NCBI GenBank assembly: GCA_028554795.2
Contig: CM068828.1
Span: 5,487,720 to 5,551,719 of the forward strand
DNA from: Sinohyriopsis cumingii
Taxonomy: Eukaryota > Mollusca > Bivalvia > Unionida > Unionidae
DNA: 64,000 nt
Direction of reading: 5' to 3'
Shown here: positions 1 through 64,000 of the stretch, piece after piece
Position numbering within the stretch: the stretch's first letter is position 1
Layout of the letters: every line of letters begins with the position of its first letter
Translations under genes and position numbers: made by a program
Notes under the pieces: model-generated
Databases searched by the model: none
Seen by the model: the letters and a program-made list of their open reading frames with translations, nothing else
What the model was told of the DNA's origin: nothing

Positions 1-330
1 CTGATTGGTTGTCGCTTTGACCCGATACAGTCAAACTTAGTGTACAATGTTCTTCTCGCTGTCTGTCCACGTGGGGACGGATTTAGAACACGCCCCGTTC
101 CTTCGCGGGTTCCTCTGATCTTAGGACTAAGCTGTAACACATAGGTGGCAAGTCTAACGCCTGTGCCGATCCAAGATGACGGGTCTTCTCTCTGGTCACG
201 GTAACCTTGCGTAAGAAATTAACTCTAGTCTGCGGAAAGTTTTAGACATCAAAACATGGCTTGTAATAATACCTTAGTTTATACACGACTAACGAACTGG
301 GGCTGAGCAAACGCGACTGTCAGGTACTCC

Positions 331-400
331 ATTTTGCTATTTATTTTACAGTATGGTGGCTGTGATTTATATTTCACACAAAACTGTACTATACCTAACA
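331..400 (+). repeat. Left inverted-repeat remnant of element 0
   Basis: The stretch around 352-385 (TATGGTGGC followed by TGTGATTTATATTTCACAC) reappears inverted at about 15,216-15,255 with a 5-nt indel. Weaker matches continue outward (for example TACTCC against CACTCC). The 14.8 kb spacing, bracketing all Polinton remnants, supports reading this as a worn terminal inverted repeat. Positions 1-330 hold no other feature I can support. Confidence 0.6.
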
Positions 401-699
401 TTCACATAGCTTTACATGAAACGGCTAGAGATTTATTGTAATAAAAAATTCTAGAAAATCCACCTTACTAAAATAAACACTATCAGACTTTTAATAACCC
501 AACGCAAATGTATTAATTCCATCGGAGCAGTATCTTTTATCATCAAAATTACAAAGACCAGATTTTATGATAACATCGGTCTCAATTTTATGACAATTTG
601 ATCTTATTGCCATCATCTCAACTTAACTAGAAAATCGGTCTAACGCAGCTTTATAATTATCGAATACTATCACCTTGCCGACTACATTTCTTTTGATTC

Positions 700-3318
700 C
701 CTAAGCTCGTTTTTTAACTTTATTATCATCTAGTTTTAGACAGTACATTTTAGCACACATTCCGATAAACGCAACGATAGGAACAAAGTTTGTATCACCC
801 TTAAATCTTCCTATGACTTTTTTTTATTATCATCACAGTGGAATCTGCTGTTTTTGGATAATCTGAAAGATCAAACATCTCTATATTATCATAAAACTCT
901 TGATAAATATTGTCAGATTTAACATTGTACATAGGCGAGCCAGTGTCAGTAAAAAACAACTCTGCATCAGGCCACTTAACCATGACGAAATCGTAATGAA
1001 ATTGGTACATTAACCATTTTAATATTCAGGTACTGCCATACCGACATAAACTGGCTTATTCAACTTTCTTCGTTGAATCGCTACTAGATTTTAATTAAAT
1101 ATTTTCATACAGACAAAATCATCAGATGCTACAAGTTTATTACGACGTTCCACGTTATTAACTATATCACTATTGACTCGCTTTCTAATATTTTATATGG
1201 TCTCGCCAAACACGCTGTTATTCATGAGCTTGAAAAAAATCGAATTTTGTTTTGGCAGCTGTTCGTCGTAACAACATATTTACCACCAGTGCTAGCACTA
1301 GACGAATGACTTCTCTGTTTTTCTGAAAATAAACTGTAATATATCAGCATCGACTCTGGACAGAATGGATAGTCGTTATGTTCATCGTGCAGCTCACTGG
1401 AATAGTCAATATCAATTTCTGTGAAATAACTAATATCATCCAGTATAGTTTTATCAGTTTCTTTAAAACACTGATCCTCAGTGATCCTCATACACCGGCC
1501 ACACGGCATAGACTCCGATAGGCCGTTTTCATATAAGTTATTAGCATCTATTTAGGCTATACAACTTGATGGTTATATACTATTATAGTCGGGTAGATAT
1601 TTATTATAAGCTTTGGCATATTTTTTCTTATGATACTAATCCCGCCTCGGATTTCACGTTCTGTAAAGTGGAACATATCAGAGTCTGTTAACAACTCAAG
1701 TTTTGTTTTTACTGTGTTTCAGTAATGCGTTCCAACTTAATCCGGGTGCTGAATAGTACCACGCTGGGTCGATGTGATGTGATGTGATTTGGTTATTTAA
1801 CGTAGCTTTAACACTTTCTCAGTCATATCGCTACGATGTCTGCAATGTGGCAGTTTATAGTGATTTATAGCACTGGGGCATCATAACATAGACATGAAGT
1901 ATGCTGTCCCACCCAGTCACATTATCCTGACACCACAAAATTTACCAACTGGACACACAATTGTATGCACCTTGCCACAGGGAATATGTTCATGTATTTT
2001 CCTTGTTGAAGATTTGTAAGGGTTATTTTCTACTCCTTGCACCGGAAGTAAAATAGGTTCGAAATCTGCGTATACTATAAAAGGCACTTTCATCTTGTGT
2101 CTGTAATTTGTGAATTGAATTATTTTTTCATCTTCGTTAGGCATAGATAATATTTGAACAACAAAGCAATATTCGAGGTGTCAATAAAGTATACTTTGGG
2201 AAATACAGCTATTCAAACACCTGACACATATATATTGTTTTTCCTTATGCTTGGTATACTAACCTCCGACTAGCCCATTAAAGCTTTTTTATCCATGCGT
2301 TGTTGCTGTTGTTCTAGGGTTTAACGCCATTTTTCAGCACAAGATAGGCTATACATGTCGTCCAGTATAACTGGTGGAGGAAGAACCCTGGAAAACCCAG
2401 GGAAGAACCACCGACCCACGAGAAGCTACTGGCAGGCTTTCCCACGTACCCGCGCTAGCCGAGCCTTGGACTCTAACCCACGCAGACAGAGGTGAGATGG
2501 CAGTGATCCGTAACGGTGAGTGCTTTAGACCACTTGGCCACTCGGGGCCCCCTTATCCACGCGTAATGATACTTATAAAATAGTAAGTTTGCTGTCTGTT
2601 GATATGCTAGATTGCTGACATATATGGGGTATATCTTTTGTTTGTCATTGACACCAAATACATTAATACCTCCAGGAATCAGGAGATTGTTCTGTTTTTC
2701 GAATTTTGGAATTTGATTCTCAACAACAGGAAAGTCAGTCCCGCTAAAATTTAGATTGTTAACATAACCAATATAATTTGATACTCGATAAGGATGGTTT
2801 CGTGCAGGAATTAACGCCGAAAGTATGGCCCATTGGAAACATTTTCTTTCATGGTTCTGGATACTAATACAACATTTTGAGTTTTTTTTTTTAGTCGGGA
2901 TTTCGACATATGAGCTACATGCAATTGACTATATTTCATAGTGTGGAACAGTATTTTCGTGATCTTTTCAAATTTCCAGCCAGACCCCGATGTTGTGTAC
3001 TCATCTATTTTTTTTCTCCATATATCCTGAAATATATTATCTGACAAAGACATTAAATCTGTCCCTGATTCGATTAGATTTTCATATAATATAAGGATTA
3101 GCAAGCTGCTTTGACGCAAGGTGCTTTGACGTAGCGGTCTGATCAATAAATGTATCCTCATCCAGAGATATATTTAGGTTAGAAAGCTTGTTATAGAACT
3201 GCACTATGAACTTTAGACCCTTGTGTGTGGTTAACTGGGATTTGATTGTTCGCTGAAGCAGACGATATAAGTTTGTCTTGGAGAAATCTGTAAATAAAAG
3301 TTTATTATGGAATCGCAA
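700..3318 (-). pseudogene. Element 0 protein-primed DNA polymerase B remnant
   Basis: Scattered frames give, in PolB order from right to left, an N-terminal region (3318-2811, then 2820-2590 with a KFEKQN segment), an exonuclease I motif with YADFEP near 2060, a block with ELHDEHNDYPFCPE near 1380, and the polymerase motif C region at 801-1010. Motif C reads FTDTGS where FTDTDS is expected, so one catalytic Asp is replaced by Gly. Many stops and frameshifts and an inserted SINE (about 2350-2553) show it is dead. The family replicates Polinton DNA by protein priming. The assignment rests on motif order and the surrounding Polinton genes. Confidence 0.75.
2350..2553 (-). mobile_element. tRNA-derived SINE
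   Basis: Read on the minus strand, the head starts near 2552 with a tRNA-like region. It has an A box (TGGCCAAGTGG) and, about 50 nt on, a B-box-like GGTTAGAGTCC. The body follows with a run containing GGGTTTTCCAGGGTTCTTCC, typical of the conserved central part of molluscan and other metazoan SINEs. It sits inside the element 0 PolB remnant, so it inserted after that gene stopped being maintained. Exact ends and the target duplication are not clear. Confidence 0.7.
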
Positions 3319-3739
3319 CCAGCAAATGAGGCTGCAATTTTTATAGGTCGATATCTTTCTATCAAGAACACACTATTCTTTGATATATCGACAAGTTTCA
3401 GTATCCTATATATACTGTTTTATATTTATTTAATTGAGTTTCTATGAAAATTGGCAATTAAAGATTTGGAAAAGCTAATAATATATTATAGGAAATTTTT
3501 ACTAGATGCCGATAATCGTCAACAATCTTGCCAGACATCAAGAGATTTTCTGGTGTCACCAGAGATATAACCTCTTTGCTGGTAACAAGCTTGGCGTTGT
3601 GATAAATATAAAAACCAAACAAAATTGCAATTGGAATTCTAACGCCGGTGGGTAATAGGATGTAAGTGAAAGGCGCTAATGATAGCGAATACACCGGGAT
3701 GTTCTTACACGTATTTATCTGGACTTTATTTAGCGGTGA

Positions 3740-4210
3740 TATTCTAGGCGCCAACTTTTCATTCCAGACGAATTTCAACGTCATCCAGTTTATGATTTGT
3801 ATGAAACTTCTGACCAGGGAATTATCCGAAATACTAAAACAAAGAATGATATTGAAAATATTAATAATACCGGATATCTGCAAATTGTCATTAGAGGAAA
3901 TAATACTAATAAAGTTTGTTACAGATCTCACAGGTTTGTGTTCGAGGTTTTTCATGGGCCTATCCCAAGTGGTTTAGTTATCGACCACAGAAACAGAATT
4001 AAAATTAATAATAGACTTTAGAATTTAGACCTTGTTACACAACAAGAAAAGGTTCGTCGAGGAAACGGTAAGTTTAATCTTAAACAATCTATCCCCCCTG
4101 TTATAGCACATAATTCTGTCACAGGTGAAGAAATGCCATTTACGTCAATCTATGCTACATTAAAATACTTGGACAGTCATCCAAGATCAATCAAATTTTT
4201 TGCAGATATG
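3740..4210 (+). pseudogene. HNH homing endonuclease-like remnant with NUMOD motifs
   Basis: The frame through 3797-4021 contains YETSDQG and IRNTKT (NUMOD4-like start), then GYLQIVIRGNN, HRFVFEVFHG and VIDHRNRIKINNRL. This is the typical HNH_3-type core, with the conserved VDH-x-N-NNR pattern. After one in-frame stop (TAG at about 4021) the same frame continues with NLDLVTQQE and then GEEMPFTSIYATLKYL, a NUMOD-like helix-turn-helix tail. Such enzymes are known from phages, large DNA viruses and some Polinton-like viruses. It lies on the opposite strand to the surrounding genes, in keeping with a mobile gene. At least one nonsense change makes it inactive. Confidence 0.7.
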
Positions 4211-4221
4211 TTCGATATGAA

Positions 4222-4789
4222 TCACCTGCCATTTAAAATATTTGCTACCTCACTATTGAAATACTTATTTAAGGTTTCCTTGTCGTATTCAACAAATATC
4301 TGTTCGTATTTCAGCATATGATCAAGTTCTGTGCTGCTTAAAAAAATTAATTTTTTTTGTCTTTCTACTTCAAAGCGAGCTGCTACGATGTTGTCACCAC
4401 GAAACATATTTCTTACAGCCTCTTCCAGATCAAAGGGATTTTTAATATTAGCTCGAGTAACAAATCTGTCCAGATCAATTTTTGGAATATCTTTCAGATT
4501 TTCCCTTGTCAAAGAACAATGGGCCCATTTTAAAACAGTACGTTTATCATATCTAACAAATATATTTTTTTAATATTTATCAAGTTCTGAATCTGTTAGT
4601 AGCACACCAAACGCCGAGTAAGTATCGTTTTCGATTAGAAAATTCACGTAATTTTTTATTGCTCATAAACAACTTGACAGCATCGAATAAGAAGTTAATT
4701 TTCAAGATTTTAGTTTTGACTATTTTTCTTATTTCGGCCGGCATTCTATTACAGTAAATTAGATAAAAGTCATAAGATGTTTCAAACAA
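4222..4789 (-). pseudogene. Uncharacterised element 0 remnants
   Basis: Two minus-strand open stretches occur here. One (4222-4512) contains IPKIDLDRFVTRANIKNPFDLEEAVRN in shorter recognisable pieces. The other (4580-4789) contains YCNRMPAEIRK. They read like coding sequence rather than noise, with mixed hydrophobic and charged residues, and they sit between PolB and integrase remnants. I do not recognise a family. The neighbouring 3,320-3,740 and 4,800-5,350 stretches hold only short frames that I cannot assign. Confidence 0.35.
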
Positions 4790-5352
4790 ATTTCTTTTTT
4801 ACGCTAATATTGATCGTGATACAGTGGATCAGCCTGATCATCAGGATTCGACAAATTACAACACTATTAATCGACAGCGTATAAAACATCAAGATGTAAA
4901 ACATCTAAAGTTCGATCTAGAAACATATCTATTTCCTGTACACGGGGATAAATTTGCAGTTGAGACAGGTATAGTACATCAAGACGAGAAAAATTATGTA
5001 GCAGCAAAATCGCGGTATAATGTGAAATATCACCTCGCTAAGAGGATAAAAAAAGTTTAATTTTACAGTCTATGAAAGCCCGATATTCTGGGAGTTACGT
5101 TATTAAAGCCCTTTATGAACCGTGGACAGTTAGAAATTTATGGCCGTCGAAAAAATATAAAATCTGATTTTCTGTGTGTTAAGATTTTTTAACTTAATGA
5201 GAGAGTGCGCAAAAACAACAACTTGAAGAAAATATTTAATGTTACTATTCCGGCCAGTGAAATGTAAGTCTGTCCTTTTGAAAAAAGAAAGATTTATGGC
5301 AACTGGATCGTTTGATGCTATTCATCACGCATTTGGATCGCTAGCGATCTCA

Positions 5353-6260
5353 TTAAAGATATTTGATCTCATTAGTTAGTATCCAGCTAATAAAACTATC
5401 AACATAACCTCTCCTTTTAACCAAACGTTTCTTTCTTTTTCTTGTTATCACTCGCTCGATGACAAATATATCCGGCTCTGTCCGCTGTAGCTCCTGTTCT
5501 TGGAAACTGCCAATAATTTCTTCTCCCGCTGTGTCTTTCAGCTTGTAATTTACAGGTATTGTTGTTAAAATTTTATCCACAACAAATACTTTCTCGGACC
5601 AGTTAGGAGTGAATCCTTTTTCGAATGTTTTCTTCACTAGTGAAATTCTAACTCTATCACCCAAGCTAAACTTGTGTCTTCGGTACATATTCTCGTTCAC
5701 CAGTACTGGGTTATTTACAGCTTCATTTGGTGACAATCCAATTGTTTTATGTTTTGTGTTATTATAGTCTGACACGATTTTTGGCAGATCGTCGACGTAT
5801 CTGTTAGTATTTTTGGCTGTGAGTTGTTTGTAGATCTTTCCTTTTAGCATAGGATTAAATCTTTCGACGACGACCCATTTCCCTTCATTCCCTGTGATGT
5901 ATTTGGTTTTGTTAATTTGTTCCAGAAACTGCTCGAATTGTTTATTAAATAACTCTGCTCCGTGATCTGTCCTTACCTTATTCGGTTTACTTTATGTGCT
6001 TATTATAATCTCTCTCAACGCATTGGTTATGGTTTTACGTGTCTTATCTGTAACAGGTAACTAAACGCGTATTTACTAAAACTATCAACTACATTCATCA
6101 GGTACTTTTTATTGTCATTATGCTTCACAATATATGACGTATCTGCTAGATATATTGCCCATATATCACCAGGTGAGTTTGCGACAACCTTTCGTCGTAG
6201 AAACTTTTTTAAGGTTTGTGAAGTTCATGTGCGAGACCGCTCTGCGGTCCATCATCATAA
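5353..6260 (-). pseudogene. Element 0 retroviral-type integrase remnant
   Basis: The intact C-terminal frame (5353-5850, 165 codons) contains YNNTKHKTIGLSPNEAV, the usual end of the rve core, then RVRISLVKKTFEKGFTPNWS of the C-terminal domain and a chromodomain-like tail. Upstream in broken frames (5850-6260) are VRTDHGAELFN, holding the second catalytic Asp, and an ADTSYIVKHND region at the first Asp position. Stops and shifts separate the pieces. Polinton integrases join the element ends to host DNA and make 6-bp target duplications. This protein is clearly diverged from the element 1 integrase. Confidence 0.8.
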
Positions 6261-6289
6261 AGTACATTTTTTACCGAGTCGAGGCTTAT

Positions 6290-6684
6290 AAATTATCAAT
6301 TCGCTCCCTTATTCCCTTCGGTTTTATATCGCTTAGCTCATTACGCATAATACGGACGCAACCAGATTTACCGTTTTCGTTGTCAAGGTAACATATATCA
6401 TGTCGCATTGCAATTTCATCGACTTGATTGTACGTCTCCTATCCCGAGATAGGAATGTCATTTTGACCAAGCTGCTTATCGAGACGATTCCAACTCCGTG
6501 TATATTTGTGGAGTGGCAGGGTCCATCCCCCTTTAGGTTTTGGTAATTCACCAATTAATCTGTGAATATCTAAGCCGGATACGATTACAACTCGTTTATT
6601 ACAACACTGACAGTAAGTTACTATTTTATCCTGCTTGAAACACAGATTGTGGTCAGTTTTACACTTACACGCTTTACCTTGCAT
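6290..6684 (-). pseudogene. Phospholipase A2-like capsid protein remnant
   Basis: The frame starting at 6684 has CKCKTDHNLCFKQDK and CQCCNKRVV, a Cys-rich N-terminus. It is followed by GGWTLPLHKYTRSWNRLDKQL, which resembles the calcium-loop region of parvovirus-type PLA2. After one in-frame stop near 6440 the same frame gives NQVDEIAMRHDICYLDN, containing the HD-x-x-Y active-site signature. PLA2 domains in parvovirus capsids help the virus leave endosomes, and similar genes are known in Polinton-like viruses. The stop, plus another soon after, disables it. The PLA2 call is from motif reading alone. Confidence 0.65.
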
Positions 6685-6959
6685 TTTTGTTATAATTTAA
6701 TCGTCGACTAAAATATTATTAGAAATTCTTGGCATTCCCTGATTTCCTTGTAATAGTGGGTCAAGTTTGAGAAACATACTCTTTTTTCGGCCACTGATAG
6801 CACAAATAATTTTCGTCATTAGTCTGTTATTTTTATGTGGTTTCCGTGGTTTCTGTTGTATTTTCCGTTTTCCTTCTGCATTTCAGGCAATAATTAGTCA
6901 TTTTTATACTTGCGTGTTAGATAAAATTGTAATTTTGTCATTTTCCAAGCTTGTTTTAG

Positions 6960-7532
6960 GTGCAAATTGTAATATAAATTTCAAAAAATCACCATTTGTC
7001 CTGGACATTTGTTTGATAAACATAACGCAGTAATATCCACAAGCTGCAGTTCCTACTGGCTGTAGTTGATCAGACGAATAACTGATTTTTTTAAATTTTG
7101 GGACGACAGCACGTACTGCTTGATAGTGTCACTTGGCGGGAGCCCAAACGAATCAAAATAAATTTTTTTATGAAGAACTACCCAATGCGTGCCAGATCCG
7201 TCGTTAAAACTTTGAATATTTATTACACAGCTAGCTGCAGCTAGCAGAGAGCGAAGTGATAACTCATCTTTAGAAAATATTCCTTGAAATCCGCTGACAT
7301 CCATTAGTTTATCCAGGATCTCGAAGTTGTTTAGTGGATGGATCGCAGAGTAGCAGGTAACATTAGTCCTCTCTGACGCCTTATCCCGAGCATATTGGGA
7401 GGTAGACTTCCCGCTAGTCCTGCTAGCAACGGCCCTATGAATCCACCCTGGACTACTTTCCGGTTCGTCCTTTTTGGTTGTTTTAGGGTTCTTTGTTGTT
7501 TTACGTTTCTGAACGCTTCGTGTCTGGAGCAT
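6960..7532 (-). pseudogene. Element 0 adenain-type cysteine protease remnant
   Basis: The open frame 7053-7532 includes SGTHWVV with the catalytic His and YFDSFGLPP with the acidic residue. After a frameshift near 7085 the remaining core continues in another frame with QPVGTAACGYYC, where the oxyanion Gln and catalytic Cys are seven residues apart as in adenovirus protease. A basic N-terminal extension of about 50 residues precedes the domain. The enzyme matures virion proteins. The frameshift between Asp and Gln inactivates it. Confidence 0.8.
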
Positions 7533-7566
7533 TTTTTATTTGTAATTGTTAGACAAAAGTGAAATG

Positions 7567-7752
7567 CTATACTAACTGTTTAATACCCTCACTAGACACA
7601 GCTTTTTTTCGTAGCACCGAATATTGCACCGGATATTGCGCCTGAGGAAGCAGGGTGCCCAGTACTGGAAGTAATTTGGGTTGCACCGTTTTAGCAATAG
7701 TTTCCAATGCAGGTACCAGAAAACCGCCTCGGTTCGCTTGCGATATAGACAT
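7567..7752 (-). pseudogene. Small hydrophobic virion protein remnant
   Basis: This 61-codon frame contains GGFLVPALETIAKTVQPKLLPVLGTL, a glycine-started hydrophobic and amphipathic stretch. It resembles the small membrane-active or core proteins found next to protease and capsid genes in Polintons and adintoviruses. The first codon may be MSISQANRG. Its position between protease and capsid genes supports a virion role, but no defined family signature is visible. Confidence 0.4.
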
Positions 7753-7814
7753 AACAGTAACATGCGCTGCTGATTAATTTAAAATAAAAGGTTTTCCATT
7801 CGTATTTCACTTAT

Positions 7815-8042
7815 TTACATCTGTGTCCTCATTAGTTTTGCTGGTAAAAAGTCAACACTCGGGGTTCCGAATTCTACTTTAAACGAAACAGACTGTCGTT
7901 TAACAATAGCTTGTGCTAGGCTTTGTTTTACTTGTCCCGGCGATAAATTCACTTCATGCACAATGTATTTCATTCTGCATTTTTTCCCTTCTGCTGGATA
8001 ATTTATGTAATGCATTAATTTCACCGCTTGATAGAGAATCAA
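7815..8042 (-). pseudogene. Small Polinton protein remnant (LSPGQVKQ type)
   Basis: The 75-codon frame has KYIVHEVNLSPGQVKQSLAQAIVKRQSVSFKVEF in pieces. It resembles a short, widespread Polinton protein with an LT-x-GQ-x-K start and a xPLTKTQ end. Here the end is LPAKLMRTQ. The function of that family is not established; it lies beside the capsid genes and may be a virion component. Confidence 0.4.
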
Positions 8043-8149
8043 TATATTCTGCCCGCTTTTCTGATAAAATTTTCAAGTGCAGAAGACCTAACAGTGGTAG
8101 TAATTCTTAACCAGGAAATGAATATTCTCCACCGCACGATTGTTTGGTA

Positions 8150-10152
8150 AAGTTATAACCCAAGTTATAATACCCTGGTCAGAAGTTTCGTACAGATACA
8201 ATTAGCGCGTAAGAATAACAATTAATAAAACCTGGATCCTTTCCAAGTGACCACGTGACTTCAATGTCAGAATTCAGTCCGATTGCTCGTTCGCTATGCT
8301 TGCTGATATAAAAATAAATATCGGATAAAGTGTTCTAAACTCTTCCATCGAAATTTGAGATCTGCTATCAGCATCCTGATAGTTTTGCATTGCTTGCATC
8401 AGATACATGTAAGCACGAGATACGTCTCTGCCAGCTAGCGCTACAGCAGCAGCTGAAAAATTACATTCGATCGCTCATTCTGGATACTGCTTATAATTTA
8501 TTCTGACAATTATTCGCCTGACATCTGGACTATCAAACACAGAATTGTTTTGAAGCTGACTTCCAAGTATATTGTGTCGTTCAAACACAATAAATACATG
8601 CCTTTGTAAGTGTTCACTCGGTGCAGTTGTTATTCTCCATGTATTATTAATCGAATTCGGTATTGCGGTTTGATAAACTTGGTTTTGTATAAAATGGATC
8701 TTTATTGTGAATGCTTTAAGGGGCCGTCAATTTAGTACGTACGTAGGGAGGGCGAGGTAGGTAACCCAAATGCATACGCTTGCGAATGGGGTCTACTGAT
8801 ATTGTACGTACGCATAGGAAACGGGGGGGGGGGGGGGCGGGGACCTGGAAATTAATTTGTCTAATACGTAACCTGTTCGACTGATCAGTCGGCGTTTGAA
8901 TTTTAGCGTACACTAGACAAACTGTTTAAAGTTACGCAGCTTATTTCTTTGATGCAGCCAGACATTCAGCGTCGGTAGATTATCTGTTTTATTAAACATG
9001 TAAATATTATTAATTCTTTATGGTTTCTACGAGGATTAAATAGAGGCCGTTCTATAGAATTGGGGGAGGGGTGCGTCAAGAGTACGTACGCAGGTCGGGT
9101 GTGTGTAAAATAGTACGCATGTGGACGGGAGATCAAGCTTTGCCAGTTTTTGCGTACGTACTCAATGGATGGCTCCTTAGCATTGTCTCAAGCTCTGTTG
9201 ATTCATCAATCGATGGAACGACATGTGGCATACATGGCTCTAGTCGTGGAATTACAAATTGTGCATCATCACCACCAGCTCGCATCAGACAATAGTTTCG
9301 ATCAGCTCTGTCAAGTGTAAGTGTATGTTTGATACCAAGAAATACCTTATTGTAGTCTCTGCATAATCCGAATATTGTACTAAGCGGCAGCGTCATAGTT
9401 ATTTGATTGGAACTGTTTGTAAGCGCTCGTCATTTAGCGTAACCTTCGTTGTACGTTCGCTCTTTTTCTGATATGTGTACGTATTATTCTTTTACAAAAG
9501 GTATCTTTGTGTTGATGTAGCTGCCGCACCTCGTGCAGGAATTCCAAGAATAGCATACTTAGTTGTCAGCAGAGTTCTTACAACATTAACATTTGCATCT
9601 GCATCTGGTGCAACAATTCCAAGCTCTACAACATTATTAATTGGAAATTTGTCACTAAAGTTAGGTCACAGCAGCACCAGCTCCAGCTGCAATTTAATTA
9701 AAATTATTTTTGCTTAATTCAGATGAAACATCTCCAACTCCAGTATCTTTTAACCACAGCATATTTGTTGCAATATATCTCGAGTAGTCGTCGCTAAATG
9801 AAGCTACGTTAAGAATAGTACTTACAATTAGCATGTGCATGGAAATATCTTGATTAGCTAGTTCGTGTTTAGCACTTCTAAACAAACTCCAACCGTTTTT
9901 AACGACTGTTACTTGTGTACCAGCTGCAATAGCCACTGGTGGTACTGTCGTTGTCATTATACTACCTCGTACTTCAAGTACGGCTTTGTGTGGTAGCAGA
10001 AATACGTCCTTGTGTCTCGTATTAAAAGTTCGAATGAGTGTTTTGTTACGTTCGTTTGAATTTTCACCGAGATATTAAACATATTCAAATTCTGTTGTTG
10101 AGTTATCTGTTGGTATTTCCTCGGTCAGGTCAAGATAAGTTTTGACAGTCAT
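8150..10152 (-). pseudogene. Element 0 major capsid protein remnant (double jelly-roll)
   Basis: The likely start is ATG at 10152 (MTVKTYLDLTEEIPTDN). Downstream pieces include VVKNGWSLFRSAKHEL (near 9890), SDDYSRYIATNMLWLKDTG, then LPLSTIFGLCRDYNKVFLGIKHTL near 9360 with MPHVVPS. After a MITE-like insertion at about 8712-9180 come WRITTAPSEHLQRHVFIVF, FDSPDVRRI and FRTLYPIFIF. These are the characteristic landmarks of the canonical Polinton capsid protein in the right order. Several stops and frameshifts plus the insertion show it is dead. The protein would form the virion shell. Confidence 0.8.
8712..9180. mobile_element. MITE-like element in the old capsid gene
   Basis: A block starting TAAGGGGCCGTC with TAGTACGTACG inside ends with a near inverted copy (GCGTACGTACT then GGATGGCTCCTTA). 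The flanks are TTAA-like on the left and TTAG on the right. The piece interrupts the capsid frame, which resumes on either side. It holds a G-run of about 15 bases near 8821-8836 and no coding sequence. The superfamily is uncertain; a TTAA target would suggest piggyBac. Confidence 0.5.
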
Positions 10153-10388
10153 TCTTTATCTGTTATTGTTAGACAAATTAGAACGCCGAAATATCTGGTC
10201 GAGCAGGTCTCGTTTTAGTTACTAATTTTATGATAATGTTATGCCTGGTGGAGATAGCAGTGTTCTTTGTCGTTTTTATTAACGCCGCAGTAGTTTCTGA
10301 TGTTGGTTATATTTCAGAAATGGCTTGTTTTATATCTGCTTTCATTTTATTAAACAAAACTGTCCGATAAAAATGAATGTGATTTGCC

Positions 10389-10503
10389 TGAGCAGAGCTC
10401 ACTGTGATTATTAACCGTGGTGAGCAGAGCTCACTGTGATTAGTTAACCATGGTGAGCAGAGCTCACTGTGATTATTTAACCGTGGTGAGCAGAGCTCAC
10501 TGA
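10389..10503. repeat. 33-bp hairpin tandem repeat, four copies
   Basis: The palindromic core GTGAGC-AGA-GCTCAC (first copy slightly degenerate) recurs at 10,389, 10,420, 10,453 and 10,486, joined by a TGTGATTATTTAACC-like spacer. It sits between the capsid and minor capsid remnants of element 0. It could be a captured regulatory repeat or simple expansion. Confidence 0.85.
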
Positions 10504-10599
10504 CCTCAAGTGCAGATAATATGTTACAATTTCGTTATTGAGATTTAGATGATGGCCGATTTGAACGGTCAGTGTCATTGTGATAGAAAATATTTGAAT

Positions 10600-11122
10600 T
10601 TAAACACTAACAGGATAAAAGATAATCTGTCTTGGATTTACTTGCATTAGCGATCCAGGTGGTACATCTGCACTAAAATAATACATAGTTTGACCTTTAG
10701 TACCACGTGCTGTATAGACCAGCTTGCAATAGACCAGTTTATTAAAATTAAATTTACTTCCGTTATGTCCACGGGTGATTCGCCATCGTATGAAATTGAA
10801 TCACTTTGCGATTGAGAACCGTTTTGTTTTTGAGAAAATCCAAACGACGGACCGATGCTATTTGTGGTGTTGAAATCGATAATAAAACCGTTTTTTTAAA
10901 GTGATTCAGGCACACGGTGTGTTATAGTTTAGAATGAGCTCATAATTATCTGATGCAGATTCAACTTTAGTTGTAATTAATAACTGTATGGCTATATTTA
11001 GATCTGTAACCTTATAAGCGCCTTGTGTTATCTTAACAGAAATCCAAATCCGGCCAGATAGCTGGTGGCTGGATCGATCGAAATGTGAAATCGTCATTTA
11101 CGTTAGTTCTAATAGTTGCCAT
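10600..11122 (-). pseudogene. Element 0 minor capsid (penton-like) remnant
   Basis: A start at 11122 gives MATIRTNVNDDFTF in a broken frame. Further on, GFIIDFNTTNSIGPSFGFS and VDITEVNLILIN occur, then SADVPPGSLMQVNPRQIIFYPVSV just before the stop near 10,606. The last segment (VPPG followed by YPV) is the characteristic C-terminal region of Polinton single jelly-roll minor capsid proteins. Multiple stops are present. It lies directly upstream of the capsid gene, as usual. Confidence 0.65.
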
Positions 11123-11479
11123 AGCGTGCCAAGCAGTACCTGAAACTGAACCTATTTCGTATTGTTTATCGCTGGTGGATTATAAATAACAGAGAAGTTT
11201 GCACTGTCCTCTGCAGTCTGTGATGAATCAAGCAGTAACATTCTTGATAACATTCCTATTTAATTTGATAGATAAAACTGAACTGCTGACAGTTTGTGCT
11301 TTGCGGTTAACGAATCAGATCACTATGTAAAATATAATATCAGTCAGATGTTAGATAACCGTTTGATCGAAAATTTCGAAAATTTGGTTGTCAATTTCTG
11401 CGCTGGTATTCCCAGCTTCCTTTTATGCTATTAATAACGTCAGTCGATCAACTATTTCAGCGATCGAGTTAAAGATCTT

Positions 11480-12203
11480 TAGACCATCACCGTTCTTTTC
11501 AGGTATTTCCTCCGTCTTTTGTCAGTTTCATTAAATAACTTATAAAATGGCGATTTATATGGTAATTTTCTATTTCTATAATTGTTTGCAGTATAAAACA
11601 TAACACCAGCAATAAATCTAGCACGCATATCATTATAGAATTTGAAAAATTCTGCTTCAGTTTGTGCTTTTTTAATATTTTATTCAGCTTTAATGCCTGC
11701 ATATTTAATTTCTTTCAAAATTTCAATGAAATTGTTGTATTTATATGCTGGCCTTTCTCGAACTTGATAAATGTCACGTTGTTCTCTAGGAATATGATCT
11801 CTCAAAAAATTGTTATAACGTTCTTCTTATATTTCTTCTTTTGCATATTTTCGTTAAAGCCTGATTTGATCCTCCCTTGACCATATTATCAGTAGGAGCT
11901 TTTCTGTCCCTTGCTAACTCTTCCTGTCGCCTTATTGAATCTGATACAAGACTTTTTTTTAGTTCTTTTGGACCCCCTATTCGCTCAAAAACTTTTTTTA
12001 TGTCCTTCGTCAACTAGACCAAGTAATTCTTTCTCTGATAACTTTTTTAAGATCGTCTGGAGATGCCGCAGAAATATCTGGCTGTTTGCCAAGTACTGCT
12101 TTGGTTACTGGCCTAAAAATATGGCAGTTTCTTCTGCTGTCTGCTGTAGACCTCGACGTTCCTTTTTAACCTTCTTTAGAACTTATATTCGTTTTGCGTC
12201 CAT
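11480..12203 (-). pseudogene. Uncharacterised element 0 gene remnant
   Basis: From an ATG at 12203 (MDAKRI) broken frames run with KERRGLQQTAEET, ELLGLVDEGHKKSF and, further on, EFFKFYNDMRARFIAGVMFY and NRKLPYKSPFYKLF. The composition is coding-like and charged. It lies between the ATPase and minor capsid remnants, where Polintons often carry a poorly characterised structural gene. I do not recognise a domain. About 11,125-11,480 shows only degraded sequence. Confidence 0.35.
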
Positions 12204-12284
12204 TTTCTCGTTTTATTTATTTTGTTCGACTAATTATAGATGTTTACCGTAAGACCAGTTTACCGTTAGATTAATTTTCACGGT

Positions 12285-12962
12285 CTAAAAACCTGTCTAT
12301 TCCGCATCTGAACATACGATTTTGATCTCTTGCTAGCTTATCAAATAAAACGAAACTATGTCCGCCATCACATGTAGCGTTATGATAAAGTTCGGCAAAT
12401 TTATCCTTTAATACTCACCCGCACTGTTCTCTGGCTATATTTTGTACGTTGATATTGTATAGTCCGGTAAATGTTATGAAGCAGCCAGTATTTCGCCTAA
12501 TGAATCGATCAATATTATAAAATCCCTGCGCTAGGTATATTGCATTACATTTTGTCTTGCGTGACAGGGAAAATACGATTTTATCTTGTTCATTTCTCAA
12601 TTGCTGAGCGGAATGTCATCCAAGAAAAATATTTTATGTTCGTCAGAATCTAGCTCCGCAATAGGAATTAGATCTTCCGGTTGTTCTGTGATAAACATAT
12701 CACTGCCTACGCCAAGTACATTTTTCAGCTTTTCGTTATATTCGCTAAGCAGTTCGTACTTATCTTGATGTGGATTTAATATGTAAATAAAAATTTGATC
12801 GTAGTTGAAGAGGTCGTTAAGTAACAGATCCATAAGAAAGTTAGTTTCGACCAATCCTGTTCGTCTAACTATCATATAATGACATTCTTTAACAAATGTA
12901 ATGTTTGTCAAGGACAACTTTGTAATAAAATCCGATGATACTGTGGTGGGAAATCTGGACAT
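12285..12962 (-). pseudogene. Element 0 packaging ATPase remnant (FtsK/HerA type)
   Basis: The N-terminal frame (12597-12962) holds VRRTGLVETNFLMDLLL at the Walker A position, where the GxGKT core is lost, and HKIFFLDDIPLS at Walker B. In other frames the protein continues with CNAIYLAQGFYNIDRFIRRN, the usual Q-containing sensor segment, and ends with GHSFVLFDKLARDQNRMFR near 12,340. Order and spacing fit the Polinton packaging ATPase, which drives DNA into capsids. Loss of the P-loop and several frame breaks mean it is inactive. Confidence 0.75.
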
Positions 12963-13480
12963 GGGATCGAATAAGATTACTACGGCAGTTGCATCAGCGT
13001 TATCATATTTAACAAATAAAAATTACGTCGAAAATATGATAGTAACAAATATTGCATCCCGAGTAGGAAACTCCGGTGATACCATGATGGGAAATCTGGA
13101 CATGGGATGGAATAAGATATCAACTACGGTAATTTCATCAGCGGCATCAGATTTAACAAATAAACGATATGATAGCAGGAAATATTGCATCACGAGTTAG
13201 CAAAATCCGGTGATACAATGACAGATACGTTAAACATGAGCTCGAATAAAATAACAACTACTTATAATCCAGTCGACGGATTTGATGTAACAAATAAACT
13301 GTACGTGGATGCTGAAATAAGTGCAGCATCAGCGAGTACAATTACTACCGCAGATGCTAATTATCCTAAAAAAATCAGGTGGTACAGTTACAGGTGCTAT
13401 CGATATGGTTGATAATAAGATAACGTCTACGTACGTGCCTGTATATACATCCGATCTTACCAATAAACAGTAAGTGAATA
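12900..13480 (+). pseudogene. Fibre-like repeat protein remnant
   Basis: Plus-strand frames contain at least three to four copies of a repeat of about 40-50 residues built as SGDTM-x-GNLDMG-x-NKI, then LTNK-x-YV. Instances lie at about 12,940-13,030, 13,070-13,180, 13,205-13,310 and 13,375-13,470. This is the repeat of tail-fibre-like proteins in phages and in some Polinton-like viruses, where it forms trimeric shafts. The copies sit in different frames, so the gene is broken. It starts back to back with, and overlaps, the ATPase remnant on the other strand. Confidence 0.65.
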
Positions 13481-13789
13481 GTGTTACCAAATCGCGAGAG
13501 TGGTGGTATGAAAAAACGAGCTAAAAATATACTGCATGATATATTAATTGGTCACCTTACTACTTTTCAGCAATTTACACTTTATCCTGCGGAAACCACA
13601 AACAAATATTCGTATTTCCGGATTTATGTTATCGGCGCTTGAGGTCCATACCCAGGTTTGTCAATGTTTAAGATATATTACTTTTGACGACCTAGTATAG
13701 GTCTGGCGTTCTAACGAGCTGTGATTTAATGTAGCTGTGATATATAATGTCTATTGATCCTCCATAAATCAGGGTCGCAAAAGAGTTTT

Positions 13790-15204
13790 ATAACTTTATA
13801 CTAAACCCGAAAACGGAGATCGAAATAGCTGATGCTGATTCGCTAGACCCAGAACGTGCTGAGGAAACGAGAGCGATAAATATGATTGCTCGAATGAAAA
13901 TATTAACTTTACGTCCCCCGGTTTAACCGAGAACAGTGATAACTTTGCTAGGGTTTCAGGAATGAGAGGCCATCAACTTTATTACGCTATCAGAGACTTT
14001 GATATAATTAGTAAATACTGTCCTGTAAGTGACTGCGGGGAGCGACGATTAAAAGTTGACAAATAAAGAAAATGTTTTGACGATTGATAAATCTAACCTT
14101 GTAAAAACGAAATTTCATGGTGTTAAGAAACCAGAACAAGAGCGACTAAAGAAGATTGACGACGAGCTTGACAAACTAGCTGGGGAAAAAAACACAAGTT
14201 TCTCAAAAATAGTAAGCTCAAGGACACATTTGCTAAACGTCTAGTATTTTGTGTACTCGGCATGGACTATTATGATTAAAAGACGCATTTAGAAATAGTA
14301 GATAATACTGCTGACACTAACTTGTTAACCACAGCATATCTAGTTCTGATAGTCTCTCTCACCGGCAATATAGAAAAGTCTAAGATTGAGTTATATCATG
14401 ATGTCGAACGAGATGTATTTTATCAAGAGAGCTTGACGAAATTTCAACTGTGAAACCCATTATTGCTAAAGATTATAAAATACATAATAGTTCTAAAACA
14501 ATTGCGTTGAAAAACTCTACGAAAGAAGCTGGAAAGTTACTGACATAAGTAAAATACAACAATGTCAAAGAACTGATTGCTGGATACCTAAATCTACCCG
14601 CCATATATATAAGGGAAGCTGATATTCTCAGTCTTTTGAGTTTTGCAACAGCTTATGCAATTCTCAGGCAGCATCTAGTACTTAAACATTTTAAACTGGG
14701 TCAGTTATCTTATGTTGTTAGTTATATCGACGAAACAGAAGATATTTATCGTGAAAGAGTTAATGATATTGCTGAAATACCAACGCATTTTGATCCCCCA
14801 TTTTCATCCCCAGTTTTACTAGATATAAGATATGATGATATCCCCTCTGAAGTGTATGATAAGTACAGAGAGTTTGTTGCCGATCCTGTCAATAAAAAAT
14901 TTAGTGCTCTGATCAATAAGGTTTCAGCTGAAAATAATTTTACTACCGCTATTAAAATAATAACCGAAACAGTTTCATAATGACGAAAAAATAAATAACA
15001 GACAAAATTGTGTCTTGTAAAATAGCAATAACGACTTATAATAAAATTCTTATTCAACTTCGAGCTTATCTCCGTGGTGAGAAATTAATCATGATAGACC
15101 TAATACAGGAACTACGAGTCAAAGGTGATTTGCTCGTAGATATGTTATCGAACAGAGCTGCGAAATTCGAAAAAAGATACTCAGTAAATTTTGTGTGCAA
15201 ATAA
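13790..15204 (+). pseudogene. Uncharacterised right-arm genes of element 0
   Basis: Broken plus-strand frames follow one another: NPKTEIEIADADSLDPERAEETR near 13,810, KKPEQERLKKIDDELDKLAGEK near 14,130, then a 114-codon open stretch (14,636-14,980) with a mixed hydrophobic and charged sequence, and a short frame at 15,010-15,204. They look like decayed coding sequence next to the right inverted repeat. I recognise no family. 13,480-13,790 holds nothing I can name. Confidence 0.3.
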
Positions 15205-15215
15205 TAATAGTAAAA

Positions 15216-15300
15216 TTTGTGTGTGAAATATAAATCACAGTATGAGCCACCATAAAAATATGGCAGAGTGGAGTGCTTGACGATCAGGTCGAATGACGTT
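15216..15300 (-). repeat. Right inverted-repeat remnant of element 0
   Basis: This is the inverted counterpart of 331-400: GTGTGTGAAATATAAATCAC followed, after a 5-nt insertion, by GCCACCATA. Weaker similarity continues outward to about 15,290. It marks the right end of the decayed Polinton. Confidence 0.6.
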
Positions 15301-16254
15301 GGATGTCTCTTATCTTGGGTAATTGTTATGTTTTACCATTTGTGCGTAAACATACCCCCTAGTGATTCGCTAAGTGCGAAACGAAATTTTAGAGATTCAG
15401 AGGGCTGTCCAGGCTGATTTTCAATTTTGCTATTGTTGGATCGCTAAGCGCGAAAGTTTGTAATAATAATATAAACCCGATAAGTAGTAGAAGAATAATG
15501 AGCGTTTCTATGCCAACCCTATTTTGCATGACGAATATGATGATTCAGTGGTAGGTCATAGAGTTAGGTAATCAATGAAATAGATTTTGTTGTCTCAACA
15601 AAGTTGTTTTCGTATTTGTTTAGACTAACGGGGAGGGGACATTGGAGGGGGTAATCATACTTCCGTCCTAATAAAAAAATAGGGTTTTGGCATATAATAT
15701 GGCGTTATTTTGCAATAAATCAGAGCAAAATAGTTTTTATCTACCAAGAGAAGGTAATTTAAAAAGCACGTGACAGGCCCCTGCCCTAGAATATTAAATT
15801 TTTAGTCCCTGATATAATTACGCTATACTGTGGTAGGAATCGCGGAAAGTTCATCCTGATCAATCGACATTGTAACTTCACATATAATAGGTGACTTTTG
15901 TCTAGCTCTCGATTCTTTCCCACTAACCAACGTTACTTTTACGATAGAAATTTTGTCAATGGGGCGTTTAACCTATAGTTGTGGTCAGTTTATTTGAGTA
16001 ATGTTATTTTCTTCATGCCCTATTTATTGATGGGACACTTCTTAGATAGAAAGAAAGAGAGGAAAATGTCATTATGGCCTCCTTTTAGCAGGCGGTGACG
16101 CTCCTGCGATGTGAATATTACATCTCTAGTTTGCTGAGAGGTAGGTACAGGGTTCGAACTGGAAAAAGGAAGTTAGAACCTGAAGTCTGCAACGTAGCAA
16201 TTTTTAATGAAATCAAACATCACTCGATTCGATATAGCCAAATTACACACTAAT
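15301..16254. other. Host spacer without recognisable gene
   Basis: No coding potential is visible. A GGTTCGAACT motif at 16,151 resembles a tRNA B box, so a worn SINE is possible, but no convincing A box is present. The stretch 16,168-16,205 recurs in direct orientation at 34,178-34,215, on the other side of element 1. Confidence 0.5.
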
Positions 16255-16260
16255 CAAGTT
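16255..16260 (+). repeat. Left target-site duplication CAAGTT
   Basis: Six bases immediately before the left terminus of element 1 are repeated exactly after its right terminus (33,680-33,685). A 6-bp duplication is the hallmark of Polinton integration. Confidence 0.95.
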
Positions 16261-16639
16261 AGTAGTAAATGGGGATACCCTAGCGACAACGGGAATTAGC
16301 ATTACAAACACCCCTGGGACAATCTGGCGACAAGGGAAAATTAACATGGAGAAAAATCGTGGGACAATCTGGCGACAAGGGAAATTAACATGGGAATAAA
16401 TCGTGGGTCACTCTAGCGACAAGGGGAATTTAACATGGAACTATAGTGTGGGTCTGTCTAGCGACAAGGGGAAATTAACATGGGAATAGAGTTTGGGTTT
16501 GTCTAGGGACAAGGGGAATTGAATATGGGATTTTTTTTAAAATTTAAATTTAAATTTAAATTTAAAAAAAGGGGTAGGCAATGGAAAGGCTATCTCTTTT
16601 CGAGAAATATGGCTGGCCCTGAAAAGGGCCTTTGGGTTT
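16261..16639 (+). repeat. Element 1 left terminal inverted repeat
   Basis: It matches 33,300-33,679 inverted with only a few substitutions and A-run indels. It begins AGTAGTAAATGGGG and contains five direct subrepeats of about 42-45 bp (a GGCGACAAGGGAAATTAACATG-like core, varying slightly), then a palindromic (AAATTT)n tract near 16,540-16,567. Near its inner end it carries a GGCCCT...AGGGCC hairpin. In the family the repeats serve as replication origins and integrase substrates. The internal subrepeats may be binding sites. Confidence 0.95.
16615..16630 (-). terminator. Histone-type 3' stem-loop in left TIR
   Basis: On the minus strand the sequence is GGCCCUUUUCAGGGCC: a 6-bp stem and UUUC loop, preceded by CCCAAA and followed by AGCCA and then CGAAAAGAGAUAG. 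This matches the metazoan histone mRNA 3' stem-loop, its 5' flank and the purine-rich downstream element. It lies 25 nt after the stop codon of the gene at 16,656-17,045. Confidence 0.8.
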
Positions 16640-16655
16640 TCTTCTTCTTCTGCTT

Positions 16656-17045
16656 CTAATTTCTTCTTTTTCTCCACCAAGTTCTTATTTTATCTCCAAC
16701 ACTCTTTCTCTTCTTCTCTTTCTTTTTCTCCTGCTCTTCTTTCTTCTTCTTTTCTTCCTCCTCTTCTTTCTTCCTCTTCTCATTTTCTTCTTCTTTTTCA
16801 ATCTTTTCGTTCCATTTGCTTATTCTTATTCTTTCCTCTTCATCCTCCTTCTCCTCCTTTATCTCTTTCATGACACCACTAATCTTGTCCTTTACCTTTT
16901 TTAAGTTATTAATTTCCATCTTTACACGATGGGGACTATAGGAATAATGGTCTTCAACCAGTCTTATTAACATCTGCTCCATCATTCCTAAGTTGTCTAA
17001 AACGTCTTGTAATGTTTGTATTTTGGCCATTTGGTTAGAAGCCAT
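16656..17045 (-). CDS. Small Glu/Lys-rich coiled-coil protein
   Basis: This is a 129-residue protein from ATG at 17045. Residues 1-60 form a predicted helical head (KIQTLQDVLDNLGMMEQML, then NLKKVKDKI). From about residue 65 there is a long Glu/Lys-rich coiled-coil-like tail ending in a basic, Trp-containing tip (TWWRKRRN). I recognise no family. It is the leftmost gene of element 1, reads towards the element end and ends just before the histone-like hairpin in the inverted repeat. Upstream at 17,108-17,206 are two copies of the shared promoter block. The positional equivalent in element 2 (39,453-40,040) has the same architecture but a different sequence. Confidence 0.7.
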   Translation of the reverse strand: MASNQMAKIQTLQDVLDNLGMMEQMLIRLVEDHYSYSPHRVKMEINNLKKVKDKISGVMKEIKEEKEDEEERIRISKWNEKIEKEEENEKRKKEEEEEKKKKEEQEKKKEKKRKSVGDKIRTWWRKRRN

Positions 17046-17084
17046 CTTCTTTTTTTATTCTTTGCAGAATGGTTTGAACGACGA

Positions 17085-17206
17085 ATACTGTGGGTTCTTA
17101 TACTTAAAGCGCGTACGTGAAGGAAAACATCCCCCTAAAACGTAAAATTGATCTTACCTAGATCATGACCAAACAACGCGCGAACGTGAAGGAAAACATC
17201 CCCCTA
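17085..17206 (-). promoter_or_regulatory. Shared promoter block (two copies)
   Basis: On the minus strand a TTTTCCTTCACGTACGCGC block (17,108-17,135) is followed by GTATAAG, a TATA-like box about 50 nt before the start codon. A second copy lies at 17,175-17,206. The same block precedes the genes starting at 18,457 and 19,316 and three genes in element 2. Confidence 0.65.
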
Positions 17207-17215
17207 CTTTTTCAT

Positions 17216-17930
17216 TTCATATAATAAAACCCAAACTATACTTTCTCATTTCATATAATAAAAACCCAAACTATACTCTCCACATACGCTAAGAAACAAT
17301 AAACAAAATCCATAATCTACTATCCACACAATCTTACGTGAGCGGTTACAAAACCCAAACTATACTCTCCACATACGCTAAGAACAATAAACAAATCCAT
17401 AATCTACTATTCACACAATCGTACGTGAGCGGGTACAAACACAAACACACAAACACAAACACACAAACACATACGCTAAGAAACAATAAACAAATCCATA
17501 ATCTACTATCCACACAATCGTACGTGAGCGGTTACAAAACCCGAACTATACTCTCCACATACGCTAAGAACAATAAACTAATCCATAATCTACTATTCAC
17601 ACAATCGTACGTGAGCGGGTACAAACACAAACACACAAACACAAACACACAAACACAAACACACAAACACATACGCTAAGAAACAATAAACAAATCCATA
17701 ATCTACTATCCACACAATCGTACGTGAGCGGTTACAAAACCCAAACTATACTCTCCACATACGCTAAGAACAATAAACTAATCCATAATCTACTATCCAC
17801 ACAATCGTACGTGAGCGCTTACAGAACCCTAACTATACTCTTCACCTACGCTAAGAAACAATAAAGAAACCCATAATCTACTATTCCCACAAACATACCT
17901 TAGCTCTTACAAGCACCAACACACAAACAC
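17216..17930. repeat. Complex minisatellite in left arm
   Basis: Units of about 60-120 bp mix ACGCTAAGAAACAATAAAC, CCATAATCTACTATCCACAC and CGTACGTGAGCGGTTAC with runs of CAAACACA. Several units are nearly identical. Open frames through it are repeat translations, not genes. A shorter, degenerate version lies at 40,200-40,400 in element 2. Confidence 0.85.
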
Positions 17931-18033
17931 ATACCCTCACACTATCTTAAAAAAGAGTTAGTGTTTATAATCACACTACTCTACCTACACACATTGGCAA
18001 ATCGATCGTTATTTCTTTTCTAGAGTATTGGGT

Positions 18034-18049
18034 AGCCCTGAAAAGGGCT
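18034..18049 (-). terminator. Histone-type 3' stem-loop
   Basis: The minus-strand sequence is AGCCCUUUUCAGGGCU followed exactly by ACCCA and then, about 10 nt later, AGAAAAGAAAUAAC. It lies 30 nt past the stop codon at 18,080. The outer base pair is A-U rather than G-C; the second G-C pair, loop and flank fit the histone signal. The conserved block continues to about 17,960. Confidence 0.8.
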
Positions 18050-18079
18050 GGGTTTTTTTGGAACTTCATGGACACCTGG

Positions 18080-18457
18080 TTAATGGTGGCACCTTCCAGG
18101 CCTGGCGCCACATACACATCTTGTCCCCCAGTTACTTTTTACCTTTCTGGGGGAGAGAGCAGAGGCAGGATATGTCGCTTCAGAATCCCAATTTTCGCTC
18201 TCTGGGATTCTGAAATTTCTTCTTCTTCTCTCCTTTTCCTCCTCCTCCTCTTCTTTGTATCTTCTCTCCTCCTCTTTGTATCTTCTTTCCTCTTCTTCTT
18301 TATATCTTCTCTCCTCCTCTTCTTTGTTTCTTCTTTCCTCCTCCTCTCTTATCCTTCCCTCCTCCACAATGGCTTCCGCGGCCAGTTCATTTAATATGCG
18401 CCTGGCATATTCCAGATGCACATGAAGTTCCAACAGTTTCTCCAGTCTCGTGTTCAT
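18080..18457 (-). CDS. Small Glu/Arg-repeat protein with Cys/His tail
   Basis: This is 125 residues from ATG at 18457. Residues 1-32 form a helical head with LELHVHLEYARRILNELAAE. Residues 33-80 carry four to five repeats of about 8-9 residues like EEEERRYK, a likely single long helix. The end has CVCGARPGRCHH, four Cys/His-type ligands that might bind metal. No family is recognised. Element 2 has a homologue (40,518-40,826) that conserves head and tail but has lost the repeats, so the repeat tract is free to vary. It carries the shared promoter block upstream and the histone-like hairpin downstream. Confidence 0.75.
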   Translation of the reverse strand: MNTRLEKLLELHVHLEYARRILNELAAEAIVEEGRIREEEERRNKEEEERRYKEEEERRYKEEERRYKEEEEEEKERRRRNFRIPESENWDSEATYPASALSPRKVKSNWGTRCVCGARPGRCHH

Positions 18458-18507
18458 TTTTGGTGTTGATCAATCAACAAGGGTAGCTGGACTGCCGAAC
18501 GAGTTTC

Positions 18508-18548
18508 AATTTATAGTGAAAGCGCGGACGTGAAGGAAAACATCCCCT
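18508..18548 (-). promoter_or_regulatory. Shared promoter block
   Basis: On the minus strand TTTTCCTTCACGTCCGCGC is followed by TTTCACTATAAATTG, a good TATA box about 50 nt before the start at 18457. A partial second copy (CGCGCGGACC on the plus strand) lies near 18,593. 18,600-18,850 is AT-rich with CAAACACA runs and no gene. Confidence 0.65.
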
Positions 18549-18910
18549 AAAAACATAAAATTGATCTTACCTACATCATGACCAAAAAATAACAACGCGC
18601 GGACCTAAAAGAAACACTCACTCACTTTTTATGCTACCCATCACTATTTTAAAATTTTTTATAAATCACTTCAATAGACTATCCACATACGCAAAGCAAT
18701 CCAATCTAACCCCAAATTTACACCTCAAACACCAAAAAAAAAGACATCATTTTAATCTACTATCCATACCAACTTACTTAACCACTTACAAACACAAACA
18801 CACAAACACATACCCTCTCACTATCAATAAAGAGTTAGTGTTTATTTTCACACTACTCTACCTACACACATTGGCAAATCGATTGTTATTTCTTTTCTAG
18901 AGTATTGGGT

Positions 18911-18926
18911 AGCCCTGAAAAGGGCT
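18911..18926 (-). terminator. Histone-type 3' stem-loop
   Basis: The minus-strand AGCCCUUUUCAGGGCU is followed by ACCCA and CUAGAAAAGAAAUAAC, 30 nt past the stop at 18,957. About 70 bp around it are nearly identical to the hairpin region at 18,034, showing duplication of a 3'-end cassette. Confidence 0.8.
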
Positions 18927-18956
18927 GTTTTTTTTTTGTTTGCTATGGCATTCTTT

Positions 18957-19316
18957 TTAGTTTCTAAGAATGCGATGTCCTCTGAGGATAGACTTTCTGG
19001 CGATAGGTCTGCTTCTTCGGAAAGAGAAGAAGAACTCTTTGGTGTCGATACGACAATCGACAAAGCCTCTGTCAGCTTCAGGTTCCTGCTGCTGTTGTTG
19101 TTGTTGCTGCTGTTGCTGCTGTCTCTGAAGTCTGTACTTCTCTGTCCATTCTTGTTTTTCCCTGTTCATTTCTTCTCTGAAGAGCTCTTCTATCAGGTCT
19201 TCAGTAATTTTTAACATTCTCACATTCTCTATTTCTTCTGGCTTCGGTATCAGACTGTGTCTGACCCTATGCAAATTCACGTAGGCTTCGTTGAGTTTAG
19301 CTAGTTTGGAGCACAT
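18957..19316 (-). CDS. Small poly-Gln helical protein
   Basis: This is 119 residues from the first ATG at 19316 (MCSKLAKLNEAYVNLHRVR). The helical head is followed by a second helix with EDLIEELFREEMNREKQEW, then a Gln run of about 12, and a basic C-terminus with FFFSFRRSRPIARKS. It is unrecognised. The element 2 homologue is interrupted by a LINE (45,314-47,470). It is transcribed from a shared promoter block at 19,381 and ends in a histone-like hairpin. The Gln run is coded by mixed CAG/CAA codons, so it is not a pure triplet repeat. Confidence 0.7.
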   Translation of the reverse strand: MCSKLAKLNEAYVNLHRVRHSLIPKPEEIENVRMLKITEDLIEELFREEMNREKQEWTEKYRLQRQQQQQQQQQQQQEPEADRGFVDCRIDTKEFFFSFRRSRPIARKSILRGHRILRN

Positions 19317-19373
19317 CTTCTTAGGAGAATGAGTCGACAATGGATAGTTAGACTGGAAACAACCCGGTTCTTA

Positions 19374-19408
19374 AAGTCAAAGCGCGGACGTGAAGGAAAA
19401 CATCCCCC
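19374..19408 (-). promoter_or_regulatory. Shared promoter block
   Basis: The minus-strand TTTTCCTTCACGTCCGCGC block is followed by CTTTGACTTTAAG in place of a clean TATA box, about 60 nt before the start at 19316. Confidence 0.6.
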
Positions 19409-19499
19409 ACACGGTTTTTGAGTCGCAACGTTTAGTGAGTGTCATGAGAGGGATAGTAAGAAATGAAAGAGCATCAATCCAACATTCTTATAGCTAAAC

Positions 19500-19695
19500 A
19501 AAAGACAAAGGCATTTTTTTCAAAACACAACATTTTTTATTCAAAAATCACCTAACACTAAACAACAACTCTAACATTTTTAACAATAATCCAACAATAT
19601 AACATCAAACAATTTTTTCAAAACACAACATTTTTTATTCAAAAAACACTTAACACTAAACAACAACTCTAACATTTTTTAACAACAATGCAACA
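19500..19695 (-). terminator. Poly(A) signals of the structural gene block and deletion scar
   Basis: Two near-identical AT-rich blocks each contain TTTATT on the plus strand (AATAAA on the minus strand) near 19,533 and 19,635. They lie downstream of the capsid gene. Compared with element 2 (48,030-49,190), about 1 kb holding the protease gene and most of its neighbour is missing, with the junction near 19,692-19,698. Confidence 0.6.
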
Positions 19696-19739
19696 CTAAA
19701 AGTTTCTCCACTAGGTAAAGAGGGATAACCGTCTTCCAT
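19696..19739 (-). pseudogene. 5' stub of deleted gene (homologue of 48,733-49,215)
   Basis: From an ATG at 19739 about 14 codons (MEDGYPSLPSGETL) match the start of the 160-residue element 2 protein. Then the sequence jumps to unrelated AT-rich DNA. It shows that element 1 once had this gene and the protease gene beyond it. Confidence 0.8.
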
Positions 19740-19744
19740 GGTTT

Positions 19745-21058
19745 CTAGTAATCTAGGATGACTTCTCTCAAACTGTTGATTTCTATGGTATTATCGAATT
19801 CTGCATACAGGATGACGTTCACCGTTTCATCAGGGTCTCGGTCTTTAAACTGAATTTCCACACGAATCTGGCCGGATTTTATAGGGTGGAAATGTCCCTC
19901 GTCGCTGCCTTGGTCTGGAGTGAAATCGAAAGCCCACAAAGCGTAGCCTCCTGCATAATCCTCGTACGTAATACCGTGACTGGTATTGGTTCCTAACTCT
20001 CCGGTGGCTTCGTACAAGGACAAGTACGATCTCAAGTAATTCTTCTTTTTAAAGTCAGGTTCGAAAGGTCGGGTACACAAGGTCTTGCCATCGCGACTGA
20101 CTTCGATTTTGGACACGCCAAAGTGTTGAAAGTAGAAAGGATTTTTTTCGGCAGCTCCGTTGAAGGCTGTATTCTCGACGATACCAACGATCAAACGTTT
20201 GGGTAACTGTCCTTGGAACAGATGATCTTCGATCATGGATCGCTGTCCCTTGGGAATGGTGAAGATTTTCACTTCCACGCGTCGTATGGGATACTTGGCG
20301 GTCGTTCTGCTCAACGTTTGACTGATGTCGTTTCCCACTTTAGGTAACACTTCCACACGGCGTACGTAGAGTCTGGCTTCTAGGATTTTGGTTTTGTAAC
20401 CGTCACTATCAGCCATCAAATGGAAAGCGGCACTGCTACGATTCAGTCTCAGGCGGACATCCACCCCGTTCAGCAAATACTTTTCTTGCAACCACATGTC
20501 CAAATGCAAACGATCCATCAGTTCTAAACTTGTGTCGGCTCCCGTGATTCTCTTTCTTCGTTCTACAAATCCATCATTGTTGTCTTTCTTTTCATCAGTT
20601 TCCAATATTTCAAACTTGGTAGGTTCGTCAGCTTCCCATACCACACAGGCATTGAGATGAGTGTTCTTGGCATCTATTCCGTACGTCAAGAGATTTTCCA
20701 GGTAGGCACGATAAGGGTAAGTATCCATGCTGCTACTGACCAGATTGTTATTCAAATACAAGTCCACTCCACTGAACAAGGAATGCATGAAATTGTTGAC
20801 GGGAGCTACTGCTTCATCGTCTATAGCACCTCCAGTCTTATCTAGAATTTTGACTTTCAGGTACAAGTAACTGCTATTCAGATCGATGTAATCTTCGGGC
20901 TGTCCTTTGATTTCAAACTCGATGGGAGCGGAATCGGTCAGTGAGGAGACGGGGTGAAATTCCACCCACTGGGATTCTTCCATCGTCATCATCGTGGGGG
21001 GCATGGCAAACAGATCCAGTTCCGTCTTGGAACAAGCGCAAGATTCTCGGTGCATCAT
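19745..21058 (-). CDS. Major capsid protein, double jelly-roll type
   Basis: An intact 437-residue protein starts at ATG 21058. Landmarks are WVEFHPVSSL (31-40), LYLKVKILD (65-73), PVNNFMHSLFSGVDLYLNN (86-104), YPYRAYLENLL (114-124), and MDRLHLDMWLQEKYLLNGV (181-199) followed by an RLRLNRS strand. This is the invertebrate family often labelled 'F54H12.2-like', interpreted as the Polinton/adintovirus hexon that forms the T-number lattice of the virion. It is shorter than canonical Polinton capsid proteins and very diverged from the element 0 capsid. It is the last gene of the block transcribed from the ATPase side and is followed by poly(A) signals. The function is inferred from family knowledge and gene order. 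Confidence 0.75.
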   Translation of the reverse strand: MMHRESCACSKTELDLFAMPPTMMTMEESQWVEFHPVSSLTDSAPIEFEIKGQPEDYIDLNSSYLYLKVKILDKTGGAIDDEAVAPVNNFMHSLFSGVDLYLNNNLVSSSMDTYPYRAYLENLLTYGIDAKNTHLNACVVWEADEPTKFEILETDEKKDNNDGFVERRKRITGADTSLELMDRLHLDMWLQEKYLLNGVDVRLRLNRSSAAFHLMADSDGYKTKILEARLYVRRVEVLPKVGNDISQTLSRTTAKYPIRRVEVKIFTIPKGQRSMIEDHLFQGQLPKRLIVGIVENTAFNGAAEKNPFYFQHFGVSKIEVSRDGKTLCTRPFEPDFKKKNYLRSYLSLYEATGELGTNTSHGITYEDYAGGYALWAFDFTPDQGSDEGHFHPIKSGQIRVEIQFKDRDPDETVNVILYAEFDNTIEINSLREVILDY

Positions 21059-21074
21059 TTTTTTGTCTCTTTTC

Positions 21075-21491
21075 TCAATAATCGAAAACGTCTAAGTCTC
21101 GAACGGTTCTTCTTTTCTTGGCCTTTCTCGCTTGAAGTCTGGTGAAAGGGTGTTTTCTTCGTCGTCTCTTTCTGCCTTGTCCTTGCTGAATGCCTGACTC
21201 GGTAGTGTGCAGGGCATTTATAGGTGTTTCTCGTTGGCCTAAAATGTCTTTGCCCGTTTGCAGCAAGACATTTTTGCCTGCCCTCATGAAGGCTTCTTTA
21301 GGATTTTGTTTGTCGATGATGACATTTTGGAGAAATTCTTTGCCTTGCGTCAGTGCCGCATCTTTCAAGGCGTGCAATCCGCGTGTCACCATCGGTTTCA
21401 ACACCGGGGCCACCGAACGAAAGGCCGATTTTAACATATCTCCTAAGCCGTGTCCTCGCTGTCGAGCAACCCCTCGGTACACTGGATACAT
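21075..21491 (-). CDS. Small basic virion protein, pVI/pX-like
   Basis: 138 residues from ATG at 21491. A Gly-containing amphipathic region (GHGLGDMLKSAFRSVAPVLK, residues 14-33) is followed by a helical middle and a strongly basic tail (GRKRRRRKH, then RKAKKRR) that could act as a nuclear localisation or DNA-binding signal. Layout and position between capsid and penton genes resemble membrane-lytic or core proteins of adenoviruses and adintoviruses. There is no direct family match I can prove. 16 nt separate it from the capsid start. The element 2 copy (50,505-50,886) is truncated. Confidence 0.55.
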   Translation of the reverse strand: MYPVYRGVARQRGHGLGDMLKSAFRSVAPVLKPMVTRGLHALKDAALTQGKEFLQNVIIDKQNPKEAFMRAGKNVLLQTGKDILGQRETPINALHTTESGIQQGQGRKRRRRKHPFTRLQARKAKKRRTVRDLDVFDY

Positions 21492-21494
21492 GAC

Positions 21495-22418
21495 TTAAGA
21501 GTCGTGAGAGAACCGTTTTCGAAAATGGAGTTTCACCGTGACTTTTCCTTTGATGAATGGAATATTTTGTCCCAGATCTCCTTTTATAGCAATGTTGACC
21601 GTGTCCAAATACGACTTACTGACAGGCAAATAGTGAGGATGGACAAATTCGCGGTGGACGTGGTAAGTGTTTCCACCTTCCTCGTCAGTGTTCGTGGCAG
21701 AATCCACTTTGAAAGGAATGACACGCAGTAACGGTACGGAGGTGTGTCCCACCACGTTGTACTCCACCACATCGGAATACACGAACATCAAATTCAGTCC
21801 TTGGTTCAGTTCTACCGGGGCACGAAATAACTTGCTAAAAGACTCGTTGTCGTAAACGATGGGTAATTCGTTTTTCTTGATCATGGTCTTTCTCATGTCC
21901 ATGTCTCCGCCCAACATGTCAAACAATTCAGGACAAAATAAAATGGACAGGATTTTACTCCGTTCAAATTTCATCAAGAAGCGACGAGCTGCTTTGTGGT
22001 ACTCCATGGTGACATTTTTGTTGACATGCTCCAAAGCTTTCAGAAACACGACATTAAACCTGGAGGTTATGGTGCTGACCAAATGTTGACCACTAAAATA
22101 ATAGCCTGGGGGAATGAACAAGTGATAGGTGGTGTACTTTTGTGTACGGGTTTTCTTGTCATATTTGACATTGCTATCCATCCACTGTTGCATTTGCTCG
22201 TCATGAACTTCCACATCAAAAAAATTTTGATTGGGAAGGACATTGAGGACTTGGGTCGGGTGAATCATTTCTACTAAAGCCACTTCCCAATGGGCTTCGT
22301 GATCTAACTGGATGGCTTGAGGTAATTTGGCCGTGTAACAGCACAACGTGTTCTTGGGAAACACCTCCATGGAACTGTCACTGGGTAAGGTTAAGTAAAA
22401 TTGGTTTTGGTGACTCAT
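21495..22418 (-). CDS. Minor capsid (penton-like) protein
   Basis: 307 residues from ATG at 22418. The N-terminus FYLTLPSDSSMEVFPKNTLCCYTAKLP, with HWEVALVEMIHP soon after, is the typical opening of Polinton/adintovirus penton-family proteins. So is the later PPGYYFSGQHLVSTI (108-122). The C-terminal half is rich in beta strands, including YLDTVNIAIKGDLGQNIPF. It would form five-fold vertices as a single jelly-roll. Its start overlaps the stop of the upstream membrane protein by ATGA, indicating tight packing. The gene is missing from element 2 through a large deletion. Confidence 0.65.
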   Translation of the reverse strand: MSHQNQFYLTLPSDSSMEVFPKNTLCCYTAKLPQAIQLDHEAHWEVALVEMIHPTQVLNVLPNQNFFDVEVHDEQMQQWMDSNVKYDKKTRTQKYTTYHLFIPPGYYFSGQHLVSTITSRFNVVFLKALEHVNKNVTMEYHKAARRFLMKFERSKILSILFCPELFDMLGGDMDMRKTMIKKNELPIVYDNESFSKLFRAPVELNQGLNLMFVYSDVVEYNVVGHTSVPLLRVIPFKVDSATNTDEEGGNTYHVHREFVHPHYLPVSKSYLDTVNIAIKGDLGQNIPFIKGKVTVKLHFRKRFSHDS

Positions 22419-22831
22419 AATTCCAGAGTTCTGTGGCTGTCCGAGGGGTTACTGGACGTCAGAGGCGTGTCTCCGTCTAAAATGGGGTTCTGGTTGTGAT
22501 TGAAGTGGTGACTGGCACTGGCACTGGACACAAGGTTCCCGGGGTTCCCGTTCGAGGTGAATTTCAGGGAGGGATTAGGAAGCAGGTAACCGATGAAACT
22601 GCTCAATAAAATGGTCCACAATTGTTTGTCTCCTTGTTGCAAACTCAAATTGGCGATGGCTGCCCCGATGACACAATACACCACGAAGATTTGGCAGAAA
22701 AAGACGATTTGCGTTTTAGGCACACGTTCTCCACACCACACCCACAAGGGTTGTTTTTGTAAATCTTGCACAGAAGAACTAGGTGAAGGAGGAGTGGTCG
22801 ACGTAGCTGCGTCTGCTGTGTGAAAGGGCAT
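22415..22831 (-). CDS. Small two-helix membrane protein
   Basis: The first in-frame ATG at 22831 gives 138 residues. After a Ser/Thr/Pro-rich N-terminus there is VPKTQIVFFCQIFVVYCVIGAAI, a clear membrane helix, then LWTILLSSFIGYLLPNP, a second one, then a polar tail. The pair of motifs (IVFFCQI and LLSS-x-GYLLPNP) recurs in Polintons, adintoviruses and adomaviruses as a small membrane protein of unknown role. The TATAAAAAG of its upstream region lies inside the last codons of integrase. It is deleted from element 2. Confidence 0.7.
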   Translation of the reverse strand: MPFHTADAATSTTPPSPSSSVQDLQKQPLWVWCGERVPKTQIVFFCQIFVVYCVIGAAIANLSLQQGDKQLWTILLSSFIGYLLPNPSLKFTSNGNPGNLVSSASASHHFNHNQNPILDGDTPLTSSNPSDSHRTLEL

Positions 22832-22836
22832 GATGG

Positions 22837-23946
22837 TCACTTCTTTTTATAGTCGATGACTTGCGAAGCGTCGATCCAAGAATCAAAACTGGGTGGAAAT
22901 CCTTTCCAACGTACTTTGACTTCTTTGACACGTCGTTTGCCCACTTTACGGGTTCTGCGTTCGAGAATGCTTTCGATGTCGTACACGTCGTCTTCTATTT
23001 TGGTGACATGTTGTAACTCGGGCAAATAAAACGTTCCTTTGAGCACTTCTCCGTTCATGTCTTCCAATTTATAGACGGCAGGATGACGGCCATGCACTCG
23101 TCCAGTGACGCGAAACAATTCGGTGGTCCAGTTAGGTAAGTAACCTTTGTCGAAAGTGCGTTTGGTTTTGCCAATGCGCACCCAATCTCCTACGGCCAAC
23201 TCTCCACTTTTCTTGGGGACAGCCCTCGTCGGGGACGTACCAAACAGGCGCTCAAACACCAACACTTCGTTGTCGGGAGTCACGTCTTGCGGGGCACGTC
23301 CGATGCTTCGATGGTAAGATGGGTTGTACGCTTGCACCAGGTGCGGTAAGATGTCGATGTACTTCAGAGTGTGGTGATGCGTAAAATATTTCCACATGCG
23401 TTCTTTCAAAGTGCGTTGAAAACGTTCCACGATGCTGGCTTTGGTTTCGGGATTCTCGGTGGTAAAAAAATGAATGTCACGTTTCTTTAATTCTTTTTGG
23501 AAAGCTTGGTTCAGAAATTCGGTGCCTTTGTCCGTTTGCCATCGAAGAGGGTGACGACCGCTTTGTTTCAACACCCGTTGCAGGGCTCGCACTAACTCGC
23601 TGCTCGATTTGGAAGTCAAGGGTACGACCCAAGCAAATTTGGAAAAGACGTCGATGACACAAAACAAATATTTGTAGCCACGATTGTAGCTGGCCAAATG
23701 AGAGACATCGGCTAAATCGGCTTGCCATTGATGATCGATGCCTTCCACTCGGGTGCGACTTCTGGCAAACTTGCGTCGAATGGGTTTGTGTAAAGTGTAG
23801 GTGGCTTGTTCTTGTAACCATCGTTGCATTTGAGGTAAACGGAGACTTTTCAGTCGCGTTTTGGCAGCACGATACAATTTTTGAACTCCTGCGTAACCTG
23901 CAGGATGGGAGGGATCGTAGTAAATGCTGGCTAAGACTTTTTCCAT
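22837..23946 (-). CDS. Retroviral-type integrase with chromodomain
   Basis: ATG at 23946 gives 369 residues; the open frame continues upstream without a better start. Element 2 uses the same start (51,490). An HTH-like N-terminus (DPSHPAGYAGVQKLYRAAK) precedes the rve core, with catalytic Asp in WQADLADV, Asp in WQTDKGTEF and Glu in VERFQR, so the DDE triad is complete. A C-terminal SH3-like part (VGDWVRIGKTKRTFDKGY) is followed by a chromodomain (DVYDIESILERR, then VKVRWKGFPPSFDSWI). It inserts the element and makes the 6-bp duplication. The chromodomain may direct it to particular chromatin. This is one of the intact genes of element 1. Confidence 0.92.
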   Translation of the reverse strand: MEKVLASIYYDPSHPAGYAGVQKLYRAAKTRLKSLRLPQMQRWLQEQATYTLHKPIRRKFARSRTRVEGIDHQWQADLADVSHLASYNRGYKYLFCVIDVFSKFAWVVPLTSKSSSELVRALQRVLKQSGRHPLRWQTDKGTEFLNQAFQKELKKRDIHFFTTENPETKASIVERFQRTLKERMWKYFTHHHTLKYIDILPHLVQAYNPSYHRSIGRAPQDVTPDNEVLVFERLFGTSPTRAVPKKSGELAVGDWVRIGKTKRTFDKGYLPNWTTELFRVTGRVHGRHPAVYKLEDMNGEVLKGTFYLPELQHVTKIEDDVYDIESILERRTRKVGKRRVKEVKVRWKGFPPSFDSWIDASQVIDYKKK

Positions 23947-23968
23947 TTTTTTTGTGTTGGTTGGTGTG

Positions 23969-24616
23969 TTAATAAGACACCCACTCTTGGAGGATGCTAC
24001 TCTTTTTCTCTTGGGGTACTTTCTTGGATTGCAATGCTTTGCGTGTGCGGCCGGCAATAGGTGTCGAAGAGGAGGAGGATGTCTGAGCGGGGGATATCGG
24101 TTCTTGTTTCACTTCTGTCTTCACTTCTGTCTTCACTTTCTTTTTATCTTGTGATGAAGAAGGGGTGGCCATCATCTTTTTAATCCATCCAATTCTGGAG
24201 GTAGGTGGTGTTGTTAACTTGCGTACTTTTTCTGGTGGAGTTTGAAACCCTTCTTCTTCTTCTTCTCCTTTTTCTGTCTTGGTCACTGGTAGTGGTGGGA
24301 CTGGTACTGGTACTGGTACTGGTGATGGTGCTGGACTTGTCATCAAGGTCTTAAAATCTTTCAGAGTGGGTAGAGCTGTTTCGTCTAAAGCTTTCTGGTG
24401 AAAGAGTTGCAGTCGTTGCAAGAGTTGACCGTACTTTTGCGATTTTTCTGTTTCGGACAAATCTTGGCGATCCATCAAGGACTGCAATTCGTGTTGTAAC
24501 TGGGACATCTCGATCAAATGGGGATTGGGAGGTAAATGCGGGGTGCGTTGTTCTTGCCACCCATGGTATTTCATCCATCGTTTGTAAGGCACTAAAGCTA
24601 GTTTTCGTCCTTCCAT
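23969..24616 (-). CDS. Pro/Ser/Lys-rich protein, probable virion component
   Basis: The start at ATG 24616 (MEGRKLALVPYKRWMKY) is supported by the matching start in element 2 (52,126). 215 residues: an N-terminal helical region with LQHELQSLMDRQDLSETEKSQ, then a Pro/Val repeat tract (PVPVPVP), acidic run, KKVKTEVK repeats and a Ser/Thr-rich basic tail. It is probably mostly disordered. The open frame extends upstream only by reading across the previous gene. I recognise no family; its position among core genes suggests a structural or packaging role. It is also intact in element 2. Confidence 0.55.
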   Translation of the reverse strand: MEGRKLALVPYKRWMKYHGWQEQRTPHLPPNPHLIEMSQLQHELQSLMDRQDLSETEKSQKYGQLLQRLQLFHQKALDETALPTLKDFKTLMTSPAPSPVPVPVPVPPLPVTKTEKGEEEEEGFQTPPEKVRKLTTPPTSRIGWIKKMMATPSSSQDKKKVKTEVKTEVKQEPISPAQTSSSSSTPIAGRTRKALQSKKVPQEKKSSILQEWVSY

Positions 24617-25053
24617 GGGGTTGTCAGGGGTCGATTCTGAGATCTTGGGACTTCCGAGGGCCTTTTTATCTTGCTCCCACCAGTCCTCCCAACATTGGTT
24701 CCCAAGACTCCTTTCAGTATGGGGCCTAACAAGAGAGGTAAAATACCTCCACGTTGCACTAACATCTTCTTTTTTTGACGAATGGGAATTTTCTTTTGAA
24801 CCATTTGGCGAAGAACGTGACGATGTTTGCCTAAGCATTGTTTCTGGTGTTTGGACAAAGGGATCGTGCCTTTCAAAACGTTCAAACAACATTCGCACAC
24901 GGTATCGATGACCTCTTTGGAGGCTGTTTGAATGAGTTTTTCTCGTAGGGGTGGAGAAGCTTTGGACAGGACAGATAGCATGTCCCCATGTTTGGCTAAA
25001 CGTGGTGGCAGTCCTTTCCTTTTCTTTCCTTGGGGTTTTCTGGAGGGTGACAT
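24598..25053 (-). pseudogene. Conserved small core-like protein, frameshifted near its end
   Basis: From ATG at 25053 (MSPSRKPQGKKRKGLP) a basic start leads into ASKEVIDTVCECCLNVLKG, IPLSKHQKQCL and KKKMLVQRGGILPLLLGPIL. This is a short protein very widespread in invertebrate Polintons (I-x-ECxxNVLxG, IPLxxxQK, QKGG-x-LPxLL). Near 24,695 there is one extra base compared with element 2, so the last residues are replaced by an out-of-frame tail that runs into the next gene. It may still work because only the C-terminal Gly-rich end is lost. The role is probably virion or core; not proven. Confidence 0.7.
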
Positions 25054-25111
25054 CTTTGAGTCTTCAGGAGCACCAAAAAACACTGATACCCGACATGGTC
25101 ACAGGCCTTTT

Positions 25112-26032
25112 TTATACTGGAACGCGTCGCCACTGATTGTCTTTTCGTCGTATTAGTTTGAGGACAGGCATGACACGTCGTGCAGGGGTACGTAACGGAC
25201 TAAATCGAGCCAGTTCTTGCTTGGACAAATCCAGCAAACTTTGTAACATGCCCGATCTTTCTTGAACTTTGATTTTGGGAGAAGGTACTTTGTGAGCAGC
25301 AGCCACTGTCACTAAATTGGAAGGTCCTGCCACTGGGGAAGTTCTTTTGGGGGTCATCAACGGAGAAGTTCTTGGTGTGATCAACGTCTCCAAGTACTCT
25401 TCAGTTCTGGGTGTCATTAACGGAGAAGTGGACAAACGTGAAGCTGCCGGAGACGCAGTCACCGCCGTGGCAGATCGTGGTTTGCGAGTGTAAGGTTGCG
25501 TCCTGGCCGAAGTGCCTCTCTTGCGACTAGTTTTCTGTGGATTTTTCTTTTTCTGGGGGCTTCTTTTCTTTTTCCGGGGTGGTGGTGGTGTCTGGTCAGA
25601 GGAGGGTCCTGCCACTGGAGAAGTTCTCCTTGGGGACCTGGTCTTTTTCTTCTTGGGGCTTCGTTGGACGTCTGTCTTGGGGATAACTTTGGGGGCATTA
25701 GGATCCCATCTTAAGAGTGAGCGAATGATGACCCCTCCTAGAGTACCGCTCCCTCCAGGTTTCAAAATGATTTGTTTTTTGGTTTGAGTGTCGATGCGGG
25801 GATCGGCCAGTTGGACCAAAGCGACTTTGTTTCGATCGAAAAAGCGTTTGGTTTGATGAGGACTCTGAATGATTCCTTGGAGTAATTGACGTGCCGTCAC
25901 CGTGAACCATCGTAAGACTTCTTTGAGACTAGCTTCTAAGACACGAGCTCGTGTTTGTGGATCTTTTTCTCGACTGATGCCATACAAGGCACGAATCAAT
26001 TTGACGGGAAGATGCGACTGAAGGGACGTCAT
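25112..26032 (-). CDS. Large basic core-like protein
   Basis: 306 residues from ATG at 26032. Residues 1-110 look folded and helical (LPVKLIRALYGISREKDP, then VLEASLKEVLRWFTVTARQ and GGSGTLGGVIIRSLL). The remainder is a long disordered tail rich in Lys, Arg, Ser and Pro with repeated TSPVAGPS and TSPLMTP-type motifs. It ends in another conserved block (GMLQSLLDLSKQELARFSPL). High positive charge suggests genome condensation like adenovirus core proteins. The serine-proline sites could be phosphorylated. TATAAAAA motifs lie just upstream (26,070-26,092). Element 2 carries a copy with two early stops. Confidence 0.55.
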   Translation of the reverse strand: MTSLQSHLPVKLIRALYGISREKDPQTRARVLEASLKEVLRWFTVTARQLLQGIIQSPHQTKRFFDRNKVALVQLADPRIDTQTKKQIILKPGGSGTLGGVIIRSLLRWDPNAPKVIPKTDVQRSPKKKKTRSPRRTSPVAGPSSDQTPPPPRKKKRSPQKKKNPQKTSRKRGTSARTQPYTRKPRSATAVTASPAASRLSTSPLMTPRTEEYLETLITPRTSPLMTPKRTSPVAGPSNLVTVAAAHKVPSPKIKVQERSGMLQSLLDLSKQELARFSPLRTPARRVMPVLKLIRRKDNQWRRVPV

Positions 26033-26087
26033 GTTCGCACTGTGAGTGAGACAGACGAAAAAGGGTCTGAGGTTTTTATAGATTTTT

Positions 26088-26831
26088 TTATAGGGAGTGA
26101 AATGAAGTCGAGGACGGAGACGTGTACAGGACAGGCCCTGCGTCTTGGCACCAGTGGTGAAACAAGTGGGTATGAAATCGCAAATCCTCGGGAGTCGTAG
26201 GTTTCAAATCGACGAGTAAATAGGCGTGTGGAGTTTGAGTGGCATCGTCGTACGCCTGAGTCAACCAAGGCGTTCCTAACTGTTTGGCTAAGACTTGCAC
26301 TTGCGATTTATCTCGAGGGCTTTTAAACAAGACCACGTAATGCGCATTGAGACTGATGGTGCGATGGGCTTTACTTTGTTGAAACAAATTTTGGGTGATG
26401 TAAACGACACTGGCATTACGGTGATGCCCTTTGCGCGTGAACCACAGTTTAATTTCTTCTTCGTCTTCTCCTAACATGTCGTCGAAAATGACCAAATGGG
26501 TTAGACGGGAGTCAGAGACGATGCCATCGTCGTTTTTAGGAATGCCTTCCACAAACACGATGGAATCGCCTTGACTTTCTCGCAAGAGGCTGTACGCCGA
26601 TTGCCACTCTTTGTAACACCACACGATTCGTTGAGGGGGTCGATCGATCAAATGATGTTTATGTTCGATCAAACGTTTGACGAATTCGGTTTTGCCTGAA
26701 CCGCTAGGTCCAGCAATGAGCATGTTAAAGGGATGGCGAAGATACAAAGCCTCCCAACTGGCACGATCTAAGTGTTCGTCGATGACTTTGACAGTAGAGG
26801 AAGAGGGAGCAGAGACAGCAGAGGTAGCCAT
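26088..26831 (-). CDS. Genome-packaging ATPase (FtsK/HerA, A32-like)
   Basis: ATG at 26831 (MATSAVSAPSSS) gives 247 residues. Walker A is GPSGSGKTEF (41-50), Walker B is LVIFDD (113-118), and a sensor-like VVYITQNLF lies at 142-150. These match the HerA/FtsK packaging ATPases shared by Polintons, adintoviruses and large DNA viruses. The enzyme pumps DNA into the capsid. A TATATAAAC box lies about 45 nt upstream at 26,880. The gene is intact here, while the element 2 copy has a nonsense change after residue 180. Confidence 0.9.
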   Translation of the reverse strand: MATSAVSAPSSSTVKVIDEHLDRASWEALYLRHPFNMLIAGPSGSGKTEFVKRLIEHKHHLIDRPPQRIVWCYKEWQSAYSLLRESQGDSIVFVEGIPKNDDGIVSDSRLTHLVIFDDMLGEDEEEIKLWFTRKGHHRNASVVYITQNLFQQSKAHRTISLNAHYVVLFKSPRDKSQVQVLAKQLGTPWLTQAYDDATQTPHAYLLVDLKPTTPEDLRFHTHLFHHWCQDAGPVLYTSPSSTSFHSL

Positions 26832-26895
26832 GGTGTGAGATATGTCACTTGTGACACGAAAAACAAACAAGACAAGAGTTTATATACTTTTTCAG

Positions 26896-26920
26896 AACAC
26901 GTTTATTGAATTTTTTTTCA
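26896..26920 (-). terminator. Poly(A) signal downstream of PolB region
   Basis: GTTTATTGAA on the plus strand gives TTCAATAAAC on the minus strand, after the PolB/accessory block and just before the ATPase promoter. The same sequence is kept in element 2 at about 54,448. Confidence 0.5.
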
Positions 26921-27054
26921 AACATGAATACGAAAGACAAAAATACATAAAAGCCAAAGGCTTAAGTACAAGAATAAAAGGCACATGATAACCATGAACG
27001 TGGAATAAACACAAGTGTCTGTACAACATGTTTTGGGTAAAGTTCTAACCAGTT

Positions 27055-27324
27055 CTATAGTAGGGGTAAGGTCACACAAGTGTCCTCCCGAAAGGGTCTT
27101 TCAGGCCTGTCCACGACAGTCCTGTCCTGGGTGACGGGTTCTTCTGGCACCGTCACTAACACGGGTTGAAAAGTAACTTTTTTCCTTGAATAACTCTCGT
27201 GCATACTGGGCCACATCTTGTGTCCAAGCCTCAAAACCCTGGTCTCGGTGATGTCCAACATTTGACTCCTAACCAATCTGGTTTCTTCTTCGTCAACGAC
27301 ATGGTAAGTTACTTCAATGAACAA
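27055..27324 (-). pseudogene. Fused remnants of two deleted accessory genes
   Basis: The open frame here is a deletion junction. 27,060-27,232 matches element 2 54,600-54,782 (end of the gene at 54,644-55,183), and 27,233-27,305 matches 56,232-56,305 (start of the third F-box-like gene, MSL-start at 56,292). About 1.45 kb is missing between them. A second junction near 27,325 removes the BIR gene. The 89-codon frame is therefore probably accidental, although its tail (KKVTFQPVL, then PVTQDRTVV) is conserved in element 2. Confidence 0.75.
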
Positions 27325-27354
27325 TGAACTATCGATCTTGCCTAGGGTTCCTTT

Positions 27355-30300
27355 TTATATACAGACCAATACCGACGTGTCCATAAGGTAAGGTGAAGTG
27401 ATTGGGAAGTCGCACTCGTTCTGGTATACAATTTGATAGACTTTTTCCAAGGGTCGACTGACGATGTGGTGAGTGGGTAAACGTACAATCTTGTTCGGTT
27501 GATAGGTGGTCACTTTAAAGTTTCCATCCTCTCCCGATTGCAAGGCTTCTTTCAATACCCCAAAGTTGACCACTCGACTGGTACGATGATTCAGAGTCAG
27601 TCCTTTCACTTTGCACGTCGTGTGCACTTCTCCTTGTTTGTCCCGGTATTCGTAGCCGTAATTTTTGGGACCACCACTGACGAAACTTAGAATCTTGTCG
27701 TCGGGATGCTCGTCTGTCCAGGCTCCTAAACGGTCTCCTTCGATGTCAGGGTGCTGTTGACTCGGGTGATGGATGTAAATGCAACTGTCCGTGTCAAAGT
27801 ACAGGACGCGTTCTTCTAACAGTTCTAAAGCTTCGTACAATTTTAAGCGAGCATGAGCTGTCACGTAAGCCGCAATGATGACATTTCCAAAAGGGTCGTC
27901 TTGTACAAAGTCCAAATCTTCTTCGTAATTGACCAAGATCAAATCCTCTCGAACGACGTCCACGTGTTTCATGTATTTGGTTTTGTCGTGAATCATCTGG
28001 AAGTAGCGGGAAGGTTGTGTCAAATATTCCGTCTTGGGTAAACACGGTCGTTGTGCCATTTTACCCCACAAGCAATTTAACATCGCTTTGGCAAACGATC
28101 GCCTGCCTTCGTTTTTTTTCGATGTGGTCTAAAGAGATGCCTTCTTGTGCGTAGTATTTCTCTTTGAATTGTATTTGGTCTTCGGGAGTGTGACACCAGG
28201 AAGGATAGCCGCTGGCTTCTTGTTTCAGTTTCAAAAAGGCATCCACGTAGTCGGCGAAAATGCCTTTCTGAGTAGGGTCACCCTTGTGGTATTGTTGTGT
28301 CTTGGGAAAGTGGAAAATTTCGTACACTTCTAACAGTTGGTATCCCATGTCCAGAGCTTTGAACAATTCCACGCTGACCCAGGTTCCCGTCAAGGCACGT
28401 TCTTCCTGGCTGTGATGGCAAGGTTGGTCCTGGTTGCACGTTTCGGCACAAGTACGGCACAAGGGAAACATCAGTTTGCCTTGACAATGGTGAGGTAAGA
28501 CGGGATGGTATAGGTTCGTGGGAGGCAAAACTTTACACTTGATCAAGCCTTCGTATTGTCGAATGTTTTTCAGGTCGATGTGTTCCGTGAACAATTGCGG
28601 GTGCCCTACAGGAAGGGATACAGCGAACACACGTCCAAGTATTTGATTTCTTCTCATTTCTCTTCGTCGCCTTGGTACAGCAAACAGGTGGCATTGGTCC
28701 TTCCTCCGTACAAACTATCCCTCGGGTTCAGCGGGTCTATGAACTGGTAACTTTCCACGAGGCGTTTAAACTCGGGATCGGTTTTCAAACGGTGATCGTA
28801 CTCGTGTTCCCACATTTCCACCACTTGGTATCCTTGCTGTTCTAACTTTAGGCGTCGCTGACAAGTGTCCTGGTACAAGTATTCCATGGTTCGTTGCAAA
28901 AACAGATTTTTGGTGTCACGGTCAGGGTAACAGATGGGACATCCGTGAAATAAGCAACCGTTAAACTCGTACACGATCTTGGGGTTTTCTAAGTCCCAGC
29001 CATCTACCGAATACGTTCCGATGGTCTTTTCGCCTCCTCCGTTGCGGGCATGCTGAATCCATTTGTCTTCCTTGTCGCACAAGGAATGTGACCAACGTAG
29101 GGCTTTGACCGAGTATTGACGCTTGACATAGTGGGTCGTTTGAGGACTGATGACAGCCACGGTGTTTTCAGGCATGAATCGTTGGCGGTACACTAAGGAA
29201 CACGCTTTGGCAATGGTGCAAACTTCTTTCAAAGGATCGACCCCTCCGTGTTCCATGAACAGTTCTCGAAATTTTCCACAGCAACGTCGTAAAATGTCCA
29301 CGTCGGAACGACAATACTTTAACATTTCTTCCTGAAAGTCGAAGGGGTCAGAGGCATGAGCCTGGTACCAAGCGTAGAAAGCTTCTCGTTGTTCGGTACG
29401 CATGTTGTCGGGGTCGTAATAGTGAGCCTCAGGTAAATGGGGTAGAACGGCATGTTGATTGGCTTCCGTATTGAAAAAGTGTGGAAAGTACCCTTTAGCC
29501 ATTTCTGTCATTCCAAACGTTTTAGGCATTCGACTCAAAGGCATAGCCAAGTAACTCATCGAATCTTTAAACTGTACTTGTCCCACTTGCATGAAAATGA
29601 TTTTGGCTCCGTTCAAAGTCACTTTAGGACGCTCGGTGCCTTGTTCCGTATAGTATCTGAGAAGAAACTGTCCATCGTATCCGGAGAAATTGTGAGCCAT
29701 CACCGTGGCATGACGATGAGAATCTCCGTAACGTTCGATGTCCTCTTGGCTCCACGTCTTGTCGATGGGGTCTAAGACCCATTGGGCAAAATCGGCTAAC
29801 GTGTTTGGTCCTCGAAAGATTTTTTCACGTCCTCCAGGAATCTTGCTGCAGTGAGGGCAATGACTGAAGATAGGTTCTTGAATGCACTTCTCGCACGCTC
29901 GATGAGCCACGCAGAAATTAGGAATGTGAATGCCGGTCTCTTGCATGCATTCGAAATCGAAAAAGATGAAATTGCCTTTCTTCTTGTGACCGTCCTCTTC
30001 CTCTGGTGGGGGTTGGTATTTTTGCACGTAACATTGGTGTTCCAAGTCCACGATGTGGTGACAAATGTGACATTTTTTCTTTCCTCGACATACGTGTGCC
30101 TTGGTACTATTGGTACGTATGCCTTGTCCACACGTAGGGCACAATCTCAGGAGTTGACAAGCACATTTCTTCTGTGAACCTTGTGTTTTCAAATGTTGCT
30201 GGTAACAGGTAGGGCTGACAAACGTGCGCAGACAAGTTGAACAAGGCACTGGTTCTTCGCTCAGACAGGGTGGAGAGGCCAAACATCCTGGGCATTTCCA

Positions 30301-31371
30301 TCCACAAGACTTGTGTTGCTCTCGATTGTTATAACCATAATCACATTTCTCACAATAATAACCGTATCCCAGGAATCCAGTGATACTGGTAATGGTATCG
30401 AAATGTTCATCGTGATAATAGACATGAATGTATTTTCCGTCCTTAAAATCTTGGCCTCGAAACAACAGAGTTCCACGCATTTCTTGAGGGTGCACTTTCA
30501 AGGTGTAGCGTGGAGCTAGGGCATCTTGCAATTTTTGCATCTCAGGAATGCCACAAGGTGTGTCTTTGGACAGTCCGGCTTGTTGTAACAGGAGTTCTGC
30601 TTCATTTCGTTGTTTGGCTCGATCGGATCGTTGAATAGTTTTCCAGGTTCTTTTCCATTCTACCGTGTCGTTCTTGTTGGCATAGGTTCGTCCCACCACG
30701 ATGGCACGGGCTAAACACATCTGGTCTTGAGGGTTGTGAATTTGGACGAGACTTGTTTTGGTGTTGCGAAGGTTGTCCACCAATAACATCTTTTTGCGTC
30801 CTGTCCCTTGAGGAAGAGAGACGTGGGCCATTTTCAGTGTGGCTTTACCATCGGTGATGTCAAACTGGTCATTAGATTGTTGTACGTGTTGAATCTTGTC
30901 CATGATTTTGGAAGGGGTTAGTTCTGCGGGTCTGCTAAACTCGATCCAAACAGGGGATTTCAAACCGTCGTGATCTATGGATAGTGTCAAGCGATCGTCT
31001 TCTTTGGGTTGACATTGTCGCTTGAGTGCGGTGAGCAAAGAATCCCACATCTCGGTGATAAACCCTTCTGCTTTCTCCAAGGGTACGTCGGCCTTGAAAT
31101 CTTTAAACTTCACCGTGTAGGTGTAAGCCGTGGTTCTAAATTTTCTAGAGGAGCGCTTTTCCGTCTCTCGAATGGAATAGTACTTTTCAGGGTTGACTAA
31201 GGGTGGTGAACTTGGTTTAGAGGGTTCGGATTCTGGTTCACTCATGTCCTCTTCAAAATCACTGGCATGAATTTGTGCCAAGATTTCAGCCCTGGTACGA
31301 GGCGATAGATCACGTTTCTGCCTCTTACTTTCTTCTTCTTCTTTCTTCTCGAATGAATAGGATCGTTTCAT
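27355..31371 (-). pseudogene. Protein-primed DNA polymerase B, broken
   Basis: ATG at 31371 opens a 905-codon frame. It has a disordered start, a Cys-rich zinc-finger region (340-448), exonuclease motifs FDFEC (471-475), NFSGYDGQF (561-569) and YCRSDVDIL (686-694), and the palm-insert landmark DPLNPRDSLYGGRTNA (879-894). An in-frame TGA at about 28,654-28,656 follows. Motif A (DVCSLYP) is still readable just after it, but the next residues are missing in a small frame-shifting deletion near 28,612. The following frame (to 28,061) holds YEGLIKCKVLPP. An eight-A run near 28,110 shifts frame again before motif B (MLNCLWGK) and motif C (YFDTDS). Three independent breaks mean no full polymerase. 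A further shift near the C-terminus is possible. The family replicates Polinton DNA. Confidence 0.9.
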
Positions 31372-31504
31372 CTTGAGTGCAAAACGTCAAATGACTCAAG
31401 TTCAAACACCATAGACTAATTTATAGTCATGGCAAACCAGCGTATATAAAAAGGGTGTGTCTTGTCCTTTCACTATTCATTTCACTCTCAAACCGAGGAG
31501 AACG
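31372..31504. promoter_or_regulatory. Divergent promoter between PolB and CCHC gene
   Basis: On the plus strand TATATAAAAAGG (31,443-31,454) lies about 60 nt before the ATG at 31505. On the minus strand GACTATAAATTAG (about 31,418-31,430) lies about 50 nt before the PolB start. A paired arrangement of two TATA boxes within 30 bp suggests joint control of both genes. Confidence 0.6.
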
Positions 31505-31989
31505 ATGGAAGAGACTAACCAAATCGAACGTTTCGTCAGAGCTTTGCGAGGGGTCATTAGAAAATTCTCTTCAGACCAGCCGACAGACTACTCTCCTTCC
31601 TTTCGAGATAAGAGTCAGGATACTTGCTATATCTGTCAGAGGAAAGGGCATTGGTCTTCAGAGTGTCCAGACCGTCAAAAAAGAAAAAAAAAACAGGGGC
31701 TAAAAAAGACAAAAGTCAAGATACCTGTTATTATTGTAAAGAAAAAGGACATTGGTCTCCAGATTGCCCAAAAAAGAAACAAGAGGAGTCAGAAGAAAAG
31801 AAGGATTCTTCAGAAGAAGAGAGGGATTCTTCGGAAGAAGAGAGGAATTCTTCGAAAGAAGAGAGGGATTCTTCAGAGGAAGAAAGAAGACAATTCTATT
31901 TAAAAGAAGCAAAGAAACAGGAGAAGAAAAGAAGAAGGGAAGAAAATGAGGAAAAAACGGTGAAGAAATTCAAAAAACAGAGAGACTAA
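31505..31989 (+). pseudogene. Two-CCHC zinc-knuckle protein, frameshifted in A-run
   Basis: ATG at 31505 (MEETNQIERFVRALRGVIRK) leads to a first zinc knuckle, CYICQRKGHWSSEC. In the next 30 nt is a run with AAAAAAG and ten A's. Beyond it the second knuckle, CYYCKEKGHWSPDC, and a long Ser/Glu/Lys repeat tail (DSSEEERDSSEEER type) are in another frame, stopping at 31989. The knuckle spacing C-x2-C-x4-H-x4-C is that of retroviral nucleocapsid and other RNA or ssDNA-binding proteins. The break may be a mutation, an assembly error in a homopolymer, or a real frameshift site. No histone-like hairpin follows. 31,990-32,230 shows no gene. Confidence 0.65.
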
Positions 31990-32232
31990 ACAAGGAGAAA
32001 GAAGAAGTCAATGAACTTTTAATTAAAGTGTTGTGTTGTGAATTGGATTGTAAAAAATGGATAAAAGAATACATGAATGATATAAGGTAAGTGTCTTTGA
32101 GTTTTGATTTTAAAATAAGAAGCTACACTCACGCACTCATACACAGACACGTACTATAAGGGTAAAATGGGTGGGGTTTATTTTTGAGTTATTGGCAAAT
32201 TGAAATTGTATTTCTTTTCGAGAAATGTGGGT

Positions 32233-32248
32233 GGCCCTGAAAAGGGCC
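32233..32248 (-). terminator. Histone-type 3' stem-loop
   Basis: The minus-strand GGCCCUUUUCAGGGCC is followed exactly by ACCCA, then UCGAAAAGAAAUAC, 25 nt past the stop at 32,274. This is the best match in the window to the full histone signal. Confidence 0.85.
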
Positions 32249-32273
32249 TTTTTATTTTGGTGTAGGGGTGAGT

Positions 32274-32834
32274 TTAACCAATCAACTTTAACTGCCTTAA
32301 GCCTTTGCCACGGCCAAGGCCTACTTCTGATGATTGGGTTGAAATCACTAAGGGTGGTACGACAGGCTTAGTCACAGGGTTGGCGTGTTTAGCTCGAGAA
32401 GGTCGTATTCTCTTCGGTCGTGATAAAGAAGTCTGATACATTTGTTTCAGACTTCTTAACTCCGCTAAAATGTCCAACAGTACCGTAGCCGTTTGATTTT
32501 CACCCTCTTGTTTCTTTGCTGCTACTTCTTCTTGCTGTTGTTGCTGTTGTTTTTTTCTTACCTCTTCTTGTTGCTGTTGCTGTTGCTGTAGGAGAAAAGC
32601 TTGTTCCGCTTCCTTTTGTCGTTGCATAAATTTCTCCAATTCTTCTTTCTGTCTCTGTCTAAATTTCTCCACTTGCGGTAATGAAGAAGGTAACGAAGGT
32701 TCCGGAACAAATTCTTGCGAGGTAAGAAAATCCACAAAATCCCAATGTACCTCTTCTGAAAGTAAGTCCGGGTTCCCTTGGGCAGTCTCCCCTGCTGGTG
32801 TACCCCAATGGATCGTTTTCTGAGTTTCCGTCAT
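32274..32834 (-). CDS. Poly-Gln coiled-coil protein
   Basis: 186 residues from ATG at 32834. An N-terminal polar part (MTETQKTIHWGTPAGE) is followed by a Gln/Glu coiled coil with two Gln runs (about residues 82-90 and 96-102). A conserved helix TVLLDILAELRSLKQMY comes next, then a basic tail rich in Pro and Arg (SRPKRIRPSRAKH). No family is recognised. Part of the same gene appears inverted at 57,990-58,320. It shares the histone-like 3' end with the left-arm genes but not their promoter block; instead it has a divergent promoter with a CRE/E-box. Confidence 0.7.
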   Translation of the reverse strand: MTETQKTIHWGTPAGETAQGNPDLLSEEVHWDFVDFLTSQEFVPEPSLPSSLPQVEKFRQRQKEELEKFMQRQKEAEQAFLLQQQQQQQEEVRKKQQQQQQEEVAAKKQEGENQTATVLLDILAELRSLKQMYQTSLSRPKRIRPSRAKHANPVTKPVVPPLVISTQSSEVGLGRGKGLRQLKLIG

Positions 32835-33053
32835 GTTGAATCACTGTCGCATAGATTGACTGCACACAAGCGCTAACGAATCTATATAGACCACGTGACG
32901 TCACAGACTGCTCTCTTCGGATTGGATGCCGGCTGACTGAATTTTGTAACGCGTGTTCGGATTGGTGAATGAATTCAATCCGTTTCAATCCTTCCTGTAC
33001 CTATAAATAAGCGCAGTTCACTGCATTGATTCACCTATTCTCGTCGCTTCAAG
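32835..33053. promoter_or_regulatory. Divergent promoter with overlapping E-box and CRE
   Basis: CACGTG (32,892-32,897) overlaps TGACGTCA (32,896-32,903), both perfect palindromes. Next to them, TCTATATAGA (32,881-32,890) can serve the minus-strand gene. CTATAAATAAG (33,001-33,011) lies about 45 nt before the plus-strand ATG at 33054. E-box and CRE motifs bind host bHLH and bZIP factors. Confidence 0.6.
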
Positions 33054-33284
33054 ATGTGGACCACAGTTGGGTCATCCACCCTTGTGTCTTCCATGATGTT
33101 TAGGACGGACATGCTCATGTATGTCAGGTCCAAGTGGACTGTTGTTGATAGGACAGATACTAGTCAATGGATGAGGAGAGTTTACATAGAAAGACAAGGA
33201 TGTCTCAAGAGGGTACTTGTGTATGGACCGGCAGTTAGAAGGAGTTTAAGAAGAAGAAGATGTGACAGATGCCATCTATGTTAA
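33054..33284 (+). CDS. Small basic protein at the right end
   Basis: 76 residues from ATG at 33054, with a hydrophobic and Thr/Ser-rich N-terminus, WTVVDRTDTSQWMRRVY in the middle and a basic Cys-containing end (RRSLRRRRCDRCHLC). It is unrecognised. It reads outward into the right inverted repeat and stops 24 nt before the hairpin there, mirroring the leftmost gene. A TATA box lies at the right distance upstream. Confidence 0.6.
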   Translation: MWTTVGSSTLVSSMMFRTDMLMYVRSKWTVVDRTDTSQWMRRVYIERQGCLKRVLVYGPAVRRSLRRRRCDRCHLC

Positions 33285-33299
33285 TATTAATATTAACAT

Positions 33300-33679
33300 A
33301 AACCCAAAGGCCCTTTTCAGGGCCAGCCATATTTCTCGAAAAGAGATAGCCTTTCCATTGCCTACCCCTTTTTTTAAATTTAAATTTAAATTTAAATTTA
33401 AAAAAAAAATCCCATATTCAATTCCCCTTGTCCCTAGACAAACCCAAACTCTATTCCCATGTTAATTTCCCCTTGTCGCTAGACAGACCCACACTATAGT
33501 TCCATGTTAAATTCCCCTTGTCGCTAGAGTGACCCACGATTTATTCCCATGTTAATTTCCCTTGTCGCCAGATTGTCCCACGATTTTTCTCCATGTTAAT
33601 TTTCCCTTGTCGCCAGATTGTCCTAGGGGTGTTTGTAATGCTAATTCCCATTGTCGCTAGGGTATCCCCATTTACTACT
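33300..33679 (-). repeat. Element 1 right terminal inverted repeat
   Basis: It is the inverted match to 16,261-16,639, with an identical hairpin, (AAATTT)n tract and five subrepeats and only scattered substitutions. It ends TACTACT, followed at once by the target duplication. Confidence 0.95.
33309..33324 (+). terminator. Histone-type 3' stem-loop in right TIR
   Basis: The plus-strand sequence is CCCAAA, then GGCCCTTTTCAGGGCC, AGCCA and CGAAAAGAGATAG. It serves the plus-strand gene that ends at 33,284. Being inside the inverted repeat, it is the same cassette used at the left end on the other strand. Confidence 0.8.
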
Positions 33680-33685
33680 CAAGTT
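33680..33685 (+). repeat. Right target-site duplication CAAGTT
   Basis: It is identical to 16,255-16,260 and directly abuts the right terminus. Confidence 0.95.
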
Positions 33686-35300
33686 TTACATTTAATATTT
33701 ATATAATAAAATTGTTATATTTATTGAATCTAACCAATTACACCGAATTATGTAATTTATGTATTTTGGAATTAAATGTCGAATAAATTACCAATAAACC
33801 AAAAATGCTTAAGAAATAAATGTTACAAACTATTACCAAATTATTTTGCAAAATATTTTATTGAATGTTTGTATTAAAACTAAATATTATTTTCTGTAAT
33901 TTAAAACGTATTTTGTTGCTAAATTAATTATTATGAAGTTGATAGCAAACTATTTCTGCAAAAGTAAATCCTAAAAATATAAAATCAATAAATTCCAAAC
34001 AAAACAAATCCATGATAAACTTTATTTAAAATTTAATATTATATAATAATAAATGATTGCAAACGCTTTAGAAGTGCGTGAAATATTTTCTAAATATGTT
34101 TCTTCTCAACTGTCCATGTGTTGAGACATTTAGGAAAGCAATCACTAAGACTAAGCACATTTATCTTACCTTGCAAAAGGAAGTCAAAACCTGGAGTCTG
34201 CAACGTAGCAATTCACTATGCCGTCGAGAGCGGAATGTACATATAGGATTACCTACACTGATTGGTTCACCTTTAATAGGTAATGTATTATAACACCTAG
34301 CTTCAACTTTTGTGTTCTCGGAAATCGGAAAGCCGATCGTAATTCCTAAAATTTTCGAAGCGTTCTCCATTTTACATTCCGCTTCCAAGAATAATGTTTT
34401 GCCTCGTCGAAAATTGCATACATTGCTAAACTTGGACTGACTGTATTACTTTATCTCAGTATTCCTGTGAAGTATGCGGCGAGGAATGTTGCTGGAGTAA
34501 ATAGTTTTTCTTATGTATGTACTGTCTTGCTACCTTTCTTTATTGGAAAATACCAGAAACACAATAATATATTTTGGTGTAATGTACAAAATGTTGTGTA
34601 TATAAGAACAATATTAATCTCTACTGAAGATATACAATTTGTGTTACAATATTAAAATTCTAACAGTCTTATTAAAGGTATGCAGTTTTGAGCGACACAA
34701 AACAAAAATTCTGACAAATATTATCTTTATTTAAATTATATAAAATAAATTACAATCCTAAAAATTGCACTTTATTAAAAAAAAGTCCTCAAATATTCCA
34801 TGGTGATATTATCATGCCAGCTTTACCATCATAACATGGTTGTCTTCTGATGAGAACACCTTTTGAGAAGGCCATCAAAGTATCCCAGCTCAAACTATTT
34901 TATTTCTGAGCATTCCTTGTTACTCTGACGCTGGTCACTCACCTGCACATCCATCGATGCATCTCCAGCTTGTAAGCATCCGACACATTTAATTTGAGAA
35001 ATCACAGCAGGTATAACATTTCCTAGGAATTATCCTTGCCTTTTATTATCACCCTTACCCTCATCATAGACAAAACCTTTACTGATGCATTACCAGAAGA
35101 TGAAATTAATTATTTACAACCAGTACTAGATAAGGTTCGTCCAAGATTATCGATCTCCACCCATCTCATTACCTTCTATACAATAGCCATGTTGAATGTA
35201 AAAGAACCATTCTTCTCTATCAGTTTTGCCTGTTGGTGGCTGAATCAAAATCTGGCCACAAGAACCATCACGTTTCCTTGTGTGATTTTAAACAAAGCCT
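33686..35300. other. AT-rich host spacer
   Basis: There is no gene I can support. The stretch 34,178-34,215 repeats the sequence at 16,168-16,205. Short open frames here are unconvincing. Confidence 0.5.
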
Positions 35301-36420
35301 GTAGATTGAAAACACTTTGTGCGTGATATGACTCATGTAAAGTACGGTATCGAGGGTGTATGCCAGATGTGTCAAAAACCTTCTCCAACGTCAGCGTGGA
35401 ATGAATTCAATAAGGTTTGCAAAATTTCTCTACAGGAATATTCGACACTTTTCTCTTCTATATCAGACACAGCTAGCACTGCCTTAGTGATTGCACCCTA
35501 TCAGACAGTGAGACATGCTTTAGCTTCCCCGCTGCTTCCTCATCTACTGACAAACAGCGGAGAGAGGGACTGCTTAGTAATGTAATTTCCTCTAGCCAAA
35601 ACACCATCGTCAATGACACAGACCTATGACTAGACAGCAGCATAATCCAGCTGAAGTATTGCCAAAAAACATCATGTCCTAACGCAAAAATAGTCGAGAT
35701 GGATCCCAAGATGGCGTTGTATTTGCCCTAGTATCTGACCAGTGTGCCATATGCGAGTCAGAAGAAATTAAGGCAGACATTAACTTTGATATATAAAAAA
35801 ATTCTGAGTCAAGATCAAGGTTAAACAGACCTATACGTCGGCGTCTTCTACAAATTTCCATCCATAACCCATCCAAACAAGGTGCACCAATGGAACTGAG
35901 AAACCAATGTGGTGCGCACCTCTGGTTAGATGGTGACTTCAATCTGGCGGATATTGTCTGGGACAATTAGTGTCCAGCACCATAAGCAATAAACAACACC
36001 TAATGCCTATCGCTACTAAATATCACAAAGGTCTCTTTCCTGAAACATATTGAAGATGCATCATCACTGGTCGCTGAATTTTCGTCCAAGCTGCTAGACT
36101 CGTTCTGTACAAATAAGTAAACATTGATCATCAAATGCGATATCATATCAACAATTGCGGAAAATGAAGCGATTTACACATTCAAAGTGAAGAAATCCCT
36201 TTGTAAAGTTTTCCATTACAGTAAGGCAAACTATGGTCAGATGCATGAAGAATAGAAAACCTCACAAGAGTCATTCATACGTGAAACAGAGAACCTTTCT
36301 GCAAACGACACGCGCGAGCTTGATGTTGAAAAAAAGCAATAAACTGAAGGAATAAAATCATACAGAGTGACAAAATTACCTAAGATTACACACATGACCC
36401 GTTCTGACATAGGACCCTGT
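35300..36420 (+). pseudogene. LINE endonuclease fragment
   Basis: Broken plus-strand frames contain GAHLWLDGDFNLADIVWDN near 35,920, the conserved GDFN region of the apurinic-type endonuclease of LINEs. Upstream is a DLYxG-type strand near 35,820 and downstream KKSLCKVFHYSKANYGQM, the usual linker towards the reverse transcriptase. Many stops are present. The family resembles Jockey/RTE-clade non-LTR elements and seems unrelated to the LINE copies in element 2. 36,420-38,230 contains nothing I can name. Confidence 0.6.
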
Positions 36421-38234
36421 CTATCATGCTATAAAAGAGACAAGGTAAGTAACTTCCAAAAACTTTGCTCACCCTTGACCCTAGATTTCCTTCTGCTATT
36501 GCCGTCTTTGAAGACAAACGACCGTACTCTGTGGCTTGTTTTACTCCTGAGATATTTTTCTATTCATCCATTTATCATTGATTTTCCGAGTTGTACCAAA
36601 CTTAAGTTGCGGGCAGAGTAAGCAACGGCCTAGGGGCCCCGCGACAACGGTTGAAAATAATATTGATAAAACGTATTAGGAGATAATTTGCGAGGGGGGA
36701 GGGGCTCCAAGATTTTGACGGCCTAAGAGCCTCCACAGGGTTTAATCCGGCACTGTATATATGCTTTATTTTTTACATTTGCATAGGACCAATCGTATTA
36801 AACAATATTCTTAAACTAAATATAATGCTATCTTGCAACTGCAAGTATATAAACTCGTTGTTTTTTTTTTTTTGTTTTTTTTTCATTTCAGCATTTATAG
36901 TTAAAAATCAGTTCAATCGTGCACTCGAGTTCATTAGTTTCCTAAATACGGGGCCTGTTTGTGAGACGAATGACACCTGTTGTCCCACATTATTAAACCT
37001 GTTACTTACACCAGACATGAAGTAACGGCTTTGTCATTATCTTACTTACATCAGACCTGAGGTAACATCTTTGTCATTATATTGCTTACATAAGGCATGG
37101 TGTGATGGACAGTAGATAAGCATTCGCTGAGTAAGTTGATTGACATGTCAGAAAGGTTATTGGTATACGTTAGACATGCACACGCAATATTCGGTTTGAC
37201 TGGATTACGTAAATCCCCAGAGTCCACCATATTTGTTACTGTGGACTGAAACATTAAGGATTTTGATTTTTGAAAAGGTACATTGAATAAAGAATAATTT
37301 TCTTTTTTCTCGAGGTTTAGAAGTAGAGTCAATAAAAAACTCAATGGCAGTGAGTTTACAATGTTCTTTTCTTTCTAAGCCATTTTCTATCAGAAAATAA
37401 AATATTTTTATATGATTAAAATGTTTAAAATGGAAACTTCATAAAATTATCTTTTATAAATTATTGTATATTTTACAGTTTTAACGTATTCGGTTTCATA
37501 CAATGATACAATTTAGATTACCATCAATTAATTTCTTACATTTTCAGTGTCAGTGCAATGAGGGATCATAGCCAGTTATCTTTTTAACAGGTGGAGCCAG
37601 AGAAAAACCCGGTCTCAATATTTGGTCATCCTCGGAGTTTATCGTTAGCCGGAACAATATATTGTTGATAAATCGAGCGATAAATAATTGTCAAAACTGC
37701 GATAATACATGTATCAGTGAAAACTATTATTGTCTTATTTCATTTTTCGGTATATCAAAATGTATACTATATTAGCACTACAAGACAATAAAATCTTCTG
37801 TTTCAGTTTAATTAAAATGGTATATCTCACCAATTTTGGTCTTATATAAAATTTTAATGCTAGTAACTTCATTTTCTTATCCGTTGATTAGTGTGGCCTT
37901 AATAAAACCGCATGATTAGTGTTACCTAACGAAAATCTCTTAAACAATAGTTACAAATGGAACGCTGCATTTTCACCCGGATAATTTAGCTCCTCGTGTT
38001 TTTTTAAATCCTATCTCACTATCCGATTGAGACATTTTGTAAAGCAACATGAAGATGCTATATTTTATTGTTTGTATGTTATGATAGAAATATATGCCAG
38101 AAATAATCTTGGACCGCTTTGTTCCATGCTGCCACCTATCGGTTTAAAATGAAGATAACTGGCTGCGGTCTCTCACTGAGACCAAATACTTCCTGTCCGA
38201 GTTGTTTCCCTTGCCTCAAACCTTACAGCAACCC

Positions 38235-38305
38235 ATCTCTCTCTCTCTCTCTCTATGGCACGCGCGCGTGCAAACACACAAACACACACACACACACAAT
38301 CACAT
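38235..38305. repeat. (TC)n and (CA)n microsatellites
   Basis: Short TC repeats near 38,236-38,254 are followed by CA repeats near 38,272-38,299. Confidence 0.9.
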
Positions 38306-38450
38306 AAGCAATGTTAATGCTGCGTCACTAATTTCTTCACTCATATTTCTTGCCGTACCTAAAGGTACAATTTGTAATGAGTCAACGAAGACACCTGTTT
38401 TGTTGACTTTGTCCAAAGACTGAATCTGAATCATAATAGAAAATATTTGC

Positions 38451-38714
38451 CGATCGTCCCAGGTTAGTGGTACCTGAACACCAACTTGTATTATCGATCG
38501 TCCCAGGTTAGTGGTACCTGAACACCAACTTGTATTACCGATCGTCCCAGGTTAGTGGTACCTGAACACCAGCTTGTATTACCGATCGTACCAGGTTAGT
38601 GGTACCTGAACACCAGCTTGTATTACCGATCGTCCCAGGTTAGTGGTACCTGAACACCAACTTGTATTACCGATCGTCCCAGGTTAGTGGAACCTGAACA
38701 CCAACTTGTATTAT
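38451..38714. repeat. 44-bp tandem repeat, six copies
   Basis: Units start at 38,451, 38,495, 38,539, 38,583, 38,627 and 38,671 with CGATCGTCCCAGGTTAGTGG. Each includes an imperfect palindrome CAGGT...ACCTG. Copies differ by one or two bases. Confidence 0.95.
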
Positions 38715-38903
38715 TTTTCAGAATTTTAAGACAATTCCGTAATACTTCAACTTTAGTATTTGTATCACATACTATATTTTTTTCTATACTACAACTTTAA
38801 ATTTCAAACCACACATTGGTTGAACTGGTCCAAACCTCACACACTGTGGAACAAAGACGGGTCCATTTATTTCTGCCTCCTAGTCGAGAAAACAAACTGA
38901 CTG

Positions 38904-38905
<2 letters not shown>

Positions 38906-38946
<41 letters not shown>
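38906..38946. repeat. (CT)n microsatellite
   Basis: About 20 perfect CT units lie just upstream of the left end of element 2. Confidence 0.95.
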
Positions 38947-38950
<4 letters not shown>

Positions 38951-39315
38951 CAGTTTTCTAACCTCCTGGAAATTCGATAGGTGGCAACTTGGTTATTCTT
39001 GGACATTTCAGTTTTCGCTTTTACTGTCTTGGAAATTCATACATAAGTAGTGAAGTGGGGCACCCTAGCCTCAGTGGAAATTAGCATTACAGGACCCCTT
39101 GGGCAAACCTAGCCTCAATGGAAATTTAACATGGGAAAAAATCATGGGCAAACCTAGCCTCAAGGGAAATTTAACATGGGAAAAAATCATGGGCAACTCT
39201 AGCCTCAGAGGGAATTGAACATGGGAAAAAATCATGGGCAACTCTAGCCTCAAGGGGAATTGAACATGGAAAAAAAAATCTTGGATCTGTTGAACGACAA
39301 GGGAAAATGGAACAG

Positions 39316-39347
39316 GGTCGGGACCCTATCTTAATAAGGTCCCGACC
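39316..39347. other. Perfect 10-bp inverted repeat
   Basis: GGTCGGGACC and GGTCCCGACC are separated by a 12-nt AT-rich loop. This is unique to element 2's terminal region and could be a cruciform or protein site. Confidence 0.8.
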
Positions 39348-39452
39348 TGATGGGTCTATGGAAATGGAACATACGAAAATTGAAACAGGGAGGGGTCTCT
39401 ATTTTTTTTAAACAAAAACAATAAATAAAAAATAGGGTAGGCAATTGAAAGT

Positions 39453-40040
39453 CTATCTCTTTTCGAGAAATGTGGGTGGCCCTGAAAAGGGCCTTTGGGT
39501 TTCTTCTTCTTCTTCTTCTTCTTCTAACTCCTTAACTTCTTTATCCATCCCCTTATTTTTTCCATCATTCCTTTCTTCTTCTTCTTTTCTGTTTCCGGTA
39601 TCCAGTTCTTCCTTTTTCTTTCTATTTTCTTCTTCTTTTCTATCTTTTGCCCACCTGTCCTTTATTTTCTCCACTTCTTCATCTATCACCTTTCTCATCT
39701 TTTCTTCCCCTTTTTTCAATTGTTCAACACTCCTTTTGACAAAGGGCCACTCTGACTTTTTTTCTATCTCTTCCAAGAACCTTCTTACTTCTTTTACCTT
39801 CTCCATGGCCTCTCTTATTGTCCCCACTCTGACATAAGGGGGATTTATCAGCCCTCTCAATCTCTTCACTTCTTCTTCATTTAATCCCTCTATCATCTCC
39901 CTGGCTAATTTTAGTTCGTTCACGTAGTGCAGACTTGTTCTTAACCTCCAATCTCTTTCAATCCTTTCAACTCCATATTCACCATCCACCATCCAAAAAT
40001 AAACATGCCTTAAATCATTAAACAGTTGGGACACTTCCAT
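39453..40040 (-). CDS. Small Glu/Lys-rich coiled-coil protein, reads through its hairpin
   Basis: 195 codons from ATG at 40040. The head has WRLRTSLHYVNELKLAREMIEG and INPPYVRVGTIREAMEKVKEV. A long Glu/Lys coiled-coil-like tail follows and the frame ends in a Glu run coded by a TTC/GAA triplet repeat. The frame does not stop before the hairpin at 39,478-39,493 but translates it (RPFSGPP). If the mRNA is cut after the hairpin, it would have no stop codon, so a triplet-repeat indel has probably shifted the frame. It is in the same position and has the same promoter and hairpin as the 129-residue gene of element 1, but no clear sequence similarity to it. Confidence 0.6.
   Translation of the reverse strand: MEVSQLFNDLRHVYFWMVDGEYGVERIERDWRLRTSLHYVNELKLAREMIEGLNEEEVKRLRGLINPPYVRVGTIREAMEKVKEVRRFLEEIEKKSEWPFVKRSVEQLKKGEEKMRKVIDEEVEKIKDRWAKDRKEEENRKKKEELDTGNRKEEEERNDGKNKGMDKEVKELEEEEEEEETQRPFSGPPTFLEKR
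39478..39493 (-). terminator. Histone-type 3' stem-loop
   Basis: The minus-strand CCCAAA, GGCCCUUUUCAGGGCC, ACCCA and CGAAAAGAGAUAG all match the histone signal, including both flanks. Confidence 0.85.
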
Positions 40041-40087
40041 CTTCTTTTTTTATTCCTTAGAATGGTGCGAACGACGAACTTTGTGGG

Positions 40088-40196
40088 TTCTTATACGAAA
40101 AGCGCGGACGTGATGGAAAACATCCCCCTAAGAGAAAAGTTATATTACCTAGATCATAACCAAACAACGCGCGGACGTGAAGGAAAACATCCCCTA
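40088..40196 (-). promoter_or_regulatory. Shared promoter block (two copies)
   Basis: The minus-strand TTTTCCATCACGTCCGCGC (40,100-40,127) and CGTATAAG lie about 50 nt before the start at 40040. A second copy is at 40,169-40,196. The layout is identical to 17,085-17,206. 40,200-40,400 carries a degenerate form of the left-arm minisatellite. Confidence 0.65.
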
Positions 40197-40492
40197 CTTT
40201 TCTCATTTCATATTATCTACTGTCCACATACGTGAAGCAGCAATAAACAAACCCCAAATCTACTATTCACACACTCAAAGCATTAAAATGAAACCCAAAT
40301 CTACTATCCACACAAACATACGTGATCACTTACAAAGCCCAATAATCTACTATCCACACAAACGTACTTGAGCGCTTACAAACACACAAACACAAGAAAA
40401 AAGAGTCAGTGTTTATATTCACACTACTCTACATACACACATTGGCAAATCGATTACTATTTCTTTTCTAGAGTATTGGGTAGCCCTGTTTG

Positions 40493-40500
40493 TTTTTTGA
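40493..40500 (-). terminator. Damaged histone-type hairpin
   Basis: Only the AGCCCT half of the hairpin, with its conserved downstream block, remains after the gene ending at 40,518. The loop and other arm are deleted. Confidence 0.6.
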
Positions 40501-40517
40501 ACTCCAATGACACCTGG

Positions 40518-40826
40518 TTAATGATGGCACCTTCCAGGCCTGGCACCACACACACATCTTCTTCCCCAGTCTCCTTTTACTTTTTTTCTTGGGAGTGCAG
40601 AGGCGGGGTGATTGGCTTCAGCACCCCAATCCTCTGTCTCTGGTATCTTGTAAGTCATCCTCTCTCCTATTTTCTTTTCCTCCTGTTCTCTCTGTCTTCT
40701 CTCCTCCTCTTCTTTCTTTATCCTTGCCTCTTCTACTATGGCCTCTGCAGCCAGCTCATTCACTATACGCCTGGCATGTTCCAGGTGTACATGAAGTTCA
40801 AGCAGTTTTGCTAGTCTGGTGTTCAT
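40518..40826 (-). CDS. Homologue of the Glu/Arg-repeat protein
   Basis: 102 residues from ATG at 40826. The head (LAKLLELHVHLEHARRIVNELAAEAI) and Cys/His tail (CVCGARPGRCHH) match the element 1 gene at 18,080-18,457, but the EEEERRYK repeats are reduced to one short KEEEERR tract. Conservation of both ends with loss of the middle argues for real coding. The shared promoter block is at 40,886; the 3' hairpin is damaged. Confidence 0.7.
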   Translation of the reverse strand: MNTRLAKLLELHVHLEHARRIVNELAAEAIVEEARIKKEEEERRQREQEEKKIGERMTYKIPETEDWGAEANHPASALPRKKVKGDWGRRCVCGARPGRCHH

Positions 40827-40873
40827 TCTCTTGATCAATCAACAAGGGTAGCTAGACTGCCGAGTGATTTTTA

Positions 40874-40913
40874 ATTTATAGTGAAAGCGCGGACGTGAAG
40901 GAAAACATCCCGC
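40874..40913 (-). promoter_or_regulatory. Shared promoter block, cut off by LINE insertion
   Basis: TTTTCCTTCACGTCCGCGC followed by TTTCACTATAAATT (minus strand) lies about 50 nt before the start at 40826. The LINE inserted 15 bp upstream of it and moved the second half-copy of the block to 44,952. Confidence 0.65.
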
Positions 40914-40927
40914 TAAAACAAAAGTTA

Positions 40928-43900
40928 GTTAGTTAGTTAGTTAGTTGGATTATAGTGGTTTTCGTTCTTTTGAACATGTACCACTTTTTTATTCACGCAC
41001 TGCGTGATTTTTAATTACTCCTGGGGGAAGGAAAAGGAGCCTCATCCCCCAGGCTTTTATGTACTCAAAGAGTACTTTTTAATTTAGCCACTCAGGTGTA
41101 GGACTAACTAGTCCTTAACAACCTGACTGAAAGGCTAATAGACATGAGTGGGAATAGTCACACCACACACTCGTGTTTCTTAGTTGGATTGAAATGCCCC
41201 AGGTGTCAAACCAAGCAGTATGTGACTCCCGCCACGATTGGTCGGCAGCGATGACGTCACATTAGGACACCCGGTCTTGTGGCATTGACGAAGTGGCCCG
41301 CTTTTTTGATATCATCAATTGCCTTTCCCAGTCCGATATTCCGGTAGACAGAGCCTTCCTTTTTTCCACTCTGTTTAGGTGGTGCAGGTTCATCAGCTTC
41401 ATCGCCGCTGGATGATGATACTTCCAGGGCCGCTGCCAGCGTGGAAGTTTCAAATTCTTCAGGGTCGTCTGCCAACATTGCCTGGATTTGGCTGAGTATG
41501 TTAGTAGAAATAGCTGTGGAAGCTTGATTTAAAAGTTCAGCCAGATGTTGTTTTAAGAGACAAGGAGACGGTTAGGAGTATATTTTTTTTTTTTTTTTTT
41601 TTTATTTTTTTATTTTTTTTTTTCGTTTTCTTTTTTTTTTTTATTCATCAATTCCTTATTTATTTTGATTCCCTATCTTATTGGTTTGGAATGAAAACTT
41701 GTTTTTATGGTTGTTTGTATGTTATTATGGAGTCCTGTTTTAATTAATTCCTATTTTCCTATTTTAATTTTTTGTGGCCTTAATTGGTTTTTATTATTCG
41801 GGGTATGAACGGCTGTGTCAGTTTGTGAACCTACGAGACCTAGCAGGCCGTCATAATTCCCAAACAGTGATTTTGTGATATTCGTCCTTAACTGGTTTTT
41901 ATTATTCGGGCTATGAACGGCTGTGTCAGTCTGTGAACCCACGAGACCGAGCCGGCTGTCATAATTCCCAAACAGTGATTTGTTATATTTTTAACTGGTC
42001 TTTGATTTACTTTCTTAGATTTTTTTGAGTAGATTGGATTCGTGTATAAAACTTATGATATTTTTGAATGTTAGATTAATATTGGGGTTTGTGTTCATCA
42101 AGAATTCTGGGTATGTTGTAGGGGATCCAATTTTATGCTGTTTAACTTTAAACTTAGCCCTTTCTTTTTCAAGTGTATGGCAGTTGTTAAAAATATGCTC
42201 TATGTCTTCTGGGACCCTGCAGTGGTAGCAGTTAGGGTTATGTGGTTGTGGTCCTATGTACTGTCCGAAGCTGTTAGCCAGCTTGGTTTTGCCCGTGAGT
42301 ATTCTATTTATGAATTTTTGTTCACTGCCTTTTGTTTTGGGTGGTTTCCTATTTCTACATACTTCTTTAATGATGGTTTTTAGTTTCCTGCCTTGAGTGC
42401 TTGTGTTCCATAATTCCTGCCATTTATTATCAATGAGGGTTTTAGATATGCTATTGAGTTCGCATATGCTATAATCTAGGTTGATGTGAGTGGTTTCGTT
42501 TAGTTTTTGTTTAGCTGTTATATCTGCCATATCGTTACCTGGTATGTTAATATGGGATGGTATCCACATAAATTCTACTTGTAAGTTATTATTGTTCAGT
42601 ATTTTTAACAATAAATTGGTTTGCCTAAGATAGTTTTCTCTTGATTTGGTGTTGTTATTAAGTATTGAGTTTATGACGCTTAGCGAGTCACTTATTATTA
42701 CCGCTTGTGGTATTTTGTTCTCTTTGATCCATTTGAGTGCTTCAAGTATGGCCCAGAATTCAGCTGTGTATATAGAGCAGAGGTTAGGTAATCTTCTTCC
42801 TACTTTAATGTTAAGTTCGGGGATTACGTAAGCTGCTGCTGTTCTGGGTGGTTCTGTAATTTTGGATCCATCAGTGTAAATCTTAATGTAGTTGCAATAT
42901 TTTGAGTTGATTTCTTCTGTACAGATTGTGTTTAGTTTGAGTTCCTGTTCGTTTTTATTGCCATATTTCGTAATGAGAGTGTTAACTGTGGGGTTGATAT
43001 TTATCCATGGTTCTTTGTCATAGTGATTTGCAATTTCTGCTTGGAGTTTGTCTATAGGAAGTTGTTCAACTAATTGATGGACTAATTTCCCTGCTGGTAT
43101 GTTTTGTGATAATTTAGTTCTAAAAGGTATGTTGCATTTATTTATAGCTAGCCGGGTGGGGTGTGTGTCGGGGTGTGTTGTTAGCCTGGCTGCATATCTG
43201 AGGGTGAGTTCTTGTCTTCTAAGGTGGAGCGGCAGTTCTCCAGTTAAGATTTGAAGTTCCACTAGTGATGTGGATGGTAGTGCACCAGTGCAAATAATTA
43301 GGGCCTTTCTTTGTATGCTATCTAGTTTTTTGAGGTTATTTTGCGGTGCCGAGTTGTAAATTTGGCATCCGTAATCTAGTTTAGATCTAATTAACGATTT
43401 ATATAAAGCTAGTAAGGTTTCTTGATTGGATCCCCAGGTGGTTCCTTTAAGGGTTGTAAGGAGGTTAAGGTCTTTATTACACCTTTTGACTAGTTCGTTT
43501 ATGTGGTGTCCCCAGTTTAGCTTGGAGTCATAATGCATTCCTAAAAATCGTGTTACATTTACGAATTTAATTTCTTGATTTTGGATGGTGAGTTTGGGAA
43601 ACTGATTTTGTAATTTACGTTTGGTGGTGAATAATACTGCTATGGTTTTTTCATGGGATATTTTGAAACCCCATTTATCAGCCCATTTCCCTATTTTGTT
43701 TAAACTTGTTTGAATATCGCTGATTACTTTGTGGTTGGAAGGGTTTCCTGCTCTCCATAATCCACTATCATCAGCAAATTGTGAGAGTTCAATTAGTTTT
43801 GATGTTAAGTTGGTGTCCAAGTCATTAATCATGATGCTGAAAAGAGTTGGGCTGAGTACGCTCCCTTGTGGTGTACCGTTTTCAAGTGTGTGTGGTTCAG

Positions 43901-44917
43901 AGTAGGTGTCGCCGACTCTGGTTGATATTTTACGGTCAGCGAGGAAGTTTTCAATGAATTTAAACATTCGACCTGTGATGGCGTAGTGGTTGAGTTTGGC
44001 TAATAAGCCTTTGGTCCATACAAGGTCGAATGCCTTTTCGAGGTCAATAAATACTGCAATTAAATTCCTATCAGCTTTGCGTTTGGAGTTGAACGCCAAT
44101 TTAATTGCGGTTTCTAATCGTATTAGTTGATCCGTTTTGGATCTTTTGTTTCTAAATCCGCATTGATTATCGGAGATTAAATTATTGCTCTCTAGGTGGT
44201 GTTTGAGTCGGTTGGTGACTATGGTTTCCATGATCTTACAAATGTTGTTTGTTAGGGAAATGGGTCTGTAGGAGCTAATATCGTTAGGGTCTTTTCCTTG
44301 CTTGGGTATTGGAATTACTATTGCGTGTTTCCATTTATCGGGTAGTTTGCCTGAGGTCCATATTTGGTTTAGTAATTTAATAATTGTTTGTTTAATGTTA
44401 TTTGGGATATTTTTGTATATTGTGTATCCTATTTGATCTTCCCCTGGGCTAGTTTCGTTTTTGGTTGTCAATGCTAGGTCCCATTCGTAAGTTGTAATGT
44501 CTTTATTTAGGTTCGAGACTTTGGGACCGAGGTCTTTAAAGAGATTACTATGGGTTCTTTCTACTTTGTCCCTATGTAATTGAAATGCTGGGGTGTGGTT
44601 GGTGTTGCTACTCATATCTGAGAAATGCTGAGCTAGTCGGTCAGCCTTTTCTTTATTAGTAATGGCTCCAGCTATTTTTGGAGTGGTGTTAGTTGTCTTT
44701 CCTCTAATTGATCTAATCTTATCCCAGACTTGTTTGGTACTAGTTGTGATATTGATATTCGTGCAGTAATTATGCCAAGTTGATTCCTTTGCCTGTTTAA
44801 TTATGTTTTTAAGGTTTTTCTCCTTTTGTTTATATATAGTGAAATCAATAGAGTTTTTAGTGCGTTTGAATTTATTGAGGGCTTTTTTCTTATCAGTGAT
44901 GGCTTGTTTGCATTCAT
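40928..44917 (-). mobile_element. LINE copy 1 (RT plus RNase H), 5'-truncated
   Basis: The insertion is flanked by CAAAAGTTA at 40,919-40,927 and 44,918-44,926. The 3' end carries a (TTAG)n tail on the plus strand, the body is minus strand, and the 5' end is truncated so that the endonuclease domain is missing. Between the ORF stop (42,015) and the tail are a direct repeat of about 100 bp (41,780-41,985), a T-run (41,583-41,640, a poly(A) on the coding strand) and a further 650 bp with a hairpin chain. Confidence 0.9.
40954..41114 (-). other. Chain of hairpins at the LINE 3' end
   Basis: Five consecutive inverted repeats occur: AGTGGT/ACCACT (40,954-40,985), TCACGCA/TGCGTGA (40,993-41,007), CCTGGGGGA/TCCCCCAGG (41,020-41,053), GTACTC/GAGTAC (41,061-41,075) and GGACTA/TAGTCC (41,101-41,114). 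All are kept in LINE copy 2 (about 45,340-45,505). A structured 3' RNA end could be what the reverse transcriptase recognises. Confidence 0.8.
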
Positions 44918-44951
44918 CAAAAGTTATATTACCTAGATCATGACCAAACAA
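42015..44951 (-). CDS. LINE ORF2 fragment: reverse transcriptase and RNase H
   Basis: A long open frame of 978 codons. Its ATG (44,951) and first dozen codons come from element 2 flank, so the reading frame is a chance extension of the truncated LINE. The RT palm has FIDLEKAFDLVW, the PQGSVLSP motif and FADDSGL. RNase H has IYTDGSK, AEFWAILEAL, ISDSLSVIN and HINIPGNDMAD. The end has a CYHC...HIFNNC zinc-like motif. It resembles Jockey/I-type non-LTR polymerases with RNase H. The absence of stops over 2.9 kb suggests very recent insertion. Confidence 0.9.
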   Translation of the reverse strand: MFGHDLGNITFDECKQAITDKKKALNKFKRTKNSIDFTIYKQKEKNLKNIIKQAKESTWHNYCTNINITTSTKQVWDKIRSIRGKTTNTTPKIAGAITNKEKADRLAQHFSDMSSNTNHTPAFQLHRDKVERTHSNLFKDLGPKVSNLNKDITTYEWDLALTTKNETSPGEDQIGYTIYKNIPNNIKQTIIKLLNQIWTSGKLPDKWKHAIVIPIPKQGKDPNDISSYRPISLTNNICKIMETIVTNRLKHHLESNNLISDNQCGFRNKRSKTDQLIRLETAIKLAFNSKRKADRNLIAVFIDLEKAFDLVWTKGLLAKLNHYAITGRMFKFIENFLADRKISTRVGDTYSEPHTLENGTPQGSVLSPTLFSIMINDLDTNLTSKLIELSQFADDSGLWRAGNPSNHKVISDIQTSLNKIGKWADKWGFKISHEKTIAVLFTTKRKLQNQFPKLTIQNQEIKFVNVTRFLGMHYDSKLNWGHHINELVKRCNKDLNLLTTLKGTTWGSNQETLLALYKSLIRSKLDYGCQIYNSAPQNNLKKLDSIQRKALIICTGALPSTSLVELQILTGELPLHLRRQELTLRYAARLTTHPDTHPTRLAINKCNIPFRTKLSQNIPAGKLVHQLVEQLPIDKLQAEIANHYDKEPWININPTVNTLITKYGNKNEQELKLNTICTEEINSKYCNYIKIYTDGSKITEPPRTAAAYVIPELNIKVGRRLPNLCSIYTAEFWAILEALKWIKENKIPQAVIISDSLSVINSILNNNTKSRENYLRQTNLLLKILNNNNLQVEFMWIPSHINIPGNDMADITAKQKLNETTHINLDYSICELNSISKTLIDNKWQELWNTSTQGRKLKTIIKEVCRNRKPPKTKGSEQKFINRILTGKTKLANSFGQYIGPQPHNPNCYHCRVPEDIEHIFNNCHTLEKERAKFKVKQHKIGSPTTYPEFLMNTNPNINLTFKNIISFIHESNLLKKI

Positions 44952-45234
44952 CGCGCGGACCTAAAAGAAACACTCACTGACTTTTTTATACTACCTATAA
45001 CTATTCTAAAAAAATTTCATTAAACAAATAATATACTATCCACATACGCAAAGCAATCAAACCCCAAATCTACTCTCCACGCACGTCAAACAGCAAAAAA
45101 TAAAACATTATCACAATCTACTATCCACACAAACACATACACTCACACCACAAAAGAGTCAGTGTTTATATTCACACTACTCTACATACACACATTGGCA
45201 AATCGATTGTTATTTCTTTTCTAGAGTATTGGGT

Positions 45235-45250
45235 AGCCCTGAAAAGGGCT
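45235..45250 (-). terminator. Histone-type 3' stem-loop, separated from its gene
   Basis: AGCCCUUUUCAGGGCU with ACCCA and CUAGAAAAGAAAUAAC (minus strand) is the equivalent of 18,911-18,926. LINE copy 2 now separates it by about 2.2 kb from the poly-Gln gene it served. 44,950-45,230 holds the displaced half promoter block and AT-rich spacer. Confidence 0.8.
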
Positions 45251-45313
45251 GTTTTTTTTTTTTGTTTTTGTTCTTTTTGTTTGCTATGGCAATCTTTTAG
45301 TTTCTAAGAATGC

Positions 45314-47472
45314 TTAGTTAGTTAATTAGTTGGATTATAGTGGTTTTCGTTCTTTTGAACATGTACCACTTGTTTATTCACGCACTGCGTGATTTTTAAT
45401 TACTCCTGGGGGAAGGAAAAGGAGCCTCATCCCCCAGGCTTTTATGTACTCAAAGAGTACTTTTTAATTTAGCCACTCAGGTGTAGGACTAACTAGTCCT
45501 TAACAACCTGACTGAAATTCTAATAAACATGAGTGGGAATAGTCACACCACACACTCGTGTTTCTTGGTAGGATCGAAATGCCCCAGGTGTCAAACCAAG
45601 CAGTATGTGACTCCCGCTACTATTGGTCGGCAGCGATAACGTCACATTAGGACACCTGGTCTTGTGGCATTGACGAAGTGGCCCGCTTTTTTGATATCAT
45701 CAATTGCCTTTCCCAGTCCGATATTCCGGTAGACAGAGCCTTCTTTTTTTCCACTCTGTTTAGGTGGTGCAGGTTCATCAGCTTCATCGCCGCTGGATGA
45801 TGATACTTACAGGGCCGCTGCCAGCGTGGAAGTTTCAAATTCTTCAGGGTCGTCTGCCAACATTGCCTGGATTTGGCTGAGTATGTTAGTAGAAATAGCT
45901 GTGGAAGCTTTATTTAAAAGTTCAGCGAGATGTTGTTTTAGAGACAAGGAGACGGTTAGGAGTATATCTTTTTTTTCTTTTTCTTATTTTTTTTTTTTTA
46001 TGAATTCCTTATTTATTTTGATTCCTTATCTTATTGGTTTGGAATGAAAACTTGTTTTATGGTTGTTTTTATGTTATTATGGAGTCCTGTTTTAATTAAT
46101 TCCTATTTTCCTATTTTAATTTTTTGTGGCCTTAATTGGTTTTTATTATTCGGGCTATGAACGGCTATGTCATTTTATGAACCTACGAGACCTAGCAGGC
46201 CGTCATAATTCCCAAACAGTGATTTTGTAATATTCGTCCTTAACTGGTTTTTATTATTCGGGCTATGAACGGCTGTGTCAGTCTGTGAATCCACGAGATC
46301 GAGCCGGCTGTCATAATTCCCAAAGAGTGATTTGAAATATTTTTAACTGGTCTTTGATTTACTTTCTTAGATTTTTTTGATTAGATTGGATTCGTGTATA
46401 AAACGTATGATATTTTTGAATGTTAGATTAATATTGGGGTTTGTGTTTATCAAGAATTCTGGGTATGTTGCAGGGGATCCAATATTATGCTGTTTAACTT
46501 TAAACTTAGCCCTTTCTTTTTCAAGTGTATGGCAGTTGTTAAAAATATGCTCTATGTCTTCTGGGACCCTGCAGTGGTAGCAGTTAGGGTTATGTGGTTG
46601 TGGTCCTATGTACTGTCCGAAGCTGTTAGCCAGCTTGGTTTTGCCCGTGAGTATTCTATTTATGAATTTTTGTTCACTGCCTTTTGTTTTGGGTGGTTTC
46701 CTATTTCTACATACTTCTTTAATGATGGTTTTTAGTTTCCTGCCTTGAGTGCTTGTGTTCCATAATTCCTGCCATTTATTATCAATGAGGGTTTTAGATA
46801 TTCTATTGAGTTCGCATATGCTATAATCTAGGTTGATGTGAGTGGTTTCGTTTAGTTTTTGTTTAGCTGTTATATCTGCCATATCGTTACCTGGTATGTT
46901 AATATGGGATGGTATCCACATAAATTCTACTTGTAAGTTATTATTGTTCAGTATTTTTAACAATAAATTGGTTTTCCTAACATAGTTTTCTCTTGATTTG
47001 GTGTTGTTATTAAGTATTGAGTTTATGACGCTTAGCGAGTCACTTATTATTACCGCTTGTGGTATTTTGTTCTCTTTGATCCATTTGAGTGCTTCAAGTA
47101 TGGCCCAGAATTCAGCTGTGTATATAGAGCAGAGGTTAGGTAGTCTTCGTCCTACTTTAATGTTAAGTTCGGGGATTAAGTAAGCTGCTGCTGTTCTGGG
47201 TGGTTCTGTAATTTTGGATCCATCTGTGTAAATCTTACTGTAGTTGCAATATTTTGAGTTGATTTCTTCTGCACAGATTGTGTTTAGTATGAGTTCCTGT
47301 TCGTTTTTATTGCCATATTTCGTAATGAGGGGGTTAACTGTGGGGTTGATATTTATCCATGGTTCTTTGTCATAGTGATTTGCAATTTCTGCATGGAGGT
47401 TGTCTATAGGAAGTTGTTCAACTAATTGATGGACTAATTTCCTTGCTGGTATGTTTTGTGATAATTTAGTTC
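45314..47472 (-). mobile_element. LINE copy 2, strongly 5'-truncated
   Basis: Nearly identical to the 3' part of copy 1 but cut within the region between RT and RNase H. It is flanked by TTCTAAGAATGC-like sequence on both sides (about 45,302-45,313 and 47,471-47,482). It interrupts the 3' end of the element 2 poly-Gln gene. Same orientation and tail as copy 1. Confidence 0.85.
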
Positions 47473-47785
47473 TAAGAATGCGACGTCCTCTGACGATAGA
47501 CTTTCTGACGATAGGTCTGCTTCTTCGGAAAGAGAAGAAGAACTCTTTGGTGTCGATACGACAATCGACAAAGCCTCTGTCAGGTTCAGGTTGCTGCTGC
47601 TGCTGCTGCTGTTGCTGTTGCTGCTGTCTCTGAAGTCTGTACTTCTCTGTCCATTCTTCTTTCTCCCTGTTCACTTCTTCTCTGAAGAGCTCTTCTATCA
47701 GGTCTTTAGTGACTTTTAACATTCTCACATTCTCTATCTCTTCTGGCTTCGGTATCAGACTGTGTATGACCCTATGCAAATTCAC
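46367..47785 (-). CDS. Chimeric frame: poly-Gln gene fused to LINE RNase H
   Basis: The open frame begins without an ATG inside the element 2 poly-Gln gene (homologue of 18,957-19,316). It runs through its Gln tract and RRSRPIVRKSIV, then continues in frame into the LINE with KLSQNIPARKL, the full RNase H (IYTDGSK, ISDSLSVIN) and the terminal CYHC motif. The true N-terminus is out of frame owing to a 2-nt loss near 47,800. So the native start is broken, but about 470 codons stay open across the junction. Confidence 0.7.
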   Translation of the reverse strand: MNLHRVIHSLIPKPEEIENVRMLKVTKDLIEELFREEVNREKEEWTEKYRLQRQQQQQQQQQQQQPEPDRGFVDCRIDTKEFFFSFRRSRPIVRKSIVRGRRILRTKLSQNIPARKLVHQLVEQLPIDNLHAEIANHYDKEPWININPTVNPLITKYGNKNEQELILNTICAEEINSKYCNYSKIYTDGSKITEPPRTAAAYLIPELNIKVGRRLPNLCSIYTAEFWAILEALKWIKENKIPQAVIISDSLSVINSILNNNTKSRENYVRKTNLLLKILNNNNLQVEFMWIPSHINIPGNDMADITAKQKLNETTHINLDYSICELNRISKTLIDNKWQELWNTSTQGRKLKTIIKEVCRNRKPPKTKGSEQKFINRILTGKTKLANSFGQYIGPQPHNPNCYHCRVPEDIEHIFNNCHTLEKERAKFKVKQHNIGSPATYPEFLINTNPNINLTFKNIIRFIHESNLIKKI

Positions 47786-47869
47786 GTAGGCTTCGTAGCT
47801 TAGCTAGTCTGGAGCACATCTTCGTAGGAGGATGAGTCGACAATGGATGGTTAGACTGTCGGCTACCCC

Positions 47870-47912
47870 CGGCTTTAAAGTCAAAGAGCGGACGTGAAGG
47901 AAAACATCCCTC
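47870..47912 (-). promoter_or_regulatory. Shared promoter block
   Basis: TTTTCCTTCACGTCCGCTC, one base different from the others, lies upstream of the poly-Gln gene remnant, equivalent to 19,374-19,408. 47,950-48,140 is AT-rich with AATAAA on the minus strand near 48,035. Confidence 0.6.
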
Positions 47913-48145
47913 CACGGTTTTCGAGCCGGAACGTTCAATGAGTGCCATGAGAGGGATAGTAAGAAGTCAAAGAGCATGAATCAAAATTCTTATAGCCAAA
48001 CAAAAGACAAAGGCATTTTTTCAAAACAACATTTTTTTTATTCAAAATCACTTAACACTAACAAACAACTCTAACATTTTTAACAATATAACATCAAACA
48101 TTTTTTTTCAAAACACAAACATTTTTTTTTTTTGCAACTCACACA

Positions 48146-48706
48146 TTATTTTGGACAAGGCTGACAACGTTGTGAATGAAATTGTGATTTCCACTGTTGG
48201 AAGTCATTAGGCCATTGATGGACACTACGTTTCCTAGCTTGAGACAAAAGATAAGCATAATGGTCACAAAACCATTGATCTACTTTCACATCGTTTCTAT
48301 AAGAAGAACGAGGATCAAAATGAGTCACTAAATGTTCTAAGGAATAACCCAGGCTGCGATGATGCAGAAAATACACACAATATTGTCCACACACCAAGGA
48401 ATCTGTGCCTTGTAATTTCACATTATTGAATCGGATGGTCTGAGCATTTCTTCTCATAAAGTCAATGATATCGTCTTCCAAAGGAGGCAATCCATACGAA
48501 TCGAAATATTCCACATATCCTTCTTGAGGAAAGTAGACGGCTACCCAGTGGGTTCCTGGGAGATGACTGTCGTCCGTGTTGATCGCATAAGCTAGATGAT
48601 CTTGAGGTTTACGACGAGGGAGTTCATCTTTAGCACAGACGACAGGATTCCAAGAAGCAGTGTACGAACTGTGGTTCAAAAGGTAATAAAGTTCCCAGGT
48701 ATCCAT
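48146..48706 (-). CDS. Adenain-type cysteine protease
   Basis: ATG at 48706 (MDTWELYYLL) gives 186 residues. Catalytic His is in GTHWV (53), the acidic residue in YFDSYG (69), the oxyanion Gln in KLQG (99) and the nucleophile Cys in LVCGQYC (106). The seven-residue Gln-to-Cys spacing equals that of adenovirus protease. The C-terminal tail is basic with two Cys. It cleaves precursors of capsid and core proteins during maturation. It is intact here but deleted from element 1. It lies directly after the 160-residue gene and is followed by a poly(A) signal. Confidence 0.9.
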   Translation of the reverse strand: MDTWELYYLLNHSSYTASWNPVVCAKDELPRRKPQDHLAYAINTDDSHLPGTHWVAVYFPQEGYVEYFDSYGLPPLEDDIIDFMRRNAQTIRFNNVKLQGTDSLVCGQYCVYFLHHRSLGYSLEHLVTHFDPRSSYRNDVKVDQWFCDHYAYLLSQARKRSVHQWPNDFQQWKSQFHSQRCQPCPK

Positions 48707-48732
48707 GTTTTGTGTGTTTTTTTTCTTCTTCT

Positions 48733-49215
48733 TCACAGGTAATAATAAGTGATCAATTCGATCCTGACTTTTTGCTTGAAAATGTCTGACAAATAACCGT
48801 TTCTTCGCTTCGTCTCCTCACTCTGATTCAGGAGAGCTTCGATACGATGGATCTCTTGAGTGGTTAATGGTGGACAAGAATGTTCACGCAAGTCTTTATA
48901 CCACTGATGCAACACGACTTCGTCCGAGATGAGACTCCAAGCTTCGTCCAGATACTCGTCCAATTTTTCTTCTTGACTCAGCATCAGGCATTTATCGTAT
49001 TGAATTTGACTGGGATGATCGTTTTGACATCCATAGCAATCTTTCTTGATCAATTCCGTCATTTTTTCGACCAAGTGTTTGGCAAAACAGGAGACTAAAT
49101 GGGCTTCTTGTTCTGGCCATCTTGACTTCATCATGATAACTTCTTCTTCCACAGTCTCCTTACATTCCATATCCAAAGTTTCTCCACTAGGCAAAGAGGG
49201 ATAACAGTCTTCCAT
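48733..49215 (-). CDS. Conserved Polinton protein with CYGCxxxHPSQ motif
   Basis: 160 residues from ATG at 49215. The middle has DCYGCQNDHPSQIQYDKCLM, a Cys/His cluster seen in a family that recurs in invertebrate Polintons, then a helical C-terminal half (EKLDEYLDEAWSLI). The function is unknown; the cluster may bind zinc. Only the first 14 codons survive in element 1. It starts 5 nt from the end of the capsid gene and leads into the protease gene. Confidence 0.65.
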   Translation of the reverse strand: MEDCYPSLPSGETLDMECKETVEEEVIMMKSRWPEQEAHLVSCFAKHLVEKMTELIKKDCYGCQNDHPSQIQYDKCLMLSQEEKLDEYLDEAWSLISDEVVLHQWYKDLREHSCPPLTTQEIHRIEALLNQSEETKRRNGYLSDIFKQKVRIELITYYYL

Positions 49216-49220
49216 AGCTT

Positions 49221-50488
49221 CTAATAGTCTAGAATGACTTCTCTCAAACTGTTGATTTCTATGGTATTGTCAAATTCTGCATACAGGAGGACGTTCACTG
49301 TGTGATCTGGAGGTGGATTTGCAAACTGAATTTCCACACGAATCTGACCCGATTTTATAGGGTGGAAATGTCCCTCGTCGCTGCCTTGGTCTGGAGTGAA
49401 ATCAAAACCCCACAAAGCATAGCCTCCTGCATAATCCTCGTACGAAATACCGTGACTGGTGTTGGTTCCTAACTGTCCCGTGGCTTCGTACACGGACAAG
49501 TACGATCTCAAGTAATTCTTTGCGGCACCAAACTTAGGTTCAAAGGGTCGGGTACACAAGGTCTTGCCATCACGACTGACTTCAATCTTGGACACGCCAA
49601 AATGTTGAAACTCAAAAGGGTTTTCGTTGTACATTCCGTTGAAGGCTGAATTTCTGACGATACCAACAATCAAACGCTTGGGTAACTGTCCTTGGAACAG
49701 ATGATCTTCGATCATAGATCGCTGTCCAGCAGGAATGGTGAACGTTTTCACTTCCACGCGTCGTATCGGATACTTGGCGGTCGTTCTGCTCAACGTCTGA
49801 CTGACGTCGTTTCCCACTTTGGGTAACACTTCCACACGACGCACGTAAAGTCGGGCTTCTTGAATGATAGTTTTGTATTCATTGGCATGGGCCATCAAAT
49901 GGAAAGCGGCACTGCTACGATTCAGTCTCAGATGGATATCCACCCCGTTCAGCAAATACTTTTCTTGTAACCACATGTCTAAATGCAAACGATCCATCAA
50001 TTCTAAACTTTGCCTTTGCAGAATTTTCTTACGACGGTCGTTAAACCCCACATTGTGAGGATTGTCATCTTCTGTTAGGGCTGTGTCGATAAACGTGCCT
50101 ACACCTGCCGTGTCAAGAGATTTTCCAAGTAGGCACGATACGGGTAAGTATCCATGTTGCTGCTGACCAGTTTGTTATTCAAGTACAAGTCCACTTCGCT
50201 GAACAAGGAATGCATGAAATTGTTGACAGGAGCTACTCTAGCATCGCGTCCTGGATTGGTGTTGTCCGTTTTGATCACTTTCACTTTCAAGTACAGGTAA
50301 CTGCTATTCAGATCGATGTAATCTTCCGGTTGTCCTTTGATTTCAAACTCGATGGGAGCGGAATCGGTCAAAGAGGAGACGGGGTGAAATTCCACCCACT
50401 GGGATTCTTGCATCGTCATCATCGTGGGGGGCATGGCAAACAGATCCATTTACGACTTGGAACAGGCACAAGACTCTCGGTGCATCAT
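49221..50488 (-). pseudogene. Major capsid protein, element 2 copy, broken
   Basis: It starts MMHRESCACS at 50488, but an in-frame TAA follows after 12 codons (a second ATG at 50449 could bypass it). After YPYRAYLENLLT a frame-shifting deletion removes about 25 residues found in element 1 (126-150). From about 50,085 the rest is open in another frame to 49,221 with MDRLHLDMWLQEKYLLNG and the same C-terminus. It is over 80 percent similar to the element 1 protein by eye. The deletion makes it non-functional. Confidence 0.85.
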
Positions 50489-50504
50489 TTTTTCTGTGTC
50501 TTAA

Positions 50505-50886
50505 TAATCGAAAACGTCTAAGTCTCGGACGGTTCTTCTTTTCTTTGCCTTTCTAGCTTTAGACGTGTAAAGTCTGGTGAAAGGGTGTTTTCTTCGTCGT
50601 CTCTTTCTGCCTTGTCCTTGCTGAATGCCTGACTCGGTAGCGTGCAGGGCATTTATAGGTTATCTCGTCGGCCCAAAAGGTCTTTGCCCGTTTGCAGCAA
50701 GACATTTTTGCCTGCCCTCAAGAAAGCTTCTTTTGGGTTTTGTTTGTCAATGATGACATTTTGGAGAAATTCTTTGCCTTGCGTCAATGCCGCATCTTTC
50801 AAGGCGTGCAATCCGCGTGTCACCATCGGTTTCAACACCGGGGCCACCGAACGAAAGGCCGATTTCAGCATATCTCCTAAACCGTG
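50505..50886 (-). pseudogene. Small basic virion protein, N-terminally deleted
   Basis: It matches 21,075-21,453 of element 1. The first residues are cut off by the deletion junction at about 50,887, and a frame shift separates the middle (MLKSAFRSVAPVLK on) from the basic tail. Confidence 0.8.
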
Positions 50887-51490
50887 TCTTTCAAAGTGCG
50901 TTGAAAACGTTCCACGATGCTGGCTTTGGTTTCGGGATTCTCGGTGGTAAAAAAATGAATGTCACGTTTCTTTAATTCTTTTTGGAAACCTTGGTTCAGA
51001 AATTCGGTGCCTTTGTCCGTTTGCCATCGAAGAGGGTGACGGCCGCTTTGTTTCAACACTCGTTGCAGGGCTCGCACTGACTCACTGCTCGATTTGGAAG
51101 TCAAGGGTACGACCCAGGCAAATTTGGAAAAGACGTCAATGACACAAAACAAATATTTGTACCCGCGATTGTAGCTGGCCAAATGAGAGACATCGGCTAA
51201 ATCGGTTTGCCATTGATGATCGATGCCTTCCACTCGGGTGCGACTTCTGGAAAACTTGCGTCGAATGGGATTGTGTAAAGTATAGGCAGCTTGTTCTTGT
51301 AACCATCGTTGAACTTGCGTCGAATGGGATTGTGTAAAGTATAGGCAGCTTGTTCTTGTAACCATCGTTGAACTTGAGGTAAACGGAGACTTTTCAGTCG
51401 CGTTTTGGCAGCACGATACAATTTTTGAACTCCTGCGTAACCTGCAGGATGGGAGGGATCGTAGTAAATGCTGGCTAACACCTTCTCCAT
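50887..51490 (-). pseudogene. Integrase, truncated and with a 59-bp duplication
   Basis: The start (ATG 51490, MEKVLASIYYDPSHPAG) matches element 1. A perfect 59-bp tandem duplication (about 51,252-51,369) shifts the frame after about 40 residues. The core continues with WQTDLADV, WQTDKGTEF and VERFQR, so all three catalytic residues are present. The protein is then cut by the deletion that joins it to the basic protein gene, losing the C-terminal and chromodomain parts. Confidence 0.88.
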
Positions 51491-51502
51491 TTTTTTGGTT
51501 TC

Positions 51503-52126
51503 TTAATAAGGCACCCACTCTTGGAAGATGCTACTCTTTTTCTCTTGGGGTATTTTCTTGGATTGTAATGCTTTGCATGTGCGACCGGCAATAGGTGTGG
51601 AGGAGGAGGAGGAGGTTGCCTGAACAGGGGATATTTTTTCTTGTTTCACTTCTGTCTTCACCTTCTTTTTCTCTTCTGATGAAGAAGGGGTGGTCATCAT
51701 CTTTTTAATCCATCCAATTCTGGAGGTAGGTGGTGTTGTTAACTTGCGTACTTTTTCTGGTGGAGTTAGAAACCCTTCTTTTTCTTCTCCTTTTTCTGTC
51801 TTGGTCACTGGTTGCGATGGTAATGGTACTGGTGATGGTGCTGGACTTTTCATCAAGGTCTTAAAATCTTTCAGAGTGGGTAGAGCTGTTTCGTCTAAAG
51901 CTTTCTGGTGAAAGAGTTGCAGTCGTTGCAAGAGTTGACCGTACTTTTGCGATTTTTCTGTTTCGGACAAATCTTGGCGATCCATCAAGGACTGCAATTC
52001 GTGTTGTAACTGGGACATCTCGCTCAAATGGGGATTAGGAGGTAAATGCGGGGTGAGTTGTTCTTGCCAACGATGGTATTCCATCCATCGTTTGTAAGGC
52101 ACTAAAGCTAGTTTTCGTCCTTCCAT
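51503..52126 (-). CDS. Pro/Ser/Lys-rich protein, element 2 copy
   Basis: 207 residues from ATG at 52126, homologous to 23,969-24,616 throughout. The Pro-Val tract is shorter and one KTEVK repeat is lost. It is one of the few open genes of element 2. Conserved start and stop in both copies support the chosen gene limits. The function is unknown. Confidence 0.6.
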   Translation of the reverse strand: MEGRKLALVPYKRWMEYHRWQEQLTPHLPPNPHLSEMSQLQHELQSLMDRQDLSETEKSQKYGQLLQRLQLFHQKALDETALPTLKDFKTLMKSPAPSPVPLPSQPVTKTEKGEEKEGFLTPPEKVRKLTTPPTSRIGWIKKMMTTPSSSEEKKKVKTEVKQEKISPVQATSSSSSTPIAGRTCKALQSKKIPQEKKSSIFQEWVPY

Positions 52127-52175
52127 GGGGTTGTCAGGGGTCGATTCTGAGATCTTGGGACTTCAGAGGGTCTTT

Positions 52176-52581
52176 TTATCTTGCTCCCATCAGTCCTCCC
52201 AACATGGTTCCCAAGACTCCTTTCAGTAAGGGACCTAACAAGAGGGGTAAAATTCCTCCACGTTGGACCAACATCTTCTTCTTTTGAGGAATGGGGATTT
52301 TCTTTTGAACCATTTGGCGAAGAACGTGACGATGTTTGCCTAAGCATTGTTTCTGGTGTTTGGACAAAGGGATCGTGCCTTTCAAAACGTTCAAACAACA
52401 TTCGCACACGGTATCGATGACCTCTTTGGAGGCTGTTTGAATGAGTTTTTTTCGTAGGGGCGGAGAATCTTTGGACAGGACAGATAACAGGTCCCCATGT
52501 TTTGACTAAACGTGGAGGCAGTCCTTTCCTTTTCTTTCCTTGGGGTTGTTTAGAAGAGGGATGTTTTCTGGAGGGTGACAT
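52176..52581 (-). pseudogene. Conserved small core-like protein, element 2 copy, frameshifted
   Basis: ATG at 52581 (MSPSRKHPSSKQPQGKK). One extra T near 52,500 compared with element 1 shifts the frame early. The rest (CECCLNVLKG, IPLSKHQKQCL, ILPLLLGPLLKGVLG) is open in another frame and here keeps its natural end (LGGLMGAR). So this copy is broken at the start and the element 1 copy at the end. Confidence 0.75.
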
Positions 52582-52639
52582 CTTCAAGAGCACCAAAACA
52601 CTGATACCCTACTTGGTCACACACCTTTTTTATACTGGA

Positions 52640-53586
52640 ACGCGTCGCCACTGATTGTCTTTACTTCGTATCAACTTCAGGACAGGCATGACACGTCGTG
52701 CAGGGGTACGTAACGGACTAAATCGAGCCAGTTCTTGCTTGGACAAATCCAATAAACTTTATAACATGCCCTATCTTTCTTGAACTTTGATTTTGGGAGC
52801 AGGTACTTTGTGAGCAGCAGCCACTGCCATTAAATTGGAGGGTCCTGCCACTGGGGAAGTTCTTGGGGTCATCAACGGAGAAGTTCTTGGTGTGATCAAC
52901 GTCTCCAAGTACTCTTCAGTTCTTGGTGTCATCAACGGGGAAGTGGATGAACTTGAGGCTGCCGGAGACGCGGTCACGGCCGTGGCAGGTCGTGGTTTGC
53001 GAGTGTAAGGTTGCGTCCTGGCTGAAGTGCCTCTCTTGCGACTAGTTTTCTTCTGTGGAGTTTTCTGGGGACTTTTTCTCTGCTTCTTTTTCTGGGGGCG
53101 TCTTTTCTTTTTCCGGGGTGGTGTCTGGTAAGAGGAGGGTCCCGCCACTGGAGAAGTTCTTGCAGACACGGGTCTCCTTGGGGACCTGGTCTTTTTCTTC
53201 TTCTTCTTGGAGCTTCGTTTGACTTTTTTCTTCGGGAGAACTTTGGGGGCATTAGGATTCCATCTTAAGTGAGAGCGAATGATGACCCCTCCTAGAGTAC
53301 CGCTCCCTCCAGGTTTCAAAATGATTCGATTTTTGGTTTGAGTGTCGATGCGAGGATCGGCCAGTTGGGTCAAAGCGACTTTGTTTCGATCAAAAAAGCG
53401 TTTGGTTTGATGAGGAATCTGAATGATCCCTTGCAGTAATTGACGTGCAGTCACCGTGAACCATCGTAAGACTTCTTTGAGACTAGCTTCTAAGACACGA
53501 GCTCGTATTTGTGGATTTTTTTCTCGACTGATGCCATACAAGGCACTAATCAATTTGACGGGAAGATCCGACTGAAGGGACGTCAT
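52640..53586 (-). pseudogene. Large basic core-like protein, element 2 copy, truncated
   Basis: ATG at 53586 (MTSLQSDLPVKLISALYG). It is homologous to 25,112-26,032 with small in-frame indels in the basic repeats. Two in-frame stops near 52,769 and 52,760 cut off the conserved C-terminal block (LLDLSKQELARF). About 270 residues could still be made. Confidence 0.75.
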
Positions 53587-53649
53587 GTTCAAACTGTGTG
53601 AGACAGACGAAAAGTGTCTGAAGTTTTTATAGATTTTTTTGTTGAGTGA

Positions 53650-54380
53650 AGTTAAGTCGATGACGGATACGTGTACAAGACAGGCCCTCCGTCTTGGCCC
53701 CAGTGATGAAACAATTGGGTACGAAATCGCAAATCATCGGGGGTCCTAGGTTTCATATCGACGAGTAAATAGGCGTGTGGAGTTTGAGTGGCATCGTCGT
53801 ACGCCTGAGTCAGCCAAGGCGTTCCTAACTGCTTGGCTAAAACTTACACTTGCGATTTATCTCGAGGGCTTTTAAACAAGACCACGTAATGCGCATTGAG
53901 ACTGATGGTGGGATGGGCTTTACTTTGTTGAAACAAATTTTGGTTGATGTAAACGACACTGGCATTACGATGATGCCCTTTGCGCGTGAACCACAGTTTA
54001 ATTTCTTCTTCGTCTTCTCCTAACATGTCATCGAAAATGACCAAATGGGTTTGACGGGAGTCAGAGACGATGCCGTCGTCTTCTTTAGGAATGCCTTCCA
54101 CAAACACGATGGAATCGCCTTGACTTTCTCGCAAGAGGCTGTACGCCGATTGCCACTCTTTGTAACACCACACGATGCGCTGAGGTGGTCGATCCATCAA
54201 ATGATGTTTATGCTCGATCAAACGTTTGACGAATTCGGTTTTGCCTGAACCGCTAGGTCCAGCAATGAGCATGTTAAAGGGATGGCGAAGATACAAAGCC
54301 TCCCAACTGGCACGATCTAAGTGTTCGTCGATGACTTTGACAGTGGAGGAAGAGGGAGCAGAAACAGCAGAGGTAGCCAT
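53650..54380 (-). pseudogene. Packaging ATPase, element 2 copy, nonsense change
   Basis: ATG at 54380. Walker A (GPSGSGKTEF) and Walker B (LVIFDD) are intact. A CAA-to-TAA change at about 53,844 stops the protein after residue 178, followed by degraded C-terminal sequence to about 53,650. Otherwise it is nearly identical to element 1. Confidence 0.85.
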
Positions 54381-54643
54381 AGTGTTAGGAAAGTCACTTG
54401 TGACACGAAAACAGACAAGACAAGAGTTTATATACTTTTTCAGAACACGTTTATTGAATGTTTTAAACATGAACACGAAAGACAAAAATACATAAAAGCT
54501 AAAGGCTTAAGTACAAGGATAAAAGGCATATAAAAACCATTAACGTGGAATAAGCACAAGTGTCTGTACAACATGTTTTGGATAATGTTCTGACCAGTTC
54601 TATAGGGGGTAAGGTCACACAAGTGTCTTCCCGAAAGGGTCTT

Positions 54644-55183
54644 TCAGGCATGTCCACGACAGTCCTGTCCTGGGTGACGGGTTCTTCTGGCACTGTCAAT
54701 AACACAGGTTGAAAAGTAACTTTTTTCCTTGAACAACTCTCGTGCATACTGGGCCACTTCTTGGGTCCAAGCCTCAAAACCCCCATTTTTCCAGTCACGG
54801 ACATCTGTCCAATGGGAGTGTAAGTCACAAGCTACACACACATCGTCATACACGTCTTGGGTAGCTAAAAGTTGACGAATCTTTTTTTTCCCGTAGAGGT
54901 CGAGAAGTATCCAGATGAAAACGTGAGGCTTTGAGCAAAAGGAGTCTCTCGTGACCATTTAAGGACATTTGGGTGGTAAGTACTGTTCGTAAAGAGTCCA
55001 CAAGGAATCGGCTGGTAAACGAAATCCCAGAAAACAAGTCACTAAGACACACACTATGCGTCGACCCAAATTGAATGGATACAGTTCTTGTAATAATTGA
55101 TGGTAATGATCCACGGTTTGAATATGGTCATTGAGTTCCTTCCACGGAATCTGTTCAATCACTTGTGACATAAGCCGTGGCAT
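54644..55183 (-). pseudogene. Uncharacterised accessory gene with one in-frame stop
   Basis: Two abutting frames, 54,959-55,183 (MPRLMSQVIEQIPW) and 54,644-54,958, are in the same phase and separated only by a TAA at 54,959-54,961. They are probably one gene of about 179 codons. The second part has DVCVACDLHSHWTDVRDW and AWTQEVAQYARELFKEK. Near the end an A6 run offers an alternative frame (KKVTFQPVLL, then PVTQDRTVV) that is conserved in element 1, so the true C-terminus is uncertain. No family is recognised. 54,385-54,500 holds the ATPase promoter and a poly(A) signal. Confidence 0.5.
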
Positions 55184-55646
55184 GGATTCCTGATTTTATA
55201 GTCTCTTTATTTCGGAAGCAATAAAGGTACTTTCTAACTAGACATCTTCGTTCTCCAGTAGGGAATCTAAATCTTGCATACTGTAACCGAAACGTCAGAG
55301 TTTGTTTAGATGTTTCGTCTTCCGCTAAGCAGATTCCACGTAAAATATGTTGGTAATCCTTTAACTCGTCTTCCTCAATACGTTGCTCTAGGTGAATCTC
55401 GAAGTAACCAAAATTACGAACATTTAGTTCATTCACTAACTGAAAGTGTTGAACAAGGTCTGACCACTGAAACAATTTCTGACGAATCAGTTCTTTTATA
55501 CCATTCGGGTAACAGTGGTTCAAACACCGGTGACGTAACGGATGCAACTGTTCTTTACGTTTGACTTGTATTTTGACCAGCTCTCGGTAAATGCGTTCTC
55601 TCAACTCCACAGGCAATTCCAAAATGTTCTCTTGTAAAGTATTCAT
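55155..55646 (-). CDS. F-box-like small protein A
   Basis: 163 residues from ATG at 55646. The N-terminus MNTLQENILELPVELRERIY has the L-P-x-E-L-x-x-x-I pattern of an F-box-like helix, followed by RELVKIQVKRK. The remainder is helical with FGYFEIHLEQRIEEDE and QYARFRF. F-box-like proteins recruit targets to ubiquitin ligases, and large DNA viruses use such motifs, but this short motif is weak evidence. It overlaps the next gene by 29 nt on its 3' side and protein B on its 5' side. Confidence 0.5.
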   Translation of the reverse strand: MNTLQENILELPVELRERIYRELVKIQVKRKEQLHPLRHRCLNHCYPNGIKELIRQKLFQWSDLVQHFQLVNELNVRNFGYFEIHLEQRIEEDELKDYQHILRGICLAEDETSKQTLTFRLQYARFRFPTGERRCLVRKYLYCFRNKETIKSGIHATAYVTSD

Positions 55647-55881
55647 AAGTATATACACTGTTTTTGGAATCCTTGGGAGGTGGCCAATAGCCTCGTTTAC
55701 CTTTGTGCCTGATGTAATATTCACTCATAATCAGTCTTCTTATACTTTGGAACAGAGCATAATTTAAAAACGGATGAATAACTTTGCGTTTGCGTTTCAC
55801 TTGTATTTTGATCAGTTCTCGGTAAATGCGTTCTCTCAACTCCACAGGCAAAGTACGAATGTTCTCTTGTAAAGTATCCAT
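55555..55881 (-). CDS. F-box-like small protein B
   Basis: 108 codons from ATG at 55881. The first 31 residues (MDTLQENIRTLPVELRERIY and on) are almost identical to protein A, so the two arose by tandem duplication. After KRKRKVIHPFLNYALFQSIRRL it diverges. The last 28 codons overlap the start of A in another frame, so the natural end may be lost and the gene may be decaying. Confidence 0.45.
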   Translation of the reverse strand: MDTLQENIRTLPVELRERIYRELIKIQVKRKRKVIHPFLNYALFQSIRRLIMSEYYIRHKGKRGYWPPPKDSKNSVYTYEYFTREHFGIACGVERTHLPRAGQNTSQT

Positions 55882-55968
55882 GAATAGGTCAGTCAGTACA
55901 ATTCACAATCTTCTCCTAGAGCAAATGTAATCCACATAGTAAGTAATTTCTGACCACTGCCATTCAGG

Positions 55969-56292
55969 TTAACGTCCAAGAATCTCACTGAACTCTTTTG
56001 ATGTAAACGGTCTAGAGTAATATAATAGGACGAATGCACACTTGACCCAAAGAAATCTAACACACTGGTTGACTTTTTTCACTTTCCTCTTATGAATTTC
56101 CCGACACAAAAGTTCTACAGTGACCCATTGAGATTTCACTCTGGCAAGTCCCTGCCAAACTTCCTTGTAAATCTTCTCTTGCAGTTCTTTAGGTAATGAT
56201 TCAATATCGCTTTTGAAATGAAGTTTAATTACTGGTCTCGGTGATGTCCAACATTTGATTCCTAACCAGTCTGGTTTCTTCTTCAACGACAT
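55969..56292 (-). CDS. F-box-like small protein C
   Basis: ATG at 56292 (MSLKKKPDWLG) gives 107 residues. SLPKELQEKIYKEVWQGLARVK carries the same motif as A and B, here about 30 residues in. It ends in FTSKEFSEILGR. The first 21 codons survive as a scar in element 1 (27,233-27,305), showing that the element 1 ancestor also had this gene. Confidence 0.5.
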   Translation of the reverse strand: MSLKKKPDWLGIKCWTSPRPVIKLHFKSDIESLPKELQEKIYKEVWQGLARVKSQWVTVELLCREIHKRKVKKVNQCVRFLWVKCAFVLLYYSRPFTSKEFSEILGR

Positions 56293-56303
56293 GGTAAGTT
56301 CCT

Positions 56304-56939
56304 TCAATGTCTCGGTCCCACTAAGGGTAAGTAATGACAATTCGGTGACCAACGAGCATGTTCTACGTAGGCCGAATCTTGCGGTTCCCAGTGGTGAAGT
56401 GACACACCACAACTGAAGCACTTGACTTTATGTCCTTCGCCCAAGTAGAACAATCCGGCTCTGGCTAATTCTTCGGGGGTCGGTCCTCCCAGATACTTAG
56501 GCCATTTTCCTTTGAACGATTGAAGACGATTTTCAAAGTCGCAGTATTCCGACAAACGCACAGGAAACGAATATTCGTCTTTCACAGGTTCGTTTCGATG
56601 AGGGTTGGGTGACATGGACAGGAGTTTGCTCAGGACTGGATGACATCCGTAGGGAGGTAGACGTGAAGGTAGACATACACCTTTAAAACGAAACCCAGTA
56701 AAGTGTCCAAGAGGACGAGCGGCATCGCTTTCGCATCCCTCAGGTTTGACACGCACAGCATCACTTTCCATGATAGGGGTTGTGAGAACAAAGTTTCCAT
56801 GATGCTTTACGGCATCGCTAAGGTCACAACGTACAGCATCGTTCCCATCGCAAGGCTCACAATCACATTCCACTTCAGAAGCCCAAAACTTGAATTGTGC
56901 CTTTCTGAACTTGTTTTGTGTTTCTCTGAAAGTATTCAT
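56304..56939 (-). CDS. BIR-domain (IAP-like) protein
   Basis: 211 residues from ATG at 56939. The C-terminal 75 residues form one BIR domain, FENRLQSFKGKWP then GLFYLGEGHKVKCFSCGVSL. The zinc ligands are CFSC, then His after 16 residues (VEH) and Cys after 6 more, exactly the CX2CX16HX6C BIR signature. The N-terminal half is Cys-containing with short SDAVR-type repeats. There is no RING finger. BIR proteins bind caspases or other death-pathway partners, and viruses use them to block apoptosis. Whether this one binds caspases cannot be told from sequence. A TATAAAAAGG box lies about 60 nt upstream. Element 1 has lost the gene. Confidence 0.88.
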   Translation of the reverse strand: MNTFRETQNKFRKAQFKFWASEVECDCEPCDGNDAVRCDLSDAVKHHGNFVLTTPIMESDAVRVKPEGCESDAARPLGHFTGFRFKGVCLPSRLPPYGCHPVLSKLLSMSPNPHRNEPVKDEYSFPVRLSEYCDFENRLQSFKGKWPKYLGGPTPEELARAGLFYLGEGHKVKCFSCGVSLHHWEPQDSAYVEHARWSPNCHYLPLVGPRH

Positions 56940-57030
56940 CTTGTTCGCTTGGTCTTGGTAGTCACAATGAACTATCGATCTTGACCATAACCCTTTTTAT
57001 ACTAGTCGCAATGATGATCCACTTCCCCAA

Positions 57031-57590
57031 ATGGAAATCAACATAACATTTACTGATCCTCCAACGCTGACCGAAACTGTGAAAGTAATTGACATGCTGT
57101 CAAATAGCAAAGCACCTGGACTAGATGCTTTAATAGTCGAAGTCTACAAAGCCCGAGGCTTTCATACGGCACAGAAACTTACTCATCTCTCCAAGTCAAT
57201 GTGAACTCAGTGAACAAAACCACAGGAGTACAAGAATACATACATCGCACACTTGTACTAACACAAAGGCAAGAGACAATTATGCTACAACCATAGGGAT
57301 CTCTGTGCTGTGAATAGTCAGCAAAAATACTTGCCACAACTGTGCATCCAGAAAGTAGTGTGGCTTCAGAGAAAGTACGAGAGACCACCTACATGGTGTT
57401 TGTAGCTTATCAACACAAGCAGAAATGCCAAGAACAAGAACTCGAACCTATTTGCGAAATAAATTGACCTGACAAAAGACTTTGACACGGTCATCCATGG
57501 ATGCCATTGAAAGAGCATAGCACACTTAGATTCCCCAGAGAGATTCGTCGCGATGTTCATGAAGTCTTGCTATTCCAACGAATAATTTAA
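57031..57590 (+). pseudogene. Reverse transcriptase fragment of another LINE
   Basis: From 57,031, MEINITFTDPPTLTETVKVI then SNSKAPGLDALIVEVYKA matches the start of LINE RT domains. After stops and a gap the palm motif DLTKDFDTV appears near 57,470, followed by a SPERFVAMF segment. It is old and inactive. It abuts the point where element 2 loses similarity to element 1, so this insertion or a linked rearrangement probably removed the right half. Confidence 0.7.
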
Positions 57591-57824
57591 CGTAATTATC
57601 TCTCAAATTTATATCTGAAAACATTAGTAAATTATTCGCATACTAAACTTAAAACAGGAATGAATATGTGTTTACCTCATCCAATAAATGTTAATTTCAC
57701 TTTTCTAAGTTCGCATGTAATCGTAAACATTGAACTCAAATCTAAGTAAACATCTGTAAAAAAAAATTCAAATATCAGATAGGCCAAAGCTCTACCCTCA
57801 ATCACAATCAAAGGTCAAGAATAC

Positions 57825-57920
57825 AATATTAATTACATATACATATACAGAATACAGTATTAATTACATATACATATACAGAATACAGTATTAATTACAT
57901 ACACATATACAGAATACAGC
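57825..57920. repeat. 31-bp tandem repeat, three copies
   Basis: GAATACAGTATTAATTACAT followed by ATACATATACA is repeated three times with few changes. Confidence 0.9.
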
Positions 57921-57989
57921 ATGTGCTGTTTAGGGAATTTACTAAAGATGCTAGGTATTACCCATATACCAGTTTACCGTTGTATTTTT

Positions 57990-58376
57990 TTCCGTGACAC
58001 GTACGAGGTCAGAAAAAAACAACAAGAAGAAGTAGCAGCAAATAAACAAGAGGGTGAAAATCAAACGGTCACGGTACTGTTAGACATTTTAGCGGAGTTA
58101 AGAAGTCTGAAACAAATGTATCAGACTTCTTTATCACGACCGAAGAGAATACGACCTTCCCGAGCTAAACACTCCAACCCTGTGACTAAGCCTATGGTGC
58201 CACCCTTAGTGATTTCAACCAAATCATCATCATCATCAACAGTACGCAGTCCAGAAGTAGGCCTCGGCCGTGTCAAAAGGCTTAAGACAGTTAAAGATGA
58301 TTGCTTAAACTCACCCCTACACCAAAAAAGGCCCTTTTCAGGGCCACCCACGTCTCTCAAAAACAGATAGACTCAC
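57990..58376 (+). pseudogene. Inverted fragment of a Polinton right arm (poly-Gln gene 3' part)
   Basis: The sequence is the reverse of element 1 32,210-32,560. It encodes the second half of the poly-Gln protein (LLDILAELRSLKQMY, SRPKRIRPSRAKH) on the plus strand, with a Ser-rich insert. The stop is lost, so the frame runs through the hairpin (RPFSGPP). It is not an inverted terminal repeat, because the subrepeats and terminus are absent. It probably comes from another related copy or an inversion. Confidence 0.8.
58330..58345 (+). terminator. Histone-type 3' stem-loop in inverted fragment
   Basis: The plus-strand GGCCCTTTTCAGGGCC followed by ACCCA is the counterpart of 32,233-32,248. The purine-rich block after it has changed (TCAAAAACAGATAG). 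Confidence 0.75.
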
Positions 58377-61300
58377 AAGCTGTTAAAATGTTCTTCGAAG
58401 AATCTTTTCTTTCTCATTGAGCAGCATGGCGCTCTCTGCATTCATTATTGGAGATGTTCATGATGACTGTGGCGTATATATTGTCTTCACAGCATCATAG
58501 AAATATTTAATGTCTTTTCTGTCTCCGTTGGAATGAACTCACTTTGTCATAATGCTCAGCCACGAGTCTTGCAGGTATAAGTTTTTATTGTACAGTTTTC
58601 TTGATGTTGTTGACTGTTTCCTTCTTAGATGATGAAACGATCTCATCTAAATGGGTTATTGCCTTCTTAGATGATGAAATGATGTCTTCTAAATGGGTTA
58701 TCAGTAGCAGATGTTCTCTTTATGAAGTATCTGTTCTCAAGTAGCCAATCTTAACGTTATCGTGTGGAGTGACTGAGGGTTTTGAGTCTTTCAAATGATG
58801 CCCAGTTTTCCTCGACATTCTAGAAGTTTATAGCGCTTGTATCCAGTTAGATGTACAGTTAGACGACAAACGTCTGTTTCACATTCTCCTGACAACATTT
58901 AGCTTTCTGGTCTCATTTTTGTCTTGTAGATGTCTGTTAGATGCATCCAGATAATGAGCATGAGGTAAGTTCAGCGTTCTGCACTTCTCTTGGCCCTAGA
59001 CCATCGAACATCATGCGTGATTCTTCTCCTATCTATGACGTAGGCAATAAGAAGATGGTGCTTGAGCTTCGTTGCTTCCAAGACGTTGTCTTCCCGTTTG
59101 GGAGGTGGTAGACAGTGTTGGTGATTATGAGCGTAATTTCTCAGTAGGAGCAGTCCGTTGTTGCATTTGCCAACGTCATTTATGTAAGTTACACCGCGCC
59201 ATATATGGTGATTTTAGCATTAAATTCACCATAGATGACGAGTTATTCTCAATTCAGTATTGTGCAATAAATAATTCCAGGTCTACATAAAATTTGCACA
59301 TGATCTCATCAGGGTTTGCAATGCTGGGTGCATAGGCGCAGTCTTTGTCCTGACAGTAGGAGTCTCATTTGCATTAGTCTGTGATTAGGACCCTTTGGGA
59401 GATTTGTGATCTTGCTAACTGTTAGGACTCTATTGTCACAAACTAAGCAACGTAAAAATGCAAATACAGCATAATTTATACAAAATTTAATTATCAAAGT
59501 TATAAAATGAAAATTTAAAAGAAACGTTAAGTAGTATGAATTGAATCCAAAATAATCCTGCAGAGTTATATTCAAGTCCAAATGAATCAGATGTTCCCAA
59601 TGAATTTTAGATACTCGAATGTACTAGTCCGCCAACAGTACTGAAGTATCACAATGTCATTATCCAGAACTCCTTTCAGTAATTCACAATGGTCATAGAA
59701 TAATATTTAGTCTTATGTGCACTTTGTAATTCCAGCGAATAATCTAAACAAATGTTTCCTTTCAAACAATATCAAAACACGGCATTAAATTCATCTGCAG
59801 ACTGATGTTGCAACAATAAGATAGGAAATAATAGCCCAAAATGGAATCCGAAATAGGAATGAATCCGAATGAGGAATCAATTAATTGCTGAGTTCTGTCC
59901 TAATATGTTTGCACTCTACAGATTTGTATTTTGCATAAATTTAGATTTTAATTTAAACGAATTTTCCCGGTTTTCCTCACCGGATATACTGGCTATTTAT
60001 AAAATATCTTGTATATCTTAAGTTTGTTTAAAAGAACTTATAATTTCATTTATTTTGCTGTATGATTGATAAGTATAATATGGTTACGACTTAGCCTTAC
60101 AAAAGATGTGCACTTTTTTTAAACTGCTGGCTCTCCTTGGTCACTTTAACTTCCTGGACTTCAGAGGTAAATTGTAAAAAAAAGAGCCGATAACTTTTCC
60201 AAATTTTATATATTTGGTAATTCATTCATTGGACTTTTAGAAGCTGGTATTGTCTAGGCTGGCAAAATTTATTTTCCAATTTTAATGACTGCTAAAGATA
60301 GTTTACTCTAGACTAGTTCAGGCTTATGTTTCTTGAACAAGGAAGAAGTCATTTTAGTTAGCTGTGTACTTAGATCATGTACGATTTCTACAAGCACAAT
60401 CTCCAATGAAAGTTTAGCTACAGTACATTAAAGTAATATACAGGAATACCAATATTCTCTCCATTTTGCATGCTACAAATGGGAACAACTTCGCCATACA
60501 CCAGCCACTTTCTCAGAAGTTCACAATATATGTAGAGCGCTCCTGTAAACCTCCAATATGTCGCAATATACCCCACGTGACAGAATTTACAACTCAATTT
60601 AAAATTTTACAATATTTAACCACATGACATACGTCACAGTACTCAAACGCCTGACTTTAACTAGCCAACTATAAATAACTCCAAACTCGGAAACATGTTT
60701 ATTATTAGAAACTTTTATATCATCTATTTATAGATCTTATGCAATTTAGAGGCACTCTTAGTGTTTTAAAATAGACTCTATATCTGCGTACAAAATAAAC
60801 AATTAATATTTTCTTCTTAGATGATCACTACAATTTATGGTAATGAATAAAACAGGTTTATAAAATATTGATATACATAACACTAACTAGCTGTGATTTG
60901 ATGTCAATACCAAATCTAGCTTCACCTCCCTTGTCTTTACTTTGGCCACCGCAGATGATGTAGCCGGATCCTAACTCGGCCATTTTTCCTTCCTCAGCTA
61001 GGCGAGTGTAACTCAGAACTGCTGTTTGTATGCTGAATCTAACCAGTTCTATACCAACTAGGGCATTTGATAAAGCTTGCCAGTAGCTTATTGTTGGTTG
61101 ATGATGTTTTCCTAGTTTTCTCCACGCTCTTCCGCCAACAGTTGCACTGGCCGACATGTTTGGTCAATCATGTGCTGAAATATGGCGTTAAGACCACAAC
61201 TTCAACAACAGTAACTAACAAGAGCTGTTCTCTCTGGTATATCGGCTGGTGTACTGTACACTAATGTATGTATGTTTCAGACACCGATGGTGAGTTGCAT

Positions 61301-63030
61301 CTCCTCTGTCTTCTTGCTCGGTTTTATACCGCAAAGAATTCCTGTCAGCCGTGGTATGTTGAGCAGGATTAAAGTGAAGCGGAAGTATTTAGGCCTCCTT
61401 TTCTGGCCCCTTCCTCGTGCTGCTGAGGTGAGCAGTGTGATCGTATAAAGGGCTACGTAGTTACCTAGGGAAATGCCGAGTTCCACTGCTGCTACGGTCC
61501 GAAACAATACATCCCAATACCCTGCGATTCCTGTTTGCAGGTCAGCAGCTACAACTTCCAGTGTATCCTAACCTTTTGCTTTGCCGATCGACCATCGCCA
61601 TCTGACTTGAACGAATCTGGTAAGGAAGAAGGGAATAGAGTCGTGACTTTCGAGTGAATTTGATTTAAATGAAAGGCAAGTTGCGCAGAGTCGCCTCACT
61701 CTCTCGTCCAGGCCTGTCTCAATCCAGTGGGACGACATTATCTAGACATCTGGAGATAGCTCCTCCTGCACCTGAGCTGATGCCCTATTCTGGCCACGCA
61801 TTTCTTGCCATCTGCCTTCACAGTCGGGGATGATCATATCTGCTTGGCCGCCTCATCCTCATTACAGGACTTGCCAGAGGGAGCCATTTGTTACTGTCCA
61901 CTCTGGGTAAAGAATCACAGGTAGTGCCGTCTACTGTTACTCACATCAACAGGCAATGCCTGACCTAACACGTCAGGTTTTACAATGGTAGTCTGTTGCA
62001 TGGTCGTGACGGATTGGTCGCGTGAGCTCTAATTCTCTACACTGTGGGGAAAAAGAATAAAGAACGATCCATCCGGGATAACATTTGTTAAGGGACAAGT
62101 ATTCACGCCATAATTAATTGCGCTCTTCAAAGGCACCCTTCTCATAAAACGCTGCATATCTTTGCCTTTTGAAAATAAGTATAAGAAATATGAAAATCAT
62201 GGAGTTTGTGTCTTGTCATTTATTTCTGTTTTTTAATTCTGTGTTCAAAGTTTGTTTTGTCTTTAATGTTTTTTGTATACCATTGATAAAGATAGGATTT
62301 ATTTACAGTCGGCATGCTTTAAAAAAAACACAATTAATCATAAGTTCTAATCTGGCTATTGGGATTCGATCGCTGATTTTTTTATAACATATGACAACGT
62401 CCAATGTTCGCGGTAAATCGTTTACCTTTAACTGTGTATGGCTTTAGTGTCGGGCATTAAATAATCTGGGGTAACCTGATATTGAATTACCTTCATACCT
62501 ACCAAGGGGCTTTATGACTACTTGAAGGACGCTTGTTATGCGTACAATTGTTTTTAAACGATTGTGTATACTTTATGAACACCGGCATTCCTTTTATTTT
62601 TAATGCAATCAATCTAATAAATAAATGACGTTTAATACAAATGGAAACAGTTGTAGAGATAATCAAATACTGATACTGTACAGATGTCTTTTAAATTACT
62701 GGTTTCTTTGATTTATTCAATTTTGCAAATTCAAAGTCAAAATAAAGATGGGGATGGCATACATAAAATTTAGAGATGCCTTGATTGAGCGAAAGTCCGG
62801 GAGAGCGCAGTTTGAAGAAGAAATGTTTTACAACCAAAACGTTACAGTTTGCTAGGAACAGAAAACAGTCATTATTATTTAACTTACTTAACAAAAATGA
62901 ATCAGTATAGTGGCCAGAATGAAGAGGTATTTAATTTAAAGTTAAATGAGATAATTGGTCGACAATTTACCAGATTTAATTCATTGTTACAGTAACATTC
63001 ATAACATTTCGATAGACCTGATTCTGGATG
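58377..63030. other. Host sequence without identified gene
   Basis: There is a 41-bp duplication at 58,622-58,702 (CTTCTTAGATGATGAAA core). Open frames at 60,858-61,157 and 61,277-61,507 on the minus strand have a coding-like look (for example QALSNALVGIELVRFSIQTA), but no splice context or family was recognised. No RNA gene is visible. Confidence 0.4.
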
Positions 63031-63710
63031 AGGAACACGTGCAAGTAGCACATCAATAGACATGAATCCGAATGAATAATGCAGGCACATAACAGATCAA
63101 TAGACATGAATCCGAATGAATAATGCAGGCAAGTAACACATCAATAGACATGAATCCGAATGAATAATGCAGGCACATAACAGATCAATAGACATGAATC
63201 CGAATGAATAATGCAGGCAAGTAACATATCAATAGACATGAATCCGAATGAATAATGCAGGCACATAACAGATCAATGGACATGATTCTGGAAGAATGAT
63301 GCAGCAAAGAACAGATCAATGGACATGAATTTGGAAGAAGGATGCAGCAAAGAACAGATCAATGGACATGATTCCGGATTAAGGATGCAGGCGAAGAACA
63401 AATCAATTAACTTGAATTCAGATGAAGGATACAGGCAAAAAATAGATCAATAGCCATGATTCCGGATGAAGAATGCAGGCAAATAACAGATCAATAGACA
63501 TGATTCCAAATGAATAATGCAGGAAATAAAAGATCAATAGACATGATTCCGAATGAAGAATGCATGCAAAAGAAGATCAATAGACATTATTCCGAATGAA
63601 GAATGCAGGAAACAATAGATCAATAGACATGATTCCGAATGAAGAATGCAGACAAAAATAGATCAATAGACATCATTCTAGATGAAAAATGCAGGCAAAG
63701 AAAAGATCAC
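63030..63710. repeat. Minisatellite of about 44 bp, about 15 copies
   Basis: The unit is AGATCAATAGACATGAATCC plus GAATGAATAATGCAGGCAAATAAC. The first four or five units are nearly identical and alternate two variants (CAGGCACATAACAG and CAGGCAAGTAACAC). Later units diverge and vary in length. Confidence 0.95.
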
Positions 63711-63946
63711 AAGAATCGTTGAACTTATTTCATTACTTGATCGCTCATGCATTTGTAATGCCCAAAGTAAAATCGGTAAAACTAAGAATCTCAAAGTATA
63801 CAACTTTGTTTTATAAAGCCTCCCTTCCCTGATTTACCGAGGATGTAAAGATATTAATGGCACGTGAGCACTATATTGGCCGTATAGTGTCTGTAGTTTC
63901 CTAATAAAAGGTAAGTTTCAAAGAACACAATACAACAAGGGACACG

Positions 63947-64000
63947 AGTAGTTAAGTGGGTCACCCTAGCCTCAATGGGAATTAGCATTACAGACAGGGT
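63947..64000 (+). repeat. Left terminus of a further Polinton
   Basis: AGTAGTTAAGTGGG followed by TCACCCTAGCCTCAATGG and AATTAGCATTACA matches the first 50 bp of element 2 (39,046 on) and, more weakly, element 1, in the same orientation. The body would lie beyond the window. The six bases before it (GACACG) would be the target duplication. Confidence 0.8.

Follow-up and report, generated by a model that had tools for sequence, protein, structure and literature searches.

How do genes that encode no histone, carried by a virus-like mobile element, come to end like histone genes, and what would such ends do for the element? The metazoan replication-dependent histone mRNA signal comprises an SLBP site, cleavage after ACCCA and a U7-binding purine block and, to our knowledge, a hairpin 3′ end is, in animals, textbook-specific to histone mRNAs. 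An earlier note on a 64-kb stretch of the genome of the bivalve Sinohyriopsis cumingii (hereafter the window) had claimed hairpins of this type after five small genes of a Polinton. In this work, these 3′ ends, the promoters of the respective genes and their copies in the host genome have been analyzed and compared with the host histone genes.

Identity of the element and its small genes

Element 1 is a Polinton with terminal inverted repeats and a 6-bp target duplication (Table 1). Its inverted arms comprise 314 nt at 96% identity and 109 nt at 99%. Comparison with Pfam identified a family B DNA polymerase (PF03175, E 3e-16), the region of which is spread over three overlapping reading frames, an rve integrase (PF00665, E 2e-14) with a chromodomain (E 6e-7), and an A32-like packaging ATPase (PF04665, E 1e-7, above the family cut-off). 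The predicted model of the major capsid protein (pLDDT 84.9) has a double-jelly-roll fold and matches the capsid chains of iridovirus, PBCV-1, Sputnik and mavirus with E 1e-16 to 1e-13. For an adenovirus-type protease, an open reading frame of element 2 (48146-48706) yields a weak match to PF00770 (E 0.018, below the cut-off); the corresponding stretch is missing from element 1. A search of a phage collection with the element ATPase gave no match.

Judged by their predicted products, the small hairpin genes of element 1 are non-histone genes, and none of the five proteins matches a histone family in Pfam at E 0.1.

Table 1. Coordinates of the element, its hairpin genes, 3′ hairpins and promoter motifs in the window
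Feature	Position	Strand	Description
Polinton element 1	16261-33679	.	CAAGTT 6-bp target duplications at 16255-16260 and 33680-33685
Hairpin gene	16656-17045	-	129 aa, coiled-coil-like, basic, pI 9.3; only weak sub-cut-off Pfam matches
Hairpin gene	18080-18457	-	125 aa, charged repeats
Hairpin gene	18957-19316	-	119 aa, Q-rich
Hairpin gene	32274-32834	-	186 aa; 20 homologues found in public sequence data; predicted to form a single long helix with loose termini
Hairpin gene	33054-33284	+	76 aa, very basic, pI 11; divergent from 32274; no Pfam match
Major capsid protein gene	19745-21058	-	No hairpin; AATAAA at +106 and +204 past stop; contrasting 3′ end type
Hairpin of 16656-17045	16615-16630	-	25 nt past stop; in left inverted repeat; AGCCA; GAAAAGA 16595-16601; RF00032 35.6 bits
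Hairpin of 18080-18457	18034-18049	-	30 nt past stop; A-U first pair; ACCCA; GAAAAGA 18014-18020; 27.1 bits, below gathering
Hairpin of 18957-19316	18911-18926	-	30 nt past stop; A-U first pair; ACCCA; GAAAAGA 18891-18897; 31 bits, below gathering
Hairpin of 32274-32834	32233-32248	-	25 nt past stop; ACCCA; GAAAAGA 32213-32219; RF00032 41.2 bits
Hairpin of 33054-33284	33309-33324	+	24 nt past stop; in right inverted repeat; AGCCA; GAAAAGA 33338-33344; RF00032 35.6 bits
Element 2 hairpin	39478-39493	-	Counterpart of 16615; 42.5 bits, highest of all eight
Element 2 hairpin	45235-45250	-	Counterpart of 18911
Element 2 hairpin	58330-58345	+	Counterpart of 32233 on inverted fragment; purine block altered to AAAAACA
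H2B/H1-type promoter motif, 24 nt	17108-17131	-	62 nt ahead of 16656-17045 start; second copy 17177-17200
H2B/H1-type promoter motif, 24 nt	18521-18544	-	63 nt ahead of 18080-18457 start
H4-type promoter motif, 21 nt	18594-18614	-	Identical to host H4 promoter motif
H2B/H1-type promoter motif, 24 nt	19381-19404	-	64 nt ahead of 18957-19316 start
Element 2 promoter motif	40101-40124	-	24/24 nt identical to host H2B motif
Further element 2 H2B/H1-type motifs	40168, 40886, 47885		
Element 2 H4 motif	44950-44970		Exact match

Histone-type 3′ ends

The five hairpins of element 1 lie exactly where the earlier note had placed them, all on the sense strand and 24-30 nt past a stop codon, and the stem, the TTTC loop, the subsequent ACCCA (replaced by AGCCA in both inverted-repeat copies) and the GAAAAGA are as it described. 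The purine block is present as claimed but closer than the "about 15 nt" given for its distance from ANCCA: it begins 8 nt past ANCCA and 13 nt past the hairpin. The three hairpins of element 2 are additional to the earlier list; the element 2 copy of gene 18080 has lost all but the 3′ portion of its hairpin. Altogether, the window contains 8 exact hairpins, compared with a mean of 0.07 in shuffled sequences (scored with up to 2 mismatches). The cleavage-site sequence is ACCCA after six of them and AGCCA after two, and GAAAAGA follows all except the hairpin at 58330. The histone assignment is borne out by the covariance model RF00032 (Histone3), which detects all 8 hairpins (E from 2e-9 to 1e-3), 5 of them above gathering, and is the only Rfam family to reach that threshold in the window. 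A bacterial-type terminator was considered and rejected, the sbrA matches being on the other strand and short of the gathering threshold.

Each inverted repeat has one of the hairpins at its inner end, as might be expected if the hairpin acted, as DNA or RNA, in a different step, for instance in packaging, in the initiation of replication or in recombination between the repeats. Against such a role, which we regard as the least probable explanation, stand the invariable sense orientation and stop-codon spacing of the element 1 hairpins, the loop and flanks, which are those of RF00032, and the accompanying ANCCA and purine block, joined for three genes by histone promoter motifs.

In the host histone unit, the hairpins of all five genes (H3, H4, H2B, H2A and H1) score above the RF00032 gathering threshold at 27-38 nt past the stop, and all five genes have the same purine block. 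The host H2B hairpin is identical to the element hairpin, and CTAGAAAAGA of host H3, H4, H2B and H1 is found again in the A-type ends of the element. The host hairpins are followed by the pentamers ACACA, ACAAA, ATACA, ACACA and ACTTT, none of which is ANCCA, so the element ends are not plain copies of the histone genes of this host. A search for the host U7 snRNA with RF00066 yielded 0 matches, as it did in its controls, and a pattern combining the purine block with an Sm site matched 22 places versus 16 in the reversed control, with a clear U7 hairpin in none of the 20 inspected.

Promoter motifs shared with host histone genes

In three of the five hairpin genes, the promoter contains motifs that match those of host H2B/H1 and H4 exactly or almost exactly, a feature that is new in this analysis. 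The 24-nt motif occurs 8 times in the window versus 0.00 expected, each time upstream of a hairpin gene or an element 2 copy of one; host H2B carries it exactly and host H1 with one mismatch. The 21-nt H4 motif is exact at 18594, at 44950 and upstream of host H4. In a shuffle test, the three genes matched the promoters of both H2B and H1 of the host, and 0 of 200 shuffles were equally good; the sequence flanking the motifs bears no resemblance to host histone genes. The motif is missing from hairpin genes 32274 and 33054 and from six other element genes tested. A shared histone promoter for the divergent pair 32274/33054 was rejected, no alignment being better than shuffles.

The combination of histone-type promoter motifs and hairpin ends thus points to histone-type expression cassettes rebuilt around non-histone genes. 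The 24-nt and 21-nt motifs, which were found because they are common to element and host, are candidate histone-gene control elements of molluscs.

Copies in the host genome and in other sequence collections

The hairpin is kept in other copies, which was one of the checks that the earlier note had called for: it occurs 56,197 times in exact form in the 2.9-Gb host genome, marked as that of a mollusc by its histone H1 (0 for the reversed-pattern control), and is found in 20 of 20 protein-anchored copies. If transcribed, about 56,000 hairpins could act as a decoy that soaks up SLBP or U7 snRNP and disturbs the host histone supply, either to the benefit of the element or as a side effect, and their number is far above that of the host histone genes listed (at least 150 scored PF00125 matches). 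A decoy, however, leaves unexplained both the placement after each of five genes and the histone promoter motifs, and we consider it very unlikely.

Among 20 stretches sampled around hairpins, the order motif-gene-hairpin recurs; one of them, L042, has the hairpin and lacks the promoter motif. In 27 distinct rows, the first stem pair is G-C 16 times and A-U 11 times, and 98.8% of cells pair; this difference is one old split between gene types. In the protein-anchored copies, 1 of 23 signal sites is variable, compared with 16 of the 67 sites in the flanks (p 0.06); the 5 nt that follow the hairpin, one of which varies, were counted in neither class. These copies are young (protein 98-100% identical), and constraint on the histone-type 3′ signal is for this reason only suggested.

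The same youth makes persistence weak evidence of function and would fit passive relics, that is, signals acquired once from histone genes and spread with the element, the mRNAs ending at downstream poly(A) signals. Downstream polyadenylation is possible, given that AATAAA is present within 111 nt past the stop of two of the five hairpin genes (at +18 and +92 for 32274 and at +111 for 18957), and two of the five hairpins lie within the inverted repeats, the similarity of which is maintained in other ways. Yet the three other hairpins are outside the repeats, with G-C and A-U stem versions both pairing; three genes have the motif-gene-hairpin layout in common, with sequence beyond the motifs unlike that of host genes; and neither AATAAA nor ATTAAA occurs within 400 nt for three of the five. 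Moreover, according to PMC1924863, animal histone genes are usually followed by poly(A) signals, which see little use in C. elegans. On balance, passive relics appear unlikely.

Four Polinton loci in GTDB genome contigs, taken as host DNA inside bacterial assemblies, contain capsid, integrase or ATPase matches (shared in part). They yielded no Histone3 match at E up to 5 and no tblastn match to the five hairpin proteins; because some of these loci stop short of the element ends, this does not amount to proof of absence. In IMG/VR, 11 viral-contig stretches retrieved by the hairpin pattern were dismissed as noise, none having Histone3 at gathering, and no relative was confirmed with the capsid protein, a capsid alignment or the integrase as query. 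In the open-licence PMC literature, no description of histone-type ends in Polintons was found, nor anything on Maverick with "histone mRNA" or Polinton with SLBP.

Proposed mode of expression

The reading that we favor, with a probability of roughly 0.8, is that a high-copy mollusc Polinton has modeled five of its small non-histone genes on replication-dependent histone genes, from which we infer SLBP/U7-dependent expression in S phase without poly(A). In S phase, host polymerase II would transcribe the hairpin genes along with the histone genes; SLBP would bind the element hairpin, U7 snRNP would pair with GAAAAGA, and the histone cleavage complex would cut after ANCCA. As the earlier note had proposed, the products would be non-polyadenylated S-phase mRNAs made through these host factors. 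The poly(A)-less mRNAs would be translated during DNA replication and destroyed afterwards, and the accessory proteins, probably early or regulatory, would be confined to DNA-copying cells, when the element can replicate too.

Quite probably, this is the first known case of a virus-like mobile element that expresses a set of its non-histone genes in the manner of replication-dependent histone genes: the promoters are of histone type, the 3′ ends are formed by hairpins, the downstream elements are of U7 type, and the accessory proteins follow the host S phase. In a single mollusc genome, this element would have multiplied to element equivalents on the order of ten thousand. If so, the histone 3′ end pathway is open to takeover for other cargo, SLBP and U7 have natural non-histone substrates, and there is an explanation of how a Polinton might couple the expression of its genes to the replication of host DNA. 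Poly(A)-selected RNA-seq would miss the transcripts, and the expression of such elements may therefore be underestimated.

Comparison with known systems

With Polintons/Mavericks (Polintoviricetes; related adintoviruses), element 1 shares terminal inverted repeats, the 6-bp target duplication, a protein-primed-type B polymerase, an rve integrase with chromodomain, an A32-like ATPase and a double-jelly-roll capsid protein. It differs in the histone-type 3′ ends and promoters of its accessory genes, which were not seen in the four Polinton loci of other hosts.

According to the main text of PMC11071296, in which the word stem-loop is absent, Xeno-class adomaviruses and tailtomaviruses carry a histone-like "Histoid" gene. 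These, too, are virus-like animal elements with a histone connection; however, there it is the protein that is histone-like, whereas in element 1 it is gene regulation alone.

The closest likeness of the 3′ ends is to metazoan replication-dependent histone genes, with which the element genes share the 16-nt hairpin with its 6-bp stem and 4-nt loop, the purine block and the short distance from the stop, and, in the case of this host, the H2B hairpin and the 24-nt and 21-nt promoter motifs. Unlike those genes, they encode no histone and sit in a virus-like mobile element, and where the histone genes of this host have ACACA, ATACA, ACAAA or ACTTT, the element has ACCCA or AGCCA.

Polinton elements in the window

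Element 1 is a Polinton, bounded by inverted repeats and a target duplication (table) and encoding a family B DNA polymerase, an rve integrase with a chromodomain, an A32-like ATPase and a capsid protein whose structural model (pLDDT 84.9) matches the capsid chains of iridovirus, PBCV-1, Sputnik and mavirus upon structure comparison. This copy may be defective, since its polymerase region falls into three overlapping reading frames. Element 2 is interrupted; a gene in its region, encoding a BIR-domain protein, is a possible accessory gene, and a third inverted repeat indicates that a further element starts at the window's end. In the left flank, protease- and polymerase-like pieces were read by eye near a decayed integrase, and the Rfam search gave no Histone3 match at gathering there.

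Features of the window and of the host histone unit (hairpin genes are named by their first coordinate)
Feature	Position	Strand	Remarks
Decayed integrase	5365-6209	-	other Polinton lineage, 32-37% identity
Element 1	16261-33679		inverted repeats 314 nt at 96%, inner 109 nt at 99%
Element 1 target duplication	both flanks		CAAGTT, 6 bp
Hairpin gene	16656-17045	-
Hairpin gene	18080-18457	-
Hairpin gene	18957-19316	-
Capsid gene	19745-21058
Zinc-knuckle gene	31505-31903	+	element 1; no hairpin; divergent from polymerase
Hairpin gene	32274-32834	-
Divergent promoter of 32274/33054	32835-33053		CCAAT-type and TATA boxes, no histone motif
Hairpin gene	33054-33284	+
Element 2	start 39046		interrupted by LINE-type insertion; counterparts of three hairpins
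Copy of 18080 gene	40380-40560	-	element 2
LINE-type reverse transcriptase, two copies	42015-44615, 46367-47722	-	96% alike over 2.2 kb; insertions in element 2, splitting its 18957-type gene
Region of ~1 kb without counterpart in element 1	48130-49175		element 2; weakly protease-like ORF 48146-48706
Inhibitor-of-apoptosis (BIR) domain protein	56304-56939	-	element 2 region
Third inverted repeat, beginning	63947-63996	+
Host histone unit (stretch L074)	462-6688		H3, H4, H2B, H2A, H1, one orientation; identified from their proteins

Histone-type 3' ends of five small genes

Exact hairpins of the histone 3'-end type occur eight times in the window (0.07 expected). As the earlier note had claimed, the stops of five small ORFs of element 1 are followed after 24-30 nt, on the sense strand, by such a stem-loop and then by ACCCA or AGCCA and GAAAAGA; the spacing of about 15 nt that it gave for this purine block is corrected to 13 nt past the hairpin. 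The covariance search that it proposed bears the hairpins out, with all eight matching RF00032 (Histone3) and five scoring above gathering. The first stem pair is either G-C or A-U. The hairpins were aligned in 34 rows that are related to one another; 27 are distinct, including five from host histone genes. Here 98.8% of pair cells are paired versus 94.2% in a shuffle of the same columns, and both sides change in two of six pairs, a count that 43 of the 500 shuffles also reached. A natural broken copy of the hairpin is seen in element 2, where the counterpart of the 18080 gene retains ...CAGGGCTACCCA...GAAAAGA without the 5' arm. Protein 32274 is predicted to form one long helix (mean pLDDT 70).

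Histone-type promoter motifs

The promoters add to the finding of the earlier note. A 24-nt motif, GATGTTTTCCWTCACGTCCGCGCT, has eight occurrences in the window when three mismatches are allowed (0.00 expected), in every case upstream of a hairpin gene or its element 2 copy; it is found exactly in host H2B and with one mismatch in H1, and the copy at 40101 equals host H2B at 24 of 24 positions. The host H4 promoter shares a 21-nt motif with the window, exact at 18594 and 44950; a third match, with three mismatches, overlaps the 24-nt motif. In local alignments against first-order shuffles (200 each), no shuffle was as good as the matches of the 16656, 18080 and 18957 upstream regions to H2B and H1, or of that of 18080 to H4. 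By the same test, the upstream regions of 32274 and 33054 do not match host histone promoters, and six further element genes (31505, polymerase, capsid, integrase, ATPase and 25112) gave no comparable score, the lowest p being 0.03 among 30 comparisons (31505 with H2B).

Copies in the host genome and relatives elsewhere

The searched assembly comprises 2,904,868,851 bases in 1,138 contigs, the window being C5:5487720-5551719. Among the matches listed for host histone H1 (at least 120), all named animals are molluscs (mussels, oysters, a chiton, snails and an abalone), which points to a mollusc, perhaps a bivalve, as host. The exact hairpin occurs 56,197 times (27,794 + 28,403) and the reversed pattern never, a soft control because it contains two CG (about five expected by uniform bases); at five hairpins per element, this would correspond to some 11,000 element equivalents, as an order of magnitude. 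At sites anchored beyond the signal, in the window and 20 C1 stretches chosen around hairpins, the hairpin is present in 20 of 21 A-type ends (first stem pair A-U; 16 exact), 22 of 22 repeats (21 exact) and all nine of the 32233 type. As these stretches had been picked by their hairpins, 20 copies among at least 150 matches were additionally chosen by protein alone, and all 20 carry the hairpin (19 exact, one with a G-U pair), followed by ACCCA in 16 and AGCCA in four. Its retention in other copies, on which the earlier note had made its reading depend, is thereby confirmed within the host. Among these 20 copies and the window, one of 483 cells (1/23 sites) varies in the hairpin and purine block versus 36 of 1,407 (16/67 sites) in the flanks (p = 0.06 by sites), the five bases past the hairpin (4/105 cells, 1/5 sites) being excluded from both groups; the copies are young, and the lower variation is only suggestive of constraint. 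Of the 20 C1 stretches, 10 contain the promoter motif, with 34 matches in all, in the order motif, gene, hairpin; it is absent from nine right-end stretches, as expected, and from L042, a sampled stretch that has the hairpin. Genome-wide, one version of the motif was counted 6,356 times, against 0 for the control.

In public data, 20 homologues of protein 32274 were identified, for the most part on contigs shorter than 2 kb. In the homologue P0134, 61% identical, the stop is missing and the protein runs on into ...SGPPTSLEKR..., the in-frame translation of the hairpin and purine block, so the signal has apparently been retained in this diverged relative. By contrast, in sequence of other hosts, four Polinton loci contain neither Histone3 matches nor relatives of the five hairpin genes. 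Judged from these comparisons, the signal belongs to one Polinton lineage and, within it, to accessory genes. These loci (L012-L015) lie within bacterial genome records (Escarpia and Bathymodiolus symbionts and a Breoghania assembly) and are probably host DNA binned with bacteria.

Discussion

To our knowledge, no virus or transposon is known to have histone-type 3' ends. The earlier note knew of no description in Polintons, and our literature search likewise found no report; the element is a Polinton, and for its gene regulation, which appears new, we could find no precedent in the literature searched.

According to excerpts of PMC1924863 and PMC2781718, the histone hairpin is bound by SLBP and the element downstream of it pairs with U7 snRNP, cleavage occurring between them. 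If processed in this way, transcripts of the hairpin genes would be cut after ANCCA and lack poly(A), and the element would thereby confine the five small proteins to S phase, the capsid gene presumably using ordinary 3' ends. AATAAA lies at +106 and +204 after the stop of the capsid gene and also near two hairpin genes (32274 and 18957); near C. elegans histone genes it is common and hardly used, as stated in an excerpt of PMC1924863. Host U7 snRNA was not found with RF00066, which had no matches in the controls either, or among 20 pattern sites, which offered no convincing U7 hairpin.

The host histone genes, located by a PF00125 search, form tandem units of ~8.3 kb; in L074, where we take the core histones to be those named from recognition of their protein sequences, all five genes have an RF00032 match above gathering, 28 (H3), 27 (H4), 34 (H2B), 35 (H2A) and 38 nt (H1) past the stop. 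The anatomy of the element is established and its signals are identical to those of host histone genes: the H2B hairpin, GGCCCTTTTCAGGGCC, is that of the element, and CTAGAAAAGA is common to host H3, H4, H2B and H1 and the element's A-type ends (18034, 18911). Host variants comprise the loops TTTT (H3 and H4) and TTTA (H2A) and a T-A stem pair in H1. Simple copying from host histone genes is disfavoured, however, because the five bases past the hairpin differ, being ACACA, ACAAA, ATACA, ACACA and ACTTT in host H3, H4, H2B, H2A and H1 and ACCCA or AGCCA in the element.
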